A stretch of DNA of 64,000 nt from Taklimakanibacter albus (lineage in GTDB: Bacteria; Pseudomonadota; Alphaproteobacteria; Rhizobiales; Aestuariivirgaceae). Location of the stretch: the NCBI RefSeq assembly GCF_016595235.1, contig NZ_JAENHL010000007.1, positions 1,930,043 to 1,994,042 on the forward strand, written 5' to 3'. Each line of letters starts with the position of its first letter. Position 1 is the stretch's first letter. This document shows, one piece after another, positions 1-64,000 of this stretch. The translations under genes were made by a program, and so were the position numbers. Below the pieces are notes generated by a model. The model was not told the DNA's origin and ran no database searches. It saw nothing but the letters and a program-made list of their open reading frames with translations.

Positions 1-9
1 GGTATTTGA

Positions 10-2097
10 TCACCGCGTAAAACTCGTCGCATTGCCGGCATCGACATTGAGGAAATTGCCGGTCGACTTGGCGGAAAGGTCGGACGCGAAGAAATAGGCG
101 GCCTCCGCAATATCCTCAGGATAGACCGAACGCTGCAGCAATGACCGCTTGCGGTAGAACTCCTCGAGCTCCTCTTCCTTGATCTTGTTCGACTGCGCCC
201 GCTGCTGGCGCCATTCGCCCTGCCAGATCTTCGAGCCGCGCAGCACCGCATCCGGATTGACGACATTGACGCGAATGCCGAGCGGCGCCCCTTCCAGCGC
301 CATGCAGCGCGCCAGATGCACTTCCGCCGCCTTGGCGGTGCAATAGGCGGACGCGCCGGCCGAGGCGGCGATCGCATTCTTCGAGCCGATGAACACCATC
401 GACCCGCCGAGCTTCTGCGTCTTCATCAGCCGGTAGCCTTCGCGCGCCACCAGGAAATAGCCGGTGCCGAGGATCGACATGTTCTTGTTCCAAAGCTCGA
501 GCGTCGTGTCCTCGACGGCAGCCGCCGACGAGATGCCGGCATTGTTGACGACGATGTCGACGCCGCCATAACGCAGGACCGTTTCCGCCATCGCGGCGAT
601 GACGGCGTCCTCCTGGGTGACATCGAGCAGCACGCCATGCACCTGGTCCTTGCCGAAACGCGCACCGAAGCCCGCGACCGTCGCATCGAGCGCCGTTTGG
701 TCGATATCGGCGAAGACCACGCAGGCCCCGTCGCTCAGAAGCCGGTGCGCGATCGCCTGGCCGATGCCGCCCGCGCCCCCTGTGACGAAAGCGATGCGTC
801 CCGCGAGGCTCTTCGGCTTCGGCATGCGCTGCAGCTTCGCCTCTTCGAGCAGCCAATATTCGATATTGAACGCCTCCTGCGCCGGCAGCCCGACATAGTC
901 CGACACACCCGAGGCTCCCCGCATGACATTGATGGCGTTCACATAGAATTCCGACGCGATGCGCGCCGTCGCCTTGTCCTTGGCGAAGGACAGCATGCCG
1001 ACACCCGGCACCAGATAGATGATCGCATTGGGATCGCGCATCTTGGGCGAGTTGGGATGTTTGGCGCGCTCATAATAAGCGGCATAATCCTGCCGGTAGG
1101 CCTCCAGCGTCTCATCGAGCCCGGCCACCACCTGATCGAGATTGCGCGTCTTGGGGTCATAAGGCAGCACCAGCGGCCTGATCTTGGTGCGCAGGAAATG
1201 GTCGGGGCAGGACGTGCCGAGCGGCGCCAGCGCATCGAGCGCATTGCTGTTGACGAAATCGAGCACTTCCGGCGCATCGGTGAAATGGCCGATCTTGCGT
1301 TCGTCCTTGGCGATGCGGCCGCGGATTTCCGGCATCAGCCGCCGTGCGACATCGGCGCGCTCCTGGGCGCCGAGGCTGTCGAAACGCGCGCCCTTGAAGG
1401 ACGGCTTGGCGCGATGGTCTTCCAGCCAGTCGGCCGCCTTGTTGATGATGCGCAAAGTGGTCTGATAGGACTCCTTGGCCGTCGCCCCCCAGGTGAAGAG
1501 CCCATGGGCGCCCAGCACCACGCCGACGAAATGCGGATTCTTCTCCGCCATTTCGCCGAGCTTGAGGCCGAGATCGAAGCCCGGCCGCTGCCACGGCAGA
1601 TAGCCCATCTCATCGCCGAATATGTCTTTCGTCAGACTCTCCGAATCCTTCGCCGCGGCAATGGCGATCACCGCATCGGCATGCATGTGGTCGACATGGA
1701 TCGCCGGCACGAAACCATGCAGCGGCGTATCGATCGAGGCCGCGCGCGGATTGAGATTGAAGGTGCAATGCGGCAGGTAATCGACCATTTCGTCTTCATG
1801 GTCGATACCGCGATAGAGGCCTTTCAGCGCATAAAGCTTGTCGAGATAGAGCGTCGAAAAGCCGTCGAGCTTCATCGAGCCCAGATCGCCGCCCGATCCC
1901 TTCACCCACAGCACCGTCTCCTCCCGGCGCGTCAACGGATCGGTCATCTTCACCTTGGCCGAAGTATTGCCGCCGCCGAAATTGGTGATCCTGAGATCGC
2001 TGCCCAACAGGTTCGAGCGATAGAGCAAGAGCCCCGGCTCGCTCAAGCTGGCGGCGATCTTGTCGTCCCACAGATCGGGAATGGCGGTCTTCGTCAT
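10..2097 (-). CDS. rhaD: Bifunctional rhamnulose-1-phosphate aldolase / short-chain dehydrogenase
   Basis: A 695-aa fusion. Residues about 20-260 form a class II (zinc) aldolase domain, with the phosphate-loop motif NFGGGNTSAK at 39-48, metal-type histidines in HVDHMH (134-139) and His198 in AHGLF. Residues about 427-695 form a short-chain dehydrogenase, with the glycine motif TGGAGGIG, NNAG, and the catalytic pair in YCTAK near 585. In rhizobia this fusion cleaves L-rhamnulose-1-phosphate to dihydroxyacetone phosphate and L-lactaldehyde and oxidises the aldehyde; that is family knowledge. It lies downstream of rhaS, separated by a palindromic repeat, and is the last rha gene before the window edge. 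The isomerase and kinase are not visible and may lie further left. Confidence 0.93.
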   Translation of the reverse strand: MTKTAIPDLWDDKIAASLSEPGLLLYRSNLLGSDLRITNFGGGNTSAKVKMTDPLTRREETVLWVKGSGGDLGSMKLDGFSTLYLDKLYALKGLYRGIDHEDEMVDYLPHCTFNLNPRAASIDTPLHGFVPAIHVDHMHADAVIAIAAAKDSESLTKDIFGDEMGYLPWQRPGFDLGLKLGEMAEKNPHFVGVVLGAHGLFTWGATAKESYQTTLRIINKAADWLEDHRAKPSFKGARFDSLGAQERADVARRLMPEIRGRIAKDERKIGHFTDAPEVLDFVNSNALDALAPLGTSCPDHFLRTKIRPLVLPYDPKTRNLDQVVAGLDETLEAYRQDYAAYYERAKHPNSPKMRDPNAIIYLVPGVGMLSFAKDKATARIASEFYVNAINVMRGASGVSDYVGLPAQEAFNIEYWLLEEAKLQRMPKPKSLAGRIAFVTGGAGGIGQAIAHRLLSDGACVVFADIDQTALDATVAGFGARFGKDQVHGVLLDVTQEDAVIAAMAETVLRYGGVDIVVNNAGISSAAAVEDTTLELWNKNMSILGTGYFLVAREGYRLMKTQKLGGSMVFIGSKNAIAASAGASAYCTAKAAEVHLARCMALEGAPLGIRVNVVNPDAVLRGSKIWQGEWRQQRAQSNKIKEEELEEFYRKRSLLQRSVYPEDIAEAAYFFASDLSAKSTGNFLNVDAGNATSFTR

Positions 2098-2140
2098 GGA
2101 TACTAACCTTTCGTTGTCATCTAGCCCCTCTACCGTTCCG

Positions 2141-2220
2141 TTCCCCTTCTCCCGCCTGCGGGAGAAGGTGGCCGAAGGCCGGATGAGGGTGTTCCCCTCT
2201 CCCGCAAGCGGGAGAGGGGA
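2141..2220. repeat. Dispersed palindromic repeat, family A, copy 1
   Basis: Positions 2141-2194 are identical over 54 bp to 24827-24880, and 49 bp of the same unit recur at 60644-60692. The unit contains the hairpin TCTCCCGCCTGCGGGAGA and a second small palindrome, GGCCGAAGGCC. It is followed at 2195-2220 by a shorter hairpin with CTCTCCCGC/GCGGGAGAG arms. It sits between rhaS and rhaD, where it could stabilise or trim the mRNA; that role is inferred. Confidence 0.85.
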
Positions 2221-2246
2221 AATATTGGTGAGAGTGAAAGTCGTCT

Positions 2247-3353
2247 TTAGAAATCAAACTGCCCGATATTCTCCTTCGAGAAGACGAAGGGGGCGCCGAG
2301 CAGGATCTCCGAGCCGTTGATGACCTGGAGCTCGCCGAGCTTGCCGGCCTTCACCGACGTGGCGCCGGGCTTCAGATCGCCATCGGCGACCGCGCGCAGC
2401 ACCTGCATCGCGGCATAGCCGAGATCGACCGGGTTCCACAGCACCACCGACTTCACGCAATCCTTCTCGACATAAGGCTTCATCGCATTGGGCGTGGCGA
2501 GGCCGACGACGGCGATCGTGCCGCATTTGTTGGCCTGCGTCACAGCTTCGGCCGACGCCGGCGTCGCGACACTGGTCATGCCGAAGATGCCTTTCAGCTC
2601 ATCGCCATATTTGTTGATGAGCGTGGTCGCCTGGTTGAACGACAGGACATTGTCCTCCTGCGCCTCGACCGTCTCCAGCCACTTCATCTTGGGATGGCAC
2701 TTCTCCGCATAGGCCGCCATCTCGGCGATCCAGCGCGCCTGGTTCGGCGTGGTGAAGGTCGAGGTGACGATGGCGAAGGCGCCCTCCTCGCCGATCTCCT
2801 TGGCCAGGTTGTCGACCATGGCCTTGGCGATGCCGTTGAACTCGGCCTGGTTGACGAACCACTGGCGCGCATCGGGCTGCGAATTGGCGTCGTAGCCCAC
2901 GACATTGATGCCCTTGGACAGGGCCTTCTTCAGCACCGGCGCGATGGCGACCGGATCATTGGCGGCGAACAATATGCCGTCGACGCCGCTGGTGATGTAA
3001 TTGTCGATGAAGGTGATCTGCTGGTCGATATTGGCCTGCGTCGGCCCGTCGGTCTTGGCATCGACATTGCCGAGCTCCTTGGCGGCGTCGGCGATGCCTT
3101 TCGAGGTGGCGTTGAAATAGCCGATGCCGATCAGCTTCGGCACGTCGACCACGGTGATCTTCTTGCCTTTGCGATCGGGCGCGCCGGTGGGTTCGCCGCC
3201 ATCATAGGGTTTGGCGGCGGCCGCACCTGCCGTGCCGTCGCAGGCAAGCGGGTTGGTCGGCAGGTCGTCGCCGCCGGTCCAGGCCGAGGCGGCAAAGGCG
3301 CTTCCCGCCATGGCGGCGAGAGCGGCGGCAGCAAATAATGTCTTGCGTATCAT
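2247..3353 (-). CDS. rhaS: Rhamnose ABC transporter, periplasmic substrate-binding protein
   Basis: A 368-aa periplasmic sugar-binding protein of the CUT2 type (Peripla_BP_4 fold). It has a clear Sec signal peptide: basic MIRK, a hydrophobic alanine-rich core, and a likely cleavage after SAFA near residue 21. Start chosen at the ATG with an AGGAGC ribosome site 5-10 nt upstream. It would capture L-rhamnose in the periplasm and hand it to the two permeases encoded just upstream in the same transcript. The rhamnose assignment rests on its position between the rha permeases and rhaD and on overall resemblance to rhizobial RhaS, not on a specificity residue I can point to. Confidence 0.88.
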   Translation of the reverse strand: MIRKTLFAAAALAAMAGSAFAASAWTGGDDLPTNPLACDGTAGAAAAKPYDGGEPTGAPDRKGKKITVVDVPKLIGIGYFNATSKGIADAAKELGNVDAKTDGPTQANIDQQITFIDNYITSGVDGILFAANDPVAIAPVLKKALSKGINVVGYDANSQPDARQWFVNQAEFNGIAKAMVDNLAKEIGEEGAFAIVTSTFTTPNQARWIAEMAAYAEKCHPKMKWLETVEAQEDNVLSFNQATTLINKYGDELKGIFGMTSVATPASAEAVTQANKCGTIAVVGLATPNAMKPYVEKDCVKSVVLWNPVDLGYAAMQVLRAVADGDLKPGATSVKAGKLGELQVINGSEILLGAPFVFSKENIGQFDF

Positions 3354-3429
3354 TTCATGCTCCTTGCGCTTCTGTCCAAGCCTTGTGTGTTACATGCCGA
3401 CGGTCGTGGCCCGGACTCTCCCATTTCGA

Positions 3430-4383
3430 TCAACCGTCTGCGTCCTTGCGAAAGATGTTGCTGATGAGGATGGTGCCGATGAGCACGGCGCCGATCACCA
3501 CGATGGTGCCGTCGCCTTTCACCCCCGCCAGGGCCAGTCCGTTTTTCAACGCCTGCATCAGGCCGAGGCCGAGCAGCGTGCCGATGATGGTGCCGCGCCC
3601 GCCGAAGATGCTGGTGCCGCCCAGTACCACCGCGGTGATGACATCGAGCTCGAGCCCGGTGCCCATGTCGGAGCGTGTGGTCGAGACGCGCGACACGAAG
3701 ATGACCGCGGCGAGCCCGGCGATCAGGCCGGAGGCCGTGTAGATGAGCAGCAGGCTGCGGTCGACACTCAGCCCTGAGAACCGCGCCGCGACCGCATTGG
3801 ATCCGATCGCATAGGTGGCGCGCCCGAAGGTGGAGAGCCCGAGAATGACCGCGGCGATGACGGCGCAGAGGCCGAAGATCCACAATTGCACCGGCACGCC
3901 CAGAAACTCGCCCTGGCCCAGCATGAAGAACCAGTCGGGATAACCTCTGACCGAGCGCGCCTGGCTGATGCCTTCGGCCAGCCCGCGATAGAGCGCCAGG
4001 GTGGCGAGCGTGGCGATGAGCGGCGGCACGCCGAAGCGCGTGATGATGAGCCCGTTGACGAGTCCCGCCACGCCGCCGACCACGATGCCCAGCATCATGG
4101 CGAGCGGCAGCGGAAGCCCGAGCTTCTGCCAGAACACGCCGAGCAATATCGCGACGAGGCCCAGGATCGAGCCGACCGACAGATCGATGCCGCCGGTGAC
4201 GATGACGAAAGTCATGGCGAGCGCCACCAAGCCGACCTCGGCCATCAGTCTTCCCTGATTGAGCAGATTGTCGGCGGTGAAGAAGCGGTCGGACTGGAAG
4301 GCGAGCACGATCAGCGTGATGACGAGAAGGACGCCGAGGATCGTCTCATGGCGCAACAGCAGATTCTTCCACGCGGCGCTCAT
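3430..4383 (-). CDS. rhaQ: Rhamnose ABC transporter permease
   Basis: A 317-aa inner-membrane permease of the CUT2/BPD_transp_2 family, with about 8-10 hydrophobic segments. The family motif GGIDLSVGSILG lies near residue 70, and the EAA-like loop near the C-terminus reads VVLGGTSIFGGRGT. The ATG is at 4381-4383; a longer open frame upstream is only the shadow of rhaP. Its start overlaps the rhaP stop by 4 bp (ATGA), so the two are translationally coupled. It pairs with RhaP to form the membrane channel of the rhamnose importer. Confidence 0.87.
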   Translation of the reverse strand: MSAAWKNLLLRHETILGVLLVITLIVLAFQSDRFFTADNLLNQGRLMAEVGLVALAMTFVIVTGGIDLSVGSILGLVAILLGVFWQKLGLPLPLAMMLGIVVGGVAGLVNGLIITRFGVPPLIATLATLALYRGLAEGISQARSVRGYPDWFFMLGQGEFLGVPVQLWIFGLCAVIAAVILGLSTFGRATYAIGSNAVAARFSGLSVDRSLLLIYTASGLIAGLAAVIFVSRVSTTRSDMGTGLELDVITAVVLGGTSIFGGRGTIIGTLLGLGLMQALKNGLALAGVKGDGTIVVIGAVLIGTILISNIFRKDADG

Positions 4384-5363
4384 GGCGAGAGACCCCGGCG
4401 GCGCCGCGCCATGTCGGCGAGCACGGTGGCGAGGATCAGGAGCCCCAGCACGGCGCGCAGCCAATAGGCCGAGACATTGAGGAAGATGAGCGCCGAGCCG
4501 ATGCAGGCGAAGAGAATGGCGGCGAGTGTCGAGCCGATCACCGTGCCGGTGCCGCCGAGGATCGAGACGCCGCCGATCACCGCCGCGGTGATGACGGTGA
4601 GCTCGAGATTGGGCGGCACGGTCGACTGGATGACCTGCAATTGCGTGGCGAACAAAAGCGCCGCGATGCCGGCGAAGAAGCCATGCAGCGCGAAGACGAG
4701 GACGCAGGTGCGCTCCGGATTGAGGCCGGAGGCGCGCGCCGCTTCCGCATTGCCGCCCACCGCATAGATCGAGCGCCCGGTCGCCGAATAGCGCATCCAC
4801 AGGGCGACGAGGATGGTGAGGACAACCATGAAATAGACGGGCGAGGGAATGCCGAAGAGCCGCGCCTGCGCGATGAAGAAGCCGGGCGGCATGCCGGTGA
4901 TCCAGGTGCCGCCGGTGGCGCTGATGAGGCCGCCTTTGAGGATCGACAGCATGCCGAGCGTCGCCACGATGGACGGAATGCGCATATAGGCGATGAGCGC
5001 GCCGAGACAGGTATTGATGGCGATGCCGACGAGCACCGGCACCAGCCAGGCGACCCAGATCGGATAGCCCGACACTGCCAGCGTGCCGGCAATGGTGGCG
5101 AGCACGCCGATGAGCGAGCCGACCGAGACGTCGATATGGCCGGAGATGATCACCATCGCCATGCCGATCGCCGCTACCGCGATATAGGCATTGCCGGAGA
5201 AGATGCTGGTGAGATTGGTGTCGGAGAGGAAGCGCGGATTGACCAAGCCGACGATGGCGAACAGCACCACGATGGCGGCGAGCACGACGATCTCCTGGCC
5301 ATAGGCCTCGAAGAGCCGCGCGAAGCTGGAGGGCCGCCTGACCGGGAGCGCGATGTCGCTCAT
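4380..5363 (-). CDS. rhaP: Rhamnose ABC transporter permease
   Basis: A 327-aa CUT2-type permease. The motif GHIDVSVGSLIG lies near residue 75, where the family usually has GGIDLSVGS, and AVIGGVSILGGTGT lies in the C-terminal third. Start at the ATG (5361-5363), which overlaps the rhaT stop by 4 bp; an in-frame extension upstream is non-coding shadow of rhaT. It forms the importer with RhaQ, RhaT and RhaS. The residue change from the usual GGIDLS to GHIDVS is mild and the protein looks intact. Confidence 0.87.
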   Translation of the reverse strand: MSDIALPVRRPSSFARLFEAYGQEIVVLAAIVVLFAIVGLVNPRFLSDTNLTSIFSGNAYIAVAAIGMAMVIISGHIDVSVGSLIGVLATIAGTLAVSGYPIWVAWLVPVLVGIAINTCLGALIAYMRIPSIVATLGMLSILKGGLISATGGTWITGMPPGFFIAQARLFGIPSPVYFMVVLTILVALWMRYSATGRSIYAVGGNAEAARASGLNPERTCVLVFALHGFFAGIAALLFATQLQVIQSTVPPNLELTVITAAVIGGVSILGGTGTVIGSTLAAILFACIGSALIFLNVSAYWLRAVLGLLILATVLADMARRRRGLSP

Positions 5364-6868
5364 GCCGCGGCCTCCCGCTCCTGCACCAGCGTCATGGCGG
5401 CGCCGACCGTTTCCGGCGTCGCGTCCTTGCGGGCGATCTCGGCGACGATGCGCCCGCCATTCATGACCAGCACGCGGTCGCTCATGCCCAGCACTTCCGG
5501 CAATTCGCTCGAAATCATGAGAATGGCGAGGCCGTTCTGCGCCAGCTTCGACATCAGCGCATGGATTTCCGATTTGGCGCCGACATCGATGCCGCGCGTC
5601 GGCTCGTCCATGATGAGGATGCGGGGCTCCGCGGCGAGCCATTTGGCGAGCACCACTTTCTGCTGATTGCCGCCCGACAGCTGGCGCGCCGCCTGGCCGG
5701 GACCGCGTGCCCTGATGCCGAGCCGCTTGATGAAGTCGCGGGCGAGTGAATCCTCTTTGCCGCGATCGACGATGAAGCCACGCGCGAGTTTCTTGAGCAC
5801 GGTGAGCGAGATGTTCTCGGCGATGGTCTGCGGCCGCACCAGGCCCTGCAGGCCGCGATCCTCCGGCACATAGGCGATGCCGAGATCGCGCGCCTGCTGC
5901 GGCGAGCTGATCTGGACCGGTTTGCCGTCGATCAGGATCGTGCCCGCGGTCGCCGGCGTGATGCCGAAAATGGTGAGCGCCGTCTCGGTCCGCCCTGAGC
6001 CGACCAGCCCGGCAATGCCGAGGATCTCGCCGGCGCGCAAAGTGAGGGACACATCGCGCACCTGCTTCCCATGAGAGACGCCGCGCAATTCGAGCAGCAC
6101 CTTGCCGATCGGGGCATCTTCCTTGGGAAAGAGCTGGTCGATTGAGCGGCCCACCATCATCGCGACGAGCGAGCGTTCGGTCACTTCCTTGATATCCTTG
6201 GTGCCCACATAATGGCCGTCGCGCAGCACGGTGACCCGGTCGGCCAGCGCGAAGATCTCCGGCAGCTTGTGGCTCACATAGACGATGCCGACGCCCCTTT
6301 CGCGCAGGCGCCGGATGATCGTCATCAATTGCTGCACATCGCCTTCGGCGAGCGATGCGGTCGGCTCGTCCATGATGACGACGCGGGCATTCTGCGACAG
6401 CGCCTTGGCGATCTCTATGCGCTGCCGGTTGGCGACCGACAGTGAGCCGACCTTGGTGTCGACATCGAGATGATGCGACTCGAGATCATCGAGCAGTGCG
6501 CGCGCCTTGCGGCGCATCTCGGCCCAGTCGAGCCCGCCCCACCCCGTGCGCGGCGCGTGATTGAGGAAGATATTCTCGGCGACCGAAAGCTCGGGGAACA
6601 GCAGCAGCTCCTGATAGACGATGGCGATGCCGGCTTTCACCGCCTGGCCGGGATTGGCAAATTTCATCGCCTCGCCGCCGATCCGGATCTCGCCTTCGTC
6701 AGCCGCATGCACGCCGGCGATGATCTTGATCAGGGTGGATTTGCCGGCGCCGTTTTCACCGAGCAGCGCATGCACCTCGCCCGGGCGCACGTCGAAATCG
6801 ACATGGTCGAGCACTTTGACGCCGACGAAGGACTTCGAGATGCCCGTGAGTTCGACCAGCGGCGTCAT
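5360..6868 (-). CDS. rhaT: Rhamnose ABC transporter, double ATP-binding subunit
   Basis: A 502-aa tandem ABC ATPase of the sugar (RbsA/MglA) type. The N-terminal half has a full Walker A (GENGAGKST, 37-45), the family-typical weak signature LSVANRQRIE, and VVIMDEPTAS. The C-terminal half has the degenerate Walker A GLVGSGRTE and a strong signature LSGGNQQK followed by ILIMDEPTRG; such asymmetry is normal in this family. It is the first gene of the leftward rha operon, read from the promoter region at 6869-7215. No clear ribosome site precedes the ATG. It powers L-rhamnose import; in Rhizobium the corresponding ATPase is called RhaT. Confidence 0.88.
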   Translation of the reverse strand: MTPLVELTGISKSFVGVKVLDHVDFDVRPGEVHALLGENGAGKSTLIKIIAGVHAADEGEIRIGGEAMKFANPGQAVKAGIAIVYQELLLFPELSVAENIFLNHAPRTGWGGLDWAEMRRKARALLDDLESHHLDVDTKVGSLSVANRQRIEIAKALSQNARVVIMDEPTASLAEGDVQQLMTIIRRLRERGVGIVYVSHKLPEIFALADRVTVLRDGHYVGTKDIKEVTERSLVAMMVGRSIDQLFPKEDAPIGKVLLELRGVSHGKQVRDVSLTLRAGEILGIAGLVGSGRTETALTIFGITPATAGTILIDGKPVQISSPQQARDLGIAYVPEDRGLQGLVRPQTIAENISLTVLKKLARGFIVDRGKEDSLARDFIKRLGIRARGPGQAARQLSGGNQQKVVLAKWLAAEPRILIMDEPTRGIDVGAKSEIHALMSKLAQNGLAILMISSELPEVLGMSDRVLVMNGGRIVAEIARKDATPETVGAAMTLVQEREAAA

Positions 6869-7215
6869 GGCGCGGCCCCGCGCTCATGATGATTATATTT
6901 GCTCAAATCTGCTCGGGTATGACGAGAGGCGCCGGACCGGCTGGTCCTCCTGACGGCTTGGCGAAAAACCGCTGCGATGCCGCGCATGCGCCTGCTCCTC
7001 CCATCCGGATTCGCCTATTTTATTGGATTTCCACGATAGAATCCGGACCGCTCGCGGAAGCCTCGGAGCCTGAACACGCCGTTGCATGACGGCCCCGTTG
7101 TGATTAAGATTGAACAATGATGAGCAATTATGGTCAAGCCATGAATCGCAATCATATGACAAATCAGCGTGAGCGCGTGATCACGACGATGATCATCGCC
7201 GATCATTGTAACCGC
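6869..7215. promoter_or_regulatory. Divergent rhaT / rhaR control region with palindromes
   Basis: This gap holds no gene I can support. Reading left, a perfect TATAAT box lies at 6892-6897 (seen as ATTATA on the plus strand), about 25 bp before the rhaT start, though no good -35 box lies 16-18 bp upstream. Two perfect palindromes sit side by side: CGTGATCACG at 7176-7185 and CGATGATCATCG at 7187-7198. They are candidate operators for the DeoR-type RhaR encoded to the right. Assignment to RhaR is inference. Confidence 0.5.
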
Positions 7216-7415
7216 CTCTCCCCGCTTCAGCGGGGAGAGGGAGGGGCCCAACGCGCCAGCGTTGGGAGGGTGAGGGGCATCCCTGTTACCCCTTCTTCTC
7301 CCTGCACGCGAATTGAGGCGCCACGCCATCCTTGCACCAAGAGACCAGGCGCCCCTCACCCTCCCATTGCTTCGCAATGGGCCCCTCCCTCTCCCCGCTT
7401 CGCGGGGCGAGGTAA
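7216..7415. repeat. Composite inverted-repeat element, family B, copy 1
   Basis: A roughly 200-bp element made of two inverted halves. The left half (7216-7290) and the right half (7331-7415) are diverged reverse complements of each other, each with an inner GC hairpin. Positions 7232-7290 are identical over 59 bp to 14141-14199, and 7331-7415 match 14244-14328 at 82 of 85 positions by eye; the central 40 bp differs. The right end stops 17 bp before the rhaR ATG, so the in-frame extension upstream of rhaR is translated repeat, not protein. Confidence 0.85.
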
Positions 7416-7432
7416 AATCTGTGCCTCGCGCC

Positions 7433-8215
7433 ATGGATGAAAGCGAACGCCACCGCCTCATTCTCGATGAGCTGAAGGAGCGTCCCTTCGCGACGGTGAA
7501 GGACCTGCTCGACGTGCTGAAGGTCTCGCCCGCCACCATCCGCCGCGACATCGCCAAGCTGCATGAGATCGGCAATGTGCGCAAAGTCTTCGGCGGCATC
7601 GCCGCTGCCGAGCGTGACGACGCGCCGGAGCGTCTCGCCGCCCGTCCCTTCGAGGAGAACCGCATGCTGGCGGTCGACGCCAAGCGCGCCATTGCGCGCG
7701 AGGCGGAAGCGCTGGTGCGCGACGGCGACGCCATCATCATCCATGGCGGCACCACTTGTTATCTCTTCGCACTGCGGCTCGCCCGCCGCAATGTGCGGAT
7801 CTACACCAATTCGATGCCGCTCGCCGCGCGTCTGTGGGAAGACGGCTCCTGCCATCTGACCTTGGGCGGCGGCGAGCTCTATCGCGAGCCCGGCATTCTT
7901 TATGCCCAGGCCTCAGGCCCGCCCGATTTCTTCGCCTCGAAACTGTTTCTCGGCGCCCAGGGCATCGGCCCCAACGGCATCATGGAATCGCACCCGCTGA
8001 TCGCGCGCGAATCCGAACGGCTGCTGTCGCGCGCCGACGAATTGGTATTGCTCGCCGACAGCCGAAAATTCGCGATCCGCACCCGCTACACGGTGCTGCC
8101 GCTGTCGCGCATCTCCACCCTCATCACCGATGACGGTCTCTCCACCGAGCACGCCAAGATGCTGGAGGACGCCGGCATCCGCACCATCATAGCGAAGGTG
8201 GGTACGGGGGAGTGA
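7433..8215 (+). CDS. rhaR: DeoR-family transcriptional regulator of rhamnose genes
   Basis: A 260-aa DeoR-type regulator. An N-terminal winged helix-turn-helix (about residues 6-60, with VSPATIRRDIAKLHE as recognition region) is followed by the sugar-phosphate-sensing DeoRC domain, including the loop IIHGGTTCYLFA near 105 and a LADSRKF motif near 206. Start set at the ATG before DESERHRL because the upstream extension is repeat sequence. It is divergent from the rha operon, the usual position of a pathway repressor. In Rhizobium RhaR controls rhamnose genes; the same role here is inferred from context. Confidence 0.82.
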   Translation: MDESERHRLILDELKERPFATVKDLLDVLKVSPATIRRDIAKLHEIGNVRKVFGGIAAAERDDAPERLAARPFEENRMLAVDAKRAIAREAEALVRDGDAIIIHGGTTCYLFALRLARRNVRIYTNSMPLAARLWEDGSCHLTLGGGELYREPGILYAQASGPPDFFASKLFLGAQGIGPNGIMESHPLIARESERLLSRADELVLLADSRKFAIRTRYTVLPLSRISTLITDDGLSTEHAKMLEDAGIRTIIAKVGTGE

Positions 8216-8573
8216 CTTGGGCGGCAAGCTCGCGAGGAGAGGACGGATGAGGGCTCTTCTGAATCAGCGGTCGGGCTGAAGCAGAAAACCCTGACCCAGC
8301 CTTCGGCTAGCCTCTCATCCCGTGGACGCCCTCAAATTCATACATCCTTCTCCTTCCGGCGCGAAGCGGAGGAAGCGACGGTCTTGGAAGTCAAGCGATT
8401 TGCCATCGCTTACTTCGGAGGGTTCGGCGACGGGGAGGTCGACACGGGCGAAAGCACCGGTGTTATTACGGTGCTTTCGCTCGTGGTCCTGCGCTTCAGC
8501 CAGCGTCCGCCGCGTTCCCACATCTGGGCAGCAGAGCAAGCTCGAAAGCGCGCCTCCTGTCGCCATTTCTTGA
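8216..8573. other. Intergenic region with two hairpins, no gene seen
   Basis: A 358-bp gap between the convergent ends of rhaR and the outer-membrane protein gene. A stem formed by AAGCGAT and ATCGCTT lies at 8387-8416, with flanking GAAGT/ACTTC pairing. A perfect 12-bp inverted repeat, GCGAAAGCACCG / CGGTGCTTTCGC with a 9-nt loop, lies at 8448-8480. Neither is followed by a T-run on either strand, so they are weak candidates for intrinsic terminators; they may end both converging transcripts or belong to a small RNA. Confidence 0.4.
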
Positions 8574-9446
8574 TCAGAACTTGTAGTTCAGTGTGGCCCT
8601 GACGGTATGGAACTGCGTCTCCGCACTCATCGAATCCAGATAGTAGCCCGAGTAACCCGTCCAAACGCCTCCGTTGACGTGATCGACGCGGTCAATCTCA
8701 TGGCTTCCATCAAGCACGTCACTCTTGCCGAGATCGACATACAGATATTCGGTACCGAGTGTGATGTTCCTGGTCAGCGCGAATTCGACGCCACCGCCAG
8801 CGGTCCAACCCCACTTCGTCGCGGATGTCGATCCGCTGTAATCATCACCATCGACGCTATAGTCATACGACGTCTTCACACGGCCATAGGCAAGGCCGCC
8901 GGTGCCGTAAAAGAGCACTTTGTCCAAGGCGATGCCGGCGCGGCCACGGATCGTGCCAAACCAGTCGACCTTGCTGCTGACAGAAAAATCACTACCGCTG
9001 CCAAAGTTTCCGGAATCGCCAATGGTTATGTTGGCGGTGTCACTCTCGAAATCGGCGGCCGAAATGTCAGCTACCGCCCCGATGACCAAGCTCGAAAGCT
9101 GAAGATTATAGCCGATTTGCGCGCCACCGAATGCGCCACTCAGATCCTGCGAGTTGCCACCGCTGTGTTCATTGGAAAACTCGGGATACAACTGAAGAGT
9201 ATCTCCGGTTCCGTAACCAGGATCTCCGGGAGCTGTCGGATCCGTGAGATTGTCGTCCCAATATTCCGTGTGTCCTTCGTATGAGTATTTCGACTTTCCC
9301 TGGCCATAGCCACCGTGAACACCCACATAAAAGCCGCTCCAGTCAAATGACTCCTCAGACGCGGATTCCACATCAGCAGCCTGGGCACCGGCGGCGCCGA
9401 GCGCCAGGACAAACGCAAAAGTTCCAAGACCAATCGCAATTTTCAT
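8574..9446 (-). CDS. Outer-membrane beta-barrel protein (Omp25-like porin family)
   Basis: A 290-aa outer-membrane protein with a Sec signal peptide (MKIAIGLGTFAFVLALG, likely cleavage after AQA near residue 21). The mature part begins with DWSGFYVGVHGGYGQGKS, the hallmark of the rhizobial Omp25/OmpA-like eight-stranded barrel (OMP_b-brl), and ends in the aromatic terminal strand RATLNYKF, typical of BAM substrates. Start chosen at ATG 9446 because it begins the signal peptide and has AAGGGG upstream. The first loop is long and rich in Asp, Tyr and Gly. It lies next to a response regulator, with direct repeats in its upstream region, so regulated expression is likely. Ligand unknown. Confidence 0.85.
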   Translation of the reverse strand: MKIAIGLGTFAFVLALGAAGAQAADVESASEESFDWSGFYVGVHGGYGQGKSKYSYEGHTEYWDDNLTDPTAPGDPGYGTGDTLQLYPEFSNEHSGGNSQDLSGAFGGAQIGYNLQLSSLVIGAVADISAADFESDTANITIGDSGNFGSGSDFSVSSKVDWFGTIRGRAGIALDKVLFYGTGGLAYGRVKTSYDYSVDGDDYSGSTSATKWGWTAGGGVEFALTRNITLGTEYLYVDLGKSDVLDGSHEIDRVDHVNGGVWTGYSGYYLDSMSAETQFHTVRATLNYKF

Positions 9447-9483
9447 ATTCAGCCCCTTCGAAGCTTCACCTCTCGCCGGGCCA

Positions 9484-9548
9484 GATTTATTGCATCGATC
9501 GATCTTCAACAAACACAGTAGCTGTCGGATCATGTCACTTGCTGTCAC
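9484..9548 (-). promoter_or_regulatory. Promoter and triple direct repeat upstream of the barrel protein
   Basis: Three heptamers occur at an exact 10-bp period on the plus strand: CTGTCGG (9522), ATGTCAC (9532) and CTGTCAC (9542). A leftward promoter candidate follows: -35 TTGTTG (complement of 9507-9512), 17-bp spacer, -10 TAAATC (complement of 9484-9489). One-turn direct repeats just upstream of -35 are how OmpR-family regulators usually bind as activators. The regulator encoded at 9694-10416 is the obvious candidate, by inference. Confidence 0.55.
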
Positions 9549-9693
9549 TCATTCGGATAGACGCCAAGCGTCGCGGTCGACTCTCTTGCAAATGCTCTCC
9601 GGCGCGGCGTGACACGCGCATCGGCGAAGGACCGCTACTTGCAGTGGTTCTGCGACGAACCAACTTTATCTAGACAACAGACGCAGGATCATC

Positions 9694-10416
9694 CTAATCG
9701 CTGAAGGTGAAGCCTGATCCGCGAATGGTGTGCAGGGGAAGAGACATGTTGGATTTTTCCGCTCTCCGGCGCAGGCGGCTCGCGATGGTGTCCAGGTGAC
9801 CGTAATTGAAATCATACACATCCGCCCCCAAGGCTTCGACAAGCACGCGCCGTTCGACGGTCTTGCCGCGTTCGCTGAACAGGCGTCCGAGGAAACGTTG
9901 TTCCGAAGTGGTCAAGCGGAGACGGTGGCCAAGCCCATCGGTGAGCACCCAGCCGCTTTCCACCAGCGCCCATTTTGGGGTCGCGGGCAGCGGCCGCGAA
10001 GCTGCCCGCAGGCCTTTGAGGCGTTCGTTGAGCGTGACGACCGTAGCCGCGAGTTCGCGGACGTCGATTGGCTTGACGAGATAAGCGTCTGCGCCCTTCA
10101 TGAGGCCGTCAACCCGGTCGTCCACGGAGCTCCGCGCCGTTGCTATGACGATGCCGAGCGATTGCGACACCCGCAAATGGGCGGCGATGCTCAGGCCATC
10201 TTCACCGTCCAGACCAATATCGAGGACGACGATATCGGGCGGCCTGGCCGCGCAGACGCGATAGAGCGCGGCGGCATCGTGAAATCCATGCGCCTCCAGG
10301 CCCAAGCTGGATAATCCAAGGACCATTTCGTCACGGAAATCCCCGTCGTCATCGACAAGATAGACCAGGGGAGTGATCGTGGCGCCACCCTGCTTAGATA
10401 CTTCCTCCGCCATCAT
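9694..10416 (-). CDS. Two-component response regulator, OmpR/winged-helix family
   Basis: A 240-aa response regulator. The receiver domain (about 15-130) has the acidic cluster VDDDGD, the phosphoacceptor Asp in VVLDIGLDGEDG and the conserved Lys in YLVKPID. The C-terminal winged helix (about 150-240) has the EQRFLGRLFSERGKTV and RLRRRAEKSNMSLPL regions. I chose ATG 10416, preceded by GGGGGAT; a GTG at 10458 would overlap the divergent kinase gene. It is paired head-to-head with the sensor kinase and reads toward the outer-membrane protein gene. Confidence 0.85.
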   Translation of the reverse strand: MMAEEVSKQGGATITPLVYLVDDDGDFRDEMVLGLSSLGLEAHGFHDAAALYRVCAARPPDIVVLDIGLDGEDGLSIAAHLRVSQSLGIVIATARSSVDDRVDGLMKGADAYLVKPIDVRELAATVVTLNERLKGLRAASRPLPATPKWALVESGWVLTDGLGHRLRLTTSEQRFLGRLFSERGKTVERRVLVEALGADVYDFNYGHLDTIASRLRRRAEKSNMSLPLHTIRGSGFTFSD

Positions 10417-10428
10417 CCAGCATCCCCC

Positions 10429-12528
10429 ATGAAGCACTTCTTCAACATCCGTATTCACATAATCATTGTTTTGTCCATCCTGTTCGGATGTCTTGCGTCG
10501 CAGAAATCATCGGCCCTTCAATTGAATACGGCTGACGGAATCAAAGATCCCGTCTCGCTCGGCGGCCATCTCGCCGTCTTGCATGATCCGACCGGCGTGC
10601 TGACGATAGACGACATCATTTCCGGCCGCCGGGGTCTGGACTTCAAGCCCATCCCGTCGATGCTGACCGAAGGCTATCGAAAGGACGCAGCTGTCTGGGT
10701 CCGCTTCTCCTTGTCCGCCCCGACGGCCGGCAATCAGTGGTTGTTGCAAGTGGAGCGACCTCTGATCGAACAGGTCACGCTCTATGTTCCTGATGGAGCG
10801 GGACGCCTGGCGATCTCGCCTCCACGCCACGTCTATCCGGAAGATGAAAGCGAGGTTCGCGCCTATCCGAATCTCTTTCGAATCTCCGTGCCGCTGGCAG
10901 AGAGCGAATATTATGTTCGCCTCCAGTCGTCGACGTCGATGACCACGTCATTCAACATCTGGCAGGAGCGGGGCTATGAGAATTATCGTCGTTCCGACGA
11001 TTGGATCATGGGAATAGTGGTCGGCGCCATTGGCGCCATGATGCTTGCCAATCTCCTTTACGCCGCCTGGCTGCGCGACTCTCTATACCTCCTCTATGCG
11101 GCCGTCCTTCTCGAAGCCGGACTGCTGACCGTCTTTCATATGGGCTATGCCGCCGAGCTCCTGTTCTTCCTCGAGGAACAGCAGATCTATCGAAGCTGGG
11201 GCGCCATAGTCTGCCTGTACAGCGTGGTCATGGTGCTGTTTCTGGCCCGGCTGTTCGAACTCCACCGCCACGGGATCTGGGCCTGGCGCGTCGCACAAGC
11301 CATCGTCCTTCTCAACTTCATCGCCTTGCTGTTCGCGGTTGCCGGTCACTACGGTGACGTGGGGCTGTTCGTGTCGCGGCTGCAGCAATGGTCTTTCATC
11401 TTCATTGCCCTGTTTGCTCTCTATCTGATCATGTTCCGACGGCAATATCAGTATCTGCTGCCGGCGATCGCCTTTGCGAGCGTGATCGCCATCAGCCTGG
11501 TCATGCAGATGCAATATACCGGAGCCAATCCGTTCCGGATCGACAGCTCCCTCGCCAGGGTCATGGCCGTCGGGATCCTGATTCATCTGGTGCTGCTGAG
11601 CGCGGCCGTCGCGCGGCGCGCGCAGCTCGCCGAGCGCAGTCTGAGCGCCGAGAAGGATCGCGCCATTGCCTTGTCACGATCGGCTGAGCAGGAGTTGACG
11701 GTCAAGGTGCGCGAGAGGACCGCGGAGCTGGCGGAGCGGAATGCCACGCTCAACACGGAAATAGACCGGCGTCACCTGCTGGAGGCCAAGCTCAGGCGGT
11801 CTCTCGACCAGGTCAACGACGCCCTGGCTCAGCAACGGAATTTTGTGACCTTGGTGTCGCATGACTTTCGTGCTCCCTTGGCCGTTATCGCGGCCGCCGC
11901 GGAGAACCTCTCGCTTTCCTCGCCCGTGAGCATCGACAACATCAAGCTGCGCACGACCAGGATCAGGCAGACGGTAAAAAGAATGTCCATGCTGATCGAG
12001 AATGTCCTCGCCGACGAGCGGCTCGGCGCAGGACAAGCGCCGCCCGCCGTGATGGAGATATTCGAGCTGAATGATGTATTGCGCACGGCCAGGGCGGCCC
12101 TGGATGATTACGCCGCCAGTCGCGTGAGCTTCATTCTCGCTGACGAAGCGACTGTAGAGGGTAGCCCCACCCTGGTTGAGATTGCGCTGCATAACCTGAT
12201 CCACAATGCACTGAAATACACATCGGCGACCGATTGCGTGATTGTTCGACTTTCTACTGATCGAGGCTTGGCGTTCATACACGTGATGGACCGGGGTATC
12301 GGCGTGGCGGCCGAGTACCACGAGCTCGTATTCATGAAATATTACCGCGTCCCGGGCCAGCGGGCTAAAGGCTCCGGCCTCGGGCTCTATATTTCACGAG
12401 AAATCGCCCGGCAGCATGGTGGGGATCTCACATTGGTGGCGAGCGATGCCAGAGGGTCGACATTCCGCCTCTCGCTGCCCCTCCACCGGCCCGGTGGCGC
12501 GCTTCTGCCTGCCGCCGCTCAATCGTGA
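10429..12528 (+). CDS. Sensor histidine kinase with 7TMR-DISM sensory region
   Basis: A 699-aa membrane kinase. A signal sequence (about 1-30) precedes an extracytoplasmic domain of 7TMR-DISM extracellular type (about 40-175). About seven transmembrane helices follow (about 185-390), then a coiled coil (about 400-465), HisKA with phosphoacceptor His478 in VSHDFRAPLAV, and HATPase_c with N-box HNLIHNALKY, MDRGIGV and GSGLGLYISRE. 7TMR-DISM receptors are thought to sense carbohydrates or other small ligands outside the membrane; the ligand here is unknown. Only 12 bp separate its start from the divergent regulator start. Its 3' end overlaps the convergent rhaM gene by 10 bp. Confidence 0.87.
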   Translation: MKHFFNIRIHIIIVLSILFGCLASQKSSALQLNTADGIKDPVSLGGHLAVLHDPTGVLTIDDIISGRRGLDFKPIPSMLTEGYRKDAAVWVRFSLSAPTAGNQWLLQVERPLIEQVTLYVPDGAGRLAISPPRHVYPEDESEVRAYPNLFRISVPLAESEYYVRLQSSTSMTTSFNIWQERGYENYRRSDDWIMGIVVGAIGAMMLANLLYAAWLRDSLYLLYAAVLLEAGLLTVFHMGYAAELLFFLEEQQIYRSWGAIVCLYSVVMVLFLARLFELHRHGIWAWRVAQAIVLLNFIALLFAVAGHYGDVGLFVSRLQQWSFIFIALFALYLIMFRRQYQYLLPAIAFASVIAISLVMQMQYTGANPFRIDSSLARVMAVGILIHLVLLSAAVARRAQLAERSLSAEKDRAIALSRSAEQELTVKVRERTAELAERNATLNTEIDRRHLLEAKLRRSLDQVNDALAQQRNFVTLVSHDFRAPLAVIAAAAENLSLSSPVSIDNIKLRTTRIRQTVKRMSMLIENVLADERLGAGQAPPAVMEIFELNDVLRTARAALDDYAASRVSFILADEATVEGSPTLVEIALHNLIHNALKYTSATDCVIVRLSTDRGLAFIHVMDRGIGVAAEYHELVFMKYYRVPGQRAKGSGLGLYISREIARQHGGDLTLVASDARGSTFRLSLPLHRPGGALLPAAAQS

Positions 12529-12848
12529 TGGAACACTTCTTCCATCGGCGCCCACCATTCGGTCTTCTTGCGTGATGAGAGCGGCACCTGCATCGGGTCG
12601 GTGATGCGCCACCAATCCTGCATGCGCGGATCGGCGCGCATCAGCGTCATGTCGGCCTCGAAATCCTCCCCGTGATATTCCCAGCTCGCGAACAGCAGGT
12701 TCTCCGGCTCGCGCAGGAAGATCGTGTAATTGCGGATATTGCAGCGGCTGATCAGCGCCAGGATCTCCGGCCACACCTCGGCATGGATCCTCTTATATTC
12801 CGGGATGACCTCAGATCTGAGACCGATGACGAGACCCATTCTGCGCAT
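12519..12848 (-). CDS. rhaM: L-rhamnose mutarotase
   Basis: A 109-aa protein with the full-length features of the rhamnose mutarotase family (called RhaM in E. coli, RhaU in Rhizobium): the opening GLVIGLRSEVIPEYKRIHAE with the His of YKRIHAEVWPE, the central NYTIFL and FASWEY strands, and the terminal WWAPMEEVFH. It interconverts the alpha and beta anomers of L-rhamnose so that the isomerase sees its preferred form. It is detached from the rest of the rha genes by about 4 kb of unrelated genes and overlaps the 3' end of the sensor kinase convergently by 10 bp. Confidence 0.92.
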   Translation of the reverse strand: MRRMGLVIGLRSEVIPEYKRIHAEVWPEILALISRCNIRNYTIFLREPENLLFASWEYHGEDFEADMTLMRADPRMQDWWRITDPMQVPLSSRKKTEWWAPMEEVFHHD

Positions 12849-12932
12849 TCGCTGTTTCCTTTCCGGCGACCTTCCGGCTATTGTAACACAAATAGCTCAT
12901 CAGCAAGAATGAAGCCCAGGGAGACAGACCTC

Positions 12933-14093
12933 ATGACGAAACCGGTACCTTTCGATCAGGCCAAGCTCGACCGGTTGATGGACAAGGCAGGGCTCGACGT
13001 CCTCGTCGTCACCTCCAAGCACAATATCCAGTATCTGCTCGGCGGCTATCGCTTCTTCTTCTTCGACTTCATGGATGCGATCGGGGTCAGCCGCTATCTG
13101 CCGGTGCTGATCTATCCCAAGGGCCGGCCCGACCAGGCCGCCTATTTCGGCAACGGGCTCGAGACCTATGAACGCCAGCTCGACAAATTCTGGCCGGCGA
13201 CGGTCGAGACGAAATCCTGGGGCACCAAGGACGTGATCGCTTTGGCCGCGGCTCACCTCAAGAAGCTCGGCACCATCCGGTCGATCGGCGTCGAGATGAG
13301 TTTCCTGCCCGCCGATGCCCATGCGGCTCTGCGCGACGCGATGCCCAATTGCGAGATCGCCGATGCGCTCCTGCCGCTTGAAAGGCTGCGCGCCGTCAAG
13401 ACGCCGGAAGAGCTGGCTTTGGTGAAGAAGGCCTCCGAAGGTGTCGTCTCGTCCATGCTGGCAGTGATGGAAAACCATGGCCCGGGCGCAACCAAGCGCG
13501 AAATGAACGAGGCTTTGCGCCTCGAGGAGATCAAGCGCGGCCTCACTTTCGAATATTGCCTGATCACGGTCGGCGCCAGCCACAACCGCTCGCCCTCGCC
13601 CGACACCTGGAACAAGGGCGAGCTTCTCTCGCTCGATTCCGGCGGCAATTACAAAGGCTATATCGGCGATCTCTGCCGTATGGCCTTTCTGGGCGAGCCC
13701 GACCAGGAACTGAAAGATCTGCTCGGTGAGGTCGAGATGATCCAGCAGGCGGCGAGGACGCCCATCAAGGCCGGCGCCCGCGGCGGCGACATCTATGTCG
13801 AGTCCGGCAAGGTCTGGAAGAGCGCGCCGCATCACAGCATCATGCATTTCTGCGCCCATGGCATGGGCATGATCACCCATGAGGCGCCGCGCCTGACCGG
13901 CACTGGTCCCGTTCCCTATCCCGCCTATGACGAAGACCTGCCGCTCGAGGAAGGCATGGTCATCTCGATCGAAACGACATTGCCGCATCCTAAGCGTGGC
14001 TATGTGAAGCTCGAGGATACCGTGGCGGTGACGAAGGACGGCTATGAACCTTACGGCGATCTCGGCCGTGGCTGGAATCGCGGGAAGATCTGA
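12933..14093 (+). CDS. M24 family metallopeptidase (Xaa-Pro peptidase / creatinase type)
   Basis: A 386-aa pita-bread-fold enzyme. The N-terminal creatinase-like domain (about 1-150) is followed by the M24 catalytic domain, with LLSLDSGGNYKGYIGDLCR supplying the first metal Asp residues, HFCAHGMGMITHEAP the metal His region, and IETTLP and KLEDTVAV the Glu ligands. Start at ATG 12933 with GGGAGA eight bases upstream; an ATG eight codons earlier lacks such a site. Substrates in this family range from proline dipeptides to creatine-like amidines, so the actual substrate is open. It stands alone, divergent from rhaM. Confidence 0.82.
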   Translation: MTKPVPFDQAKLDRLMDKAGLDVLVVTSKHNIQYLLGGYRFFFFDFMDAIGVSRYLPVLIYPKGRPDQAAYFGNGLETYERQLDKFWPATVETKSWGTKDVIALAAAHLKKLGTIRSIGVEMSFLPADAHAALRDAMPNCEIADALLPLERLRAVKTPEELALVKKASEGVVSSMLAVMENHGPGATKREMNEALRLEEIKRGLTFEYCLITVGASHNRSPSPDTWNKGELLSLDSGGNYKGYIGDLCRMAFLGEPDQELKDLLGEVEMIQQAARTPIKAGARGGDIYVESGKVWKSAPHHSIMHFCAHGMGMITHEAPRLTGTGPVPYPAYDEDLPLEEGMVISIETTLPHPKRGYVKLEDTVAVTKDGYEPYGDLGRGWNRGKI

Positions 14094-14124
14094 CAGTCCG
14101 TCACCCCGGCGAAAGCGTCTTCCC

Positions 14125-14328
14125 CTCGCCCCGCGCGAGTGGGGAGAGGGAGGGGCCCAACGCGCCAGCGTTGGGAGGGTGAGGGGCATCCCTGTTACCT
14201 CTTTCTAACCAGCGCCACAGTCCCAATAGACCCGTTGAGCATTCTTGCACCAAGAGATCGGGCGCCCCTCACCTTCCCATTGCTTCGCAATGGGCCCCTC
14301 CCTCTCCCCGCTTCGCGGGGCGAGGTAA
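14125..14328. repeat. Composite inverted-repeat element, family B, copy 2
   Basis: It occupies most of the 384-bp gap between the peptidase and the ABC-F gene. Its outer parts match copy 1 (59 of 59 bp at 14141-14199; 82 of 85 at 14244-14328), while the centre (14200-14243) does not. The two halves are diverged reverse complements and would fold into one long hairpin. In the rest of the gap (14329-14477) I see no gene; a 33-codon frame from ATG 14423 runs into the next gene in another frame and has no support. Confidence 0.85.
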
Positions 14329-14477
14329 GTCCCGGATCCTTCACGCGAGCACAGGCCTTGATCGAACGCCGCCGCCTGCCTAAATAACACCCACCCGCAA
14401 CTTCACGAGGACCACCGCAGCAATGGATTTCAACCTGACCGCAACGCCCACCCGCCTTGCCATCAGGGAAATTCATC

Positions 14478-16079
14478 ATGTCTGCATCGATCGTCCTCTC
14501 CCATCTGTCCTACGCCACTTCTGACGGCCGTCCGCTCTTCGTCAATCTCGATCTGAGCTTCGCGCCCGAGCTGACCGGGCTCGTCGGCCGTAACGGCGTC
14601 GGCAAGACCACGCTTCTCAAGCTGATCACCGGCGAGCTCAGCGCCCATACGGGCACGGTTTCCGTCAATGGCCGGCTCGGCATCCTCACCCAGGCGGTCC
14701 AGCTGCGGCACGGTGAAACCATCGCCGATCTCTTCGGCGTCACGGAAGGACTGGCGTTGCTGCGCCGCGCCGAGACCGGCGATGCGACGGCGGGGGAGCT
14801 GGCCGATGCCGAGTGGACTCTCACCTCACGGCTCGCTCAAGCGCTGACACGCGTCGGCCTTGCGGCGGAGGCCTCGACGCCGCTCGCTACGCTCTCCGGC
14901 GGCCAGCGCACGCGGGCGGCCCTTGCCGCACTGGTCTTCGCCGAGCCCGATTTCCTGCTGCTCGACGAACCCACCAACAATCTCGACCGCGACGGCCGCC
15001 AGGCGGTGATCGATCTGCTCAGCAACTGGCGCGCCGGCGCCATCGTGATCAGCCACGATCGCGAATTGCTCGACCACATGGACGCCATCGTCGAGCTGAC
15101 TTCGCTCGGCATGACGCGGTATGGCGGCAATTGGAGCGCCTATCAGGACCGCAAGGCGCTGGAGCTGGCGGCGGCGCGCCACGATCTCGCCGATGCCGAG
15201 AAACGTGTCGCCGAGCTCGATCGCAAGACGCAGCTCGCCACTGAGCGCAAGGCACGCAAGGACAGCGCCGGTCACCGGAAGGGTGCAAAAGGCGACATGC
15301 CGCGCATCGTCCTGGGCGGCCTCAAGCAGAAGAGCGAAAATACCAGTGGCGCCCTGAGACGCCTTGCCGAAGGCCGGCGCGGCGACGCGGCGGAGGCGGC
15401 CGCCGAAGCCCGCAAGCGGATCGAGATCCTGCAACCCTTGGCGGTGACGGTGCCGTCGACCGGCCTGCCGGCGAGCCGCGTGGTGCTGCGACTGGAGAAT
15501 GTCGCCGCGGGCTACGTGCCGGGCCGGCTGGTGCTCAGCGATTTCACCTTTACCATCACCGGACCTGAACGTATCGCCGTTACCGGCCCCAATGGCTCCG
15601 GCAAGACGACGATGCTGGCGCTCATTGCCGACAAATTGCAGCCTTGGTCCGGAAACGTCGCGGTGAAAAGCCGTTTCGCCATGCTCGACCAGCGGGTCAG
15701 CCTGCTCGATCCCAAAGACACGATCCGCGACAATTTCCGCCGCCTCAATCCTGAAGCCGACGAGAATGCCTGCCGCGCCGCCCTCGCCCGTTTCATGTTC
15801 AGGGCCGACGCGGCGCTGCAGAATGTCGGCGCCTTGAGCGGCGGCCAGATGCTGCGCGCCGGGCTCGCCTGCGTGCTCGGCGGGCGCGAGCCCCCATCCC
15901 TTCTGATCCTCGACGAGCCAACCAACCATCTCGACCTCGATTCGATCGCCGCGGTTGAAGCCGGGCTCGCCGCCTATGACGGCGCGCTGTTGGTGGTCAG
16001 CCATGACGAGACATTCCTCGCCCGGATCGGCATCACGCGGCGCCTGGACATGCCCTTGCAATCGCGGGCCGGACCGTGA
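14478..16079 (+). CDS. ABC-F family ATPase (ribosome-associated type)
   Basis: A 533-aa soluble protein with two ABC cassettes and no membrane segment. Cassette 1 has GRNGVGKTT near 35, LSGGQRTRAALAAL and LLLDEPTNNLD. A basic linker of about 70 residues follows (rich in Arg, Lys and Ala, including ATERKARKDS). Cassette 2 has GPNGSGKTT near 375, LSGGQMLRAGLA and LILDEPTNHLD. The DEPTN(N/H)LD motifs are diagnostic of ABC-F proteins, which act on the ribosome or, in some members, give resistance to ribosome-targeting antibiotics. Start at ATG 14478 with AGGGAA upstream. The specific subfamily (EttA, Uup, YbiT or resistance type) cannot be settled by eye. Confidence 0.85.
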   Translation: MSASIVLSHLSYATSDGRPLFVNLDLSFAPELTGLVGRNGVGKTTLLKLITGELSAHTGTVSVNGRLGILTQAVQLRHGETIADLFGVTEGLALLRRAETGDATAGELADAEWTLTSRLAQALTRVGLAAEASTPLATLSGGQRTRAALAALVFAEPDFLLLDEPTNNLDRDGRQAVIDLLSNWRAGAIVISHDRELLDHMDAIVELTSLGMTRYGGNWSAYQDRKALELAAARHDLADAEKRVAELDRKTQLATERKARKDSAGHRKGAKGDMPRIVLGGLKQKSENTSGALRRLAEGRRGDAAEAAAEARKRIEILQPLAVTVPSTGLPASRVVLRLENVAAGYVPGRLVLSDFTFTITGPERIAVTGPNGSGKTTMLALIADKLQPWSGNVAVKSRFAMLDQRVSLLDPKDTIRDNFRRLNPEADENACRAALARFMFRADAALQNVGALSGGQMLRAGLACVLGGREPPSLLILDEPTNHLDLDSIAAVEAGLAAYDGALLVVSHDETFLARIGITRRLDMPLQSRAGP

Positions 16080-16144
16080 CATTCGGGAAATGGTTCCGGG
16101 GGAGAAGGGCTCAAGGAACAGCGGAAATCGCAAATCCTCTGTTG

Positions 16145-16222
16145 TTCCCTGTTCTTCCCCTGCAAATCTGCTGCAGATCCCCTGTAGATTCTGCAGGGAT
16201 TATCAGGGGAACTCCCTGTTCT
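16145..16222. repeat. CCCTG-rich intergenic repeat, copy 1
   Basis: Four forward CCCTG and two reverse CAGGG motifs lie within about 78 bp between the convergent ABC-F and MBL genes, including CTGCAGATCCCCTGTAG and an imperfect inverted pair around 16175-16222. A related cluster lies at 54721-54822. Such clusters can form several small hairpins and may act as a bidirectional terminator here. No function is established from the sequence. Confidence 0.5.
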
Positions 16223-17310
16223 TATCTGTGATGCATCACGCGCGGCGTCGCATCGGGCAGCTTCATCGCCAGCAGGGCTTGCTGGCGCATCGTGTTGAGC
16301 TGCGCGATCTTGTCCGGCATCGGGCTCGGCCGCTCGCCCCATTCCTCGTAGAGCGCCTGCGCATTGCGGAGCAACCGCTCGGGCGAATCCCAGCGCGCGA
16401 AAGTCGTCGCCTGAAACTCAACGCCGAGCAGGAGATCGCTCGCCGCCTCGGCGGCGGTCATGCCCTGGCCACGGCGGCGATGCAGCTCCTCTTGGATGAG
16501 CTCCCAATAAGCGATCTGCAATTCGACGTCGGGGCGCGTCGCGAGTGGTCCGTGTCCCGCGACGATGATATCGACATCGAGGCTCAGCACCTTGCGCAAG
16601 CCGGCGACGATATTGGCGACCGGCCCCGCCCACACCACCGGCGTGCCGTGGGCGAACAGGATATCGCCCGCATACAGCACCTTCTCGGACGGCACATGGA
16701 TCATCGCATCGCCCGGCGTATGCGCCGGCCCCAGCTCGATGAGAACGAGATCGATGCCACTGACCGTGACCGTCGTCTCGCCGGAAAAACCTTGATTGGG
16801 CGCGACGAGACGGATGCCACGGAAATCGTAAGGCGCCAGCATCGCGCTCGTATAATGGCCGAGCACGTCGATGCCGGCGACCGGCAGCCGTTTCATCACG
16901 GAGGCGGCCTTGCCGAGAAGCCGCATCGATTGGGGCTCGATGTGATGCATGTGATCGATGCAGGCATGGGTTGCGATGATCGGCACGTCACCATAGAGCT
17001 GGTTGCCCCAGCAGTGATCGCCATCGGCATGGGTGTTGATCACGCTGTGAACAGGCGAGCGCGCCATAAGCTCGGCGGCGGCGGCGAGGAACTCATTCGC
17101 GTAATGGAGATCCCAGCCGGTATCGATGACGACACTTTTGCCGCCGCACTCGATGAGGCCGAGATTGGTCTCGCCCCAGGAACCGTTCGGCACCATCCAG
17201 GCATAGGTCCGGGGCGTCAGACGATAGAGACCCTCGCGGAATTTCGCCGCTTCGCCGTAACGCGTCACGTTCCGGTCGGGTCCCGTGAGCCACTGGGCTT
17301 TGTCCATCAT
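16222..17310 (-). CDS. MBL-fold metallo-hydrolase
   Basis: A 362-aa metallo-beta-lactamase-fold protein. The metal motif reads THADGDHCWGN near residue 93, a His-X-Asp-X-Asp-His variant of the usual HxHxDH. Further ligand regions are HTPGDAMIHVPSEKVLYAGD and a downstream VAGHGP. Lacking the first HxH histidine may alter the metal site; THADGDHxxGN is shared by other MBL subgroups. Its start directly abuts the stop of the FAH-family gene with no gap, so the two are co-transcribed and probably act on the same compound. Substrate unknown. No signal peptide is evident. Confidence 0.75.
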   Translation of the reverse strand: MMDKAQWLTGPDRNVTRYGEAAKFREGLYRLTPRTYAWMVPNGSWGETNLGLIECGGKSVVIDTGWDLHYANEFLAAAAELMARSPVHSVINTHADGDHCWGNQLYGDVPIIATHACIDHMHHIEPQSMRLLGKAASVMKRLPVAGIDVLGHYTSAMLAPYDFRGIRLVAPNQGFSGETTVTVSGIDLVLIELGPAHTPGDAMIHVPSEKVLYAGDILFAHGTPVVWAGPVANIVAGLRKVLSLDVDIIVAGHGPLATRPDVELQIAYWELIQEELHRRRGQGMTAAEAASDLLLGVEFQATTFARWDSPERLLRNAQALYEEWGERPSPMPDKIAQLNTMRQQALLAMKLPDATPRVMHHR

Positions 17311-18186
17311 CTACAGGATCCGGTGAACGATCTCGCCCACCTCCTCGATGACGAGGCGCAACTCGTCGCCGCTTTGGAGGAGACGGCCCGCTTCGAGACC
17401 CGAGCCGCCCGGCAAGGTGCCGCTGGCGATCAGCTCGCCCGGATGAAGCCGCTCGTCGCGCGAAAGATGCGCCAGTACCTCGCCGACCGAATAGCGCATG
17501 CCGGCGGAAGTCAGAGAGGAGACGTGCTTGCCATTGATCTCGACACGCGCCGGGAGCGCATCGATGCGCGGCAGGATATTCTCAGGCCCGGCCATCGTCA
17601 CCGACATCGAGCTCAGGAAGTGTTTGCTCTTCTGCGGCCCGAAACCCGATTGCATTTCGGCGCGCTGCACATCGCGCGCCGAGAAGTCATTGACGACGAC
17701 GAACCCGCCGACCGCCGCCAGCGCTTCATCGGGCGTCGCGTTGAAGAGCGGCCTGGCCAGCACCCAGCCCAGCTCGAGCTCGTAATCGAGCGCCCGGCTG
17801 TAGGAGGGTATCTTCACCGGTGTGCCGCTCGCCACCATGGTGAGATGATTGCCGAAATAATAGATGGGCTGCCGCGCCAGGAGCTTCGGCGGCCGGAAGG
17901 CCGGAAAGACCGCGCCGGTGAGTTTCTCGTAAAGCGCGGTCACCCGGAAGGCGGCCGGCATGAAACGCCGGACATAACCCCGCGAGCTTTGGACCCAGTG
18001 ATCTTCATAAAGCAGCACGTCGCGAAAGGAGCGCGGCTGGAACGGCAGTGTCCCATGGGCGGGCGGCGGCAAGGCAAGGAGCCAGCCGAGCTGCGCCGCC
18101 TCGCTGTCGCTCAACTCGGTCCAGGCGCCATCCCTTTCGATCTGGACGACGCTGCCGCCCGGCCTCTGCTCACGACGTATCTTCAC
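17311..18186 (-). CDS. Fumarylacetoacetate hydrolase family protein
   Basis: A 291-aa FAH-fold protein. It has KIPSYSRALDYELELGWVLARPL with the E-x-E metal ligands of the family, then GFVVVNDFSARDVQ with the family Asp, and a C-terminal GELIASGTLPGGSG resembling the usual GTxxG segment. FAH-family members cleave C-C bonds or decarboxylate or hydrate 2-oxo acids in aromatic degradation. Start at GTG 18186, preceded by a strong GGGAGGT site. It is translationally linked to the downstream MBL hydrolase. Which acylpyruvate-like substrate it handles cannot be told. Confidence 0.78.
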   Translation of the reverse strand: MKIRREQRPGGSVVQIERDGAWTELSDSEAAQLGWLLALPPPAHGTLPFQPRSFRDVLLYEDHWVQSSRGYVRRFMPAAFRVTALYEKLTGAVFPAFRPPKLLARQPIYYFGNHLTMVASGTPVKIPSYSRALDYELELGWVLARPLFNATPDEALAAVGGFVVVNDFSARDVQRAEMQSGFGPQKSKHFLSSMSVTMAGPENILPRIDALPARVEINGKHVSSLTSAGMRYSVGEVLAHLSRDERLHPGELIASGTLPGGSGLEAGRLLQSGDELRLVIEEVGEIVHRIL

Positions 18187-18274
18187 CGCACCTCCCGCCG
18201 GACATCTACGCCCGGCGCCCGCTTTTCATCTCACGATGCCTTGTAAGGAATGAAAGCTCAAGCATGGAGGCATA

Positions 18275-18423
18275 TCCCCTCTCCCCCTGCGGGGAGAGGG
18301 TTAGGGTGAGGGGGAATGGGCAGACAAGCCTTTTTGGCTCGCGAAGAACTGCACTGTCCGTTCCCCCTCACCCTCCCAATGCTTCGCATTGGGTCCCTCC
18401 CTCTCCCCCGTTGGGGGCGAGGG
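18275..18423. repeat. Composite inverted-repeat element, family B, copy 3 (shorter)
   Basis: A shorter relative of the elements at 7216 and 14125. The left part (about 18275-18314) carries CTCTCCCCCTGCGGGGAGAG and GGGTGAGGGGGAA. The right part (18361-18423) carries TTCCCCCTCACCC, the hairpin CCAATGCTTCGCATTGG and CCCTCCCTCTCCCCC. The halves face each other as in the other copies. It fills the gap between the FAH gene start and the 3' end of the efflux pump gene. Confidence 0.75.
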
Positions 18424-18430
18424 TATAATG

Positions 18431-21400
18431 TTACCCCACCGCTCCCGCCTTGCGGTCCTCTTCCGTCACCGAGGTAAGGCGCGACAGCTTCCGGCCGATC
18501 CAGCCGCGCAGCATGTCCATATAGACGAAGACCACCGGCACGAAGACGAGGCTCAGGAGCGTCGAGGTGATGAGGCCGCCGATCACCGCCACCGCCATGG
18601 GGCCACGGAAGGAGGCGCCGGCGCCGAAGCCCAGCACCGCCGGCAGCATGCCGGCCACCATGGCAAGGGTCGTCATGATGATCGGCCGCGCCCGCGTGGC
18701 GCCGGCTTTCAGCAGCGCCTCGCGCCGGCTCATGCCCTGCTCCATGCGGTCGATGGCGAAGTCGACGAGCAGGATCGAGTTCTTGGTCACGATGCCCATC
18801 AGCATCAGAAGGCCGATGATCGAGGAGAGATCGAGCGCCGCGCCATACAGCAGGAGGCCCATCATGGCGCCGCCGATCGCCAGCGGCAGCGCCATCAGGA
18901 TCGTGACCGGCTGCAGGAAGTCCTTGAACAGCAGGATGAGCACGACGAAGACCATCATGATGCCGGTCGCCATGGCGAGCGCGAAGCTCATGAACATTTC
19001 CTGCATGAATTCGGCTTCGCCATATTTGATCTCCTGCACGCCATTGGGCAGGTTCTTCATGGCCGGCAGCTGGGCGATCGCGCCAAGCGCGTCGCCGATC
19101 GTCGCATTGTTGAGATCGGCCTCGACATTGACCCGCCTTTTGCGGTCGAAGCGTTCGATCGCCGCCTCGCCGGTGCCGAAGCCGATATCGGCGACCGAGC
19201 TCAAGGGCACCGCGACGCCTGACGCCGTGGTGACGCGTAGCGACCTTATAGCGTCGAGATCGGCGCGCGCCTCGCGGATCAAAGCCACGCGGATCGGCAC
19301 CTGCCGGTCGCCGAGATTGAACTTGGCCGAGCCCGTGTCGGTGGCGCCGATCGTGGCGATGCGCAAGGCGGTGCCGATCGCCTCGATCGAGACGCCGAGC
19401 TGCGCCGCCTCGTCGAAGCGCGGACGGATGAGAAGCTCCGGCTGCGGCAGCGGCAAGGTCGTGGCGACATTGGCGATCTGCGTGAGGCCCTTCATCTGGG
19501 CGGCAAGATCCTGCGCCGCCTGGGTCAGCTTCTGCGGGTCATCGCCGGCCAGCACGACCGAGACATTGCGCCCGCCACCACCGCCATCGCTCTGGAAGGT
19601 GAAGCGAATATCCGGAACGGCCTGCAGGAGCGGCCTGACCGCCACTTCGAATTGCTGGCGGGTGATGTTGCGCTCGCCGCGCGGCTTCAGCACCACGAGC
19701 AGATCGGCCTTGCGAATCTCATTCGACGTCGCCAGCACATGGGCGACTTCTGGACGCTGGCGCAGCTTTTCGACCAGATCGAGCGCCACCTTGTCGGTGT
19801 CGGCGAGGCGGGCGCCCGGCGCCAGCTCGAATTTGATGGTCGAGAGATTGCTGTCGCTCACCGGCAGGAAGCCCGACGGCAGGAACTGCGTCAGCGCCAT
19901 CGAGCCGATGAAGATGGCGACCGCGGTGGCGATCGAGGTGATCTTATGGTCGAGCGTCCAGCCGAGGAGCCCCAGATAGCCCGCCACGAGGCGCGATTGC
20001 CGCGCACCGCCTTCGGCATGCTCGGGCTTCTTCTTCGGCTTCATCAGATAGGCCGCCATCAGCGGCGTCAACAGGCGGGCGACGAGGAGCGACGCCAGCA
20101 CCGCGACGGCGACGGTGATGCCGAACTGCTTGAAATACTGGCCGATGATGCCGCCGATGAAGCTCACCGGCGTGAACACGGCGACGATGGTGAAGGTGGT
20201 GGCCACCACCGCGAGGCCGATCGCATCCGCCGCCTCGATCGAGGCGAGATAAGGCCTTTTGCCCATGTGGATGTGGCGGTCGATATTCTCGATCTCGACG
20301 ATCGCGTCATCGACCAGGATGCCGATGACCAGCGTGAGCGCCAGGAGCGAGATGCTGTTGAGCGTGAAGCCCAGCCAATCCATGACGACGAAAGTCGGCA
20401 GCATCGACAGCGGCATGGCGAGGGCGGCGATGAGCGTCGCGCGCCAGTCGCGCAGGAACAGGAACACCACCAATACGGTAAGGAAGGCGCCTTCGACCAG
20501 CGCTTCCATCGCCGCGTCATAACTTTCGCGCGTATAGTCGACGGTCGAGACGAGCTGATGGACTTTCACCGTCGGATAACGCGTGCCGATCTCTTCGAGC
20601 TTCTTGGCCACCGCATCGGCGACCGTCGTGTCGCTCGAGCCTTTGGCGCGCGACACCGAGAAGCCGACGACATGCTGGCCATCATACCGCGCGAAGCTGC
20701 GCTCCTCGGCCGCCCCGTCGACAATCGTGCCGAGCGTCGAGAGCTTCACCCAGCGCTCACCCGGCAGGGGGATCTGAGTGTCGGCGAAAGCTTCGACGGT
20801 GAGCGCGCTGCCCAGCGTGCGCACGGACTGCTCCCGCCCGGCGAGCTCGGCGCGGCCGCCCGGCATATTGGCATTGAGGCTGCGGATCTCGGTATTCACC
20901 TGATCGGCGGTGATGCCGAAAGCGGTGAGCTTGGCCGGATCGAGCTCGACCTTGATCTCGCGCTCGATGCCGCCAAAGCGTTGCGATTTCTGCACGCCCG
21001 GCACCGCCAGCAATTCGCGCCCGATCGTGTCCTCGACGAACCAGGAGAGATCGCGCAGCGACATGGTCGGCGACTGGACGACATAATAGAGGATGGCGCT
21101 GCCTTCGATATCGAGCCGCGCCACGATCGGTTCCTCGACATCGCCCGGCAGGTCGCTGCGGATATTGGCGACGGCGTCGCGCACGTCATTGGTGGCGCGG
21201 TCGACATCCATCTCGAGACGGAACTCGACCGTCGTGGTCGACACGCCGTCTTCGATGGTCGAGGTAATGTGGCGCACGCCGGCAAGCCCGGCGACGGCGC
21301 TCTCCACCTTGCGCGTGACCTGGGTTTCGAGCTCGGCGGGGGCCGCGCCCGAACGCGTCACCGTAACATTGACGATCGGAAACGAGACATTCGGATCGGC

Positions 21401-21511
21401 ATTGATCGGCAATTTGGCGAAGGACGCCCAGCCCATCAAAGTGAGCACGACGAAGAGCAGGATGGTCGGGATCGGCCTCCTGATCGCCCAGGCGGAAATA
21501 TTCGACATCAT
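18431..21511 (-). CDS. RND multidrug efflux permease (HAE1 family)
   Basis: A 1026-aa inner-membrane transporter of standard AcrB/MexF length. It shows TM1 near 10-30, the large porter loop, transmembrane block 2 including GILVDDAIVEIENIDRH (the charged DD pair of the proton relay), a second periplasmic loop, and the C-terminal block with IMMTTLAMVAGMLPAVLG. It would extrude hydrophobic or amphiphilic compounds by proton antiport, with the adaptor encoded immediately upstream (4-bp ATGA overlap). No outer-membrane channel gene is nearby, so a channel encoded elsewhere is probably used. It is the last gene of the TetR-MFS-MFP-RND run. Confidence 0.92.
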   Translation of the reverse strand: MMSNISAWAIRRPIPTILLFVVLTLMGWASFAKLPINADPNVSFPIVNVTVTRSGAAPAELETQVTRKVESAVAGLAGVRHITSTIEDGVSTTTVEFRLEMDVDRATNDVRDAVANIRSDLPGDVEEPIVARLDIEGSAILYYVVQSPTMSLRDLSWFVEDTIGRELLAVPGVQKSQRFGGIEREIKVELDPAKLTAFGITADQVNTEIRSLNANMPGGRAELAGREQSVRTLGSALTVEAFADTQIPLPGERWVKLSTLGTIVDGAAEERSFARYDGQHVVGFSVSRAKGSSDTTVADAVAKKLEEIGTRYPTVKVHQLVSTVDYTRESYDAAMEALVEGAFLTVLVVFLFLRDWRATLIAALAMPLSMLPTFVVMDWLGFTLNSISLLALTLVIGILVDDAIVEIENIDRHIHMGKRPYLASIEAADAIGLAVVATTFTIVAVFTPVSFIGGIIGQYFKQFGITVAVAVLASLLVARLLTPLMAAYLMKPKKKPEHAEGGARQSRLVAGYLGLLGWTLDHKITSIATAVAIFIGSMALTQFLPSGFLPVSDSNLSTIKFELAPGARLADTDKVALDLVEKLRQRPEVAHVLATSNEIRKADLLVVLKPRGERNITRQQFEVAVRPLLQAVPDIRFTFQSDGGGGGRNVSVVLAGDDPQKLTQAAQDLAAQMKGLTQIANVATTLPLPQPELLIRPRFDEAAQLGVSIEAIGTALRIATIGATDTGSAKFNLGDRQVPIRVALIREARADLDAIRSLRVTTASGVAVPLSSVADIGFGTGEAAIERFDRKRRVNVEADLNNATIGDALGAIAQLPAMKNLPNGVQEIKYGEAEFMQEMFMSFALAMATGIMMVFVVLILLFKDFLQPVTILMALPLAIGGAMMGLLLYGAALDLSSIIGLLMLMGIVTKNSILLVDFAIDRMEQGMSRREALLKAGATRARPIIMTTLAMVAGMLPAVLGFGAGASFRGPMAVAVIGGLITSTLLSLVFVPVVFVYMDMLRGWIGRKLSRLTSVTEEDRKAGAVG

Positions 21512-22713
21512 TTGAGCGAACCGGTCTCCGTGACGGGCAGGATCTTGTCACCTTCCTGGAGGAAGGCCGAGGCGCTGCGCACCACGCGCTCCTGCGGGCC
21601 GAGGCCGGAGCGGATCTCGACATAGCCATCACGCCGCATGCCCGGTTCGACGAAGCGGCGCATCACCCGCTGCTCGTCATTGACCACATAGACATAGGGC
21701 TTGTTGCCGGGCTCCTCGAAGAGCACGGCGGTGTCGGCGACCGCAACGACAGTGCGGCGCTCGAGGAGCAAGGCACCTCTGGCGAAGATGCCGGGACGGA
21801 CGATCGGGTCCTTCGGCAGCATGACCTTGACGGTGCCGAGCCTGGTGCGCGGATCGACCTTGGGGGCGACGATGCGCACTTCGCCTTCGAAGACATGATC
21901 GATGCCGGTGAACCGGACCGCCACGAACTGGCCGGGCTTGACCAGCGGCAGATCGGCCTCGGGCACGTCGGCCGCGAGCTCGACATCGCCATTGCGGATG
22001 AGCTTGAGCAACGGATCGGTCCCCGGCATGGCGCCGATCTGCGCCCGGCGTTCGGAAATGAGGCCTGCTTCCGGCGCCTTGATCTCGGCGCGCTCGAGCT
22101 GCAGCTTCGCTTCCGCCACTTGCGCTTCCGCCTGGGTGAGCTCGGCCTTGAGCGCCTTCAGCGCGTGATCGGCGGTGAGGAAAGCGGCGCGGCGTTCGTC
22201 ATAGGTCTGGATATTGGCGACGCCCGTCTCGCGCAGTTTCTCGGTGCGGCGGAAGCTCGCTTCCGCTTCGGCGCGCTGCGCCTCCTTCTCGGCGACGGCC
22301 GAGATGGCGCGCGCCACCCGGCTGTCGGCGTCGTTGAGCTTGGTCGTGAGAATGTCGGTCTCGAGCCGGATCAGCACCTGGCCCTGAACGACCTGATCGC
22401 CCTCCTCCACCAGCACTTCACGGATACGCTGGTCCTGAAGTGCTGTGCCGATGAAGATTTCGTCGCGCGGCATCAGCGTGCCGGTGATCGCCAGGCTGCG
22501 CTCCATCTGGCGCTCTTCGAGCGGCATGGTGGTGACGCGTGGTAACTCGATGGCGGAGCTCGTGCTGGCGGGCGAAGCTTCGGGTTCGAGACTGTCGAGC
22601 AGGACCAGGGCGCCGCCGATCAGGAGGAACGCCAGCAACACGCTCACCAGGATCATGCCCCAGCGCCGTTTCGGCTTCGACGTGTTCGCAGCTTTGTTCA
22701 GATCGGTCGTCAT
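21508..22713 (-). CDS. RND efflux periplasmic adaptor (membrane fusion) subunit
   Basis: A 401-aa adaptor with one N-terminal membrane anchor (about 15-38), a biotinyl-lipoyl-like half motif near EGDQVVQGQVLIRL, an alpha-helical hairpin (about 125-200, Ala/Glu/Arg rich) and beta-barrel segments such as VPEADLPLVKPGQFVAVRF. It bridges the RND pump to an outer-membrane channel. Start at ATG 22713 with AGGAG upstream; a TTG 11 codons earlier is less likely. Just upstream, 22722-22735 is the perfect palindrome CGCTCCTAGGAGCG, which would hide this ribosome site in a hairpin. Confidence 0.88.
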   Translation of the reverse strand: MTTDLNKAANTSKPKRRWGMILVSVLLAFLLIGGALVLLDSLEPEASPASTSSAIELPRVTTMPLEERQMERSLAITGTLMPRDEIFIGTALQDQRIREVLVEEGDQVVQGQVLIRLETDILTTKLNDADSRVARAISAVAEKEAQRAEAEASFRRTEKLRETGVANIQTYDERRAAFLTADHALKALKAELTQAEAQVAEAKLQLERAEIKAPEAGLISERRAQIGAMPGTDPLLKLIRNGDVELAADVPEADLPLVKPGQFVAVRFTGIDHVFEGEVRIVAPKVDPRTRLGTVKVMLPKDPIVRPGIFARGALLLERRTVVAVADTAVLFEEPGNKPYVYVVNDEQRVMRRFVEPGMRRDGYVEIRSGLGPQERVVRSASAFLQEGDKILPVTETGSLK

Positions 22714-22742
22714 GATATGTGCGCTCCTAGGAGCGTCCTGTG

Positions 22743-24002
22743 TCAAATTTGAGACATGGCGCCGGCGGCGGCCTTGTCCGAACGGTCGAGTTCATAGAGG
22801 CCCGGCAGCAGCGAGGCGACGAAAACGAAGGCGCCGAGCAGGATCGCCGAGGCCCACAGCACGACGCGGGCATCGGTGAGTTCCACCGCGGCGCCGGCGA
22901 TGATCACGGCGACGGGCGTGGCGACGAGCACCAGCGATGTCGCAGCACCCAAGGCGCGTCCGCGCAGCGCGAGGGGAATGCGTCGGTACAGCGCCGCATT
23001 GGCGATCGGGCCGAGCGGACCGCCGGCCAAACCGGCGAGCGCCGCGGCGCCCCACAGGACCACGGGCGATGTGTGAAAGGCCAATACCAGGAATGCCAGC
23101 GCCTGGGCGGCGCAGCCGGAGAGGAATAGCCAGCGCTGGCTGAAATGTTCGCCCCACAGAGCGAAAGCCACGGTGCCGACCATGGTGGCGCCACCGAGGA
23201 TCGAAAGGAACAGGCCGAGATCGAGCGCTTCGCGTCCGCTCAGCAAGAAGAAAGCCGGCATCACCACCGTGCCGAGCGAAGCAGCCACGGCGACGAAGGC
23301 GGCGGCGAACAGCAGGAGTGGCCGCAGCAGGGGATCGGCGAGCAGCAGCTTCAATCCGGCAAGCGTGTCTTGCGGCGCTTGCGCACGCTGCGCGATACGA
23401 TGCGGACGTTCACGCGGCAACGACACGGCGATGAAACAGGCGGCGACGAGCGAGCAGAGCGCGGTAAGCCACAGGGTGTTCTGCATGCCGACGAGGGCGA
23501 TGGCGAGGCCGGCGACGGCCGGACCGATGAGCGTCGCCAAGCCTTCGATGAGGTTGTCGATCGACGTCACCTTTTCGAGCTTGAAACGGGCGAGACGCGC
23601 GAGCTCAGGCATGCGGCTTTCCTCGGCCGTCATGCCGGGTCCGTCGAAGACGGCGCCGATGGCGATCAGCGCGATGAGGAGCCCGATGCTGAGGAAACCG
23701 GCATGATGGAGCGCCGGCACCGCGGCGACCGCGGCGGCGCTGACGAGGCTGGCAATGATGGCGATGGTGCGTGCGCCGTGACGGTCGATCAGGCTGCCGC
23801 CGAGAAAGGCGCCGAGGATCAGGGGCACGAGACCGGCCGCCGCGGCGACGCCGGTCCACAGCGGGCTCTTGGTCAGCGACAGGACGAACCACGGCAGCGC
23901 CACCGACGCGATGGCGTTGCCGAGCAGCGCCAGCGAGCCGGAAGCGAACAGTCCGTAGAGCGGCAGCTGCCGTTTCAATCGGATTGCGGAGGACGCTGGC
24001 AT
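22743..24002 (-). CDS. Major facilitator superfamily transporter
   Basis: A 419-aa membrane protein with about 12 hydrophobic segments and the MFS loop motif GGSLIDRHGARTI between helices 2 and 3. It resembles MFS_3-type exporters. It is read from the TetR gene (4-bp gap) and followed after 29 bp by the RND adaptor, so a secondary exporter and an RND pump share one transcript. The stop codon lies in the palindrome TCAAATTTGA (22743-22752). Substrate not predictable; the context suggests efflux of a toxic compound. Confidence 0.83.
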   Translation of the reverse strand: MPASSAIRLKRQLPLYGLFASGSLALLGNAIASVALPWFVLSLTKSPLWTGVAAAAGLVPLILGAFLGGSLIDRHGARTIAIIASLVSAAAVAAVPALHHAGFLSIGLLIALIAIGAVFDGPGMTAEESRMPELARLARFKLEKVTSIDNLIEGLATLIGPAVAGLAIALVGMQNTLWLTALCSLVAACFIAVSLPRERPHRIAQRAQAPQDTLAGLKLLLADPLLRPLLLFAAAFVAVAASLGTVVMPAFFLLSGREALDLGLFLSILGGATMVGTVAFALWGEHFSQRWLFLSGCAAQALAFLVLAFHTSPVVLWGAAALAGLAGGPLGPIANAALYRRIPLALRGRALGAATSLVLVATPVAVIIAGAAVELTDARVVLWASAILLGAFVFVASLLPGLYELDRSDKAAAGAMSQI

Positions 24003-24006
24003 GATC

Positions 24007-24612
24007 TCACCGTTCCGCCTTGGGCTTGAGGATGCGGGTCAGGATTTCGCGCAGCACGCCGGCCTGGTCGGTCGGATCGAAATAGGGATCGAGCGCCGCG
24101 CGCCCGAAGGCGCCGTCGCCCAAAGCGGCGATCCAGGTGGCGAGTTTGGCGATGTCGAACGAGGCGTCGATCTGCCCTTTGGCGGCGGCCTTCTTGAGGA
24201 TGCCGGTGAGGGCGGCGATCTGCTCGGCATCATTGCGCGCGACGAGATGGCCGACGGACGGATTGCGCATCGCCTCGGCGAAGATCTCGATGCCGATCTT
24301 GCGGTAGACCGGCTCGGCGATCAGCTCGAGATTGTGCTGCATGAGCTTGAACAGCTCTTCGAACAGGTCGTCCGCCTGGTTCGCCTTTTCGTACCATTCC
24401 GAGGTCTTGCGGCGGTCCTCGTCGACGATGGCCTCGATGATGGCGTTCTTGTTCTTGAAATAATGGAACAGGTTGCCGGGGCTCATGCCGGCCTCGGCGC
24501 AGATTTCCGCCGTCGACGTCTTATGGAAGCCGCTGCGCGCAAAGCAGACGACCGCCGCATCGAGGATCTGACGGCGCTTCGCTTCGTATTTTTCCGGGTC
24601 GACTTTCCGCAT
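24007..24612 (-). CDS. TetR/AcrR-family transcriptional regulator
   Basis: A 201-aa regulator. The N-terminal TetR helix-turn-helix (about 10-57) reads RRQILDAAVVCFARSGFHKT, then AEICAEAGMSPGNLFHYFKNK as recognition helix region; the rest is an all-helical ligand domain. Start taken at the ATG before RKVDPEKYEAK, the usual distance before the HTH; an earlier start would add 21 residues across the promoter. As the first gene of the efflux operon it likely represses its own transcript until a pump substrate binds. Confidence 0.85.
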   Translation of the reverse strand: MRKVDPEKYEAKRRQILDAAVVCFARSGFHKTSTAEICAEAGMSPGNLFHYFKNKNAIIEAIVDEDRRKTSEWYEKANQADDLFEELFKLMQHNLELIAEPVYRKIGIEIFAEAMRNPSVGHLVARNDAEQIAALTGILKKAAAKGQIDASFDIAKLATWIAALGDGAFGRAALDPYFDPTDQAGVLREILTRILKPKAER

Positions 24613-24635
24613 GGTCCGAGAGTCCAAAATCTTTA

Positions 24636-24675
24636 ATCGATCAGTCGATCTAGTAATTGACAGGCCCGACGTCAA
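24636..24675 (-). promoter_or_regulatory. Efflux operon promoter with TetR-type operator candidate
   Basis: Reading left: -35 TTGACG (complement of 24670-24675), 17-bp spacer, weak -10 TAGATC (complement of 24647-24652). An inverted repeat, ATCGA-TCAG-TCGAT, at 24636-24649 overlaps the -10 and the start-site region, the expected place for autorepression by the TetR protein. The repeat is short and the pairing of site and regulator is inferred. Confidence 0.45.
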
Positions 24676-24826
24676 GGGGCTCCCCTTGCGCCGGAACAGA
24701 TAATGTCTCGCGGCCAGGGAGTAAAAAGCATAATTGTTTCAGTATATTACGCCAGGATTACGCAACCGCCGAAAGCCAAAAAACCAAGGCAGCTCATGCG
24801 CTTGGGCGGCGATCACCCTCCCCGAC

Positions 24827-25002
24827 TTCCCCTTCTCCCGCCTGCGGGAGAAGGTGGCCGAAGGCCGGATGAGGGTGTTCTCTCAGCCTCACCGCAACGA
24901 TCAAGTGTGGGAAATATTGAAGCTTCATCGCTTCTCTTGAAGAGCTGCCGCGAGACCCTCATCCGCCCTATCGGGCACCTTCTCCCGCAAGCGGGAGAAG
25001 GG
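24827..25002. repeat. Dispersed palindromic repeat, family A, copy 2 with inverted partner
   Basis: Positions 24827-24880 are identical to 2141-2194. An inverted, diverged partner lies at 24952-25002 (GAGACCCTCATCC, then a CTTCTCCCGC/GCGGGAGAAG hairpin), so the pair could fold into one large stem around 24881-24951. It fills most of the 395-bp gap between the TetR start and the kynA stop (24613-25007). In the remainder, apart from the TetR promoter at 24636-24675, I see no gene. Confidence 0.85.
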
Positions 25003-25007
25003 AAAAC

Positions 25008-25847
25008 TCAAAGCTCCGTCCGCACGTCCCACAATTCGGGGAACAGCACCACTTCCAGCATGCGGCGCAGATAGGCGACGCCGGATGTGCCACCGGTGCC
25101 GCGCTTGAAGCCGATGACGCGTTCGACCGTCGTCACATGATTGAAACGCCAGCGGCGGAAATAGTCTTCGAAATCGACGAGCTTCTCGGCGAGCTCATAG
25201 AGTTCCCAATGATGCGCCGGGTCGCGATAGATGACCGCCCAGGCAGCCTTGACGCTTGCTTGCGCCTGATAGGGCTCGGCCACGTCGCGGTCGAGCACCG
25301 CCCGATCGATGGCGAAGCCGCGCCGGTCGAGGATGCGGATCGCCTCGTCATAAAGGCTGGGCTTGCGTCTTATGCCGTCGAGCCAATCGTGAATATCCCG
25401 CTTGTGTCCATGCGGCGCCAGCATCGCGGCATTCTTGTTGCCGGCCAGAAATTCGATGGCGCGATATTGAAAGGATTGCAGTCCCGAGGACTGGCCGAGA
25501 CTTTCACGGAACAGCGTATATTCGCTGGGCGTCATGGTGCGCAGCACGTCCCAGGCCGAATTGAGCTGCTCCATGATGCGCGCCACCCGCGCCAGCATCT
25601 TGAAGGCGGGTTGCAGATCGTCGCTGGCGATGGCGCGCGTCGCGGCGCTCAATTCGTGGATGGCGAGCTTCATCCATAATTCGCTCGTCTGATGCTGGAT
25701 GATGAACAGCATCTCGTCATGCGCGACGGAATGCGGTGCCTGCGCCGTCAGTATCTTGTCGAGCTGCAGATAATCGCCATAGGACATGCGGCTCGTGAAA
25801 TCCGTTTCGGCCCCATCCTTCTTCGGATCGAAGGGCTTCGTGCTCAT
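25008..25847 (-). CDS. kynA: Tryptophan 2,3-dioxygenase
   Basis: A 279-aa heme dioxygenase of usual bacterial length. The substrate-pocket motif [14 protein letters not shown] places the conserved His at residue 52. The heme ligand segment [18 protein letters not shown], followed by TSGVAYLRR, is near residue 237. It opens the indole ring of L-tryptophan to N-formylkynurenine. Start at ATG 25847, which overlaps the kynU stop by 4 bp; an upstream extension of 13 codons would lie inside kynU. It is the last gene of the ligase-kynU-kynA operon. Confidence 0.95.
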
Positions 25848-27079
25848 GTGACGGCGGCCCGCTTCTTGAATTGCGGCTGGTCCCACAGGCGCTCGGCCAT
25901 CACCCGCTCGAGAATGCGCGCCGCGTCCCAGACATCGGTGAAGCCAATATAAAGCGGCGTCAGGCCGAAGCGGATGATGTCGGGGGCGCGGAAGTCACCG
26001 ATGACGCCCTGGGCGATGAGGGCCTGCATCACCGCATAACCGTCGTCGCAATGGAACGACACCTGGCTGCCGCGCTGCGCCGCATCACGCGGGCTCGCCA
26101 GCCTCAGGCCGTAAGCTCCGCAGCGTCCTTCGACCTCAGAGATGAAGAGATCGGCGAGCCGCACCGATTTGTCGCGCAGCAGAGTGAGATCGACGCCGTC
26201 CCAGACATCGAGGGCGGAATCGAGCGCGATCATCGACAGGACGCCCGGCGTTCCGGCGCGCAGACGATCGATGCCCTGTGCGGGCCGGTAATCGAGATCG
26301 AAGGCGAAAGGCGCTGCATGGCCCATCCAGCCCGACAGCGACGGCACGATTTTGTCCTGGAGATCGGGGCGCACATAGACGAAGGCCGGCGCGCCCGGAC
26401 CGCCATTGAGATATTTGTAGCCGCAGCCGACCGCAAAATCCGTGTTGGCGCCGCTGAGATCGACCGGAAAGGCGCCGGCCGAATGGCAGAGATCCCAGAT
26501 GGCGAGCGCGCCTTTCGCTTGCGCCTTGGCGATGAGCGTCTTCATGTCATGACGCCGGCCGGTGCGGTAGTCGACCTCGGTCAGCATCAGCACCGCGAGA
26601 TCATCGCCGAGCGCCGCCTCGACCTCTTCCGGCGCCACGATGCGCAGCTCGACGCCACCGCCCAACGCCTTGATGACGCCTTGCGCGACATAAAGATCGC
26701 TCGGGAAATTACCGCTGTCGGAGAGGATGACGCGTCGGCCGGGCCTGAGCCCCAAGGCGGCCGTCAGCACCTTCACCAGATTGATCGAGGTCGAATCCGC
26801 CGCCAGCACCGTGCCGGGTTTGGCGCCAATGAGCTTGCCGATACGATCCCCCAACACGCGCGGCAGATCGAACCAGCCATGTGTGTTCCAGCCGCGGATG
26901 AGGCTCTGGCCCCATTCCTCCGCAACGGCGCCCGCGAGCCGTTCCGCCACATGGCGCGGCAATGGCCCCAGCGAATTGCCATCGAGATAGATGGTGTTTT
27001 CCGGCAGGACGAAAAGCTGGCGCTTGCCTTTAAGCGGATCGGCGAGATCGAGCGCCTCGGCTTGCGCACGTGTGATCAT
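25844..27079 (-). CDS. kynU: Kynureninase
   Basis: A 411-aa PLP enzyme of standard length. Visible motifs are [13 protein letters not shown] near 30, the Asp region [12 protein letters not shown], and the PLP lysine in [12 protein letters not shown] near 227. It hydrolyses L-kynurenine to anthranilate and alanine. It is coupled to its neighbours on both sides by 4-bp ATGA overlaps. Together with kynA it yields anthranilate, which the ligase encoded upstream in the same operon activates; a formamidase for the intermediate step is not adjacent. Confidence 0.95.
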
Positions 27080-28698
27080 TTGCCGGCCTCTTCGGCGCGC
27101 AGCGCGAAACGCTGCAGCTTGCCGGTCTGGGTCTTGGGCAGCGCATCGCGGAACTCGATGCGGCGCGGATATTTGTACGGCGCGATCTCGGCCTTCACGT
27201 GGTCCTGCAAGAGCTTCACCATTTGTGCGTCCTTGGGATTTCCGGGCCGGAGAACGATGAAGGCTTTGGGTACCATGCCGCGCTCTTCATCGGCAACGCC
27301 GATCACCGCGCATTCGGCGATGGCCGGATGAGTAAGCAGCGCATTTTCGATCTCCGGCCCCGAAATGTTGTAGCCGGCCGAGATGATCATGTCGTCGGAG
27401 CGCGCCTGATACCAGAAATAGCCGTCCTCATCCTGGATGAAGGTGTCGCCGGTGATGTTCCAGCCTTTCTCGACATAGTTGCGCTGGCGCTTGTCGTCGA
27501 GATAGCGGCAGCCGATCGGGCCTTTCACCGCCAGGCGGCCGGGCGTGCCGCGCGGCGCTTCATTGCCGGCCGCATCGACGATGCGCGCCTGGTAGCCCGG
27601 CACCGGCAGGCCGGTCGAGCCGGCGCGGATCTTGTCCTCGGGCGCGCCGATGAAAATATGCAGCATCTCGGTGGCGCCGATGCCGTCCATCAGCTTGATG
27701 CCGGTGCGGTCGAGCCAGGCGTCGAACACCGCCTTGGGCAAGGTCTCGCCCGCCGACACGCATTTGCGCAAGGACTTGCCCGATTGCCTCCCGAGCTTCG
27801 CCAGCATGGCGCGATAGGCGGTGGGCGCGGTGAAAGTGATGGTCGCCTGATGTTTGTCGATTGCCCCGATCAGATCGTCGGGTGCGGCTTTTTCGAGCAG
27901 GATCGAGGACGCGCCGACCCGCATCGGAAAGATTACCAGCCCGCCGAGGCCGAAGGTGAAAGCGAGCGGCGGCGACCCGATGAACCGGTCGGAGGCCTCG
28001 GCCTTCAGCACATGCCTGCCATAGCCGTCGGCGATGAGCAGCACGTCACGATGGAAATGCATGGTGCCCTTGGGCTCGCCCGTTGTCCCTGAGGTGAAGC
28101 CGATGAGACAGACATCATCCGCCGCCGTGTCGCAGGCGGTGAACCGAGGCGAGGCCCGGCGCATCAGGGCTTCGAGCCCGTCCGGCGCATCGCCGTTGAA
28201 ATAGACGATGCGTTTGAGATCCGGCGACTGCGCTTTGGCCTTTTCCATCTCCTCGGCGAGGCGTGCGTCGCAGAGCGCCAGCGCAATCTTGGCTTTTCCG
28301 ATCGGATAGGAAAGCTCCTTGGCGCGCAACAGCGGCATGGTGGCGACGGCGATGCCGCCCGCTTTCATCACCGCGAGATAGGCGGCGACGAATTGCGGAT
28401 TATTGGCCGAGCGCAGCAGCACCCGTCCGCCGGGCACGAGCCCGCATTTGCCAGTTAGCACATTGGCGATGCGGTTCACCCGCTCGGCCATCTCGCCATA
28501 GCTGACGGTCGCGCTGTCGGTGATCATGCACGGCCGGTCGTGCCAGCCCTTGTCGAGCCAACGGTCGAGCAGCTCGCTCACGCAATTGAGACGGTCGGGA
28601 TAACGGTATTCCGGGCGATCGAAGATGAGATCGGGCCACAGATCGCGCGGCGGCAGATGATCGCGGGCGAATGTGTCGGCATAGGCGCTCGGAATCAT
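27076..28698 (-). CDS. abmG: 2-aminobenzoate (anthranilate)-CoA ligase
   Basis: A 540-aa acyl-CoA synthetase of the ANL superfamily. The P-loop GFTSGTTGEPKGTMHF is near residue 210, the A5-type motif GIGATEMLH near 345, the hinge YQARSDDMIISAGYNISGPEIE near 440, and the catalytic C-terminal Lys in PKTQTGKLQR near 529. The opening YADTFARDHLPPRDLWP resembles benzoate/2-aminobenzoate-CoA ligases. Because kynureninase makes anthranilate and follows it in the same operon, anthranilate is the best-supported substrate. The ATG has AGGAGCC upstream. It is transcribed leftward from the promoter at about 28860-28886, giving a leader of roughly 150 nt full of palindromes. Confidence 0.85.
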   Translation of the reverse strand: MIPSAYADTFARDHLPPRDLWPDLIFDRPEYRYPDRLNCVSELLDRWLDKGWHDRPCMITDSATVSYGEMAERVNRIANVLTGKCGLVPGGRVLLRSANNPQFVAAYLAVMKAGGIAVATMPLLRAKELSYPIGKAKIALALCDARLAEEMEKAKAQSPDLKRIVYFNGDAPDGLEALMRRASPRFTACDTAADDVCLIGFTSGTTGEPKGTMHFHRDVLLIADGYGRHVLKAEASDRFIGSPPLAFTFGLGGLVIFPMRVGASSILLEKAAPDDLIGAIDKHQATITFTAPTAYRAMLAKLGRQSGKSLRKCVSAGETLPKAVFDAWLDRTGIKLMDGIGATEMLHIFIGAPEDKIRAGSTGLPVPGYQARIVDAAGNEAPRGTPGRLAVKGPIGCRYLDDKRQRNYVEKGWNITGDTFIQDEDGYFWYQARSDDMIISAGYNISGPEIENALLTHPAIAECAVIGVADEERGMVPKAFIVLRPGNPKDAQMVKLLQDHVKAEIAPYKYPRRIEFRDALPKTQTGKLQRFALRAEEAGK

Positions 28699-28746
28699 TG
28701 CGGCTCCTCACGGATATAATGCGCGGTCGCGCGCCGTGAGATCACG

Positions 28747-28849
28747 ATCACTTCAGGCCACAATGGCCTGAAGTGATAAACGTGATCGTATATTCAATTG
28801 GCGCGTGATCGGACGGAAAACCGGTTTCCACTTTTCCTGATCACGCGCC
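28747..28849. repeat. Pair of palindromes in the leader of the ligase-kynUA mRNA
   Basis: The first palindrome is a perfect inverted repeat at 28747-28777: 14-bp arms beginning ATCACTTCAGGCCA around a CAA loop. The second spans 28800-28849: outer arms GGCGCGTGATC / GATCACGCGCC enclose an inner partial palindrome around AAACCGGTTT. The second resembles a palindromic intergenic element I recall as common in rhizobial genomes (recognition from memory). Both lie within the predicted 5' leader of the leftward transcript and could form stable RNA hairpins or be protein sites. Confidence 0.7.
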
Positions 28850-28851
28850 GA

Positions 28852-28886
28852 TAGTTTAATTCTAAAATAATCGCTCCGAATGTCAA
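28852..28886 (-). promoter_or_regulatory. Promoter of the ligase-kynU-kynA operon with overlapping operator
   Basis: Reading left: a perfect -35 TTGACA (complement of 28881-28886), 16-bp spacer, -10 TAGAAT (complement of 28859-28864). The 16-bp motif TAGTTTAATTCTAAAA at 28852-28867 covers the -10. Similar motifs cover the -10 boxes at 51460-51475 and 63219-63234. A poorer match (TTTAGACTTGAA, 28910-28921) lies closer to the rightward SDR gene. A repressor, perhaps the MarR protein encoded at 29711, is inferred. Confidence 0.6.
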
Positions 28887-28973
28887 TTGCAGCCGCCCGG
28901 CAAAAACGCTTTAGACTTGAAATAATTTCCGGCCCGGCCTTACAATCGCTGTGAGCAACGAAAGACAGGGTAC

Positions 28974-29714
28974 ATGGTTGAACAGCGAGCACTCGTCACG
29001 GGCGGAAGCCGAGGCATCGGACGCGCCATTGCCATGGCGCTCTCTGGCCTTGGTCATGATGTCACTATCATGGGCCGCACGGAAGCCGCCTTGACGCAAG
29101 CGATCGCCGAGGGCGTCGCCAAGCGCGGCTTGAGCGTCGACGTCACCGATGAGAAGGCGCTGAGCCAGGCGGTCGCCGACAGTGGTCCCTATCACATCCT
29201 GATCAATAATGCGGGTGCCGCCGAATCCGCTCCCTTCCACACCACCAGCCTCGATCTCTTCCGCCGCATGATGGCGGTGAATGTCGAAAGTGCCTTCATC
29301 GCCACGCGAACCGCCCTGCCGGGCATGGTGAAATTGGGCTCGGGCCGTATCGTCAATGTCGCCTCGATCGCCGGCCTCAAGGGTTATCCCTATGTCTCGG
29401 CCTATTGCGCGGCGAAACACGCCATCATCGGGATGACCCGTGCGCTGGCGCTGGAGCTCGCCAAGACCCGCATCACAGTCAATGCGCTCTGCCCCGGCTA
29501 TACCGACACCGATCTCATCGCCGAGGCTGCGAACACAATCGCCAAGAAGACCGGTATACCCGCCGCCAAGGCGATCGAACATTTCGCCAAGACGAATCCT
29601 GGCGGCCGGCTGATCACGCCGGCGGAAGTGACCAATGCGGCTCTGTGGCTGTGCTCCGAGGGCGCCTCCGCCATCACCGGCCAGGCGATCACCGTTGCGG
29701 GAGGCGATTTGTGA
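28974..29714 (+). CDS. Short-chain dehydrogenase/reductase (3-oxoacyl reductase type)
   Basis: A 246-aa classical SDR with GGSRGIGRAIA near residue 10, NNAG near 80, catalytic Ser in NVASIAGLKG, and YCAAK near 143-147. It reduces or oxidises a keto/hydroxy group with NAD(P)H. As the first gene of the rightward cluster and divergent from the anthranilate-CoA ligase, it likely acts on an alicyclic or open-chain oxoacyl-CoA formed after ring reduction of 2-aminobenzoyl-CoA. Its stop overlaps the next start (GTGA). The exact step is inferred. Confidence 0.8.
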   Translation: MVEQRALVTGGSRGIGRAIAMALSGLGHDVTIMGRTEAALTQAIAEGVAKRGLSVDVTDEKALSQAVADSGPYHILINNAGAAESAPFHTTSLDLFRRMMAVNVESAFIATRTALPGMVKLGSGRIVNVASIAGLKGYPYVSAYCAAKHAIIGMTRALALELAKTRITVNALCPGYTDTDLIAEAANTIAKKTGIPAAKAIEHFAKTNPGGRLITPAEVTNAALWLCSEGASAITGQAITVAGGDL

Positions 29715-30235
29715 CGACGCCCGAAGAGCAGTCTCCCTTGTGGATCGACGCCGAGACGACAGTGGCGGCGCGCCCCGCCGACCATAAGATGGAATTGCGC
29801 CTGTGGCTGCGCCTCCTCTCCTGCTCGCGCCTCATCGAGAACGACATCCGCCGTCATCTCAATGCCGAGTTCGATTTCAGCCTGCCGCGTTTCGATATAT
29901 TGGCGCAGCTCGACCGCGCCGATGCAGGCCTGGTGCTGGGCGAAGTATCGAAGCGGCTGATGGTCTCGGCCGGCAACATCACCAGCCTGGTCGAGGGCCT
30001 CGTCAAATCGGGCCATATCACCCGCACTACATCGAGCGGTGACCGCCGCGCCCAGGTCATCCGGCTCACCGACAAGGGCCGGCGCGAATTCCGCCGCATG
30101 GCCAAGGTCCATGGCGACTGGATCGCCAGATATTTCGAGCATCTGTCGCAAAAGGACATCGACAAATTGATGGATCTCCTGGCCTCCCTCAAGGACTCGA
30201 CACGCGAAACCATCCTGGCGAGGCAGCAGCCATGA
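29711..30235 (+). CDS. MarR-family transcriptional regulator
   Basis: A 174-aa MarR regulator starting at GTG 29711, overlapping the SDR stop by 4 bp. The winged helix includes [39 protein letters not shown] and the wing [24 protein letters not shown]. MarR proteins in aerobic CoA-dependent aromatic pathways commonly respond to the aryl-CoA or the free acid. Its place inside the catabolic operon, and the palindromic motif at the divergent promoter, make it the best candidate local repressor. Confidence 0.85.
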
Positions 30236-31065
30236 ACCGCACTCATGCCGTGATACCGCCCTTGAGCGCTTACAAAGCCCGCCATGTGCTGATGACCGTG
30301 ACGGACGGCGTGGCGTCCATCACGCTCAACCGGCCGGAGAAGAAGAACCCGCTCACTTTCGACTCCTATGACGAGCTCACCGCTATTTTCGCCGCCGCCC
30401 GCAAGGACGAGACCACCCATGCCTTCGTGATCTCGGGCGCCGGCGGCAATTTCTCCTCCGGCGGCGATGTGCTGGAAATCATCGGGCCGCTCACTGAAAT
30501 GAACGTGCCGCAATTGCTGCGCTTCACCGAGATGACCGGCGATCTGGTCAAGACGATGCGCGCCTGCCCGCAGCCGATCATTTCCGCCATCGACGGCATC
30601 TGCGCCGGCGCCGGCGCCATCATCGCCATGGCCTCCGATTTGCGGTTCGGCACCGAAGCGTCGAAGATCGCCTTCCTGTTCAACCGCGTCGGCCTCGCCG
30701 GCTGCGACATGGGGGCCTGCGCCATGCTGCCCCGCATCATCGGCCAGGGCCGCGCCTCCGAGCTGCTTTATACCGGCCGCGCCCTGGGCGGTGCGGAAGC
30801 CGAGCGCTGGGGCTTCTTCAACCGCCTCGTCGATCCGGCCAATCTCATCGAGGAAGCGACGAAGCTGGCGCGTCAGCTCGCTTCGGGCCCGACCTTCGCC
30901 AATGGCATGACCAAACGCATGTTGCAGGCCGAATGGGCGATGAGCATCGACGATGCGGTGGAGGCCGAGGCGATCGCCCAGGCGCTGTGCATGAAGACTG
31001 AGGATTTCCGCCGCGCCTATGAGGCTTTTGCCAATAAGCAGAAGCCTGTCTTCAAGGGCGATTGA
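30232..31065 (+). CDS. Enoyl-CoA hydratase/isomerase family protein
   Basis: A 277-aa crotonase-fold protein. The oxyanion-hole segments are [11 protein letters not shown] near 80 and [18 protein letters not shown] near 123, followed by [17 protein letters not shown] where other hydratases carry catalytic Glu residues; here the spacing has Asp and Cys instead, so it may be a hydrolase, lyase or atypical hydratase rather than a plain enoyl-CoA hydratase. It is coupled to the MarR gene by a 4-bp overlap and followed directly by the acyl-CoA dehydrogenase. It likely acts on a CoA intermediate of anthranilate breakdown. Confidence 0.8.
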
Positions 31066-31067
31066 GC

Positions 31068-32243
31068 ATGACCGACCGCAGCTTCCTCGCCTGGCCGTTT
31101 TTCGAGCAGAGGCATCGCGATCTCGAGGCGGAGGTGCTGGCTTTCGCCCGCAATGAAGTACCCGCGCTCGTCGATCATCACGACCCCGACCAGTCCTGCC
31201 GCAAGCTCGTCGCCGCTTTGGGTGACAGCGGTCTGCTGCGCCATGCGGTGACGGCGCCATACGGTGGGCGCGCCGAAAAACTCGACGTGCGCTCTCTGTG
31301 CCTTATCCGCGAAACCCTGGCCTATGCCGACGGGCTCGCCGATTTCGCTTTCGCCATGCAGGGCCTCGGTACCGGTCCCGTCACCTTGTTCGGCACCGAG
31401 GAGCAGAAGCGCAGATGGCTGCCGCCCATCGCCCAAGGCAAGGCGATCTCGGCCTTCGCTTTGTCGGAGCCCGAAGCCGGCTCGGATGTGGCAGCGCTTG
31501 CCTGCACCGCGCGGCCCGACGGCAATGAACATGTCGTCATTGAGGGCGAGAAGACCTGGATCTCCAATGGCGGCATCGCCGATCGTTATGTCGTCTTCTG
31601 TCGCACCGGTGAGGCGCCGGGAGCCCGCGGCCTCAGCGCCTTCATGGTCGAGGCGGATACGCCGGGCCTCAGCATCGCCGAGCGCATCGAGACCATCTCG
31701 CCGCATCCGCTGGCGCGCCTGCACTTCGACAATTGCCGTATTCCGATCGGCAACCGCATCGGCAAAGGCGGTGAAGGCTTCAAGATCGCTATGTCGGTGC
31801 TCGACATCTTCCGCTCGACGGTGGGCGCCGCCGCTCTGGGCTTTGCCCGGCGCGCCCTCGACGAGGCGCTGATTCATGTGTCGAGCCGGCGCCTGATGGG
31901 CGGCGTGCTCGCCGACCTCCAGATGGTGCAGGGCCAGATCGCCGACATGGCGCTCGATGTCGATGCTTCCGCGCTGATGGTCTATCGCGCCGCCTGGACC
32001 AAGGACCAGGGCGCCGAGCGCATCACCCGCGAGGCGGCGATGGCGAAATTCACCGCGACCGAAGCGGCGCAGCGGGTGATCGACACCGCCGTGCAGCTTT
32101 TCGGCGGGCTCGGCGTCAAATCGGGCACGCGGCCCGAGCAGCTTTATCGCGAGATCCGCGCCTTGCGCATCTATGAAGGGGCGAGCGCGGTGCAAAAGGT
32201 CATCATCGCGCGCTCGCTGCTCTCTCCCACCACGAAAGCCTGA
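31068..32243 (+). CDS. Acyl-CoA dehydrogenase
   Basis: A 391-aa FAD-dependent acyl-CoA dehydrogenase of normal length. Motifs are [16 protein letters not shown] near 138, [15 protein letters not shown], and a C-terminal [11 protein letters not shown] followed by [16 protein letters not shown], with the usual catalytic Glu position in YEGAS. It introduces a double bond alpha,beta to the thioester and passes electrons to ETF. I take ATG 31068; a TTG two codons earlier is in frame. It follows the hydratase-like gene within 2 bp, as in a beta-oxidation cassette. Confidence 0.88.
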
Positions 32244-32245
32244 TC

Positions 32246-34282
32246 ATGACCGTGTCGCTTGCCCGCGAAGATGGCATCGCCATCATCACCATCGACAATC
32301 CGCCAGTGAACGCGACCTCGCATTCCGTGCGCCAGGGCCTGGCGGAAGCCATCACGCAGATCACGCAAGATACGTCGCTGCGCGGCGTCATCCTCGCCTG
32401 CACCGGCAAGACCTTCGTCGCCGGAGCCGATATCCGCGAATTCGGCAAGCCGCCGGTACCACCGTCCTTGCGCGATGTCATCGCGGCGCTCGAAGCGCTC
32501 ACCATTCCCGTCGTCGCCGCCATTCACGGCACGGCCCTCGGTGGCGGTTTCGAGCTTGCCCTCGCCTGCCACTATCGCGTGATGAACAGACACGCCTTTG
32601 TCGGTCTGCCGGAAGTCACGCTCGGCATCATTCCAGGCGCCGGCGGCACGCAGCGGCTGCCGCGCCTCATCGGCATGGCCCCGTCCATCGACATGATCAC
32701 CTCGGGCCGTCGCGTGGCCGCGGACGAAGCCTTTAAGCTCGGCATCGCCGACAGGATCGGGGAAGGCAATCTCATCGCCGAGGCGCGCGCCTTCCTCGCA
32801 ACGAAGCCGGTGGTCAGGCGGGTGCGCGACCTCATCGCCGCGCCTGCAAATTTTGCCGAGTTGCGCAAGCAGGTGAAAGCGCGCGGCCAGACAAGTCCGG
32901 TTCGCGCTTTCGACGTCCTGGAAGAGACCGCACATCTCGACTTCGCGCAGGGCATGGCGCGCGAGGCGGAAGTCTTCGCTGAGCTGCGCAATTCCGAGCA
33001 GGCACGCGCGCTGCGCCACATCTTCTTCGCCGAACGCGAGATCGCCAAAATTCCCGAGGCCGACGCGAAACCGCGACCGGTGGCACATCTGGGCGTCATC
33101 GGTGGTGGCCTGATGGGAACCGGCATCGCCGCCGCGGCTCTGCTCTCCGGCCTCTCCGTTACTTTGCTTGAGCGCGATCAGCCGTCGGCTGATCTCGCCC
33201 GCGACCGGGCTCTGGGCTTGCTGAAAAGCTCGGTCGAGCGCGGCAAGCTCGCACAAGCCGACTTCGACCGGATCGCCGCCGGCGGATTGCGCACCACCGC
33301 GACGATGGCCGATCTCTCTTCCGCCGATCTGGTGATCGAGGCCGCCTTCGAGGATCTGGGCGTGAAGCAGGCGATCTTCCGCGATCTCGACAAGGCCGCG
33401 AAGCCCGACGCCATCCTCGCCACCAACACCTCCTATCTCGATGTCGGGGCCATCGCCGATGTGACGGCGCGGCCGCAGCAGGTCATCGGTCTGCATTTTT
33501 TCTCGCCCGCCCATATCATGAAGCTGCTCGAAGTGGTCGTGCCGCCCAAGGTGGCGCCCGAAACCGTGGCGACCGGCTTCGCCCTTGGCCGTAGGCTCGG
33601 CAAGATCGCGGTCCGCGCCGGCGTCTGCGACGGCTTCATCGGCAACCGCATTCTCTCGGCCTATCGCAAGCAGGCCGAATATCTGATGGAGGACGGCGCC
33701 GCCCCGGCCGAGATCGATGCCGCCTTCCGCGATTTCGGCCTGCCCATGGGCGTGTTCGAGATGCAGGATATGGCCGGGCTCGACATCATCTGGGCCAACC
33801 GCAAGGCTCTCGCCCCCACACGCGACCCGCGCGAGCGTTATGTCCGCATCGTCGATCTCATCTGCAAGAGCGGGCGCTTCGGCCGCAAGACCGGCAGCGG
33901 CTATTACAATTACGCCGGCAAGACGCCAACGCCTGATGAGGCGACCTCGGCTCTCATCGCGGAGGAACGCAAACATCGGAACATCACGCCGCGCACCTTC
34001 AGCAAGGACGAGATCATGGACCGCATCCTGCTCGCCATGATCAATGAAGGCGCCCGCATTCTCGAGGAAGGCATCGCCCTTCGCGCCAGCGACATCGATG
34101 TCGTCATGGTCAATGGCTACGGCTTTCCGCGCTGGCGCGGCGGCCCGATGTTTTTGGCCGACGAGATCGGCGTGAAGGCCGTCCTGCGCCGTATCGAAGC
34201 GCTGGCCAAGGAGGATGCCTGGTTCTGGCGACCGTCGGAACTGCTCCTGCGGCTGGCGGAGACGAACGGGAAGCTCGGCTAG
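32246..34282 (+). CDS. Multifunctional enoyl-CoA hydratase / 3-hydroxyacyl-CoA dehydrogenase
   Basis: A 678-aa fusion of the FadB/FadJ type. The N-terminal crotonase domain (about 1-180) has FVAGADIREFGK, HGTALGGGFELALACHYR, LPEVTLGIIPGAGGTQRLPR (both catalytic-type Glu residues present). The central NAD-binding domain (about 285-470) has GVIGGGLMGTGIA and IGLHFFSPAH. Two C-terminal HCDH domains complete it. It hydrates an enoyl-CoA and oxidises the 3-hydroxyacyl-CoA. It lies 2 bp after the dehydrogenase, completing the lower pathway; a thiolase is not present in this cluster. Confidence 0.9.
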   Translation: MTVSLAREDGIAIITIDNPPVNATSHSVRQGLAEAITQITQDTSLRGVILACTGKTFVAGADIREFGKPPVPPSLRDVIAALEALTIPVVAAIHGTALGGGFELALACHYRVMNRHAFVGLPEVTLGIIPGAGGTQRLPRLIGMAPSIDMITSGRRVAADEAFKLGIADRIGEGNLIAEARAFLATKPVVRRVRDLIAAPANFAELRKQVKARGQTSPVRAFDVLEETAHLDFAQGMAREAEVFAELRNSEQARALRHIFFAEREIAKIPEADAKPRPVAHLGVIGGGLMGTGIAAAALLSGLSVTLLERDQPSADLARDRALGLLKSSVERGKLAQADFDRIAAGGLRTTATMADLSSADLVIEAAFEDLGVKQAIFRDLDKAAKPDAILATNTSYLDVGAIADVTARPQQVIGLHFFSPAHIMKLLEVVVPPKVAPETVATGFALGRRLGKIAVRAGVCDGFIGNRILSAYRKQAEYLMEDGAAPAEIDAAFRDFGLPMGVFEMQDMAGLDIIWANRKALAPTRDPRERYVRIVDLICKSGRFGRKTGSGYYNYAGKTPTPDEATSALIAEERKHRNITPRTFSKDEIMDRILLAMINEGARILEEGIALRASDIDVVMVNGYGFPRWRGGPMFLADEIGVKAVLRRIEALAKEDAWFWRPSELLLRLAETNGKLG

Positions 34283-34285
34283 ATT

Positions 34286-35368
34286 TTATTCCACCATAAA
34301 TCTCGAACTGAAGGGCAAGCCCGCCGCGCCGACGGCCTTGGGCGACGGCGAGAGTTTTCCGGCAATGACCGTGACGCCCGGCAGCACCGTGCCGAGCTTC
34401 GCGCATAAGGCCTGGCAGACATCTTCGGGAATGTAGGACGAAAGGATCACTGTCCTCACCTCGACGAACTGAGCGAGCGCCGTGATGGAGCTGCGCATCG
34501 AGGCGATGAGATCATTCTCCCAGGTGAGCAGGAGATCGGCCCGGTCCCAGAGCGGCTCCGTCGGGAGCCCTTTGCCGCCCGCCAGGCGTTCGAGCGCGCC
34601 GAGTCCGATGTCAAAGCTCAAGGGCGAGTTGCTGTTATAGATCTGGTGATTGAGGACGAGCCGGCTGTGCAATTCATGGCCCAGATAGAAATAGAGATAA
34701 TCGGCATGGGGCTTGGCCGAACCGAACATGCTCTCGCCGGCCGCGGCGGCGGTGATGTCGTTCTGCACGAACACCGCCTGGCCGATCTCCTTCTCGATTT
34801 CCTCCTGCAGCGCCGCATAGCGGTGCTTCGGATCGCTTTTGCCGGCCGTAAGGCCCGAGCGCGATTCGGGCAGAGCGAGGCCGATGCCAGCCAGCCGATC
34901 CTGGGTGCCGGGCGGCAGGACTTCGAGGGCGCGCTGGATCGTCTCGAGGAATTCCGGATGATTGCTTTTGCTGTTGGGCTCAGGGTTGGGCAGCGTCGCG
35001 TGGAAACGCACGGCGCCGACGAAGTCGATGAGCACGATATGGGCGCGTTTGCTGCCGATGCTGATGCCGACCGAATAGGCGCCCTCCGGATTGAGCACCA
35101 CGGGCGTGGTCGGCGGTCCGACGCGGCCCTTCTGCACCTTGCCCTTCATGACAAGGCCTTCCTGCTCGAGCGAGCGCACCAGCACCGATACGGTCTGGGC
35201 CGAAAGCCCGGTGCTTTCGCCGATCTCGAGCCGGGTGATGCCGTCATTCTGTAGGAGCAGCGACAGGAGGAGCCGCTCATTGTAGCTGCGCACGCTGGTG
35301 GCGTTCAGGCCAGCGGCGCGATCGGCGATGCGCAGCGGATTGGGCGGTGCGAAGCGCATGTCAGGCAT
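34286..35368 (-). CDS. ROK-family regulator lacking the ROK zinc motif
   Basis: A 360-aa protein with an N-terminal winged helix (about 20-85: RSYNERLLLSLLLQNDGITR and TGLSAQTVSVLVRSLEQEG) and a C-terminal ROK/actin-like domain (SVGISIGSKRAHIVLIDF near 112). The family hallmark, a Glu-Gly-His segment followed by a CxCGxxGCxE zinc motif, is absent; the corresponding stretch reads LSFDIGLGALERLAGGKG. It may therefore sense a ligand differently or have lost kinase-like features. It overlaps the SGNH hydrolase gene by 8 bp and likely controls the adjacent sugar importer through the palindrome at 36119-36143. Confidence 0.78.
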   Translation of the reverse strand: MPDMRFAPPNPLRIADRAAGLNATSVRSYNERLLLSLLLQNDGITRLEIGESTGLSAQTVSVLVRSLEQEGLVMKGKVQKGRVGPPTTPVVLNPEGAYSVGISIGSKRAHIVLIDFVGAVRFHATLPNPEPNSKSNHPEFLETIQRALEVLPPGTQDRLAGIGLALPESRSGLTAGKSDPKHRYAALQEEIEKEIGQAVFVQNDITAAAAGESMFGSAKPHADYLYFYLGHELHSRLVLNHQIYNSNSPLSFDIGLGALERLAGGKGLPTEPLWDRADLLLTWENDLIASMRSSITALAQFVEVRTVILSSYIPEDVCQALCAKLGTVLPGVTVIAGKLSPSPKAVGAAGLPFSSRFMVE

Positions 35369-36011
35369 GATCGCTCCATCCGATCGTCACGACCTCGCTC
35401 GCCAGGGCGACACCCAGCGCCGCATGGGCTTCGGCATTGATATGGAATCCGTCGAGCGGATCACACTGGATCACCGAGCCTGCGTCGAAAAAATGCACTT
35501 CGAGCGAGTCCGCGAGGATCTCGAATTCCAGCGCCAAACGGTGCGACTTCTGCTGCGCGCCCGAGAAGATCGATTCCCATTCCTTGATGTCGTCGCGCAT
35601 CGGCGGTGGCGCGACGATCATGATCTCGGGCACATGCCCGCCGGGACCGGGCGCCAGCTCTTTTATATCATAGACGAGGCAGCCGATGCCCATCGCCACT
35701 TCCGATGGCGGCTGCTGGAAGCGCGCCTTGAGATCATTGGTGCCGAGCATGATGATGATGAGATCGAGCGGCGCATGGCTCTGCAGGCAAGGCCGCAGAT
35801 AACGCCGGCCGTTTTTGTGGACGCCTTCGATCGGATCGTCGCGGACCGTGGTGCGTCCGCTCAGGCCTTCCTCGAGGACGTGCCATTTGGAACCGAGCTC
35901 ACGGGCGAGCACGCCCGGCCAGCGCTGTGTCCAGCCATAGCGGTCGAGAGGCGTGCCGCCCGGAACTTGTCCATGCGTGTTCGAATCGCCGAAGCAGAGC
36001 ACCGTGCGCAC
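35361..36011 (-). CDS. SGNH/GDSL-family hydrolase (arylesterase-like)
   Basis: A 216-aa esterase. Block I RTVLCFGDSNTHG carries the nucleophile Ser near residue 10, GTNDL lies near 90, and the C-terminal Asp-His pair is in DPLDGFHIN. I prefer GTG 36011: it gives the family-typical N-terminus right before the GDS block and has a strong GGGGAG site, whereas an ATG at 36128 would start inside the palindromic operator. No signal peptide, so probably cytoplasmic. It is a distant paralogue of the hydrolase at 40915-41595 on the other side of the importer genes. Confidence 0.8.
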   Translation of the reverse strand: MRTVLCFGDSNTHGQVPGGTPLDRYGWTQRWPGVLARELGSKWHVLEEGLSGRTTVRDDPIEGVHKNGRRYLRPCLQSHAPLDLIIIMLGTNDLKARFQQPPSEVAMGIGCLVYDIKELAPGPGGHVPEIMIVAPPPMRDDIKEWESIFSGAQQKSHRLALEFEILADSLEVHFFDAGSVIQCDPLDGFHINAEAHAALGVALASEVVTIGWSDHA

Positions 36012-36118
36012 CGCCGATCTCCCCGAATTGTCAGCAAAATCAAAGCTTAGGGGGCGCTCCGGGATATCCTCGGCGCCACCCGGACGATGCCATTCGGGAG
36101 GATGGGTGACAAGTCGCG

Positions 36119-36150
36119 AGTTATTCATTCAACATGAATAACTATTGACA
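36119..36150 (+). promoter_or_regulatory. Perfect 25-bp palindromic operator next to a -35 box
   Basis: AGTTATTCAT-N5-ATGAATAACT at 36119-36143 is a perfect inverted repeat with a 5-nt centre (TCAAC). TTATTC/GAATAA arms resemble the TTATTT-type half sites of NagC/Mlc ROK regulators. A perfect TTGACA follows at 36145-36150 reading toward the importer, although no good -10 is obvious. It lies between the divergent hydrolase-ROK and importer units, ideal for joint control by the ROK-like protein. Confidence 0.65.
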
Positions 36151-36309
36151 AGCCCAAAAACAATGTGTTTTCTGACCCTCGAAGTCATTCCGTAAGAATT
36201 CCCGCTGCCGCGCCGGCCATCACTGTGATGTCCGGTGAAGGGGGAACTGCATTCAAAATTGGCGCCCGGAACGACCGTGACCGACATGAGCCCAATGGGA
36301 GGACTCTCA

Positions 36310-37386
36310 ATGAGACATCTGGTGAAATCACTCGTCGCCGGCGCTTTGCTCGCCGCGACCATCCTCACGCCGTCGGCCATGGCCGACGAGGTCAATCTGC
36401 TGGATGGCGTCACCGCGCGCGCCGAAGGCAACTCGACCGTCGAAGCCGGCAAGTTCAAGAAGGACCCGCCCTGGGTCATCGGCATGAGCCATTTCGGCGT
36501 CAACGCCAATACCTGGACGGTCCAGGTCGCGCATGAATCCAAGGCCGCCGCCGCGAAGGACAAGCGCATCAGCAAATTCATCCTGCTCGACGCCGGCTTC
36601 GATCAGAAGAAGCAGGTCGCCGACATCGAAGACCTCATCGCCCAGAAGGTCGATGCGATCATCGTGCAGCCCGTCACCTCGACCTCGGCCGATGCCAGCA
36701 TAGCGAAAGCGGTCGCCGCCGGCATTCCGGTCATCGTCCATACCGGCCGCATCGAGACCGACGCCTTCACCACCGAGATCCAGGGCGGTGCCGAGCATTT
36801 CGGCAAGGTCATGGGCGACTTCCTGGTGAAGGAGCTCGGCGGCAAAGGCAATATCTGGGTGCTGCGCGGTCTCGCCGGGCACCCTGAGGACACCAACCGC
36901 TACAACGGCCTGCTGCAGTCGCTGAAAGGCACCGACATCAAGATCATCGTCGAGGAGCATGGCGACTGGCAATATGACAAGACCAAGAAGGTCTGCGAGA
37001 CGCTCTATCTGAACAACCCGCAGGTCGACGGCATCTGGTCGTCGGGCGCCGACATGACGCGCGCCTGCGTCGACGTCTTCAAGCAGTTCGGCACACCCAT
37101 CCCGCCGATCAGCGGCGAAGGCAATAACGGCTTCTTCGGCCAGTGGATCAAGGACGGCTTCAAGTCGATCTCGGCCGAATACAGCCCATCCCAGGGGGCG
37201 GCCGGCATCCGCGCCGCCGTGGCGCTGCTCGAAGGCAAGGCGCTCATGAAGCACTATGACTACAACCCGCCGGGCTGGGATCTCGAGAAGGTCAAGAAAT
37301 ACTATCGCGAAGATCTCTCCGCCAATGTGTGGTGGCCCTCCGAGCTCACCGAGGAGCAGCTCAAGGAACTCTACGGCGTGAAGTGA
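36310..37386 (+). CDS. Sugar-type ABC transporter substrate-binding protein
   Basis: A 358-aa periplasmic binding protein with a Sec signal peptide (RHLVKSLVAGALLAATIL, cleavage after SAMA near 25). The mature part has the Peripla_BP_4 pattern, including QVADIEDLIAQKVDAIIVQP and GNIWVLRGLAGHPEDTNRY. Start at ATG 36310 with GGGAGG eight bases upstream. It heads a CUT2 importer. The ligand is unknown; the neighbouring esterases suggest an acylated or acetylated sugar or a glycoside ester. Confidence 0.82.
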   Translation: MRHLVKSLVAGALLAATILTPSAMADEVNLLDGVTARAEGNSTVEAGKFKKDPPWVIGMSHFGVNANTWTVQVAHESKAAAAKDKRISKFILLDAGFDQKKQVADIEDLIAQKVDAIIVQPVTSTSADASIAKAVAAGIPVIVHTGRIETDAFTTEIQGGAEHFGKVMGDFLVKELGGKGNIWVLRGLAGHPEDTNRYNGLLQSLKGTDIKIIVEEHGDWQYDKTKKVCETLYLNNPQVDGIWSSGADMTRACVDVFKQFGTPIPPISGEGNNGFFGQWIKDGFKSISAEYSPSQGAAGIRAAVALLEGKALMKHYDYNPPGWDLEKVKKYYREDLSANVWWPSELTEEQLKELYGVK

Positions 37387-37393
37387 CGACGTC

Positions 37394-37430
37394 CCCTCTC
37401 CCGTCGTACGGCGCCGGGAGAGGGATTTTC
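37394..37430 (+). terminator. Terminator-like hairpin between binding-protein and ATPase genes
   Basis: Perfect 10-bp arms CCCTCTCCCG / CGGGAGAGGG (37394-37403 and 37415-37424) enclose an 11-nt loop and are followed by ATTTTC. It lies 5-10 bp after the binding-protein stop. Leaky terminators or stabilising hairpins at this place keep binding-protein mRNA in excess of the membrane components in other ABC operons; the same is inferred here. Confidence 0.55.
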
Positions 37431-37438
37431 GCAAATAC

Positions 37439-38944
37439 ATGGATAGTCCCATGGCCAGCCTCGTCGAGATGTCGAATATCGCCAAAGCCTTCGGCGGCAG
37501 CATCGCGCTCAAGAGTGTGTCGCTCGCGCTGACGCCGGGAAGCGTTCACGCGCTGATGGGCGAGAACGGCGCCGGCAAATCGACCTTGATGAAGATCCTC
37601 GCCGGCGTGCACCAGCCCGACGCCGGTGAAATCCGCATCAAGGGCGAACGCGTGACCTTCGCCCGTCCGAAGGACGCCATCGCCGCCGGCATTTCGACCG
37701 TGTTCCAGGAGCTTTCGCTCCTGCCCAATCTCACCATCGCCGAGAACATGTTTTTGGGCCGCGAGCCGACCGGCTGGCTCGGCACCGTCGACTATCCGAC
37801 GATGAACCAGCTGGCGGAGCGGGCCCTGGCGGAGCTCGGTCTCAGTCTCGATCCCCGCACCCTTGTTGCCGATCTCACCATCGCCGAGCGGCAATTCGTC
37901 GAGATCGCCCATGGCATCAAGGCCGACGCGAATGTCTTCATTCTCGACGAGCCGACCGCGGCGCTCAACGCCGCCGATGTCGAGAAGCTGAACCGCCAGA
38001 TCCGCCGCCTGCGCGATGCCGGCAAGGCCATCGTCTACATTTCGCATCGTATGGACGAGATCTTCGCGATCTGCGACACGGTCACCGTGCTGAAGGACGG
38101 CGAGCTCGTCGGCACCAAGCCGCTCGCCCAGATGACGCCCGACCGGCTCATCGCCATGATGGTCGGCCGCGAGCTGAAAGACCTGTTTCCACCGCGCGCC
38201 ACCGAGCTTGGCGAGGTCGTCCTCGACATAAGGGACTTCCGCATCGATGCCGCCGCGAAATCCTTTTCGCTGTCGCTGCACAAAGGTGAGATCATCGCGC
38301 TGGCGGGCCTCGAGGGTCAGGGCCAGCAGAAATTGCTGCGCGCTTTGGTCGGCCTGTTCCAACCGGCCGCCGGAACGGTGAGCAAGGGCGGGACGACGCT
38401 GCCTTTGCCGGCCTCGGCGGCTTCCGGCATCCGCCGGCTGCAGGCGGCGCGTATCGGCTTCATCCCCGAGGACCGCAAGGATGAAGGCCTGTTCCTCGGC
38501 CTGCCGGTCAGCCACAACATCACCATGGCGCTGCATGCCGGGCGCCCATCGCTGGCGCTGGCCAAACCTTATCAGCGCGAAATCGCCGAGACCCTCGCGA
38601 GCCTGCAGGTGAAGTCGGCCGGCAGCGAGGCGCCCGTCGCCTCGCTCTCGGGCGGCAACCAGCAGAAAGTGCTGCTCGGCCGCTATCTCGCCGCCGACAT
38701 GGACGTGCTGCTCATCGAAGAGCCGACACGTGGCGTCGATATCGGCGCCAAATCCGAAATCTACAAATTGCTGCGGCGTTTCACCGCCAAGGGTGGCGCT
38801 GCGATCGTGCTGTCGCGCGAGACGATCGAGCTGATCGGGCTCTGCGACCGCATCTATGTCATGCATGCCAATACGCTGGTGGGCGAGATGCCGGCCAGGG
38901 AGGCCACGGAGCACAGGATTCTCGATGCCGCCCTCGTCGCCTGA
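37439..38944 (+). CDS. Sugar-type ABC transporter, double ATP-binding subunit
   Basis: A 501-aa tandem ABC ATPase of the RbsA/MglA type. The first half has GENGAGKST near 42, a weak signature (LTIAERQFVE), VFILDEPTAAL and ISHRMDEIFA. The second half has the degenerate Walker A GLEGQGQQK and the strong signature LSGGNQQKVLLG, followed by LIEEPTRGVD. An alternative ATG lies four codons further in. It energises the importer made by the two following permease genes. Confidence 0.88.
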   Translation: MDSPMASLVEMSNIAKAFGGSIALKSVSLALTPGSVHALMGENGAGKSTLMKILAGVHQPDAGEIRIKGERVTFARPKDAIAAGISTVFQELSLLPNLTIAENMFLGREPTGWLGTVDYPTMNQLAERALAELGLSLDPRTLVADLTIAERQFVEIAHGIKADANVFILDEPTAALNAADVEKLNRQIRRLRDAGKAIVYISHRMDEIFAICDTVTVLKDGELVGTKPLAQMTPDRLIAMMVGRELKDLFPPRATELGEVVLDIRDFRIDAAAKSFSLSLHKGEIIALAGLEGQGQQKLLRALVGLFQPAAGTVSKGGTTLPLPASAASGIRRLQAARIGFIPEDRKDEGLFLGLPVSHNITMALHAGRPSLALAKPYQREIAETLASLQVKSAGSEAPVASLSGGNQQKVLLGRYLAADMDVLLIEEPTRGVDIGAKSEIYKLLRRFTAKGGAAIVLSRETIELIGLCDRIYVMHANTLVGEMPAREATEHRILDAALVA

Positions 38945-38960
38945 TCATCCCGCTCAACCC

Positions 38961-39923
38961 ATGAAGCCCAGTTATCTGAAATGGCTCCTGGGCCAGGGCT
39001 CGCGCCAGGGCCTGTGGAGCCTGCCCCTTTTCATTGCGCTCGCCATCGCTTTGGGTCTGAGCCTCACGACGCAGCAATTCACCAGCACCGGCAATCTCTT
39101 CAACCTGATCACCCAGGCGATGCCGCTGATCATCACCGCGATCGGACAGATGTTCGTCATCTTGATCGGCGGTCTCGATCTGTCGGTCGGCTCGGTGATC
39201 AGCCTGTCGACCGCGATACTGGCGCTGGGCGGTCCCGCTTATGTGCTGATCCCCGCGGTGTTCCTGCTGGCCGCTTTGATCGGCGCCGTCAACGGCCTCG
39301 TCGTGACTAGGCTCAATGTCCATCCGATCATCGCGACACTGTCGATGCAATATATCGTGCTCGGCGTCACGCGCATTCTGCGCCCCGTTTCGGGCGGAAC
39401 GGTGCCGGATATCGTCATCGCCTCGGTGTCGGGCACGTTGCTCGGCATTCCGCTCCCCGTCTTCTGGGGCATCGCGGTGCTGCTCCTCTCCTGGAAGCTT
39501 CTGCATGGCGCGCGTTTCGGGCTGCATCTTTTCGCCATCGGCGGCGGCATCGCCTCCGGCATGGAGAAGGTCGCGCATAATTTCGGCGTCGCCGAGCGGC
39601 GCAATATCCTTCTTGCCTATGTCACCTGCTCCTGCTTCGCCGCCCTTGCCGGCGTCTTTCTCGCCGGGCGCATCGTATCGGGCGATCCCAATGTCGGCCT
39701 TCTTTTCGAGCTCGACGCGATCACCGCGGTGGCGATCGGCGGCACGCAATTGTCGGGCGGAGTCGGCAGCCTCCATGGCACGGTGATCGGCGCTTTGGTC
39801 ATGGCGCTTCTCGCCAATGGCATGAATCTCACCAACATGTCGCCCTTCATCCAGACGACGGTCAAGGGGGCGATCCTCCTGCTCGTCGTCGGCTTGCAGT
39901 CGCGCAAGAAGATGGGGCTGTGA
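38961..39923 (+). CDS. Sugar-type ABC transporter permease 1
   Basis: A 320-aa CUT2 permease with about 8-10 hydrophobic segments, the motif GGLDLSVGSVISLS near 72, and the C-terminal loop AIGGTQLSGGVGSLHGT. Start at ATG 38961; the frame is open further upstream inside the ATPase gene but that part is in another reading frame and is shadow. It pairs with the next gene, one nucleotide downstream, to form a heterodimeric channel. Confidence 0.87.
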   Translation: MKPSYLKWLLGQGSRQGLWSLPLFIALAIALGLSLTTQQFTSTGNLFNLITQAMPLIITAIGQMFVILIGGLDLSVGSVISLSTAILALGGPAYVLIPAVFLLAALIGAVNGLVVTRLNVHPIIATLSMQYIVLGVTRILRPVSGGTVPDIVIASVSGTLLGIPLPVFWGIAVLLLSWKLLHGARFGLHLFAIGGGIASGMEKVAHNFGVAERRNILLAYVTCSCFAALAGVFLAGRIVSGDPNVGLLFELDAITAVAIGGTQLSGGVGSLHGTVIGALVMALLANGMNLTNMSPFIQTTVKGAILLLVVGLQSRKKMGL

Positions 39924-39924
39924 G

Positions 39925-40878
39925 ATGGCGATGATCCTGGCCGACAAGACCTGGCAGCGGCTGCGCCGCATCCCGCCCTCTTATCTCGTCTTCGCGGCGC
40001 TACTGCTCACTTTGTGGGTGCTGCGCCCGCATATGATGAACCCGAATATCTTGGGTATCTTCATCCGCCAGATCGTGCCGCTCGGCATTCTCGTACTCGG
40101 CCAGCTCCTGGTCATGCGCGTGCGCAGCATCGACCTGTCGGGCGGCGGCGTGATCCTGCTGATCAACTATTATATTTCCTCAGGCCTCTTCCCCGGCGCC
40201 TCGATGATGACTTTCGTCGCCATGGCGATCGCCACCGGCCTCGTCATCGGCACGTTCAACGGCGTCATGATCGCCAAACGGCGTGTCTCGGCGGTGATCG
40301 TCACGCTGGCGGTGAGCATCGTGCTGGTCGGCTTCGTGCAATATCTCTCGAGCGGCAAGCCGCCGGGCGACGTGCCGGCGATGTTCGCCGCCCTCTACAA
40401 CACCAAGCTTCTCGGCATCCCGACGCCGGTGCTGCTGTGGATCGTGCTCACCCTTCTGATGTCGCTGTTCCTGGCGCGCACCGTCTTCGGGCGCGCGGTC
40501 GCCTCGGTCGGCGAGAATCTGAGCGCCGCGCATTTCTCCGGCGTCGCGGTGGAGCGCACGGTGATCGTCGCCCATATCCTTGCCGGACTGATGGCGGCGC
40601 TCGCCGCATTGGTGCAGACCGCCTCCATCGCGGTCGGCAGCGTGCGCGTCGGCCTCGATCTGCCGATCCTGGCGGTCGCGGCGACGATCCTCGGCGGTGT
40701 CGTGTTCGGACGTGGCGAAGGCGGCGTATGGGGGCCGTTCTTCGGTGTATTGTCCTTTGCTCTGCTCTTCATCCTCATGACGACTTTGGGCGTCGATGAG
40801 CCGGGCAAGCTGATCATCCAGGGCTTCATCATCCTTCTGGCGGCGATCTTCTACGGGGTACGCAGCGCCAAGCCCTGA
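39925..40878 (+). CDS. Sugar-type ABC transporter permease 2
   Basis: A 317-aa CUT2 permease. The family motif is altered to VRSIDLSGGGVILLI where most members have GGIDLSVGS, and the C-terminal loop reads ATILGGVVFGRGEGGVWG. Hydrophobic segments are otherwise complete and the gene looks intact. It follows permease 1 by one base. The unusual motif suggests divergence between the two halves of the channel. Confidence 0.87.
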   Translation: MAMILADKTWQRLRRIPPSYLVFAALLLTLWVLRPHMMNPNILGIFIRQIVPLGILVLGQLLVMRVRSIDLSGGGVILLINYYISSGLFPGASMMTFVAMAIATGLVIGTFNGVMIAKRRVSAVIVTLAVSIVLVGFVQYLSSGKPPGDVPAMFAALYNTKLLGIPTPVLLWIVLTLLMSLFLARTVFGRAVASVGENLSAAHFSGVAVERTVIVAHILAGLMAALAALVQTASIAVGSVRVGLDLPILAVAATILGGVVFGRGEGGVWGPFFGVLSFALLFILMTTLGVDEPGKLIIQGFIILLAAIFYGVRSAKP

Positions 40879-40914
40879 TCCTGAAAACCATCACGAGCAG
40901 TCGAGGAGAGTATT

Positions 40915-41595
40915 ATGGAGCAGAAGTCCATTCTTTGTTTCGGGGATTCCCTGACCTGGGGCTGGATCCCCGTTGCGGAGGGCTCGCCGACATTGCGTTA
41001 TGCCTATGCCGAGCGCTGGACCGGCGCGATGGCGGCGCAATTGGGCGACGGCTATCGCATCATCGAAGAGGGCTTGAGCGCCCGCACCACCAGCCTCGAT
41101 GATCCCAATGACCCGCGGCTCAATGGCAGCGCCTATTTGCCGTCGGCCATAGCCAGCCATCTGCCGCTCGATCTCGTCATCGTTCTGCTCGGCACCAATG
41201 ACACGAAGTCCTATTTCCGCCGCACGCCCTATGAGATCGCCATGGGCATGTCGAAGCTGGTCGGTCAGATTCTGACCGGCGGCGGTGGCATCGGAACGCC
41301 TTATCCCGCCCCCAAAGCGCTGGTCGTGGCGCCGCCGCCATTGACCGAGATGCCGCATCCTTATTTCCAGGGCATGTTCGAAGGCGGCACCGCCAAGTCG
41401 CGTGAGCTGGCGCGGCAATATCGCGACATGGCCGACTTCATGAAAGTGGACTTCCTCAATGCCGGAGACTTCGTCTCGACCGACGGCTGTGACGGCATCC
41501 ACTTCACTGCTGAGAACAACAAGGATCTCGGCAAGGCGATCGCCGATAAGGTGAAGGAGATCTTCGCCCGCGATCCGGCCAGGAACGCGGCGTAA
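40915..41595 (+). CDS. SGNH/GDSL-family hydrolase (arylesterase-like)
   Basis: A 226-aa esterase with block I ILCFGDSLTWGW (nucleophile Ser near 12), LLGTNDTKSYF near 96 and the catalytic Asp-His segment DGCDGIHF near 194. No signal peptide is seen. It ends the importer operon, 36 bp after the second permease, with a GAGGAG site before its ATG. Members of this group are described as arylesterases, acetyl-xylan-type or carbohydrate esterases. Likely it de-esterifies the imported substrate in the cytoplasm; this is inference from context. Confidence 0.82.
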   Translation: MEQKSILCFGDSLTWGWIPVAEGSPTLRYAYAERWTGAMAAQLGDGYRIIEEGLSARTTSLDDPNDPRLNGSAYLPSAIASHLPLDLVIVLLGTNDTKSYFRRTPYEIAMGMSKLVGQILTGGGGIGTPYPAPKALVVAPPPLTEMPHPYFQGMFEGGTAKSRELARQYRDMADFMKVDFLNAGDFVSTDGCDGIHFTAENNKDLGKAIADKVKEIFARDPARNAA

Positions 41596-41601
41596 CGCGC
41601 T

Positions 41602-44040
41602 CTAGCTGCGGCTGCGCAGGGACTGGGGATCGTAAGGCGAATCGTCGATCACCCGCGCCTTGCGCATCTCGCCCAATATCGGCACGTCGAGCGCCGTCCC
41701 GGTAACGCCAAGGCCAAGAGGCAGGAGCGCCAAAGCGATATCGTGTCCAAGCGTGTGGGCAAAGCCGCCCGAGGTGATGCGCCCGACCAGCCTGCCATTT
41801 TGATAGACGCCTTCATGCGCCAGCGCGCTGGCACCTTGGGTTTCGATCGCAAGCGTCACCAGCCGCCGCGCGACGCCCGCCTCCTTCTGCCGGACGAGGG
41901 CCGCGCGGCCGGCGAAGTCGCCTTTGTCCAAGGCGATGAAGCGATCGATGCCGCTCTCCCAGGCCGAGAGCTCCGGATTGATGTCGCGGAACATCGCCCG
42001 GAACGACTTCTCCAGCCTGAGCGATTCGAGCGCATAGAGCCCGACGGGCCTGAGACCATGCGCCTGCCCCGCCTGCAGCAGCAGGTCGAGCAGATGTCGC
42101 TGATAGGCCAAAGGATGATAGAGCTCCCAGCCGAGCTCGCCTTCATAATTGACCCTGAGCAGGCGCACATCGCTGGCGAGCCCCACCGCGCCTGTGCGAA
42201 CGGTGAACCAGGGAAAGGCCTCGTTGGACAGATCGATCTCGGTCAGGGGCTGAAGGAGTTGCCGCGCATTCGGCCCTACGATGGTGAAGCAGCCGCGATC
42301 ATTGGTGACATTGCTTAAGCGGACGCTGCCGTCCTCGGGCAGGAGCCGCGACAGCTCGTCGAAATTCCAGCGCTCGGCGCGCGGCGTCGATATGAGATAG
42401 AACAGACCGGCGGCGAGCTGCGCCACGATATACTCGGCCTGCACGCCGCCATTCTTCGTGAGGTGATGGCTGAGATTGACCCGGCCGGGCTTCGGCAGGC
42501 GATTGGCGAGAATGCCATCCAGCCATTTTTCGGCGCCGGGACCGCTGACCTCGAACTTCGTCATCGGCGTCATTTCGACGAGGCCGACGGCAGTGCGCAC
42601 CGCGCGGACTTCTTCGCCGATGTACTTGTCGTAGCCGGTCCACCGCCAGCTATAGGCGCCGTCGGTTTCGACCCCATTCGGGCGATACCAGTTCGGAAAC
42701 TCCCAGCCATTGAGCACGCCCCATTGAGCGCCGAGCTCGCTCAGGCGATCATAGGAAGGAGCGGTCTTCTGCGGGCGTGCCGCCGGCAGGCTTTCGCCGG
42801 GATAATGCTGAATGGCATGCGTGCCCCAGGCCTCGCGCACCTTTTCCCGCGTCCAGTTCTTGTTGGCATAGTCGCCGAAGCGGCGTGGATCGAGATCGGA
42901 GGTATCGAGGCTGTTGCCGCCTTCCACGATGCGCTCGGATAGATAATAGCCGATGGCGCCGCCCCAGAGAATTCCCCCCGGCACGCCTTCGGCGAGCCAG
43001 ACATTCCTCAGGCCCCAGGCCGGCCCCATCAAGGGCAGCTCATCGGCGGTCATCTGGAAGGGCCCGCGGACATTCGCCTTGATGCCCGCGCGTCCGAGCG
43101 CCGGCAGCAGCTCGATGGCGCGCTCCCAATTCACCTCGACGGCATCGAAGTCCTCTTCCAGGAGATCGGCGCCGAACCATTCGGGCACGCCGTTCTCGGC
43201 GAAGAGCTTGAGCTTCTCGGTGCGCTCATACGGGCCGAACATCAGCCCGTCGCCCTCTTGCCTGATATAGCCTTCGACATCCTCATCACGCAGGATCGGC
43301 ATTTCGGGCAGGCCTTGCTGCTTGCGCTCGACCAGCTCCGGCACGGCTTCGGTGATCCAGTATTGATGGATGATCGGGATCGCCGGGATATCGAGTCCCA
43401 GCAGAGCGCCGGTCTGGCGCGCATAGTTTCCGGTCGCGCAGACGACATGCTCGCAGGTGATCTCGCCCTTGTTGGTCGTTATCCGCCACTCGCCGCCGGG
43501 CAGTCTCGTAAAGCTACGGACTTCGGTCTCCAGATAGACCTTTGCGCCGCGGTCGCGGGCGCCCTTCGCCATCGCCTGCGTCACATCCGCCGGCGCGATA
43601 TGGCCATCATCGGGATTATAGAGGGCGGCCAGCATGTCCTTATTGGCTAGCAGCGGCCAGAGCTTGCGGGCTTCTGCCGGCGTCAGCAGCTCGGCCCGCG
43701 TGCCCTGCGCATCGGCGACGCTCATATAGCTCTTGAACTCATCGAGCCGGTCGCGGCTGGTCGCCAGGCGCAGCTGGCCGCTTTTATGCCAGCCGACACT
43801 TTGCCCGGTATCGGCTTCGAGCCCTTCATAGATCTCGATCGTCCTGGCGATCATGCGGCCGATATTGAAGTTTCTCGTATAGGACGGGACCAGGCCCGCC
43901 GCATGCCAGGTCGAACCGGCGGTCAGCTGGGTGCGCTCGAGCAGCGCAATATCCGACCAGCCGCGCCGCGCCAGGCCGTAGAGGATCCCGGCCCCGACGC
44001 AACCACCACCGACTACCACCACCCGTGCATGTGCCTGCAT
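41602..44040 (-). CDS. FAD-dependent oxidoreductase fused to GcvT domain (dimethylglycine/sarcosine dehydrogenase type)
   Basis: An 812-aa flavoprotein. The N-terminal dinucleotide fold (VVVVGGGCVGAGILYGLA near 7-25) is followed by STWHAAGLV, where the His is the covalent FAD attachment residue in dimethylglycine dehydrogenase. The DAO domain runs to about 375, the FAO_M linker follows, and the C-terminal half is a GcvT/folate-binding domain (KFEVSGPGAEKWLDGIL, LRLEKSFRAMFRDINPELSAWE). It would remove an N-methyl group from a methylated glycine-like substrate and pass the one-carbon unit to tetrahydrofolate. Start at ATG 44040 with GAGGGAG upstream. It is divergent from an MttB-family methyltransferase. 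Confidence 0.85.
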   Translation of the reverse strand: MQAHARVVVVGGGCVGAGILYGLARRGWSDIALLERTQLTAGSTWHAAGLVPSYTRNFNIGRMIARTIEIYEGLEADTGQSVGWHKSGQLRLATSRDRLDEFKSYMSVADAQGTRAELLTPAEARKLWPLLANKDMLAALYNPDDGHIAPADVTQAMAKGARDRGAKVYLETEVRSFTRLPGGEWRITTNKGEITCEHVVCATGNYARQTGALLGLDIPAIPIIHQYWITEAVPELVERKQQGLPEMPILRDEDVEGYIRQEGDGLMFGPYERTEKLKLFAENGVPEWFGADLLEEDFDAVEVNWERAIELLPALGRAGIKANVRGPFQMTADELPLMGPAWGLRNVWLAEGVPGGILWGGAIGYYLSERIVEGGNSLDTSDLDPRRFGDYANKNWTREKVREAWGTHAIQHYPGESLPAARPQKTAPSYDRLSELGAQWGVLNGWEFPNWYRPNGVETDGAYSWRWTGYDKYIGEEVRAVRTAVGLVEMTPMTKFEVSGPGAEKWLDGILANRLPKPGRVNLSHHLTKNGGVQAEYIVAQLAAGLFYLISTPRAERWNFDELSRLLPEDGSVRLSNVTNDRGCFTIVGPNARQLLQPLTEIDLSNEAFPWFTVRTGAVGLASDVRLLRVNYEGELGWELYHPLAYQRHLLDLLLQAGQAHGLRPVGLYALESLRLEKSFRAMFRDINPELSAWESGIDRFIALDKGDFAGRAALVRQKEAGVARRLVTLAIETQGASALAHEGVYQNGRLVGRITSGGFAHTLGHDIALALLPLGLGVTGTALDVPILGEMRKARVIDDSPYDPQSLRSRS

Positions 44041-44245
44041 GAGACCGCTCCCTCTCATTTCACCTGGAAATTACCGATCCTGGACACGCATGTCCACTCG
44101 TATTGCCCTGCGAGCAGCGTAATGCGGATGTGCCAAAATACCTATAGCTCGCGCTTCTATCGCGGCCGCGCGAGCCGCCGGCATAACGTTCTTGCACCGT
44201 TACGCAACTCTCTGTACACATGTGTTCAGAGCACCGGAGGTCGTC
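44041..44245. promoter_or_regulatory. Divergent control region of demethylation genes with palindromes
   Basis: No gene is seen here. Two dyads stand out. GGACA-CGCA-TGTCC lies at 44082-44095, close to the leftward gene. CTGTACACATGTGTTCAG at 44212-44229 is an 18-bp near-perfect palindrome with the perfect core ACACATGTGT, just before the ribosome site of the MttB-like gene. Both are candidate regulator sites; no regulator gene lies next to them in the window. Confidence 0.45.
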
Positions 44246-45781
44246 ATGGACACAGGCGTGCAGGATCACAGGCGCAGACGCAAACCGCGGCCGGGCAGTT
44301 CAGGCCGGGTGACCGATTATACAAAGCTGGTCAATCCATTTGAGCCGATCCGTGTCTTCACGGATGATCAGGTCGAAGCGATCCATCGGAACGCTCTGCG
44401 CATTCTCCAGGAAATCGGCATGCGCGTGCTGCATCAGGACGGCCGGGCAAGGCTCAAGGCCGCCGGCGCCAGCGTCGATGAAGGCTCGCAGATCGTGCGC
44501 TTCGACACGGGTCTTGTCGAACACGCTCTGGCGACGGCGCCCCGCACGATTGAGCTCATCGGCAGATCGGCGGCCAGAAATGTTTCCCTGGGCGGGCGCA
44601 ATGTGGCCTTTCTTTCAGTCGCCGGCGCCCCGCATGCCACGGATATCGACCGTGGCAAGCGGCCGGGAACGCTCGCTGATCTCGAAGACTTCATAAGGCT
44701 GACGCAGAGCTTCGACATCCTGCATATGCTCGCCGCCGTCATGGAGCCGCAGGACGTGCCCGTTCATCTCCGCCACTATGCGACGATGCGGGCCGCGCTC
44801 ACTTTGAGCGACAAGGTGCCCTGGGTATTCTGCCGCGGCGCCGGACAGGTGCAGGACAGTTTCGCGATGGTCCGCATCGCCCGCGGGCTGTCGGAAGACG
44901 AATTCGTCCGGTCGCCGCACTGCTACACGGTCATCAATACGAATTCGCCGCTTCAGCTGGACGTCCCCATGACGCAGGGGATCATCGATTTCGCCGAAGC
45001 GGGTCAGATGCTCATCGCGACACCCTTCTGCCTGGCCGGCGCCATGGCGCCGATCACCATTGCGGGAGCCTTGTCCTTGCAGCATGCCGAAGCGCTCGCC
45101 GCCATCACCCTGTACCAGGTGGTTCGCCCGGGCGCGCCGGTCATGTATGGGAGCTTTGCCTCCAATGTCGACATGCGATCGGGCTCGCCGGCATTCGGAA
45201 CACCCGAGCATGTGAAGACGTCATTCGGGGCGGGCCAGCTGGCGCGGCGACTGGGAATCCCTTGGCGCTCATCGGCCGGAACGGCGTCCAATATGCCTGA
45301 TGTGCAAGCCGACTACGAAACACAGATGAGCGCCTGGGGCGCCGTGATGAGCGGCTGCAACATCCTGCTGCACGGCGCCGGCTGGCTGGAAGGCGGCCTG
45401 ACGGCGTCCTTCGAAAAGCTGATCACCGATCTCGAGCTCCTCCAGTCATTCGCCGAGATGTTCAGGCAGGTCGGCTGCGACGAGCAGGACCTGGCATTCG
45501 ACGCCATTCGCGACGTGGGCCCGGGTGGACACTTCTTTGCGACGTCCCACACGATGGAGCGTTACCAGACTGCCTTTTACGAGCCGCTGGTATCTGACTG
45601 GTCGAATTTCGGCCGCTGGACCGAGACCGGCGCGAAGAGCGCAACCGAGCGCGCCAACCGGATCTGGAAACAGAAGCTGGGCGACTTCGAAGCGCCGGCG
45701 CTCGACATCGCCTTGCGTGATCAGCTTGATGACTTCATCGCGAGGCGCAGCCGCGAGGGCGGCGCGCCTATCGACGCGTAA
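44246..45781 (+). CDS. Trimethylamine methyltransferase (MttB) family protein, non-pyrrolysine
   Basis: A 511-aa member of the MttB superfamily, recognisable from DYTKLVNPFEPIRVFTDDQVEAIHRNALRILQEIGMRVL-type N-terminal helices (about 30-75), the barrel strands around PFCLAGAMAPITIAGAL, and GVLSGCN-like MSGCNILLHGAGWLEGGLTA. No in-frame amber codon interrupts it, so it is not the pyrrolysine-containing MttB. Non-Pyl members demethylate glycine betaine, proline betaine, carnitine or similar quaternary amines onto a corrinoid protein. No corrinoid protein gene is adjacent. Start at ATG 44246 with GGAGG upstream. It is paired divergently with the N-methyl-glycine dehydrogenase-like gene. Confidence 0.85.
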   Translation: MDTGVQDHRRRRKPRPGSSGRVTDYTKLVNPFEPIRVFTDDQVEAIHRNALRILQEIGMRVLHQDGRARLKAAGASVDEGSQIVRFDTGLVEHALATAPRTIELIGRSAARNVSLGGRNVAFLSVAGAPHATDIDRGKRPGTLADLEDFIRLTQSFDILHMLAAVMEPQDVPVHLRHYATMRAALTLSDKVPWVFCRGAGQVQDSFAMVRIARGLSEDEFVRSPHCYTVINTNSPLQLDVPMTQGIIDFAEAGQMLIATPFCLAGAMAPITIAGALSLQHAEALAAITLYQVVRPGAPVMYGSFASNVDMRSGSPAFGTPEHVKTSFGAGQLARRLGIPWRSSAGTASNMPDVQADYETQMSAWGAVMSGCNILLHGAGWLEGGLTASFEKLITDLELLQSFAEMFRQVGCDEQDLAFDAIRDVGPGGHFFATSHTMERYQTAFYEPLVSDWSNFGRWTETGAKSATERANRIWKQKLGDFEAPALDIALRDQLDDFIARRSREGGAPIDA

Positions 45782-45985
45782 TGCTCTAAACTTGTTTCCA
45801 CCCGTGCCTGCTCTGAGAGGATTGGGCTACCAAGCGGCAGCTGTTTGGATATTTCCACGTACCAAATAGCTGTGTCGTTGGCCGCCATATTGTGCAATAA
45901 TCGTCCATCGTCAGACCACTTCCTCGCCAAGGCATTCCGACGACTGAGAGCGGACGCGCTCCCGCCATCCGAAGGAGCGGAGAGT

Positions 45986-46159
45986 ATGGTCAGCCGCACG
46001 ACCCGAGAATTCAAGGCGCAATCGACTCATGTTACGGCCATGAAAATCATCGAGGCCGAGCAGAAGCAACGCCAGCTGAAAACCGATCGGTTGCGCAAGT
46101 TGCGCCTGGCAAGCCAGGTCAAGGTCGAGGAAGACCATGTCTCCCAGAAGGCGGAGTGA
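45986..46159 (+). CDS. Small basic hypothetical protein
   Basis: A 57-aa protein rich in Lys, Arg, Gln and Glu (TAMKIIEAEQKQRQLKTDRL), probably one long helix. ATG 45986 has AAGGAG upstream, while the frame open further upstream (from 45845) has no ribosome site. It is the first of a run of short rightward genes leading to cspA and rpsU, which hints at a stress or RNA-related role; no family is recognised. The 204 bp before it hold no other gene I can support. Confidence 0.55.
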   Translation: MVSRTTREFKAQSTHVTAMKIIEAEQKQRQLKTDRLRKLRLASQVKVEEDHVSQKAE

Positions 46160-46183
46160 CGCCTCGATCAGGGAGATGACGTC

Positions 46184-46531
46184 GTGGCGGTAAAGACTGA
46201 TCTCAACATGGACGGCGTCCAAGCGGTGCTTCGCAAGCGCGCCGGCGAGTTGGAGAAGGAATTTCTGTCACGGCTCCAGCAATATCGCATCGACCTCGTG
46301 AAAGCGCGCGAGCAGATCATGTTTCTGGAAAAAGGCTGCGATGCCGCTCAATCCGCGATGGAAAGGGCGAGAAGCTATGTGCCGGTCATTGCAAGGGAAT
46401 ATGAGTGCCCGAATTGCTTCGTCCGCATGGGCCTTTCCGGCAAGCTGTTCGAAAGCCCCGAGGGTCCCTCGGCGAATGCCATGACATGCCGCAAATGCGG
46501 TACGCGCTTTCACGTGGAGACAGACGAATAA
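46184..46531 (+). CDS. Small coiled-coil zinc-ribbon-like protein
   Basis: A 115-aa hypothetical protein starting at GTG 46184 with GGGAG eight bases upstream. The N-terminal 65 residues are helical and charged (ELEKEFLSRLQQYRIDLVKA), and the C-terminal part has two Cys pairs, ECPNC and TCRKCG, spaced about 30 residues apart, a likely zinc ribbon. It lies 24 bp after the previous small gene and is probably co-transcribed with it. A weak hairpin (ACGGCG/CGCCGT, 46540-46560, followed by TTT) may end the transcript. Function unknown. Confidence 0.7.
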   Translation: MAVKTDLNMDGVQAVLRKRAGELEKEFLSRLQQYRIDLVKAREQIMFLEKGCDAAQSAMERARSYVPVIAREYECPNCFVRMGLSGKLFESPEGPSANAMTCRKCGTRFHVETDE

Positions 46532-46769
46532 TCACGAATACGGCGAAAAACCGGCGCCGTTTCCCGCATCCCGGACCAGTGGCCGATTATGGCTTGCAAA
46601 ATCGATGAATTACGCCCATATACGGCACTTCGAGTTTCGGCCGCATTGATTATCGGTCTCGCGCGGGGCAAGCCCAGCGCCAACTGACGACCTCTCTCCT
46701 GAACATCGATCGTTTGAGCGGGCGCGATGATGCGCTTCCGCGGCGCCTGGCTTGTGAAAGGTTATAATC

Positions 46770-46979
46770 ATGCCGGTAGGAACAGTTAAATTCTTCAACA
46801 CCCAAAAGGGCTTCGGCTTCATTCAGCCGGACGACGGCAGCAAGGACGTTTTCGTCCATATCAGCGCCGTTGAGCGCGCCAATCTCGGCACGCTCCGCGA
46901 AGGCCAGAAGGTCCAGTTTGAAGCGGCTACCGACCGCCGTACTGGTAAGGTCTCGGCCGACAATCTGGAAAACGCGTAA
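46770..46979 (+). CDS. cspA: Cold-shock domain protein (CspA family)
   Basis: A 69-aa single cold-shock domain with RNP1 KGFGFI (14-19) and RNP2 VFVHIS (30-35). It binds single-stranded RNA and DNA and melts RNA structure. The 238 bp before it hold no gene and probably include a long structured 5' leader, common in cspA mRNAs; a ribosome site AAAGG precedes the ATG. It is followed after 85 bp by rpsU, an order frequent in rhizobia, suggesting co-expression under cold or growth transitions. Confidence 0.95.
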
Positions 46980-47064
46980 CCTTCGACGCCGGCAGAACAG
47001 ACCGCGGATGTACCGGCTGTTCTGCTTGGCATTGGATTTCAATTGGTTTTGAGCGTGAGGTGTC

Positions 47065-47379
47065 ATGCAGGTATTTGTTCGCGACAACAATGTCGACCAG
47101 GCGCTCAGAATCCTGAAGAAGAAGATGCAGCGCGAAGGCGTCTTCCGGGAAATCAAGCGGCGCTCGGCCTATGAAAAGCCCTCCGAACGGAAGGCCCGCG
47201 AAAAGGCCGAGGCGATCCGTCGGATGAGAAAGCTGGCCCGCAAGAAGGCCCAGCGTGAGGGACTGCTTCCTCCGCCCAAGCCCAAGGAGCGCCCGGTAAA
47301 GCCGCGCGACCTCTTCCGCTCGCCACAACCGGCCGGCGCTGCGCCGACTGCCGAAAAGACACCGGGCTCAACGACTTAG
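47065..47379 (+). CDS. rpsU: 30S ribosomal protein S21 with extended C-terminus
   Basis: A 104-aa S21. The first 60 residues match the family ([20 protein letters not shown], then [11 protein letters not shown] and a basic helix with [15 protein letters not shown]). The last 35 or so residues are a Pro/Lys/Ala-rich tail that ordinary 70-aa S21 proteins lack. S21 helps the small subunit start translation. GAGGTG precedes the ATG. Its place after cspA suggests an alternate, condition-specific S21 copy; whether another copy exists elsewhere in the genome cannot be seen here. Confidence 0.93.
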
Positions 47380-47428
47380 CGCGCATCCCGTCAGCGCACA
47401 CACGAATCAACGAAAGTGAGATTGGCTG

Positions 47429-47656
47429 ATGGGTAAAAAGAAGACACGCGCTCCTGAAAGCTTCGTCCTGTACGATATCGTCTATCAAGACGGTACGAAA
47501 TCCTCGCGTCGCCGCATCCCGGCCGAGCATGTCGGAGAGCTGGACGGCGACAAGGCCGTCGCTTCCTTGATCGAGGAGCAGGACCGCAAGATCGCCGAAA
47601 AATCCGGCATGCCGCGCGCTCCCGTCAAATCCTTCACCCGTTCATCGGGGCAATAG
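47429..47656 (+). CDS. Small hypothetical protein
   Basis: A 75-aa soluble protein (SFVLYDIVYQDGTKSSRRR near the N-terminus, then an acidic AEHVGELDGDKAVASLIEEQ helix and a basic tail). It lies 49 bp after rpsU on the same strand and codon use resembles its neighbours. No domain is recognised. Position suggests it belongs to the cspA-rpsU group. Confidence 0.65.
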   Translation: MGKKKTRAPESFVLYDIVYQDGTKSSRRRIPAEHVGELDGDKAVASLIEEQDRKIAEKSGMPRAPVKSFTRSSGQ

Positions 47657-47739
47657 CTGCTTGGAGCAAATCCCGCCAAAGTCGAAGACTTCGGCGACGA
47701 GGATTCGCTTCAGGATATTGATTTTGCGCGAGTCCTTTT

Positions 47740-47763
47740 CGGCGAAGTGATACCACTTCGCCG
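47740..47763. other. Perfect 10-bp hairpin in intergenic region
   Basis: CGGCGAAGTG / CACTTCGCCG with an ATAC loop lies between two small genes. On the plus strand a T-run precedes rather than follows the stem, so it does not look like a standard intrinsic terminator. It may be an mRNA processing or stabilising structure in the leader of the next small gene. Confidence 0.4.
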
Positions 47764-47799
47764 CGATGCGCGCTTGCTTTCCCCGGAAAGGGACACGCT

Positions 47800-47997
47800 A
47801 TGTATGATGTGTATCGCCATGTCGAGCGCAAGACGCTTCTGCTGACGGTGCCGCAAGGCGCAGGACTGCCCGAGAAGGCATCGGCGGCGCGGTGGCGGCT
47901 GTTCGCAAAACGCAAGGCGGTTCCGAAAATCGTCTCGGCTGAAGTCGATCGCGCCGGTTACTGTGTCACCCGCCCAAAGATCCAGATCCCCCTCTAG
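47800..47997 (+). CDS. Small hypothetical protein
   Basis: A 65-aa protein (YDVYRHVERKTLLLTVPQGA near the start, then a basic AARWRLFAKRKAVPK segment). The ATG follows an AAAGGGACA site. Convergent with the RidA gene, whose stop is 15 bp away. No family recognised; the compact coding potential and ribosome site support it as real, with moderate certainty. Confidence 0.55.
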   Translation: MYDVYRHVERKTLLLTVPQGAGLPEKASAARWRLFAKRKAVPKIVSAEVDRAGYCVTRPKIQIPL

Positions 47998-48012
47998 ATT
48001 CCATCTGAACCT

Positions 48013-48426
48013 CTACGGGATTACCGCCGTTGCCTCGATCTCGACCAGCGCCTTGGGCTCGACGAGACGCGTGACCTGGACCGTCGCCATGGCGGGAAAA
48101 TTCTTGCCGATGATTTCGCGATAGGCCCCCCCCAGTCCTTTGGGATCGGCGAGATAGTCTTCGATCGAGGTGACATACCAGGTCAGGCGCACGAGATGCT
48201 CCGGGCCCGCACCTGCCTCCTTCAGCACCGCCACGATATTGTGCAGCGTCTGGCGGACTTGCGGCACGAAACCATCCGGAAAGACGCCTTCTTCGTTCCA
48301 GCCGACAAGCCCGCCGGTGAAGACCAGCCGGCCTTGCGCCAATATGCCATTGGCGTAGCCCTTGGGCCGCGGCCATCCCTCAGGCTGCAGAATGCGATGC
48401 AAAGGTTCCCGTTTTACGTCGCTCAT
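48013..48426 (-). CDS. RidA-family (YjgF/YER057c/UK114) imine/enamine deaminase
   Basis: A 137-aa RidA-fold protein with VFTGGLVGWNEEG and the segment RQTLHNIVAVLKEAGAGPEHLVRLTWYVTS-like core (about 60-100), then ARLVEPKALVEIEATAVIP at the C-terminus, in which the usual Arg before EIEA-type ends is replaced; the protein is closer to divergent RidA subfamilies than to archetypal RidA. RidA proteins hydrolyse reactive imines and enamines. It begins one base after the stop of the 2-aminobenzoyl-CoA monooxygenase/reductase gene, whose known product in this pathway is an enamine; removal of that amino group is an attractive inferred role. Confidence 0.82.
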   Translation of the reverse strand: MSDVKREPLHRILQPEGWPRPKGYANGILAQGRLVFTGGLVGWNEEGVFPDGFVPQVRQTLHNIVAVLKEAGAGPEHLVRLTWYVTSIEDYLADPKGLGGAYREIIGKNFPAMATVQVTRLVEPKALVEIEATAVIP

Positions 48427-48427
48427 G

Positions 48428-50788
48428 TCACGCGCCCTCCTCTTTCACTGCGTGACGTTTCGGCCGCGCTTTGATCTGCAATTCCATCTGCTTCTGCCTG
48501 AGCCGCTCCATCTCGCGGAAAGCCTGGTTGCGCCCGGGCAGATACTGTTTCGGCCAGTTCTGATCCCTGGCCCCGTACCAGGCCTGCGCCTGATGGGCGA
48601 AATAAGGATTCCACAGATGCGGCCGCGCCAGCGCCACGAGATCGGCGCGCCGCGTATGCAGGATGGTGTTCACCTGCGCCGCTTCGGTGATGGCGCCCAC
48701 CGCCATGGTCGCCATTTTCGGCACATTGCGGATCGCTTCGGCGAAGGGCACCTGATACATGCGGCCATAGACGGGCTTCTGATCGGGCACCGTCTGGCCG
48801 GAGGAGACATCGATCAGGTCGCAGCCCGCATCGCGGAATCGCTCGGCGATGACGAAGAGATCGGCCTCGCTGATGCCGCCGTCTTTCCAGTCCGAGGCTG
48901 AAATGCGCACCGACATCGGCCGGTCTTCCGGCCACACCGCGCGCATCGCCGCAAAGACTTCGAGCGGATAACGCAACCGGTTCTCGATGCCGCCGCCATA
49001 ATCGTCATCGCGCTCATTGGTGAGCGGCGAGATGAAGGAGGCGAAGAGATAGCCATGGGCGCAATGCAGCTCCAGCATGTCGAAGCCGGCTCGCGCCGCG
49101 CGTTTCGTCGCCGAGACGAACTCGGCCTTGATGCGATCCATGCCGGCGCGGTCGAGCTCCATCGGAAGGGCGCTGATCCCATCGAAATAAGGAAGGGCCG
49201 AGGCCGACACCAGCGGCCAGTTGTCTTGCGCCTCCTTGATGGGATGATCGGCCGCTTCCCAGCCGAGCTGCGTCGACCCCTTGCGGCCGGAATGGCCGAG
49301 CTGCATGCAGATCTTCGCATCCGACGACGCATGGATGAAATCGACGATACGTTTCCATTGCGCTTCCTGCGCGTCGCTCCACAGGCCGGGACAGCCGAGC
49401 GAGATCCGCGCATCGGGCGAAGGGCAGCTCATCTCGGCGAAAATCAGCCCCATGCCGCCCAGCGCGTGCGAGCAATAATGCACGAAATGCCAGTCGGTGA
49501 GATTGCCTTGCGTGTCGGCGGAATACTGCGCCATTGGCGACATCACCACACGGTTCGCCACCTCCATGCCGCGCAGCTGGAATTTGGTGAACATCGGCGT
49601 CGGCCGTGAACTGCGATAGTCGTGGCCGGTCTCACGGTAATAACGTTCGTACCATTCGCTGTCGGCCTTGGCGACGAAGCCCGGATCGCGGACCAGCAGA
49701 TTGTCATAGGTGATGGTCTTGGCCCGGCACATGACCACCATGGCGAACTGCATCGGCTCCATATCGAAGGAGCGTTTCATATGCTCGAACCAGGCAAGCG
49801 ACACATCGGCATTGTGCTGGACGACCTGGCAGGGCACGCGCCGCGCCGCATCATAGGCGGCGAAGGCGGCCTTTACGTCGCTCGCCGCATGCTTCACCAC
49901 CGCATTCGACAGGCCGATGGCGCATTCCATCGCGAGCTTGGTGCCGGAGCCGATGGAGAAATGCGCCGAGGCCTTGGCATCGCCGAGCAGCACGATGTTC
50001 TTGTGGTTCCAGTTCTCGCAGAAGATGCGGGGGAAACGCCGCCAGAACGAGCGATTGAGCAGGAGAGGATGGCCCTCGAGCTCATCTTTGTAGAGCGCCT
50101 CGAGCTTTGCTCTCGAATCTTCCTCGTCCGTTTCCGTGAAGCCATGGCCTTGCCAGCAGGCTTCGTCCATCTCGAAGACCCAGGTCGATTTGCCTTTCTC
50201 ATATTGATAAGTGTGGGCGCAGATGATCCCATGCGGTGTCTGCTTGAAGAAATAATTGAACTCGCCCATTGGCCGGGTCGATCCCATCCAACAGAAGCGG
50301 TTCGCCTTGACCGAAACGGCCGGCTTGAAATGCTCCTTGTAATGGTCACGGATGAGCGAGTTGATGCCGTCGGCCGCGACCACGATATCGGCCGAGGAGC
50401 AAAGCTGCTCGATCTCTTCCGGATCGATGCGCCGGCTGAAGGTCAGCCCCACGCCCACTTCGCGGCAGCGCGCATGCAGCAGTTGCAGCAAGGTCATGCG
50501 CGACAGGCCGCAGAAGCCATTGCCGCCGCAGCGGACCTCGTTGCCCTTGTAGTGGATGGCGACATCGTCCCAATAGGCGAATTTATCGCGGATGCGCTCA
50601 TAGGACGGCGGATCATGCGACAGGAACTCATCGAGCGTGTCGTCGGAGAAGACGACACCGAAGCCGAAAGTGTCGTCATCCCTGTTCTGCTCGATGACCT
50701 CGATGTCCCAGTTGGGCTTCGCCTTCTTGGTGAGAAGAGCAAAATATAGGCCGCCGGGGCCGCCGCCGATCACCTTGATCCGCATCAT
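48428..50788 (-). CDS. abmA: 2-aminobenzoyl-CoA monooxygenase/reductase (bifunctional salicylyl-CoA hydroxylase-like)
   Basis: A 786-aa fusion of two flavoenzymes. Residues about 1-390 are an FAD monooxygenase (GGGPGGLYFALLTKK at 8-22, VVAADGINSLIRDH near 135, and VLLGDAKASAHFSIGSGTKL near 270). Residues about 395-775 are an old-yellow-enzyme reductase (LRGMEVANRVVMSPMAQYSA, then LQLGHSGRKGST and LHCAHGYLFASFISPLTN). This architecture is that of Azoarcus 2-aminobenzoyl-CoA monooxygenase/reductase, which hydroxylates and then reduces the ring of anthranilyl-CoA. The anthranilate-CoA ligase gene about 20 kb away supports this over salicylyl-CoA. It is in an operon with an exported VOC protein and RidA. 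Confidence 0.88.
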   Translation of the reverse strand: MMRIKVIGGGPGGLYFALLTKKAKPNWDIEVIEQNRDDDTFGFGVVFSDDTLDEFLSHDPPSYERIRDKFAYWDDVAIHYKGNEVRCGGNGFCGLSRMTLLQLLHARCREVGVGLTFSRRIDPEEIEQLCSSADIVVAADGINSLIRDHYKEHFKPAVSVKANRFCWMGSTRPMGEFNYFFKQTPHGIICAHTYQYEKGKSTWVFEMDEACWQGHGFTETDEEDSRAKLEALYKDELEGHPLLLNRSFWRRFPRIFCENWNHKNIVLLGDAKASAHFSIGSGTKLAMECAIGLSNAVVKHAASDVKAAFAAYDAARRVPCQVVQHNADVSLAWFEHMKRSFDMEPMQFAMVVMCRAKTITYDNLLVRDPGFVAKADSEWYERYYRETGHDYRSSRPTPMFTKFQLRGMEVANRVVMSPMAQYSADTQGNLTDWHFVHYCSHALGGMGLIFAEMSCPSPDARISLGCPGLWSDAQEAQWKRIVDFIHASSDAKICMQLGHSGRKGSTQLGWEAADHPIKEAQDNWPLVSASALPYFDGISALPMELDRAGMDRIKAEFVSATKRAARAGFDMLELHCAHGYLFASFISPLTNERDDDYGGGIENRLRYPLEVFAAMRAVWPEDRPMSVRISASDWKDGGISEADLFVIAERFRDAGCDLIDVSSGQTVPDQKPVYGRMYQVPFAEAIRNVPKMATMAVGAITEAAQVNTILHTRRADLVALARPHLWNPYFAHQAQAWYGARDQNWPKQYLPGRNQAFREMERLRQKQMELQIKARPKRHAVKEEGA

Positions 50789-50797
50789 TCGTTCTCG

Positions 50798-51391
50798 CTA
50801 TTTCGCCGGATCCTTGGGCGACCATAACACAGTGCCGCCGTCCTTTTCATAGGCCATCCCCTTGGGATAGCTGATGAGCTCGAATTGCAGCCCCCAGGGC
50901 GCCATGAAATAAAGAATCGATTGCCCGGCAGCCGGCCCCTGATCGACCGGCAACGGCCCCATCATGGTGCGCACATTATTGGCCTTGAGATAATCGGCCG
51001 CGGCCTTGATGTCATCGACATAGAGGGCGATGTGATAGCCGCCAATATCGCTGTTCTTCGGCTTCGCATCTTTCTGGTCGGGCGAAGAATATTGGAAGAG
51101 CTCGATATTCGAGCCATAGCCGCAGCGCACCAGCGAGATCTGCTCGATCTTGGCGCGCGGATGGACGTCGAGCAGATCCTGCATGAAGGTGCCCTTGTCG
51201 TCTGAGAAGGGCCCGAAGGTCATCGCATGCTGGCAGCCCAGCACATTGGTGAAGAAGTCCAGCGCCTGCTTGATATCGGGAACAGTGACGCCGGTATGAT
51301 CATGGCCGCGCAGACCCGGCAGCGATCCGGCGAGCGCAGGCGTGGCGAGGCAAAGGCTGAGCGACAACGACGCGGCAAATTTCTTCAGCAT
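50798..51391 (-). CDS. Exported VOC-fold (glyoxalase/dioxygenase superfamily) protein
   Basis: A 197-aa protein with a Sec signal peptide (LKKFAASLSLSLCLATPALA, cleavage near residue 21) and two beta-alpha-beta-beta-beta modules. Metal-type residues are visible: His in DHTGVTVPD, His in GYHIALYVDD and Glu in LQFELISYP. VOC proteins are usually cytoplasmic, so an exported one encoded first in the 2-aminobenzoyl-CoA operon is odd. It might process or bind an extracytoplasmic aromatic precursor. GGAGG precedes the ATG; the next gene starts 9 bp after the stop. Confidence 0.8.
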   Translation of the reverse strand: MLKKFAASLSLSLCLATPALAGSLPGLRGHDHTGVTVPDIKQALDFFTNVLGCQHAMTFGPFSDDKGTFMQDLLDVHPRAKIEQISLVRCGYGSNIELFQYSSPDQKDAKPKNSDIGGYHIALYVDDIKAAADYLKANNVRTMMGPLPVDQGPAAGQSILYFMAPWGLQFELISYPKGMAYEKDGGTVLWSPKDPAK

Positions 51392-51458
51392 GTTGCGTTC
51401 CTCCGGGACAGGCCGGTGCCTTGCCAGGTCCGGTGTCTTTCTTGCGGCACCTGGAATT

Positions 51459-51487
51459 ACTATAGAACTAAACTATTTTCCGGACAA
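51459..51487 (-). promoter_or_regulatory. Promoter of the VOC-abmA-ridA operon with overlapping operator
   Basis: Reading left: -35 TTGTCC (complement of 51482-51487), 17-bp spacer, -10 TATAGT (complement of 51459-51464). The motif TAGTTTAGTTCTATAG (complement of 51460-51475) lies exactly over the spacer end and the -10. It matches the motif at 63219-63234 in 13 of 16 positions and that at 28852-28867 in 13 of 16. Confidence 0.62.
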
Positions 51488-51512
51488 TGCTATAGATATG
51501 AAGTAATTCAGA

Positions 51513-52061
51513 TCAGATCGAATAGGTCCCGTAGCTGATATTGCCGAGCCACACCCACAAGGCGAGCAGCGGAGAAGCGCCGGTGCGCATGGCGTGTTTT
51601 TGCCAGGGCTGGTGATGTACCAGACCGGGACTGGGTGGCGTGAAAGACCTGCTGTCGTCGAGCTGCCATTCGGCAGAGCCGCTGAGAAGCAAATAGAACT
51701 CTTCCGCGGCATGCGAATGCGGCGGATAAAAACAATCCGGCGCCTGCAAATAGAAGCCGAAGCGGCATTTGGCGCTCAGAAACGGCCCTTCCGGCCCGAT
51801 CAGCTCGGCAAAGGCATTGCGCCCCCGGATCGGGTCCGGCAGGGAGAAGCCGCCATCGGTCCAGGGAAGATTTGCCAGCTCATGCTGCATCGCGATGGAC
51901 GGCAAATGACTGAGGACCGGCAACACCTGCGGTGGATCGGCTGGTCTCTCGGGCACCGCCGCGCGCATCAGCTTCGCCGCCTCCGCCGCGCGGGCATTGC
52001 CAGTGGCGAGATAGAGTTCGGCGGCCGAGTCGATCAGATCCCGCAGATTTACTGGAACCAC
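51513..52061 (-). CDS. DMSP-lyase-like cupin (DddL/DddQ family)
   Basis: A 182-aa protein (from GTG 52061) with a complete cupin motif 1, YPPHSHAAEEFYLLLSG (HxH-x3-E-x6-G), and a motif 2 region PSPGLVHH leading into QPWQKHAMRT, both typical of the dimethylsulfoniopropionate lyase cupin family. An ATG at 52097 is in frame but would overlap the upstream gene by 49 bp and has no ribosome site; GTG 52061 has GGAG a few bases before it. In a soil-type organism the true substrate may be another acyl-sulfonium or acyl compound. It is read with the solute-binding protein gene under the divergent LysR regulator. Confidence 0.7.
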   Translation of the reverse strand: MVPVNLRDLIDSAAELYLATGNARAAEAAKLMRAAVPERPADPPQVLPVLSHLPSIAMQHELANLPWTDGGFSLPDPIRGRNAFAELIGPEGPFLSAKCRFGFYLQAPDCFYPPHSHAAEEFYLLLSGSAEWQLDDSRSFTPPSPGLVHHQPWQKHAMRTGASPLLALWVWLGNISYGTYSI

Positions 52062-53632
52062 CACCGCTCCGCGAATTTCAGGCCGTCGAGATCCCATTCG
52101 GCCGAGATTTCGGGCGCATGCGCGACCTTGTCGGACATCGCAAAGACGAAATTCGCGAACATCGGGATGACGGCGCCGCCATCGTCACGCACCAGCCGCT
52201 GCATCTCGCCATACATGGACCGCCGCTTGGCATCGTCGAGCTCGATCCGTGCCTGCTGCAGGAGCGTGTTGAACCGCTCATTGCTCCAATGCGTGTCATT
52301 CCACGGCACGCCGGCGGCATAGGCGGTCGAGAACATCCAGTCCTCGGTCGGCCGGCCGCCCCAATAGACCGCGGCAAAAGACTTCTTGAGCCAGACATTG
52401 GTCCAGTAGCCGTCATCGGGCTCGCGCACGATATCGAGCGTGATCCCGGCCTTGGCCGCCTTGTCGGCGAACAGCGTCCCGGCATCGACGGCGCCCGCGA
52501 AAGCGGCATCGGCGACACTCAGCGAGACTTTCAGATTTTCGTGCCCTGCCTTCTTCAGCAGCGAGCGGGCCTGATCGGGATCATACTGCCGCTGCTCGAG
52601 ATCGCTGGCGAAATAGCGATTGAATTTGCCGATCGGATGGTCGTTGCCGAGATAGCCGTAGCCCATGAGGATCTTGTCGACCAGCTCCTGGCGGTCGATC
52701 GCCAGCTTGAGCGCCAGGCGCACGTCGCGATTGTCGAACGGCGCCACGTCCGTCTGCATGGCGAAGGTATAATGCTGCGTGCCGGAGGCCTGCTCGATGC
52801 GGATCGCGGGATTGCGCTTGAGGAGCCCGACCGTCTTGAGGTCGCAGCGGTCCATCACATCGATATCGCCGGCGACGAGCGCGTTGGTGCGGGCATTCAC
52901 ATCGACGATCGACAGCAGCTCGACTTCATCGAAATGCCCGTGGCCTTCTTTCCAGTAATTGGCGTTGCGTTTGAGGGCCGCTCGCTGGCCCGGCTCGAAA
53001 CGCGCGATCGTATAGGCGCCGGTGCCCACGCCCGACGCCCAGTCCATCTTGCCTTCGGCCGTCGCCGGACAGATACCGAGATGGAAATCCGAGAGGATGA
53101 AAGGGAAATCGGCGTTACCGCCCTTGAGCGTGAAGGTGACGGCGTTGGGGCCGTCTGCCGTGAGCTCGGCGATCTCGCCGACGATACCCTTGGCGCCCGA
53201 GGTACTGCCTTCGCCACGATGATGGTTGATCGAGGCGACGACATCGTCGCTGGAGAAGCTCTTGCCATTGTGGAATTGGACCCCTGAGCGCAATTTGAAG
53301 CGCCATGTCTTGGCGTCGGCGCTCGGCTCCCAGGATTCGGCGAGCTCGCCCACGAGGTCACCCTTGGGGCCAACCTCGGTGAGCCGGTTATAGGCGCTGT
53401 TGCCGACGGCCTGGGTAAAGCCGTTTTCATAGGTCGCCGGATCGAGAATGTCGGTTGTCGAGCCATGGGCTAGACCGGCGCGCAGGCGGCCGCCCTTCTT
53501 GGGTTCGGCCTTGGCGCGGCGCGACCAGAGAAGCTGCGCCGAAGCGAGGCTCATGCCGGCGCCCAGGGCGACTTTCATGAAATCCCGCCGTCCGAGCCCC
53601 TTCAAGGCCGCTTCCCTTGGCTTGTTCGACAT
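52049..53632 (-). CDS. Peptide/nickel-type (family 5) ABC substrate-binding protein, Tat-exported
   Basis: A 527-aa SBP_bac_5 protein. The N-terminus carries a twin-arginine signal, RRDFMKVALGAGMSLASA, and the mature part has LAESWEPSADAKTWRFKLRS and VGTGAYTIARFEPGQR, features of DppA/OppA-like proteins. No permease or ATPase genes lie nearby, so it either borrows another transporter or acts as an orphan binding protein. It overlaps the cupin gene by a few codons, and the intergenic region to the LysR gene holds paired LysR-type boxes. Confidence 0.83.
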   Translation of the reverse strand: MSNKPREAALKGLGRRDFMKVALGAGMSLASAQLLWSRRAKAEPKKGGRLRAGLAHGSTTDILDPATYENGFTQAVGNSAYNRLTEVGPKGDLVGELAESWEPSADAKTWRFKLRSGVQFHNGKSFSSDDVVASINHHRGEGSTSGAKGIVGEIAELTADGPNAVTFTLKGGNADFPFILSDFHLGICPATAEGKMDWASGVGTGAYTIARFEPGQRAALKRNANYWKEGHGHFDEVELLSIVDVNARTNALVAGDIDVMDRCDLKTVGLLKRNPAIRIEQASGTQHYTFAMQTDVAPFDNRDVRLALKLAIDRQELVDKILMGYGYLGNDHPIGKFNRYFASDLEQRQYDPDQARSLLKKAGHENLKVSLSVADAAFAGAVDAGTLFADKAAKAGITLDIVREPDDGYWTNVWLKKSFAAVYWGGRPTEDWMFSTAYAAGVPWNDTHWSNERFNTLLQQARIELDDAKRRSMYGEMQRLVRDDGGAVIPMFANFVFAMSDKVAHAPEISAEWDLDGLKFAERWWFQ

Positions 53633-53711
53633 GATGCGATCCTTAACCCTTGTTGCGGGTTCCAGGCTGACGGAATCCGCGGCCGGGTCAAACGATGGTA
53701 TTTCACATCGA

Positions 53712-53754
53712 CATGAGTTAAACTCATGCTCCCGCTACATGAATGAAACCCATG
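53712..53754. promoter_or_regulatory. Two tandem LysR-type boxes
   Basis: CATGAGTTAAACTCATG at 53712-53728 is a perfect palindrome with the T-N11-A pattern of LysR-type sites. CATGAATGAAACCCATG at 53738-53754 matches it at 14 of 17 positions, 26 bp further on, and overlaps the start of the LysR gene. This is the expected layout for a recognition site plus an autoregulatory or activation site. Confidence 0.65.
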
Positions 53755-54633
53755 CCCAAGCGACACGCCATCCCTTCCTTCGTCGGCCTGCGGACTTTCG
53801 AGGCCGTCGCGCGGCACGGCAGCTTTCGCCGGGCCGCGGGCGAGCTGAACGTCACCGAATCGGCGGTCAGCCATCAGATCGCGGCGCTCGAAGCCTCCCT
53901 CGACACAAAGCTTTTCGTCCGCCAGCCCGGCGGCGTGCAGCTCAGCGCGTCGGGTGAGATCCTGATCCCCTTCATGCGCGAGGCTTTCGACCAGATCGAA
54001 AACGGCACAGCGCTTCTCAGGCGCGACCAGAGCGAAGGCGGCCTGACGCTGCAGATCTATGTGACCCTGGCGGTGCGCTGGCTCATTCCGCGGCTGCACC
54101 GTTTCCGCCATGCCCATCCCGATATCCGCCTCGCCATTGATTCGAGCCTCATGGACTGGGACTTTGTGCCGAAGGCGGCAGATATGGCGATCGTCTATGC
54201 CCAGGCGCCGAAGCGGACGGGCATCGATTATGTGCATCTGTTCGATACATCTCTCGTTCTCGTCGCAAACCCCAAGCTCGCCCGCCGGATCGCCAAGGCC
54301 AGGGATCTCGCAAATCTCACGGCGCTCGAAGTGTCGAGCGCACCCGATGATCTCGAAACCTGGTTTTCGAGTGACCGCCGCGCAAGACCGGAAACAGTCG
54401 AGAAGTTCGATTCCTATCTGCTTGCCATCGAAGCCGCCATCGACGGCCTGGGTTTCATGGTCGCGCCCGAGCTATTGGTGCGGAGCGACATTCTCGCCGG
54501 CAAGCTTGCCGAGCCGATGAAGACGAAAGTCGCCCAGTCCGGTGGTTGGTATCTCGCTTATCAGAGCCGCAAGCGCACCGACCGTCGCATTCAGGCCTTC
54601 CGCAAATGGATCCAGGACGAGATCCGCGCGTAG
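53743..54633 (+). CDS. LysR-family transcriptional regulator (GcvA-like)
   Basis: A 296-aa LysR protein. The N-terminal winged helix has SFVGLRTFEAVARHGSFRRA and ELNVTESAVSHQIAALEA (recognition helix, about 35-52), resembling GcvA/AmpR-type members; residues about 95-290 form the effector-binding domain. An in-frame ATG three codons later is an alternative start, and neither has a clear ribosome site. It is divergent from the solute-binding protein and cupin genes and likely controls them in response to their substrate. Confidence 0.85.
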   Translation: MKPMPKRHAIPSFVGLRTFEAVARHGSFRRAAGELNVTESAVSHQIAALEASLDTKLFVRQPGGVQLSASGEILIPFMREAFDQIENGTALLRRDQSEGGLTLQIYVTLAVRWLIPRLHRFRHAHPDIRLAIDSSLMDWDFVPKAADMAIVYAQAPKRTGIDYVHLFDTSLVLVANPKLARRIAKARDLANLTALEVSSAPDDLETWFSSDRRARPETVEKFDSYLLAIEAAIDGLGFMVAPELLVRSDILAGKLAEPMKTKVAQSGGWYLAYQSRKRTDRRIQAFRKWIQDEIRA

Positions 54634-54720
54634 CGCCCTTGCAATTACGCATTATGGCGTGGAATTGGGAAATTTCATCCTGGCGTAACGACGGGAAACT
54701 AACGGCAGAGTGTCCTGGCG

Positions 54721-54822
54721 ATTTCCCTGCATGATCAATCACCGGCCTTCCAAGCCTTTGAAATCGTTGGAGGCGGCACTTTTTTCCGAAAAATTCCCTG
54801 TAATTCCCTGAAAATCCCTGTA
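54721..54822. repeat. CCCTG-rich intergenic repeat, copy 2
   Basis: Four CCCTG motifs, three of them in close direct repeats (ATTCCCTGTAATTCCCTG, then AATCCCTG), lie in the 200-bp convergent gap between the LysR gene and iorB. The cluster resembles the one at 16145-16222. I see no gene in the rest of the gap (54634-54833). Confidence 0.5.
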
Positions 54823-54833
54823 TCGGGCCTGTT

Positions 54834-56360
54834 TCAGAGGGTCGCCACCGTCTTCAGCGCCCCGTCGAGCGCCGTGCCATTCTCGTCCTTGAGTGCCGCT
54901 TCGCGCAGGCGCCGCAGCCATTGCGCGCCGTCCTCGCGCCCTTCGAGCAGCGGCAGCGCCGAGAGCACCTTGTCATAACGCGACAGCCCCCGCGTATGCG
55001 TGTCACTATACCCCTTGATGAGGCGGCGGCAGCGCAGCACCTCGACGCCGAGCTCGTAATTCCTCCGGGCGACCCGCTCGGCCTCTCCGAGCCATCGCGT
55101 GAGATGCGCCTGCTCCACCTCATGGCGCAGCAGACGGCGGCGGAAGCGCCGCAGACCTGAGAGTGCATAAAGCACCGTGTACCAGAAGATCCCGTCGGTG
55201 CGCACATGCCGGCCGCGATTGACCATGCGGTCGAGCGCCTTGAACAGGCCTGGGCGGCTTTCGATTGCGCGGCCGAGTTTCGTGGGCAGCATGCCACAGA
55301 CCTCCTCCAAGCGCGGATGCATGAATTCGGTGAGCTTCAAAATCTGCTCATCGCGGACATGGACTTCATCGCGCACCCGTTCGAAGCGGCGGCGCTCGGT
55401 CTTGATCCGCGCCACCCGGATGACGTCGTCATAGGCCATGGCATTGGCCATGTATTTCGCCGCTTCGCGCGTCAGCGCGCGGCCCTTGCCGTCGCCGCCC
55501 AGATCATGATCGAGCGCCGCGATCTTCACCAGCCGGCCGAGATATTCCTCGCCATAGGCCATGTCCTGGAACTCGACGACTTTTGCGAGGCCACGCTTCG
55601 CCATATCGCGGCTGTCGGCCGGCATTTCATCGTCGATGCGGGCGATCAGCGTCCGATACCGGTCGAGTAAAGCCGGCGGTCCCTGGATCAGGTCGGAGGC
55701 GCGCTCGGGTGGGACCGCGGCAGCGACCGGCGCCCTCGCGGCGTCGAAGGCATCATGAAAGGCCCTGAGGCTGGCCTTGATGCCTTTGCCGCCGCTTTGA
55801 ATCGTCGCCTCGAAACTCTCGCGCGGAAAAGGCAGGACCGAGGCCGCCGCGAGCGCGCCGAACAGGCTCGCCGAGATGACGCTGCCATTGCGCTGGGCGA
55901 TCGCCTCGAGATCGGCGGCGACGAAGCGACGCGCCGTCTTGCGTGCCGTCTCGATGACGGCCGCGCCATCAGCGATGCCATTGCCCGGCACCATTTTCTC
56001 CGACACGGCGAAAGCACGGTGCGAGGAGGCGATGAGGGTGGTGCGTTCCGGCGTCACCAGGCCGCGCATCATCGCGCGCCCGGCTTCCATCAGCTCGGCG
56101 GCGATGACGATGTCGACATCACCGGGCGAGGGCATCAAGGCCAGGATCGGCGTCCTGCCGCGATCGGGCACCATTTCGATGTAATAGATCGTGGCGCCGG
56201 TGCGCTGGGCCACGCCCGGCACCGAAGTCGCCTGCGCATACCAGCCATTTTCCTCGGCGAGATGCACGATCCAGTCCGACACCACGCCGCCACCCTGCCC
56301 GCCCACCGCCAATATCGCGAGCTTGATGATCTGGTTCTGGCGGGCCGGCTGCATGTTCAT
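54834..56360 (-). CDS. iorB: Indolepyruvate ferredoxin oxidoreductase, beta subunit (long form)
   Basis: A 508-aa protein. The first 200 residues match the gamma/POR-type domain of IorB (LAILAVGGQGGGVVSDWIVH near 14-33, then QRTGATIYYIE). The remaining 300 or so residues are an additional helical, Arg-rich domain found in long proteobacterial IorB proteins (I recall it as DUF6537, from memory). Start at ATG 56360, overlapping the iorA stop by 4 bp. With IorA it oxidatively decarboxylates indolepyruvate or other aryl pyruvates to the acyl-CoA, reducing ferredoxin. Confidence 0.85.
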   Translation of the reverse strand: MNMQPARQNQIIKLAILAVGGQGGGVVSDWIVHLAEENGWYAQATSVPGVAQRTGATIYYIEMVPDRGRTPILALMPSPGDVDIVIAAELMEAGRAMMRGLVTPERTTLIASSHRAFAVSEKMVPGNGIADGAAVIETARKTARRFVAADLEAIAQRNGSVISASLFGALAAASVLPFPRESFEATIQSGGKGIKASLRAFHDAFDAARAPVAAAVPPERASDLIQGPPALLDRYRTLIARIDDEMPADSRDMAKRGLAKVVEFQDMAYGEEYLGRLVKIAALDHDLGGDGKGRALTREAAKYMANAMAYDDVIRVARIKTERRRFERVRDEVHVRDEQILKLTEFMHPRLEEVCGMLPTKLGRAIESRPGLFKALDRMVNRGRHVRTDGIFWYTVLYALSGLRRFRRRLLRHEVEQAHLTRWLGEAERVARRNYELGVEVLRCRRLIKGYSDTHTRGLSRYDKVLSALPLLEGREDGAQWLRRLREAALKDENGTALDGALKTVATL

Positions 56361-58519
56361 TGCGCGGTGCCTGCCTTGAGGAAGCGCAGGGACTTCGCAT
56401 CGCGTCGTTTCTGCAGAAAGCCGATCACCTTCTGCCGCAGTTTTGCGAGAAAGAGGTCGAGACGATTCGGATTGCTGATCACATCGGCGCGGTAGAAAGA
56501 CGGGCACAACACCGCGGCATCCGCCACTTCACCGCAATTGCCGCAGCCGACGCAGGACTGGTCGATCGACGCCACCGGATCGTCGCGCAACGGATCGTCC
56601 AGCTGCTTCACGCTGAGCGACGGGCAGCCTGACAGGCGGATGCAGGCATGATCGCCGGTGCAGACCTCCTCATCGACGCCGAAGCGCGGCTTCACCACGC
56701 GTTTGCCGTCATGAATGGCCTTGGCGATCAGCGGCTTCTCGCGGCGCTGCTTGTTGAGCATGCATTCCGACGACGCGACGATGACCTTGGGCCCTTTCTC
56801 GTCCGTCGTCAGCGCTTCCCTGAGCGTATCGCGCATCTTCTGGACGTCATAGGTACGGTCGATATGGCGCACCCAGTTGACGCCGACACCCTTCACCGCA
56901 TCGGTGATCGGATGTTTGGTCGAACGCGTGCGGTTATTGGCACGGGACGAGAGAATGTCCTGCCCGCCGGTCGCCGCCGAATAATAATTGTCGACCACCA
57001 GGATGACGCCGTCATTCTTGTTGAAGACGGCATTGCCGATGCCGGAAGCGAGGCCGTTATGCCAGAAGCCGCCATCGCCCATGATGGAGATCGAGCGTTT
57101 CTTCGCCGGCATGTTGAAGGCCGAGGCGGAGGCAGGTCCGAGCCCATACCCCATCGTGGTCGCGCCGATATTGAAGGGCGGCATGATCGAAAAGAGATGG
57201 CAGCCTATGTCGGCGGCGACATGATGTTGCCCGAGCTCCTGCTCGACCAGCTTCATCGCCGAGAAGATCGGCCGTTCCGGACACCCGGTGCAGAAGCCGG
57301 GTGGCCGCATCGGCACCACTTGCGCCAGATGCGACACATCGGGCGGCGCCACCGGTGCGTTGGGCAGGCGGATCTTGGCGGAGAGCAATGCCGGCGCATG
57401 ATCGCGCAGGAAACCCGACAGGCCGTCGAGCATCACCTGGCCGGAATATTCGCCGGCCATCGGCAGATAGCCCTTGCCATGCAGCCGCGTCGACGCTCCC
57501 GCCTTATGCAGCATGTGGCCGAAGGCCTGTTCGAGATGATCGGGCTGGCCTTCCTCGACCACCAGCACCGCATCCTTGTCCTCGCAGAATTCCAGGAATT
57601 CGTCATCGACCAGCGGATAGGTGACGTTGAGGATATAAAGCGGCACCATCGAAGTGCCATAGAGATCGGCGAGGCCCAGCCGCTGCAAAGCGCGGATGAC
57701 GCCATTATACATGCCGCCCTGCAGCACGATGCCGACCTTGCCGCGCTTCGGCCCGACCATTTCGTTGAGCTTGTGCGTCTTGATGAAGTCGATCGCCGCC
57801 GGCCAGCGCTTCTTGATCTTCTCCTGCTCATGCAGGAAGGAGGCGGGCGGCAGCACGATCCGCTGCGTGTCGCGGCGCGGTGATTCCAAGGCGTCGGCCA
57901 CCGACATCGGCGGGCGCTGATTGTCCTTGGCGATGAAGCGGCCATGCACATGGCAGGAGCGGATGCGCACTTCCAGCATTACCGGCGTGTTGGTCGCCTC
58001 CGAAAGCGCGAAGCCGTCCTCAACCGCCTTGACGATCGCTTCGAGATTGGGTTTGGGATCGAGCAGCCAGATCTGCGACTTCATCGCAAAGGAATGGCTG
58101 CGCTCCTGCATGATCGAGGAGCCTTCGCCGTAATCCTCGCCGACGATGATGAGGGCGCCGCCGGTGACGCCGCCCGACGAGAGATTGGCGAGCGCATCGG
58201 AGGCGACATTGGTGCCGACCGTCGATTTCCAGGTCGCCGCCCCGCGGATCGGATAGTGCACCGAGGCCGCAAGCGCCGCCGCCGCCGCGGCTTCGCTGGC
58301 GCTCGCTTCGAAGTGAACACCGAGATCGCCCAATATGTCCTGCGCATCGGCGAGCACATCCATGAGATGCGAGATGGGCGCGCCCTGATAGCCGACGACA
58401 TAACCGACGCCGCATTGAAGGAGCGCCTTGGTGATGGCGAGAATGCCTTCACCGCGGAACTCTTCGCCGGCGCCGATCTTCAGCTGCTGGACTTCTTTCG
58501 CGAAGGAACGTTCGGCCAT
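56357..58519 (-). CDS. iorA: Indolepyruvate ferredoxin oxidoreductase, alpha subunit
   Basis: A 720-aa protein. The pyrimidine-binding half (about 20-200) includes GYQGAPISHLMDVL; the thiamine diphosphate domain (about 400-590) includes the cofactor motif IMGDGGFWHNGLASGIGNAV. The C-terminus carries an iron-sulfur region with CTGDHACIRLSGCP (about 625-640) and CVGCGNCGEVADAAVLCP (about 662-680). GAGGAAGG precedes its ATG. Its gene follows a MarR regulator by 10 bp, implying regulation by an aromatic effector. Confidence 0.9.
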   Translation of the reverse strand: MAERSFAKEVQQLKIGAGEEFRGEGILAITKALLQCGVGYVVGYQGAPISHLMDVLADAQDILGDLGVHFEASASEAAAAAALAASVHYPIRGAATWKSTVGTNVASDALANLSSGGVTGGALIIVGEDYGEGSSIMQERSHSFAMKSQIWLLDPKPNLEAIVKAVEDGFALSEATNTPVMLEVRIRSCHVHGRFIAKDNQRPPMSVADALESPRRDTQRIVLPPASFLHEQEKIKKRWPAAIDFIKTHKLNEMVGPKRGKVGIVLQGGMYNGVIRALQRLGLADLYGTSMVPLYILNVTYPLVDDEFLEFCEDKDAVLVVEEGQPDHLEQAFGHMLHKAGASTRLHGKGYLPMAGEYSGQVMLDGLSGFLRDHAPALLSAKIRLPNAPVAPPDVSHLAQVVPMRPPGFCTGCPERPIFSAMKLVEQELGQHHVAADIGCHLFSIMPPFNIGATTMGYGLGPASASAFNMPAKKRSISIMGDGGFWHNGLASGIGNAVFNKNDGVILVVDNYYSAATGGQDILSSRANNRTRSTKHPITDAVKGVGVNWVRHIDRTYDVQKMRDTLREALTTDEKGPKVIVASSECMLNKQRREKPLIAKAIHDGKRVVKPRFGVDEEVCTGDHACIRLSGCPSLSVKQLDDPLRDDPVASIDQSCVGCGNCGEVADAAVLCPSFYRADVISNPNRLDLFLAKLRQKVIGFLQKRRDAKSLRFLKAGTAQ

Positions 58520-58529
58520 GGCGCCTTCC

Positions 58530-59030
58530 TCAGTCCTGGTTCACATTCTGCAGCATCTTGTGCAGGACCGAAATGAAAGTCTCGTATTCGGCCTCGCTGA
58601 CGCCACTGAAGACTTCTGAATAAAGCTTATACATCAAAGGCCAGAATTCAGCGAAGAGCTGGCGGCCCTTGTCGGTCAGATAGACCTCGCGGACCCGGAG
58701 ATCGCCCTTGCGCGGCCGGCTCTTGATCAGCCCCTGCTCCTCCATCGCATCGAGCGTGCGGCTCATGGTCGACTGCTCGGTGATGGTGTGGAGCGCCAGA
58801 TCGTTCGCCGTCATGCCGGGCGTGATCGACAGCACCGCAAGGGTGCGCATCTTGGCGGTGGTGAGGTCGAAGGGCTTCAGCGCCTCCTGCATGTCGGCAT
58901 TCCAGCGCGCCGAGATGCGGTTGATCAGATAGGGCGCGAAGTGATTGAGCCCGATCTCGCCGATCGACGGGATCGCGTCATCGACCGAATTGGAGGGTTT
59001 GAGGAGAGTGGTTCCGAAGCGTCCGACCAT
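58530..59030 (-). CDS. MarR-family transcriptional regulator
   Basis: A 166-aa MarR protein. The winged helix shows TTAKMRTLAVLSITPGMTAN, the recognition helix LALHTITEQSTMSRTLDAME, and the wing PRKGDLRVREVYLTDKGRQL. It sits between the CrtI-like oxidoreductase gene (4-bp gap) and iorA (10-bp gap), so it is co-transcribed with both and probably autoregulated by an aromatic acid or its CoA ester. Confidence 0.85.
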   Translation of the reverse strand: MVGRFGTTLLKPSNSVDDAIPSIGEIGLNHFAPYLINRISARWNADMQEALKPFDLTTAKMRTLAVLSITPGMTANDLALHTITEQSTMSRTLDAMEEQGLIKSRPRKGDLRVREVYLTDKGRQLFAEFWPLMYKLYSEVFSGVSEAEYETFISVLHKMLQNVNQD

Positions 59031-59034
59031 CTGA

Positions 59035-60615
59035 TCACCTCAAGGCTTGCGCCAGCATGAAGCCCGACCCGCCGCCGAGTCCGGCTCCCGGATGGGTCGA
59101 AGCGCCGATATGATAGACATTGCGGATGAAGGTGCGGTGGTTGACCGAGGATTTGAACGGCCGCCACAGGAAGGACTGATCGAGCCCGCAGAAGCCGCCA
59201 TAGGGGTCGCCGCCGACCAGATTCACATTCATGGCCTGGAGATCGGCGGGCGAATAGGCCCGCCGCGCCAGCTTGATGGAGGCAAAGTCGGTGATGTGAT
59301 GCGCCAGGATCGCCTCGACGCGGTCGGCATAGGCTTCGCGCACCGCCTCGCTCCAGGCGCCATCCGCCGGCACCGCGATCTTGCCTGCCGCGTCGCCTTT
59401 GATATGGCGCGGCGCTTCCGGCAGCTGCAGCCACAGGATCGCAGCGCCTTCCGGGCAGCGGCTCGGATCGAGCGCATGCGGCTGGCCCACGCAAATGGTC
59501 GGCACTTCCGGCAGCATGCCGCGCTCGGCCTCGTTTGCCGCCTTCGAAACACCATCGAGTCCCGGGGTGAGATGGAGCAGCGCGACCTTGTCGAGACCGG
59601 GCGAGAGCCAGCGCGGTTTCGCCTTCAGCGCATAATGGAGCTGGAAATTGCCTTTGCCATAACGATAGTTGCGGACCTCGTCCGCAAGGCCTTGCGGTTT
59701 GTCGAAGCTCTGGAGCAGGCGCTCATAGAGCTGGGTCGGTGTGACCGAGCAGATGACGCCTGATTTCGCGATGATCTCCGAACCGTCGGCAAGTTGCACC
59801 CCGCGTGCCACACCGCCGCTGCCGGCAAGCACCGAGACGACATCGGCGCCGGTACGGATCTCGCCGCCCGTCTCCGCGATCAAGGCCGCGAAGGCATCGA
59901 GCAGTTTCTGGCCGCCGCCTTTGACGATCGGCGCGCCTGCCGCTTCGAGCGCGAAAGCGATGACCTTGGCCATTTGCGCCGAATAGGCGCTTTCCGGCCC
60001 GAGGCCGGTATGCAGCACCCACGGCGCCCAGAGCGCTTGGGCGACGTCGGATTGGTAATTCGCCTCGAGCCAGGTGCGCGCCGGGGTGAGCGCCTCGCCG
60101 AAGAAGCGCGCCAGCTGGCGCGGACCGCGCCGCCACGCTTCCTGGGCGAGGAGCTTCGCCGTCGGCCAGCTCCACAGCTGGCCGCCGAGCAAGGCGAAGA
60201 GCAAAGGCGCGTTGCGCTCGACACCGCCGACATCGGCGAGATGCTGGGCGCCGTCGCCTGAGGCGAGTTGGTCCAGCGCCGCGCCATTGGCGACGCGTTT
60301 CATGCTGATGACGGCCGAACGCCCATCCGGCAGAAGCACGCCTGAGGGGTGGTCCGTGTGGCAGAATTCGAGCCCATGCCGGCCGAGATCGGCGGCGAGC
60401 GCGGCATAAGCGGGCGAGGTGATGAAGAGGACGAAGGTCGTCGCCATCACGTCATGGACATATCCAGGCGCGGTGATCTCTTCGCTGCGGATGCAGCCGC
60501 CGATCCGGTCATTGCGCTCGACGAGCAGCACGCGTTTACCCTGGCGGCCCAGCAAAGCCGCGCAGACCAGGGCATTGATACCGCTGCCGACGATCACATA
60601 GTCAGGATCGGCCAT
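59035..60615 (-). CDS. CrtI-like NAD(P)/FAD-dependent oxidoreductase
   Basis: A 526-aa flavoprotein of the phytoene-desaturase-like amine-oxidase superfamily. The N-terminal FAD fold reads DYVIVGSGINALVCAALLGRQ followed by ERNDRIGGCIRSEE, and the C-terminal FAD-binding end reads NVYHIGASTHPGAGLGGGSG. It has the length of carotenoid desaturase relatives, but no other carotenoid gene is nearby, so it probably acts on a different substrate. It heads the leftward run into the MarR and iorAB genes and is a paralogue of the protein at 61636-63204. Confidence 0.8.
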   Translation of the reverse strand: MADPDYVIVGSGINALVCAALLGRQGKRVLLVERNDRIGGCIRSEEITAPGYVHDVMATTFVLFITSPAYAALAADLGRHGLEFCHTDHPSGVLLPDGRSAVISMKRVANGAALDQLASGDGAQHLADVGGVERNAPLLFALLGGQLWSWPTAKLLAQEAWRRGPRQLARFFGEALTPARTWLEANYQSDVAQALWAPWVLHTGLGPESAYSAQMAKVIAFALEAAGAPIVKGGGQKLLDAFAALIAETGGEIRTGADVVSVLAGSGGVARGVQLADGSEIIAKSGVICSVTPTQLYERLLQSFDKPQGLADEVRNYRYGKGNFQLHYALKAKPRWLSPGLDKVALLHLTPGLDGVSKAANEAERGMLPEVPTICVGQPHALDPSRCPEGAAILWLQLPEAPRHIKGDAAGKIAVPADGAWSEAVREAYADRVEAILAHHITDFASIKLARRAYSPADLQAMNVNLVGGDPYGGFCGLDQSFLWRPFKSSVNHRTFIRNVYHIGASTHPGAGLGGGSGFMLAQALR

Positions 60616-60643
60616 GTTCGTTTCTGAGCCTCTCTCCTCTTTT

Positions 60644-60692
60644 CCCTTCTCCCGCCTGCGGGAGAAGGTGGCCGAAGGCCGGATGAGGGTGT
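60644..60692. repeat. Dispersed palindromic repeat, family A, copy 3
   Basis: 49 bp identical to parts of the copies at 2141-2194 and 24827-24880, with the CTCCCGCCTGCGGGAG hairpin. It fills almost all of the gap between the CrtI-like gene start and the stop of the upstream cyclase-family gene, ending 2 bp before that stop codon. Confidence 0.85.
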
Positions 60693-60693
60693 C

Positions 60694-61482
60694 TCAGCGC
60701 GCGACCAGCGCCAACACACGCAACGGGCTGCCGGTGCCATTGACGATCTTCAGCGGCGCCGCGATCAGGATGGCGCCTTTGGCCGGCAGCTTGTCGAGAT
60801 TGCACAGGCTGGCGAGGCCATAGCGGTTCGCCTTGTGCATCAGATTATGCGCCGGGAAGGGCGGCGTCATGCCACCGGCGGCGCCGGCATCGGTGCCGAC
60901 CGTCTCGCTGCCCCAGCCGATGGCGCCTTTCGACAGGATATATTCGATGCAGTCGACCGTCGGGCCCGGCGAATGCGGTCCCGTCTCATTGGCGTTGAGG
61001 AATTCCTTCTCGCTGCCATTGCGCTTGTACCAGTCGGTGCGCATCAGCACCCAGGTGCCTTTGGCGATGTCGCCATGGGTCTTCTCCCAGGCGCGCACGC
61101 CATCGGCGGTAAGCAGGAAGTCCGGATTCTTCTTCACCTCGGCGCTGCAGTCGATGACATTGACGGGCGCCACGAAATTCTTCGGCGCGATCCGGTCGGT
61201 CGTGCCGTCAGCATAGTCCTTGCCGGTGATCCAATGCACCGGCGCGTCGAAATGCGTGCCGGAATGTTCGCCGAGCTTGAGCCAGTTCCATGACCAGAAC
61301 GGACCATTCTGATCGTAATTGGAGATATTGTGCACCTCGACCGTCGGCGTGTTCTTGCCGATCTCGGGCGGCAGCTTGATCAGCGGCGTCTCAGGCCCGA
61401 GCGGCGCCGAGAGATCGATGACGTCGACGGCTCCCGACAGAAGGGCTTCCGCCAATGAAGTGAGATCGGCTTTCTGCGCCAT
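60694..61482 (-). CDS. Cyclase-family hydrolase (kynurenine formamidase / isatin hydrolase superfamily)
   Basis: A 262-aa protein of the cyclase family (PF04199) with the metal and catalytic motif GEHSGTHFDAPVHW near residue 72. At 262 aa it is longer than KynB (about 210 aa) and nearer to isatin-hydrolase-like members. Start taken at ATG 61482, 7 nt after GGAGGA; an ATG two codons earlier abuts that site. Candidate reactions are hydrolysis of N-formylkynurenine, the step missing beside kynA, or isatin to isatinate; neither is proven. It is divergent from the second CrtI-like gene. Confidence 0.75.
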   Translation of the reverse strand: MAQKADLTSLAEALLSGAVDVIDLSAPLGPETPLIKLPPEIGKNTPTVEVHNISNYDQNGPFWSWNWLKLGEHSGTHFDAPVHWITGKDYADGTTDRIAPKNFVAPVNVIDCSAEVKKNPDFLLTADGVRAWEKTHGDIAKGTWVLMRTDWYKRNGSEKEFLNANETGPHSPGPTVDCIEYILSKGAIGWGSETVGTDAGAAGGMTPPFPAHNLMHKANRYGLASLCNLDKLPAKGAILIAAPLKIVNGTGSPLRVLALVAR

Positions 61483-61635
61483 AGGCATTCCTCCGCTGCG
61501 TGTTGTTGTTCTGGTCCAGCATCCTATGCCCAATGCATGCAAATGCAAGTAACAAATCTGGACTTTATCAAGCGCTAAGGAATCTCATGGACAGATTATA
61601 TGCATATGCCAGTATGTCTGCCGGAGGGGACGGCC

Positions 61636-63204
61636 ATGAACTATGACGCGATCATCGTCGGCAGCGGCCATAACGGGCTTGCCGCGGCCGTGCATCTGGC
61701 CAGGCAAGGCTGGAAGGTCGGCGTCTTCGAGCGCAACAAAGTGGCGGGCGGCGCGGTGCAGACCCGCGAGGTGACGCTTCCCGGCTTCCGCCATGATCTC
61801 TTCGCCATGAATCTCGGCCTCTTCGCCGGCTCACCCTTTATGCGCGCCCATGGCGAAGCGCTGACCAGGCACGGCCTGGCTTTCGCCGGCGCGGGCGACT
61901 GCTTCGCAACGCCCTTTGCCGATGGCAGCTGGTTCGGCGTCTCGATGGACAAGGAGAAGAACATCGCCCGGGCGCAGAGCTTCTCGGCCAAGGACGCCGA
62001 GGCCTGGAGGAACTTGAGCGATCGCTTCGGCCGCGACGCGCCGCATATCTTCGCTTTGCTCGGCAGCCCGATGCCGTCCCGCGATCTTCTGCCCTTGGGC
62101 TGGAAGGCCTGGCGGGCGCAAGGCGCCGCCTGGATCATCGACACGCTGAAGCTGCTTGTCTCCTCGCCCCGCGCTTTTCTCGACCAGACCTTCGACTCCG
62201 AGAAGATCAAGGCGACGCTTGCCGCCTGGGGCCTGCATCTCGATTTCGCGCCCGATATCGCGGGCGGCGCGCTTTTTCCTTATCTCGAGGCGATGGCCGA
62301 CCAGAGTTTCGGCATGGCGCTCGGCAAAGGCGGCGCCGATGTGATGATCAAGGCGCTCACCAGCTATCTCAAGGAGCTCGGCGGCGAAATCCATCTCGAC
62401 GCCGAGGTCCTGCGCATCGACAGGAGCGCCGGCCGCGCCACCGGCGTCACGCTCGCCGACGGACGGCAGTTCCAGGCGACCCGCGCGGTGATCGCCAATG
62501 CCTTGCCGCAGGCCGTTTTCGGCCGCCTCCTCGACGGCGGCAGCGGCGATGCCGAAACCGACCGCCGCATGAAGGCGTTCCGGCCCGGCCCCGGCACGAT
62601 GATGATTCATGTCGCCTGCGATGGCCTCCCCGACTGGACGGCGGGGGACGAGCTCAAGCGTTTCGCTTATCTCCATCTCGCCCCTTCGCTCGACATGATG
62701 AGCCGCGTCTATCACGAGGCGCTGGCGGGGCTCCTGCCGGCGGAGCCGGTCGTCGTCGTCGGCCAGCCGACCGCCATCGACTCCAGCCGAGCCCCCGACG
62801 GCAAGCATATTCTCTGGCTGCAGGTCCGTGTCCTGCCGGCCGAGATCAGGGGCGACGGCAAAAGTGAGATCACCGGCACCGACTGGGACCAGAACAAGGA
62901 GGCCTATGCCGACCGCGTGCTCGCCATTCTCGAGACCTACGCGCCGGGCTTCGGCGCCAAGATCCTCGGCCGCGCCGTCTTCTCGCCGATCGATCTCGAG
63001 CGTGAAAATCCCAATCTGCTGGGTGGCGACAATCTCGGCGGCAGCCATCATCTGAGCCAGAATTTTCTCTTTCGCCCGGCGCCCGGATGGTCGCGCTATA
63101 AAACGCCGGTCCCGGGACTTTATCTCGTCGGCGCATCCACTTGGCCGGGGGCCGGCGTCGGCGCCGGGTCGGGTTTCATGCTGGCCAAGATGCTCAGCAA
63201 GTGA
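61636..63204 (+). CDS. CrtI-like NAD(P)/FAD-dependent oxidoreductase
   Basis: A 522-aa flavoprotein of the same family as that at 59035-60615. The FAD fold reads YDAIIVGSGHNGLAAAVHLAR with VFERNKVAGGAVQ following, and the C-terminus reads LYLVGASTWPGAGVGAGSGF. GGAGGGG precedes ATG 61636; the in-frame start 12 codons earlier is less likely. Two related oxidoreductases flank the cyclase-family gene on opposite strands. A perfect ATATGCATAT palindrome (61598-61607) lies in its upstream region. Substrate unknown. Confidence 0.8.
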   Translation: MNYDAIIVGSGHNGLAAAVHLARQGWKVGVFERNKVAGGAVQTREVTLPGFRHDLFAMNLGLFAGSPFMRAHGEALTRHGLAFAGAGDCFATPFADGSWFGVSMDKEKNIARAQSFSAKDAEAWRNLSDRFGRDAPHIFALLGSPMPSRDLLPLGWKAWRAQGAAWIIDTLKLLVSSPRAFLDQTFDSEKIKATLAAWGLHLDFAPDIAGGALFPYLEAMADQSFGMALGKGGADVMIKALTSYLKELGGEIHLDAEVLRIDRSAGRATGVTLADGRQFQATRAVIANALPQAVFGRLLDGGSGDAETDRRMKAFRPGPGTMMIHVACDGLPDWTAGDELKRFAYLHLAPSLDMMSRVYHEALAGLLPAEPVVVVGQPTAIDSSRAPDGKHILWLQVRVLPAEIRGDGKSEITGTDWDQNKEAYADRVLAILETYAPGFGAKILGRAVFSPIDLERENPNLLGGDNLGGSHHLSQNFLFRPAPGWSRYKTPVPGLYLVGASTWPGAGVGAGSGFMLAKMLSK

Positions 63205-63206
63205 GC

Positions 63207-63235
63207 TTGCGGGGGATTTAGTTTAGACCTAAAGT
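63207..63235 (+). promoter_or_regulatory. Promoter of the last solute-binding protein with overlapping operator
   Basis: Reading right: -35 TTGCGG (63207-63212), 17-bp spacer, -10 TAAAGT (63230-63235). The motif TAGTTTAGACCTAAAG at 63219-63234 contains the perfect inverted repeat TTTAG-AC-CTAAA and covers the -10 in the same register as at 51459-51487. Confidence 0.6.
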
Positions 63236-63279
63236 ATCTATCAATGGCCCGCACAATAAGGGGCGACAGGGAGAGAAAC

Positions 63280-64000
63280 ATGACGACATCCAGGCGTGAT
63301 CTGTTGAAAATCGGTGCCCTTGGCGGCGCCGCTCTGATAGCCGGATTTCCGGGCGCGGAAGTCTCCGCGCAAGGGGCCGAGCTCACCATTGCCTATAATG
63401 TGAACCTGCCCTCCTGGGACCCGACGGTCGGTCCCTCGGCGGTGAACCCGACCATCCAGGCGGTCTATCAGTCGGTCTTCGACATGTATATCGCCCAGAA
63501 CCCCGATCTCTCCTTCGCGCCGGGCCTCGTCACCAAATGGGGCTGGAACGACGACAAGACGAAAGTCGAGATGGAGGTGCGCGACGGCGTCACCTGGCAT
63601 GACGGCTCGCCCTTCACCGCCGAGGATGTCGCCTGGTCGCTCGAGCGCGCCGGCAAGCCCGAGACCGGCAATCCGATCCAGTTCGTGTGGAGCAAGATCG
63701 GCAACTTCAAGGTCGACGGCAATAAGATCACCGCCGATGTGAAGGAGTTCGAGCCGGTCCTGTTCAAATGGATGTCCTTCCTCACCGGCTATGTGCTGCC
63801 CAAGGCCTATTACGAAAAGGTCGGCGCCGAAGGTTTCGAGAAGGCGCCGATCGGTACCGGCCCCTATATGATGGAGAAGTTCGAGCGCAACGCGTTCGTG
63901 CGCCTCAAGGCCAATCCGAACTACTGGGGCGGCAAGCCCGCTTTCGAAACCGTCATAATCAAATTCGTGCCCGATTCGACGAGCCGCGTCGCCGAGGTCG
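63280..64000 (+). CDS. Peptide/nickel-type (family 5) ABC substrate-binding protein, cut by window end
   Basis: The frame is open from ATG 63280 to the window end, giving the first 240 residues. A twin-arginine-like signal (TSRRDLLKIGALGGAALIAG, cleavage near VSA at 33) precedes SBP_bac_5 features: WDPTVGPSAVNP near 51, SFAPGLVTKWGWNDDKTK, GVTWHDGSPFTAEDVAWSLE near 112, and APIGTGPYMMEKFE. Permease and ATPase genes may follow outside the window. A GGGAGA site lies just upstream. Its promoter carries the motif shared with the anthranilate genes, so an aromatic or indolic substrate is conceivable but not shown. Confidence 0.85.
   Translation, partial: MTTSRRDLLKIGALGGAALIAGFPGAEVSAQGAELTIAYNVNLPSWDPTVGPSAVNPTIQAVYQSVFDMYIAQNPDLSFAPGLVTKWGWNDDKTKVEMEVRDGVTWHDGSPFTAEDVAWSLERAGKPETGNPIQFVWSKIGNFKVDGNKITADVKEFEPVLFKWMSFLTGYVLPKAYYEKVGAEGFEKAPIGTGPYMMEKFERNAFVRLKANPNYWGGKPAFETVIIKFVPDSTSRVAEV

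Follow-up and report, generated by a model that had tools for sequence, protein, structure and literature searches.

An 18-bp dyad recurs at the promoters of several scattered operons in the window, a stretch of 64,000 nucleotides from Taklimakanibacter albus, and these boxes are very probably the operators of one MarR-type protein, here called MarR1, for a single regulon; binding, repression and an inducer are what we infer from sequence. What was computed here is where the boxes lie, that they overlap promoter-like hexamers, that they are conserved and that they go with MarR1. The shared box is most likely the landing site of the repressor encoded beside it, which would switch together genes for anthranilate, from tryptophan or indole breakdown. 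The result is a sequence-defined candidate regulon for anthranilate breakdown via the CoA route in plant-associated bacteria: a likely regulator can be named, a transporter and a second kynureninase-like gene are proposed as extra members, and the binding-site matrix can be used on other genomes. No paper on a MarR1-type regulator or on the box was found in the open-access literature, and this conserved MarR regulon is apparently undescribed so far.

Boxes in the window and the genes behind them

A preliminary description of this DNA placed a shared operator on three separated promoters. Its three sequences and coordinates are correct on re-reading, and each overlaps the -10 hexamer of the promoter named, read as TTGACA-16-TAGAAT before the ligase (minus strand), TTGTCC-17-TATAGT before VOC-abmA-ridA (minus strand) and TTGCGG-17-TAAAGT before the binding protein (plus strand), with an identical register to the -10 in the latter two. 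The sites are better described as an 18-bp dyad, TA-ended in all three, with the consensus TAnTTTARnnYTAAAnTA; the individual dyads are imperfect, with 3 to 7 of 9 pairs matching. All three members of that list are real, but it overlooked O2 and a weak box at 51488-51505.

28852..28869, minus strand: O1, TATTTTAGAATTAAACTA, on the -10 (TAGAAT) of the ligase-kynU-kynA promoter; 26.0 bits
28907..28924, plus strand: O2, operator-like box CGCTTTAGACTTGAAATA, covering the -35 of the SDR-marR operon (TTGAAA-18-TACAAT); 16.9 bits, rank 3 in the window
51458..51475, minus strand: O3, TAGTTTAGTTCTATAGTA, on the -10 (TATAGT) of the VOC-abmA-ridA promoter; 16.4 bits
51488..51505, minus strand: weak second box beside O3, TACTTCATATCTATAGCA, 30 bp upstream; 8.8 bits, rank 5
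63219..63236, plus strand: O4, TAGTTTAGACCTAAAGTA, on the -10 (TAAAGT) of the binding-protein promoter; 26.9 bits

The genes of the predicted regulon are as follows.

25008..25886, minus strand: kynA, tryptophan 2,3-dioxygenase (TIGR03036, 425.1 bits, cut-off 390.7); its true start is probably inside this ORF
25844..27079, minus strand: kynU, kynureninase (TIGR01814, 296 bits, cut-off 246.4)
27076..28698, minus strand: aryl-CoA ligase, likely anthranilate-CoA ligase (TIGR02262, 395.1 bits, cut-off 375.25)
28974..29714, plus strand: SDR oxidoreductase, first gene of the marR operon
29711..30235, plus strand: MarR1, likely repressor (PF12802, PF01047; orthologues, co-occurrence)
30232..31065, plus strand: enoyl-CoA hydratase (NF006107, 453.9 bits, cut-off 330)
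31062..32243, plus strand: acyl-CoA dehydrogenase-like protein
32246..34282, plus strand: FadJ-like hydratase/3-hydroxyacyl-CoA dehydrogenase, below the cut-off of named equivalogs
48013..48426, minus strand: RidA-like protein (PF01042)
48428..50788, minus strand: abmA, monooxygenase-OYE fusion (NF006101, 1028.8 bits, under the cut-off of 1078)
50798..51391, minus strand: VOC-family protein, first gene of the abm operon (PF13669, PF00903)
63280..64000, plus strand: solute-binding protein of an Opp/Dpp-type ABC transporter (PF00496), in an operon that extends beyond the window end

The best solved relative of the ligase is 4wv3, an anthranilate-CoA ligase (E 1e-95). The abmA product is likely a 2-aminobenzoyl-CoA monooxygenase/reductase, its substrate being taken from context; the family NF006101 carries the name salicylyl-CoA 5-hydroxylase/oxidoreductase.

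The binding protein, which had been put forward as part of an aromatic-substrate transporter, heads a complete Opp/Dpp-type ABC operon, followed by two permeases and two ATPases, and 10 of 30 orthologous promoters retain an O4-type box (8 of 28 once its own genome and genus are set aside), with nothing of at least 9 bits in 17 of the 30. This much speaks for the proposal; against it, the gene tracks the module of isatin hydrolase and the second MarR protein of the window, MarR2 (present in 28 of 32 genomes), so that anthranilate is no likelier as its substrate than an indolic compound.

Conservation of the box and the case for MarR1

Unseeded EM motif discovery, run on sequences upstream of abm in 25 genomes from genera other than the window's, returned the near-palindrome TATTTTAAGCCTAAAATA with a log-likelihood of 396, against 50-60 for base-shuffled sequences, and a site in 24 of the 25. 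When the sample outside the genus was widened to 40 abm promoters (the 28 nearest and 12 hand-chosen more distant ones, near-duplicates kept), 38 held a site of at least 14 bits. A TTG begins 11-13 bases ahead of the site in 25 of these 38, where 1.2 would be expected, which makes the right half of the dyad the -10 in those 25. The two promoters without a site are L093, at a contig end in a genome where no MarR1 was found, and L105, whose genome has MarR1.

The same picture emerges around the regulator gene: 20 MarR1 neighbourhoods contain 41 places within two mismatches of the dyad, against 0 in the complement control, and a site of at least 16 bits is present at 79 of the 80 loci with the best MarR1 matches, out of 594 in named genomes (150 sites against 2 in the complement). 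Counting the 300 bp upstream of each gene, these best 80 of 594 loci have a site for abmA in 52 of 63 cases, for the ligase in 36 of 56, for the SDR gene in 34 of 65, for MarR1 itself in 14 of 80, for kynU in 4 of 19 and for RidA in 0 of 70.

Closer to home, the same-genus genome G247 has a 23.8-bit box with TTGACA-16-TAGAAT before the ligase (L043:11468) and a 21.3-bit box before SDR (L043:9635), 1.8 kb apart and each ahead of its own gene. The 18 bases of O3 are identical there (L119:6247), the weak box beside it has a 19.0-bit counterpart at the same spacing (L119:6217), and the promoter orthologous to that of O4 carries a box of 29.4 bits. A search of 3.5-kb loci with a consensus derived from the window showed nothing in this genome; larger regions revealed the boxes. 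Comparison with orthologous promoters had been suggested in the preliminary description, with lack of conservation named as evidence against a shared operator, and it finds the box kept in the same genus and across the order. Together with gene co-occurrence and the box before the marR operon, this supports the earlier view of the three blocks as one regulon.

MarR1 has a MarR-type winged-helix domain (PF12802, E 2.5e-10, 40.8 bits, cut-off 27; also PF01047, E 7e-08, 32.7 bits, cut-off 24.6) and, as befits that family, a conserved inverted repeat occupies predicted sites in the target promoters and ahead of its own operon. All 13 named NCBIfam MarR equivalogs listed (BilQ, FabT, HpaR and others) stay below their cut-offs, the best being BilQ with 53 against 125 bits. 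Both MarR1 and AbmA occur in 96 of 297 genomes, MarR1 only in 2, AbmA only in 3 and neither in 196, a co-occurrence that is inflated by the synteny of MarR1 with abm and by the relatedness of the genomes; in the window's own genome a search at E 1e-25 gives a single MarR1 match. With this co-occurrence and a box before its own operon, the MarR protein at 29711, one of two regulators first suggested, is favoured as the repressor.

It is improbable that another regulator, not encoded nearby, binds the boxes and that MarR1 is a passenger of the cluster. Because of the synteny, co-occurrence alone does not separate MarR1 from an unlinked partner, and a box still precedes AbmA in two of the three genomes that have AbmA but no MarR1 match (L203, 29.5 bits; L204, 26.2 bits), but in both the contig stops at AbmA and may have cut MarR1 off, and as AbmA is near a contig end in all three they provide no clean control. 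Set against a passenger are the boxes directly ahead of marR1 and ahead of SDR, a gene that often opens the marR operon, in the best 80 of 594 loci counted above, the fit of a dyad to a MarR dimer, and the residues S, R, MVS and GN, which are invariant across 13 aligned MarR1 orthologues in a stretch that, by its position within the family, is probably the recognition helix.

MarR2, encoded at 58530, had been offered as the other candidate binder, and we regard this as quite improbable. It is nearby and of the right family, all 38 genomes with MarR2 also have AbmA, and a box of this type precedes isatin hydrolase in L045 and L046 (16.6 bits), with a site of at least 16 bits there in 3 of 7 named loci that have the gene. 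At E 1e-25, however, no MarR2 is seen in 17 of the 24 genomes that carry the abm box, and the divergent promoter upstream of its operon has a conserved element of another kind, ATGCATNTGCAAATATC, at 61537/61600 in the window. Of 12 sequences scanned, 10 have this element in the isatin hydrolase/FAD-oxidoreductase promoter (at most 3 mismatches), and the remaining two, L119 and L062, do not show this promoter. The element has 3 matches in 278.5 kb from 14 loci without MarR2. Its short form TTGCATNTGCAA is not enriched in the window (13 matches against 13.5 expected); the case for a MarR2 element rests on the other loci. MarR2 is encoded in company with genes for isatin hydrolase and indolepyruvate oxidoreductase-like proteins.

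Significance in the window and the genome

From the window alone the case for a shared box is weak; it is comparison across genomes that makes it. The exact core TTTAGNNCTAAA occurs in the window only at 63219, the other two sites first named being one base off, and the 12-bp core, counted at up to two mismatches, does not reach significance within the window (6 matches against 3.2 in shuffles; 9 of 100 shuffles reach 6). A matrix from other genera ranks the five boxes as the window's top five (26.9, 26.0, 16.9, 16.4 and 8.8 bits; the next place scores 4.6), with the three sites first named at ranks 1, 2 and 4 and O2, before the SDR-marR operon, at rank 3. Under a first-order Markov null 0.011 sites of at least 16 bits are expected per 64 kb against four seen. 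The overall best score in 100 simulated windows was 18.3 bits, so that O2 and O3, at 16-17 bits, are singly not beyond chance, and the mean best was 8.8 bits, so that the 8.8-bit box at 51488-51505 is not significant alone. That the similarity reflects AT-rich -10 sequence and chance is scarcely credible, for although -10 boxes are AT-rich, the core lacks significance in the window and 0.74 sites of at least 16 bits per 64 kb are expected under an AT-rich null (50% GC), a motif from other genomes ranks these places first in the window, and the controls are clean.

Genome-wide (7.17 Mb), places with at most one mismatch to TANTTTARNNYTAAANTA are O1, O3 and O4 only (0 in the reversed control); at two mismatches there is no excess, with 8 places against 12 in the control and, likewise, 7 against 11 in G247. 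Two places, C5:12406 (18.0 bits) and C8:148469 (16.9 bits), equal O2 and O3 in score; ORF translations revealed no pathway gene alongside them, and they are about the number that the null expects (1.3 sites per genome). Nor was a pathway gene recognised in ORF translations at the weaker two-mismatch places C6:172287 (11.2 bits), C7:1003527 (11.0), C8:1981574 (10.6) and C8:2083255 (9.5); the pattern is also matched at C8:2016995 and C8:1988595. We treat these two-mismatch places, without proof, as chance matches. On contig C4 a kynureninase-like gene is preceded by a box of 25.0 bits, which G247 retains at 21.9 bits.

Proposed mechanism and known systems

A MarR1 dimer would bind the 18-bp dyad over the -10 (O1, O3, O4) or the -35 (O2) and exclude RNA polymerase from the promoters of ligase/kynU/kynA, of its own operon SDR-marR-ECH-ACAD-FADJ, of VOC-abmA-ridA and of the Opp-type ABC transporter, with the kynureninase-like gene on another contig as a further predicted target. 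Breakdown of tryptophan, kynurenine or isatin/indole would yield anthranilate, and a pathway compound, most likely anthraniloyl-CoA or else anthranilate itself, would free MarR1, turning the scattered blocks on together. More speculatively, and as a possibility rather than an expectation, MarR1 might be a dedicated anthraniloyl-CoA sensor, conserved through Hyphomicrobiales into other Alphaproteobacteria and forming the lower tier of a two-tier circuit, where it would connect the blocks for tryptophan, isatin/auxin and transport at their common anthranilate node, while MarR2, with its own ATGCATNTGCAAATATC operator, would sense an indolic compound and turn the isatin branch on.

The aerobic 2-aminobenzoyl-CoA pathway of Azoarcus evansii comprises a ligase and a monooxygenase/reductase fusion, and genes for both, with predicted substrates, are present here. 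No operator or MarR regulator for that pathway was found in the open-access literature.

CouR is a MarR-family repressor that responds to p-coumaroyl-CoA (PMC4737184). In both systems an inverted repeat overlaps the promoters of several aryl-CoA operons, that of the regulator's own gene included (PMC4737184). Unlike the CouR box, cATTGA-5-TCAATg over the -35, the conserved box here is TAnTTTAR-nn-YTAAAnTA and lies over the -10 in most abm promoters read, and the conserved motif is not of the CouR type (PMC4737184). The similarity of MarR1 to an entry named CouR (6c28) is weak (E 4.9e-07). From its pathway, MarR1 may bind an aryl-CoA thioester as CouR does.

IadR and IadR2 are MarR proteins of auxin-degradation loci that convert indole-3-acetate to anthranilate (PMC9613470). 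As in those loci, two MarR proteins stand with IorAB-like genes, whereas what the present regulon takes in is the CoA route downstream of anthranilate (PMC9613470). MarR1 is not closely related to the IAA-binding MarR_73, the match to 7kfo (E 1.3e-4) being far below that to 3boq (E 9.2e-21), and no Rieske IadDE was seen among the proteins scanned, which are those of the window past its first 21 kb. Anthranilate is the product of iad-type auxin removal (PMC9613470), which makes a link between auxin removal and carbon use testable; the plant-associated bacteria concerned include Bradyrhizobium, Mesorhizobium and Ensifer.

A proposed dyad operator and its sites

Re-reading of the sequence bears out the preliminary description, which placed three related sites, with their strands and promoter hexamers, at the promoters of ligase-kynU-kynA, VOC-abmA-ridA and a solute-binding protein. 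Their bare core is nothing unusual in the window, where with up to two mismatches it matches six times against 3.2 expected. The sites are better described by the 18-bp dyad TAnTTTARnnYTAAAnTA (the box, our proposed operator for MarR1, the MarR protein encoded at 29711): at one mismatch or fewer it finds the three sites alone in the 7.17-Mb genome, with none for the reversed control, and a 15-mer taken from the window picks out the identical three at the same stringency. At two mismatches there is no excess genome-wide (8 places versus 12 in the control).

A motif was also derived from other genera, the window's own being left out to avoid circularity. For this, stretches of at most 320 bp preceding AbmA, likely a 2-aminobenzoyl-CoA monooxygenase/reductase, were taken from the 28 best-matching genomes outside the genus (from 97 with AbmA), and 3 near-duplicates were dropped. 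Unseeded expectation maximisation on the remaining 25 regions returned the near-palindrome TATTTTAAGCCTAAAATA, present in 24 of them, with a log-likelihood of 396 versus 50-60 for base-shuffled sequences, which were run with fewer starts. This matrix, built without the window's genome or genus, ranks sites in the window as follows.

Best matrix scores in the window
63219-63236 (O4), before the binding protein: 26.9 bits
28852-28869 (O1), before ligase-kynU-kynA: 26.0 bits
28907-28924 (O2), before the SDR-marR operon: 16.9 bits
51458-51475 (O3), complement strand, before VOC-abmA-ridA (the abm box): 16.4 bits
51488-51505, weak neighbour of the abm box, 30 bp away: 8.8 bits
Next match: 4.6 bits

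Under a Markov null, 0.011 sites of at least 16 bits are expected per 64 kb and none of at least 20 bits turned up in 39.3 million positions, while 100 simulated windows reach a top score of 18.3 bits (mean best 8.8); O1 and O4 thus each lie beyond the null singly. The weight of O2 and O3 comes from position and relatives, and that of the box at 51488 from G247 only, a genome of the window's genus.

Placement of the boxes in promoters

Outside the genus we examined 40 abm promoters (the 28 nearest and 12 that we picked from the other 69, near-duplicates retained), and 38 carry a site of at least 14 bits. A TTG begins 11, 12 or 13 bases ahead of the box (10, 7 and 8 cases) in 25 of these 38, against 1.2 expected, which makes the right half of the box the -10 element at 16-18 bp spacing. 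O3 and O4 share that register; O1 has a different one (TTGACA-16-TAGAAT), retained in G247. O2 covers the -35 of TTGAAA-18-TACAAT, and G247 keeps such a box with TTGAAA-18-TACTAT before SDR-marR (hexamers assigned by eye in both). There the ligase and SDR-marR boxes stand 1.8 kb apart, each before its own gene, an arrangement in keeping with O1 belonging to the ligase and O2 to the marR operon. The box pair at the abm promoter recurs in G247 at equal spacing (19.0 and 16.4 bits).

On contig C4, another contig of the window's genome, only 8 bases separate the end of a 25.0-bit box (L121:7127-7144) from the ATG of a kynureninase-like gene, which scores 222.9 bits to TIGR01814, below the 246.4 cut-off; in G247 a box of 21.9 bits is placed likewise, ahead of a gene 86% identical to this one. 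Six of the seven G247 places within two mismatches fall in five promoters (ligase, SDR-marR, abm, binding protein, kynureninase-like), the reversed control having 11 places. Next after the kynureninase-like gene comes a flavin monooxygenase-like one, and caprolactamase-like hydrolase genes lie on the other side of the box.

The likely regulator and its proposed inducer

Across 297 genomes of the order, presumably Hyphomicrobiales, MarR1 (E 1e-25) occurs in 98 and AbmA (E 1e-100) in 99, with both in 96; in the three AbmA-only genomes AbmA lies on contigs ending near it, with a strong box before it in two and none in the third. MarR2, the second MarR (58530), beside the isatin hydrolase genes, occurs in 38 of the 297. 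Of the 24 genomes whose abm upstream region holds the motif, all have MarR1 and 7 have MarR2. In twenty MarR1 neighbourhoods the dyad is matched at 41 places with two mismatches or fewer, against 0 in the complement. Among the 80 best of 594 MarR1 matches in named genomes, a set that partly overlaps the matrix set (L165 and G171:C113), 79 loci have a site of at least 16 bits; across 1.21 Mb there are 150 such sites, the complement giving 2. These 80 come from Mesorhizobium, Aminobacter, Ensifer, Shinella, Bradyrhizobium, Microvirga, Tardiphaga, Bosea, Caulobacter and metagenome-assembled genomes, some labelled Rhodospirillales. A record titled Mycobacterium sp. KBS0706 (NZ_VCCH02000143.1), possibly mislabelled or contaminated, also has a box before MarR1.

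A MarR dimer seated on a -10 or -35 element would be expected to repress, as in most of the family and as PMC4737184 describes for CouR. Across genomes, the members that most often bear a box are the ligase and AbmA, while the feeder genes (kynurenine, isatin) vary, a pattern suggesting that the probable inducer is anthranilate or its CoA thioester. Searches of the open-access literature, where absence is no proof, found no paper on MarR1 or the box; a passage search of PMC6449761, on aromatic regulons of Betaproteobacteria, gives no occurrence of MarR.

The transporter and the isatin hydrolase genes

Downstream of the solute-binding protein gene lie those for two permeases and two ATPases of Opp/Dpp type. 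The protein occurs in 32 of the 297 genomes, 28 of them with MarR2 and 31 with MarR1. Its proposed place in the regulon, as a candidate for aromatic uptake, is supported in part: of 30 promoters examined among these 32, 10 keep a site of at least 16 bits within 350 bp and 3 a weaker one, but 17 have nothing of at least 9 bits. A thirty-first (G202, L050) has two sites of 18.2 bits. With conservation this uneven, control of the transporter by MarR1 would be lineage-dependent.

The "putative cyclase" at 60694-61548 is by sequence an isatin hydrolase (4j0n, E 2.6e-122), and this neighbour, with an IorAB-like pair, suggests an indolic transported substrate. PMC12633357 describes an IAA-specific binding protein, IadK2, in the Variovorax iad locus. 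The gene set of 52049-63204 (isatin hydrolase, two FAD oxidoreductases, IorAB-like pair, MarR2) is similar to portions of the iad loci for auxin degradation; no Rieske IadDE was found among the proteins scanned. Two ATGCATNTGCAAATATC-like copies (61537-61553 and 61600-61616, 3 mismatches each, 63 bp apart) surround the divergent promoter of the isatin hydrolase and an FAD oxidoreductase, with the same spacing in G247, and ATGCATNTGCAAATATC recurs at 0-1 mismatch in a further eight loci, though L045 and L123 among them are apparently one contig. The pair is possibly the operator of MarR2. Elsewhere in the window, 41602-45781 holds adjoining genes for a DAO/GCV_T protein (dimethylglycine or sarcosine dehydrogenase-like) and a trimethylamine methyltransferase (MTTB) family protein.
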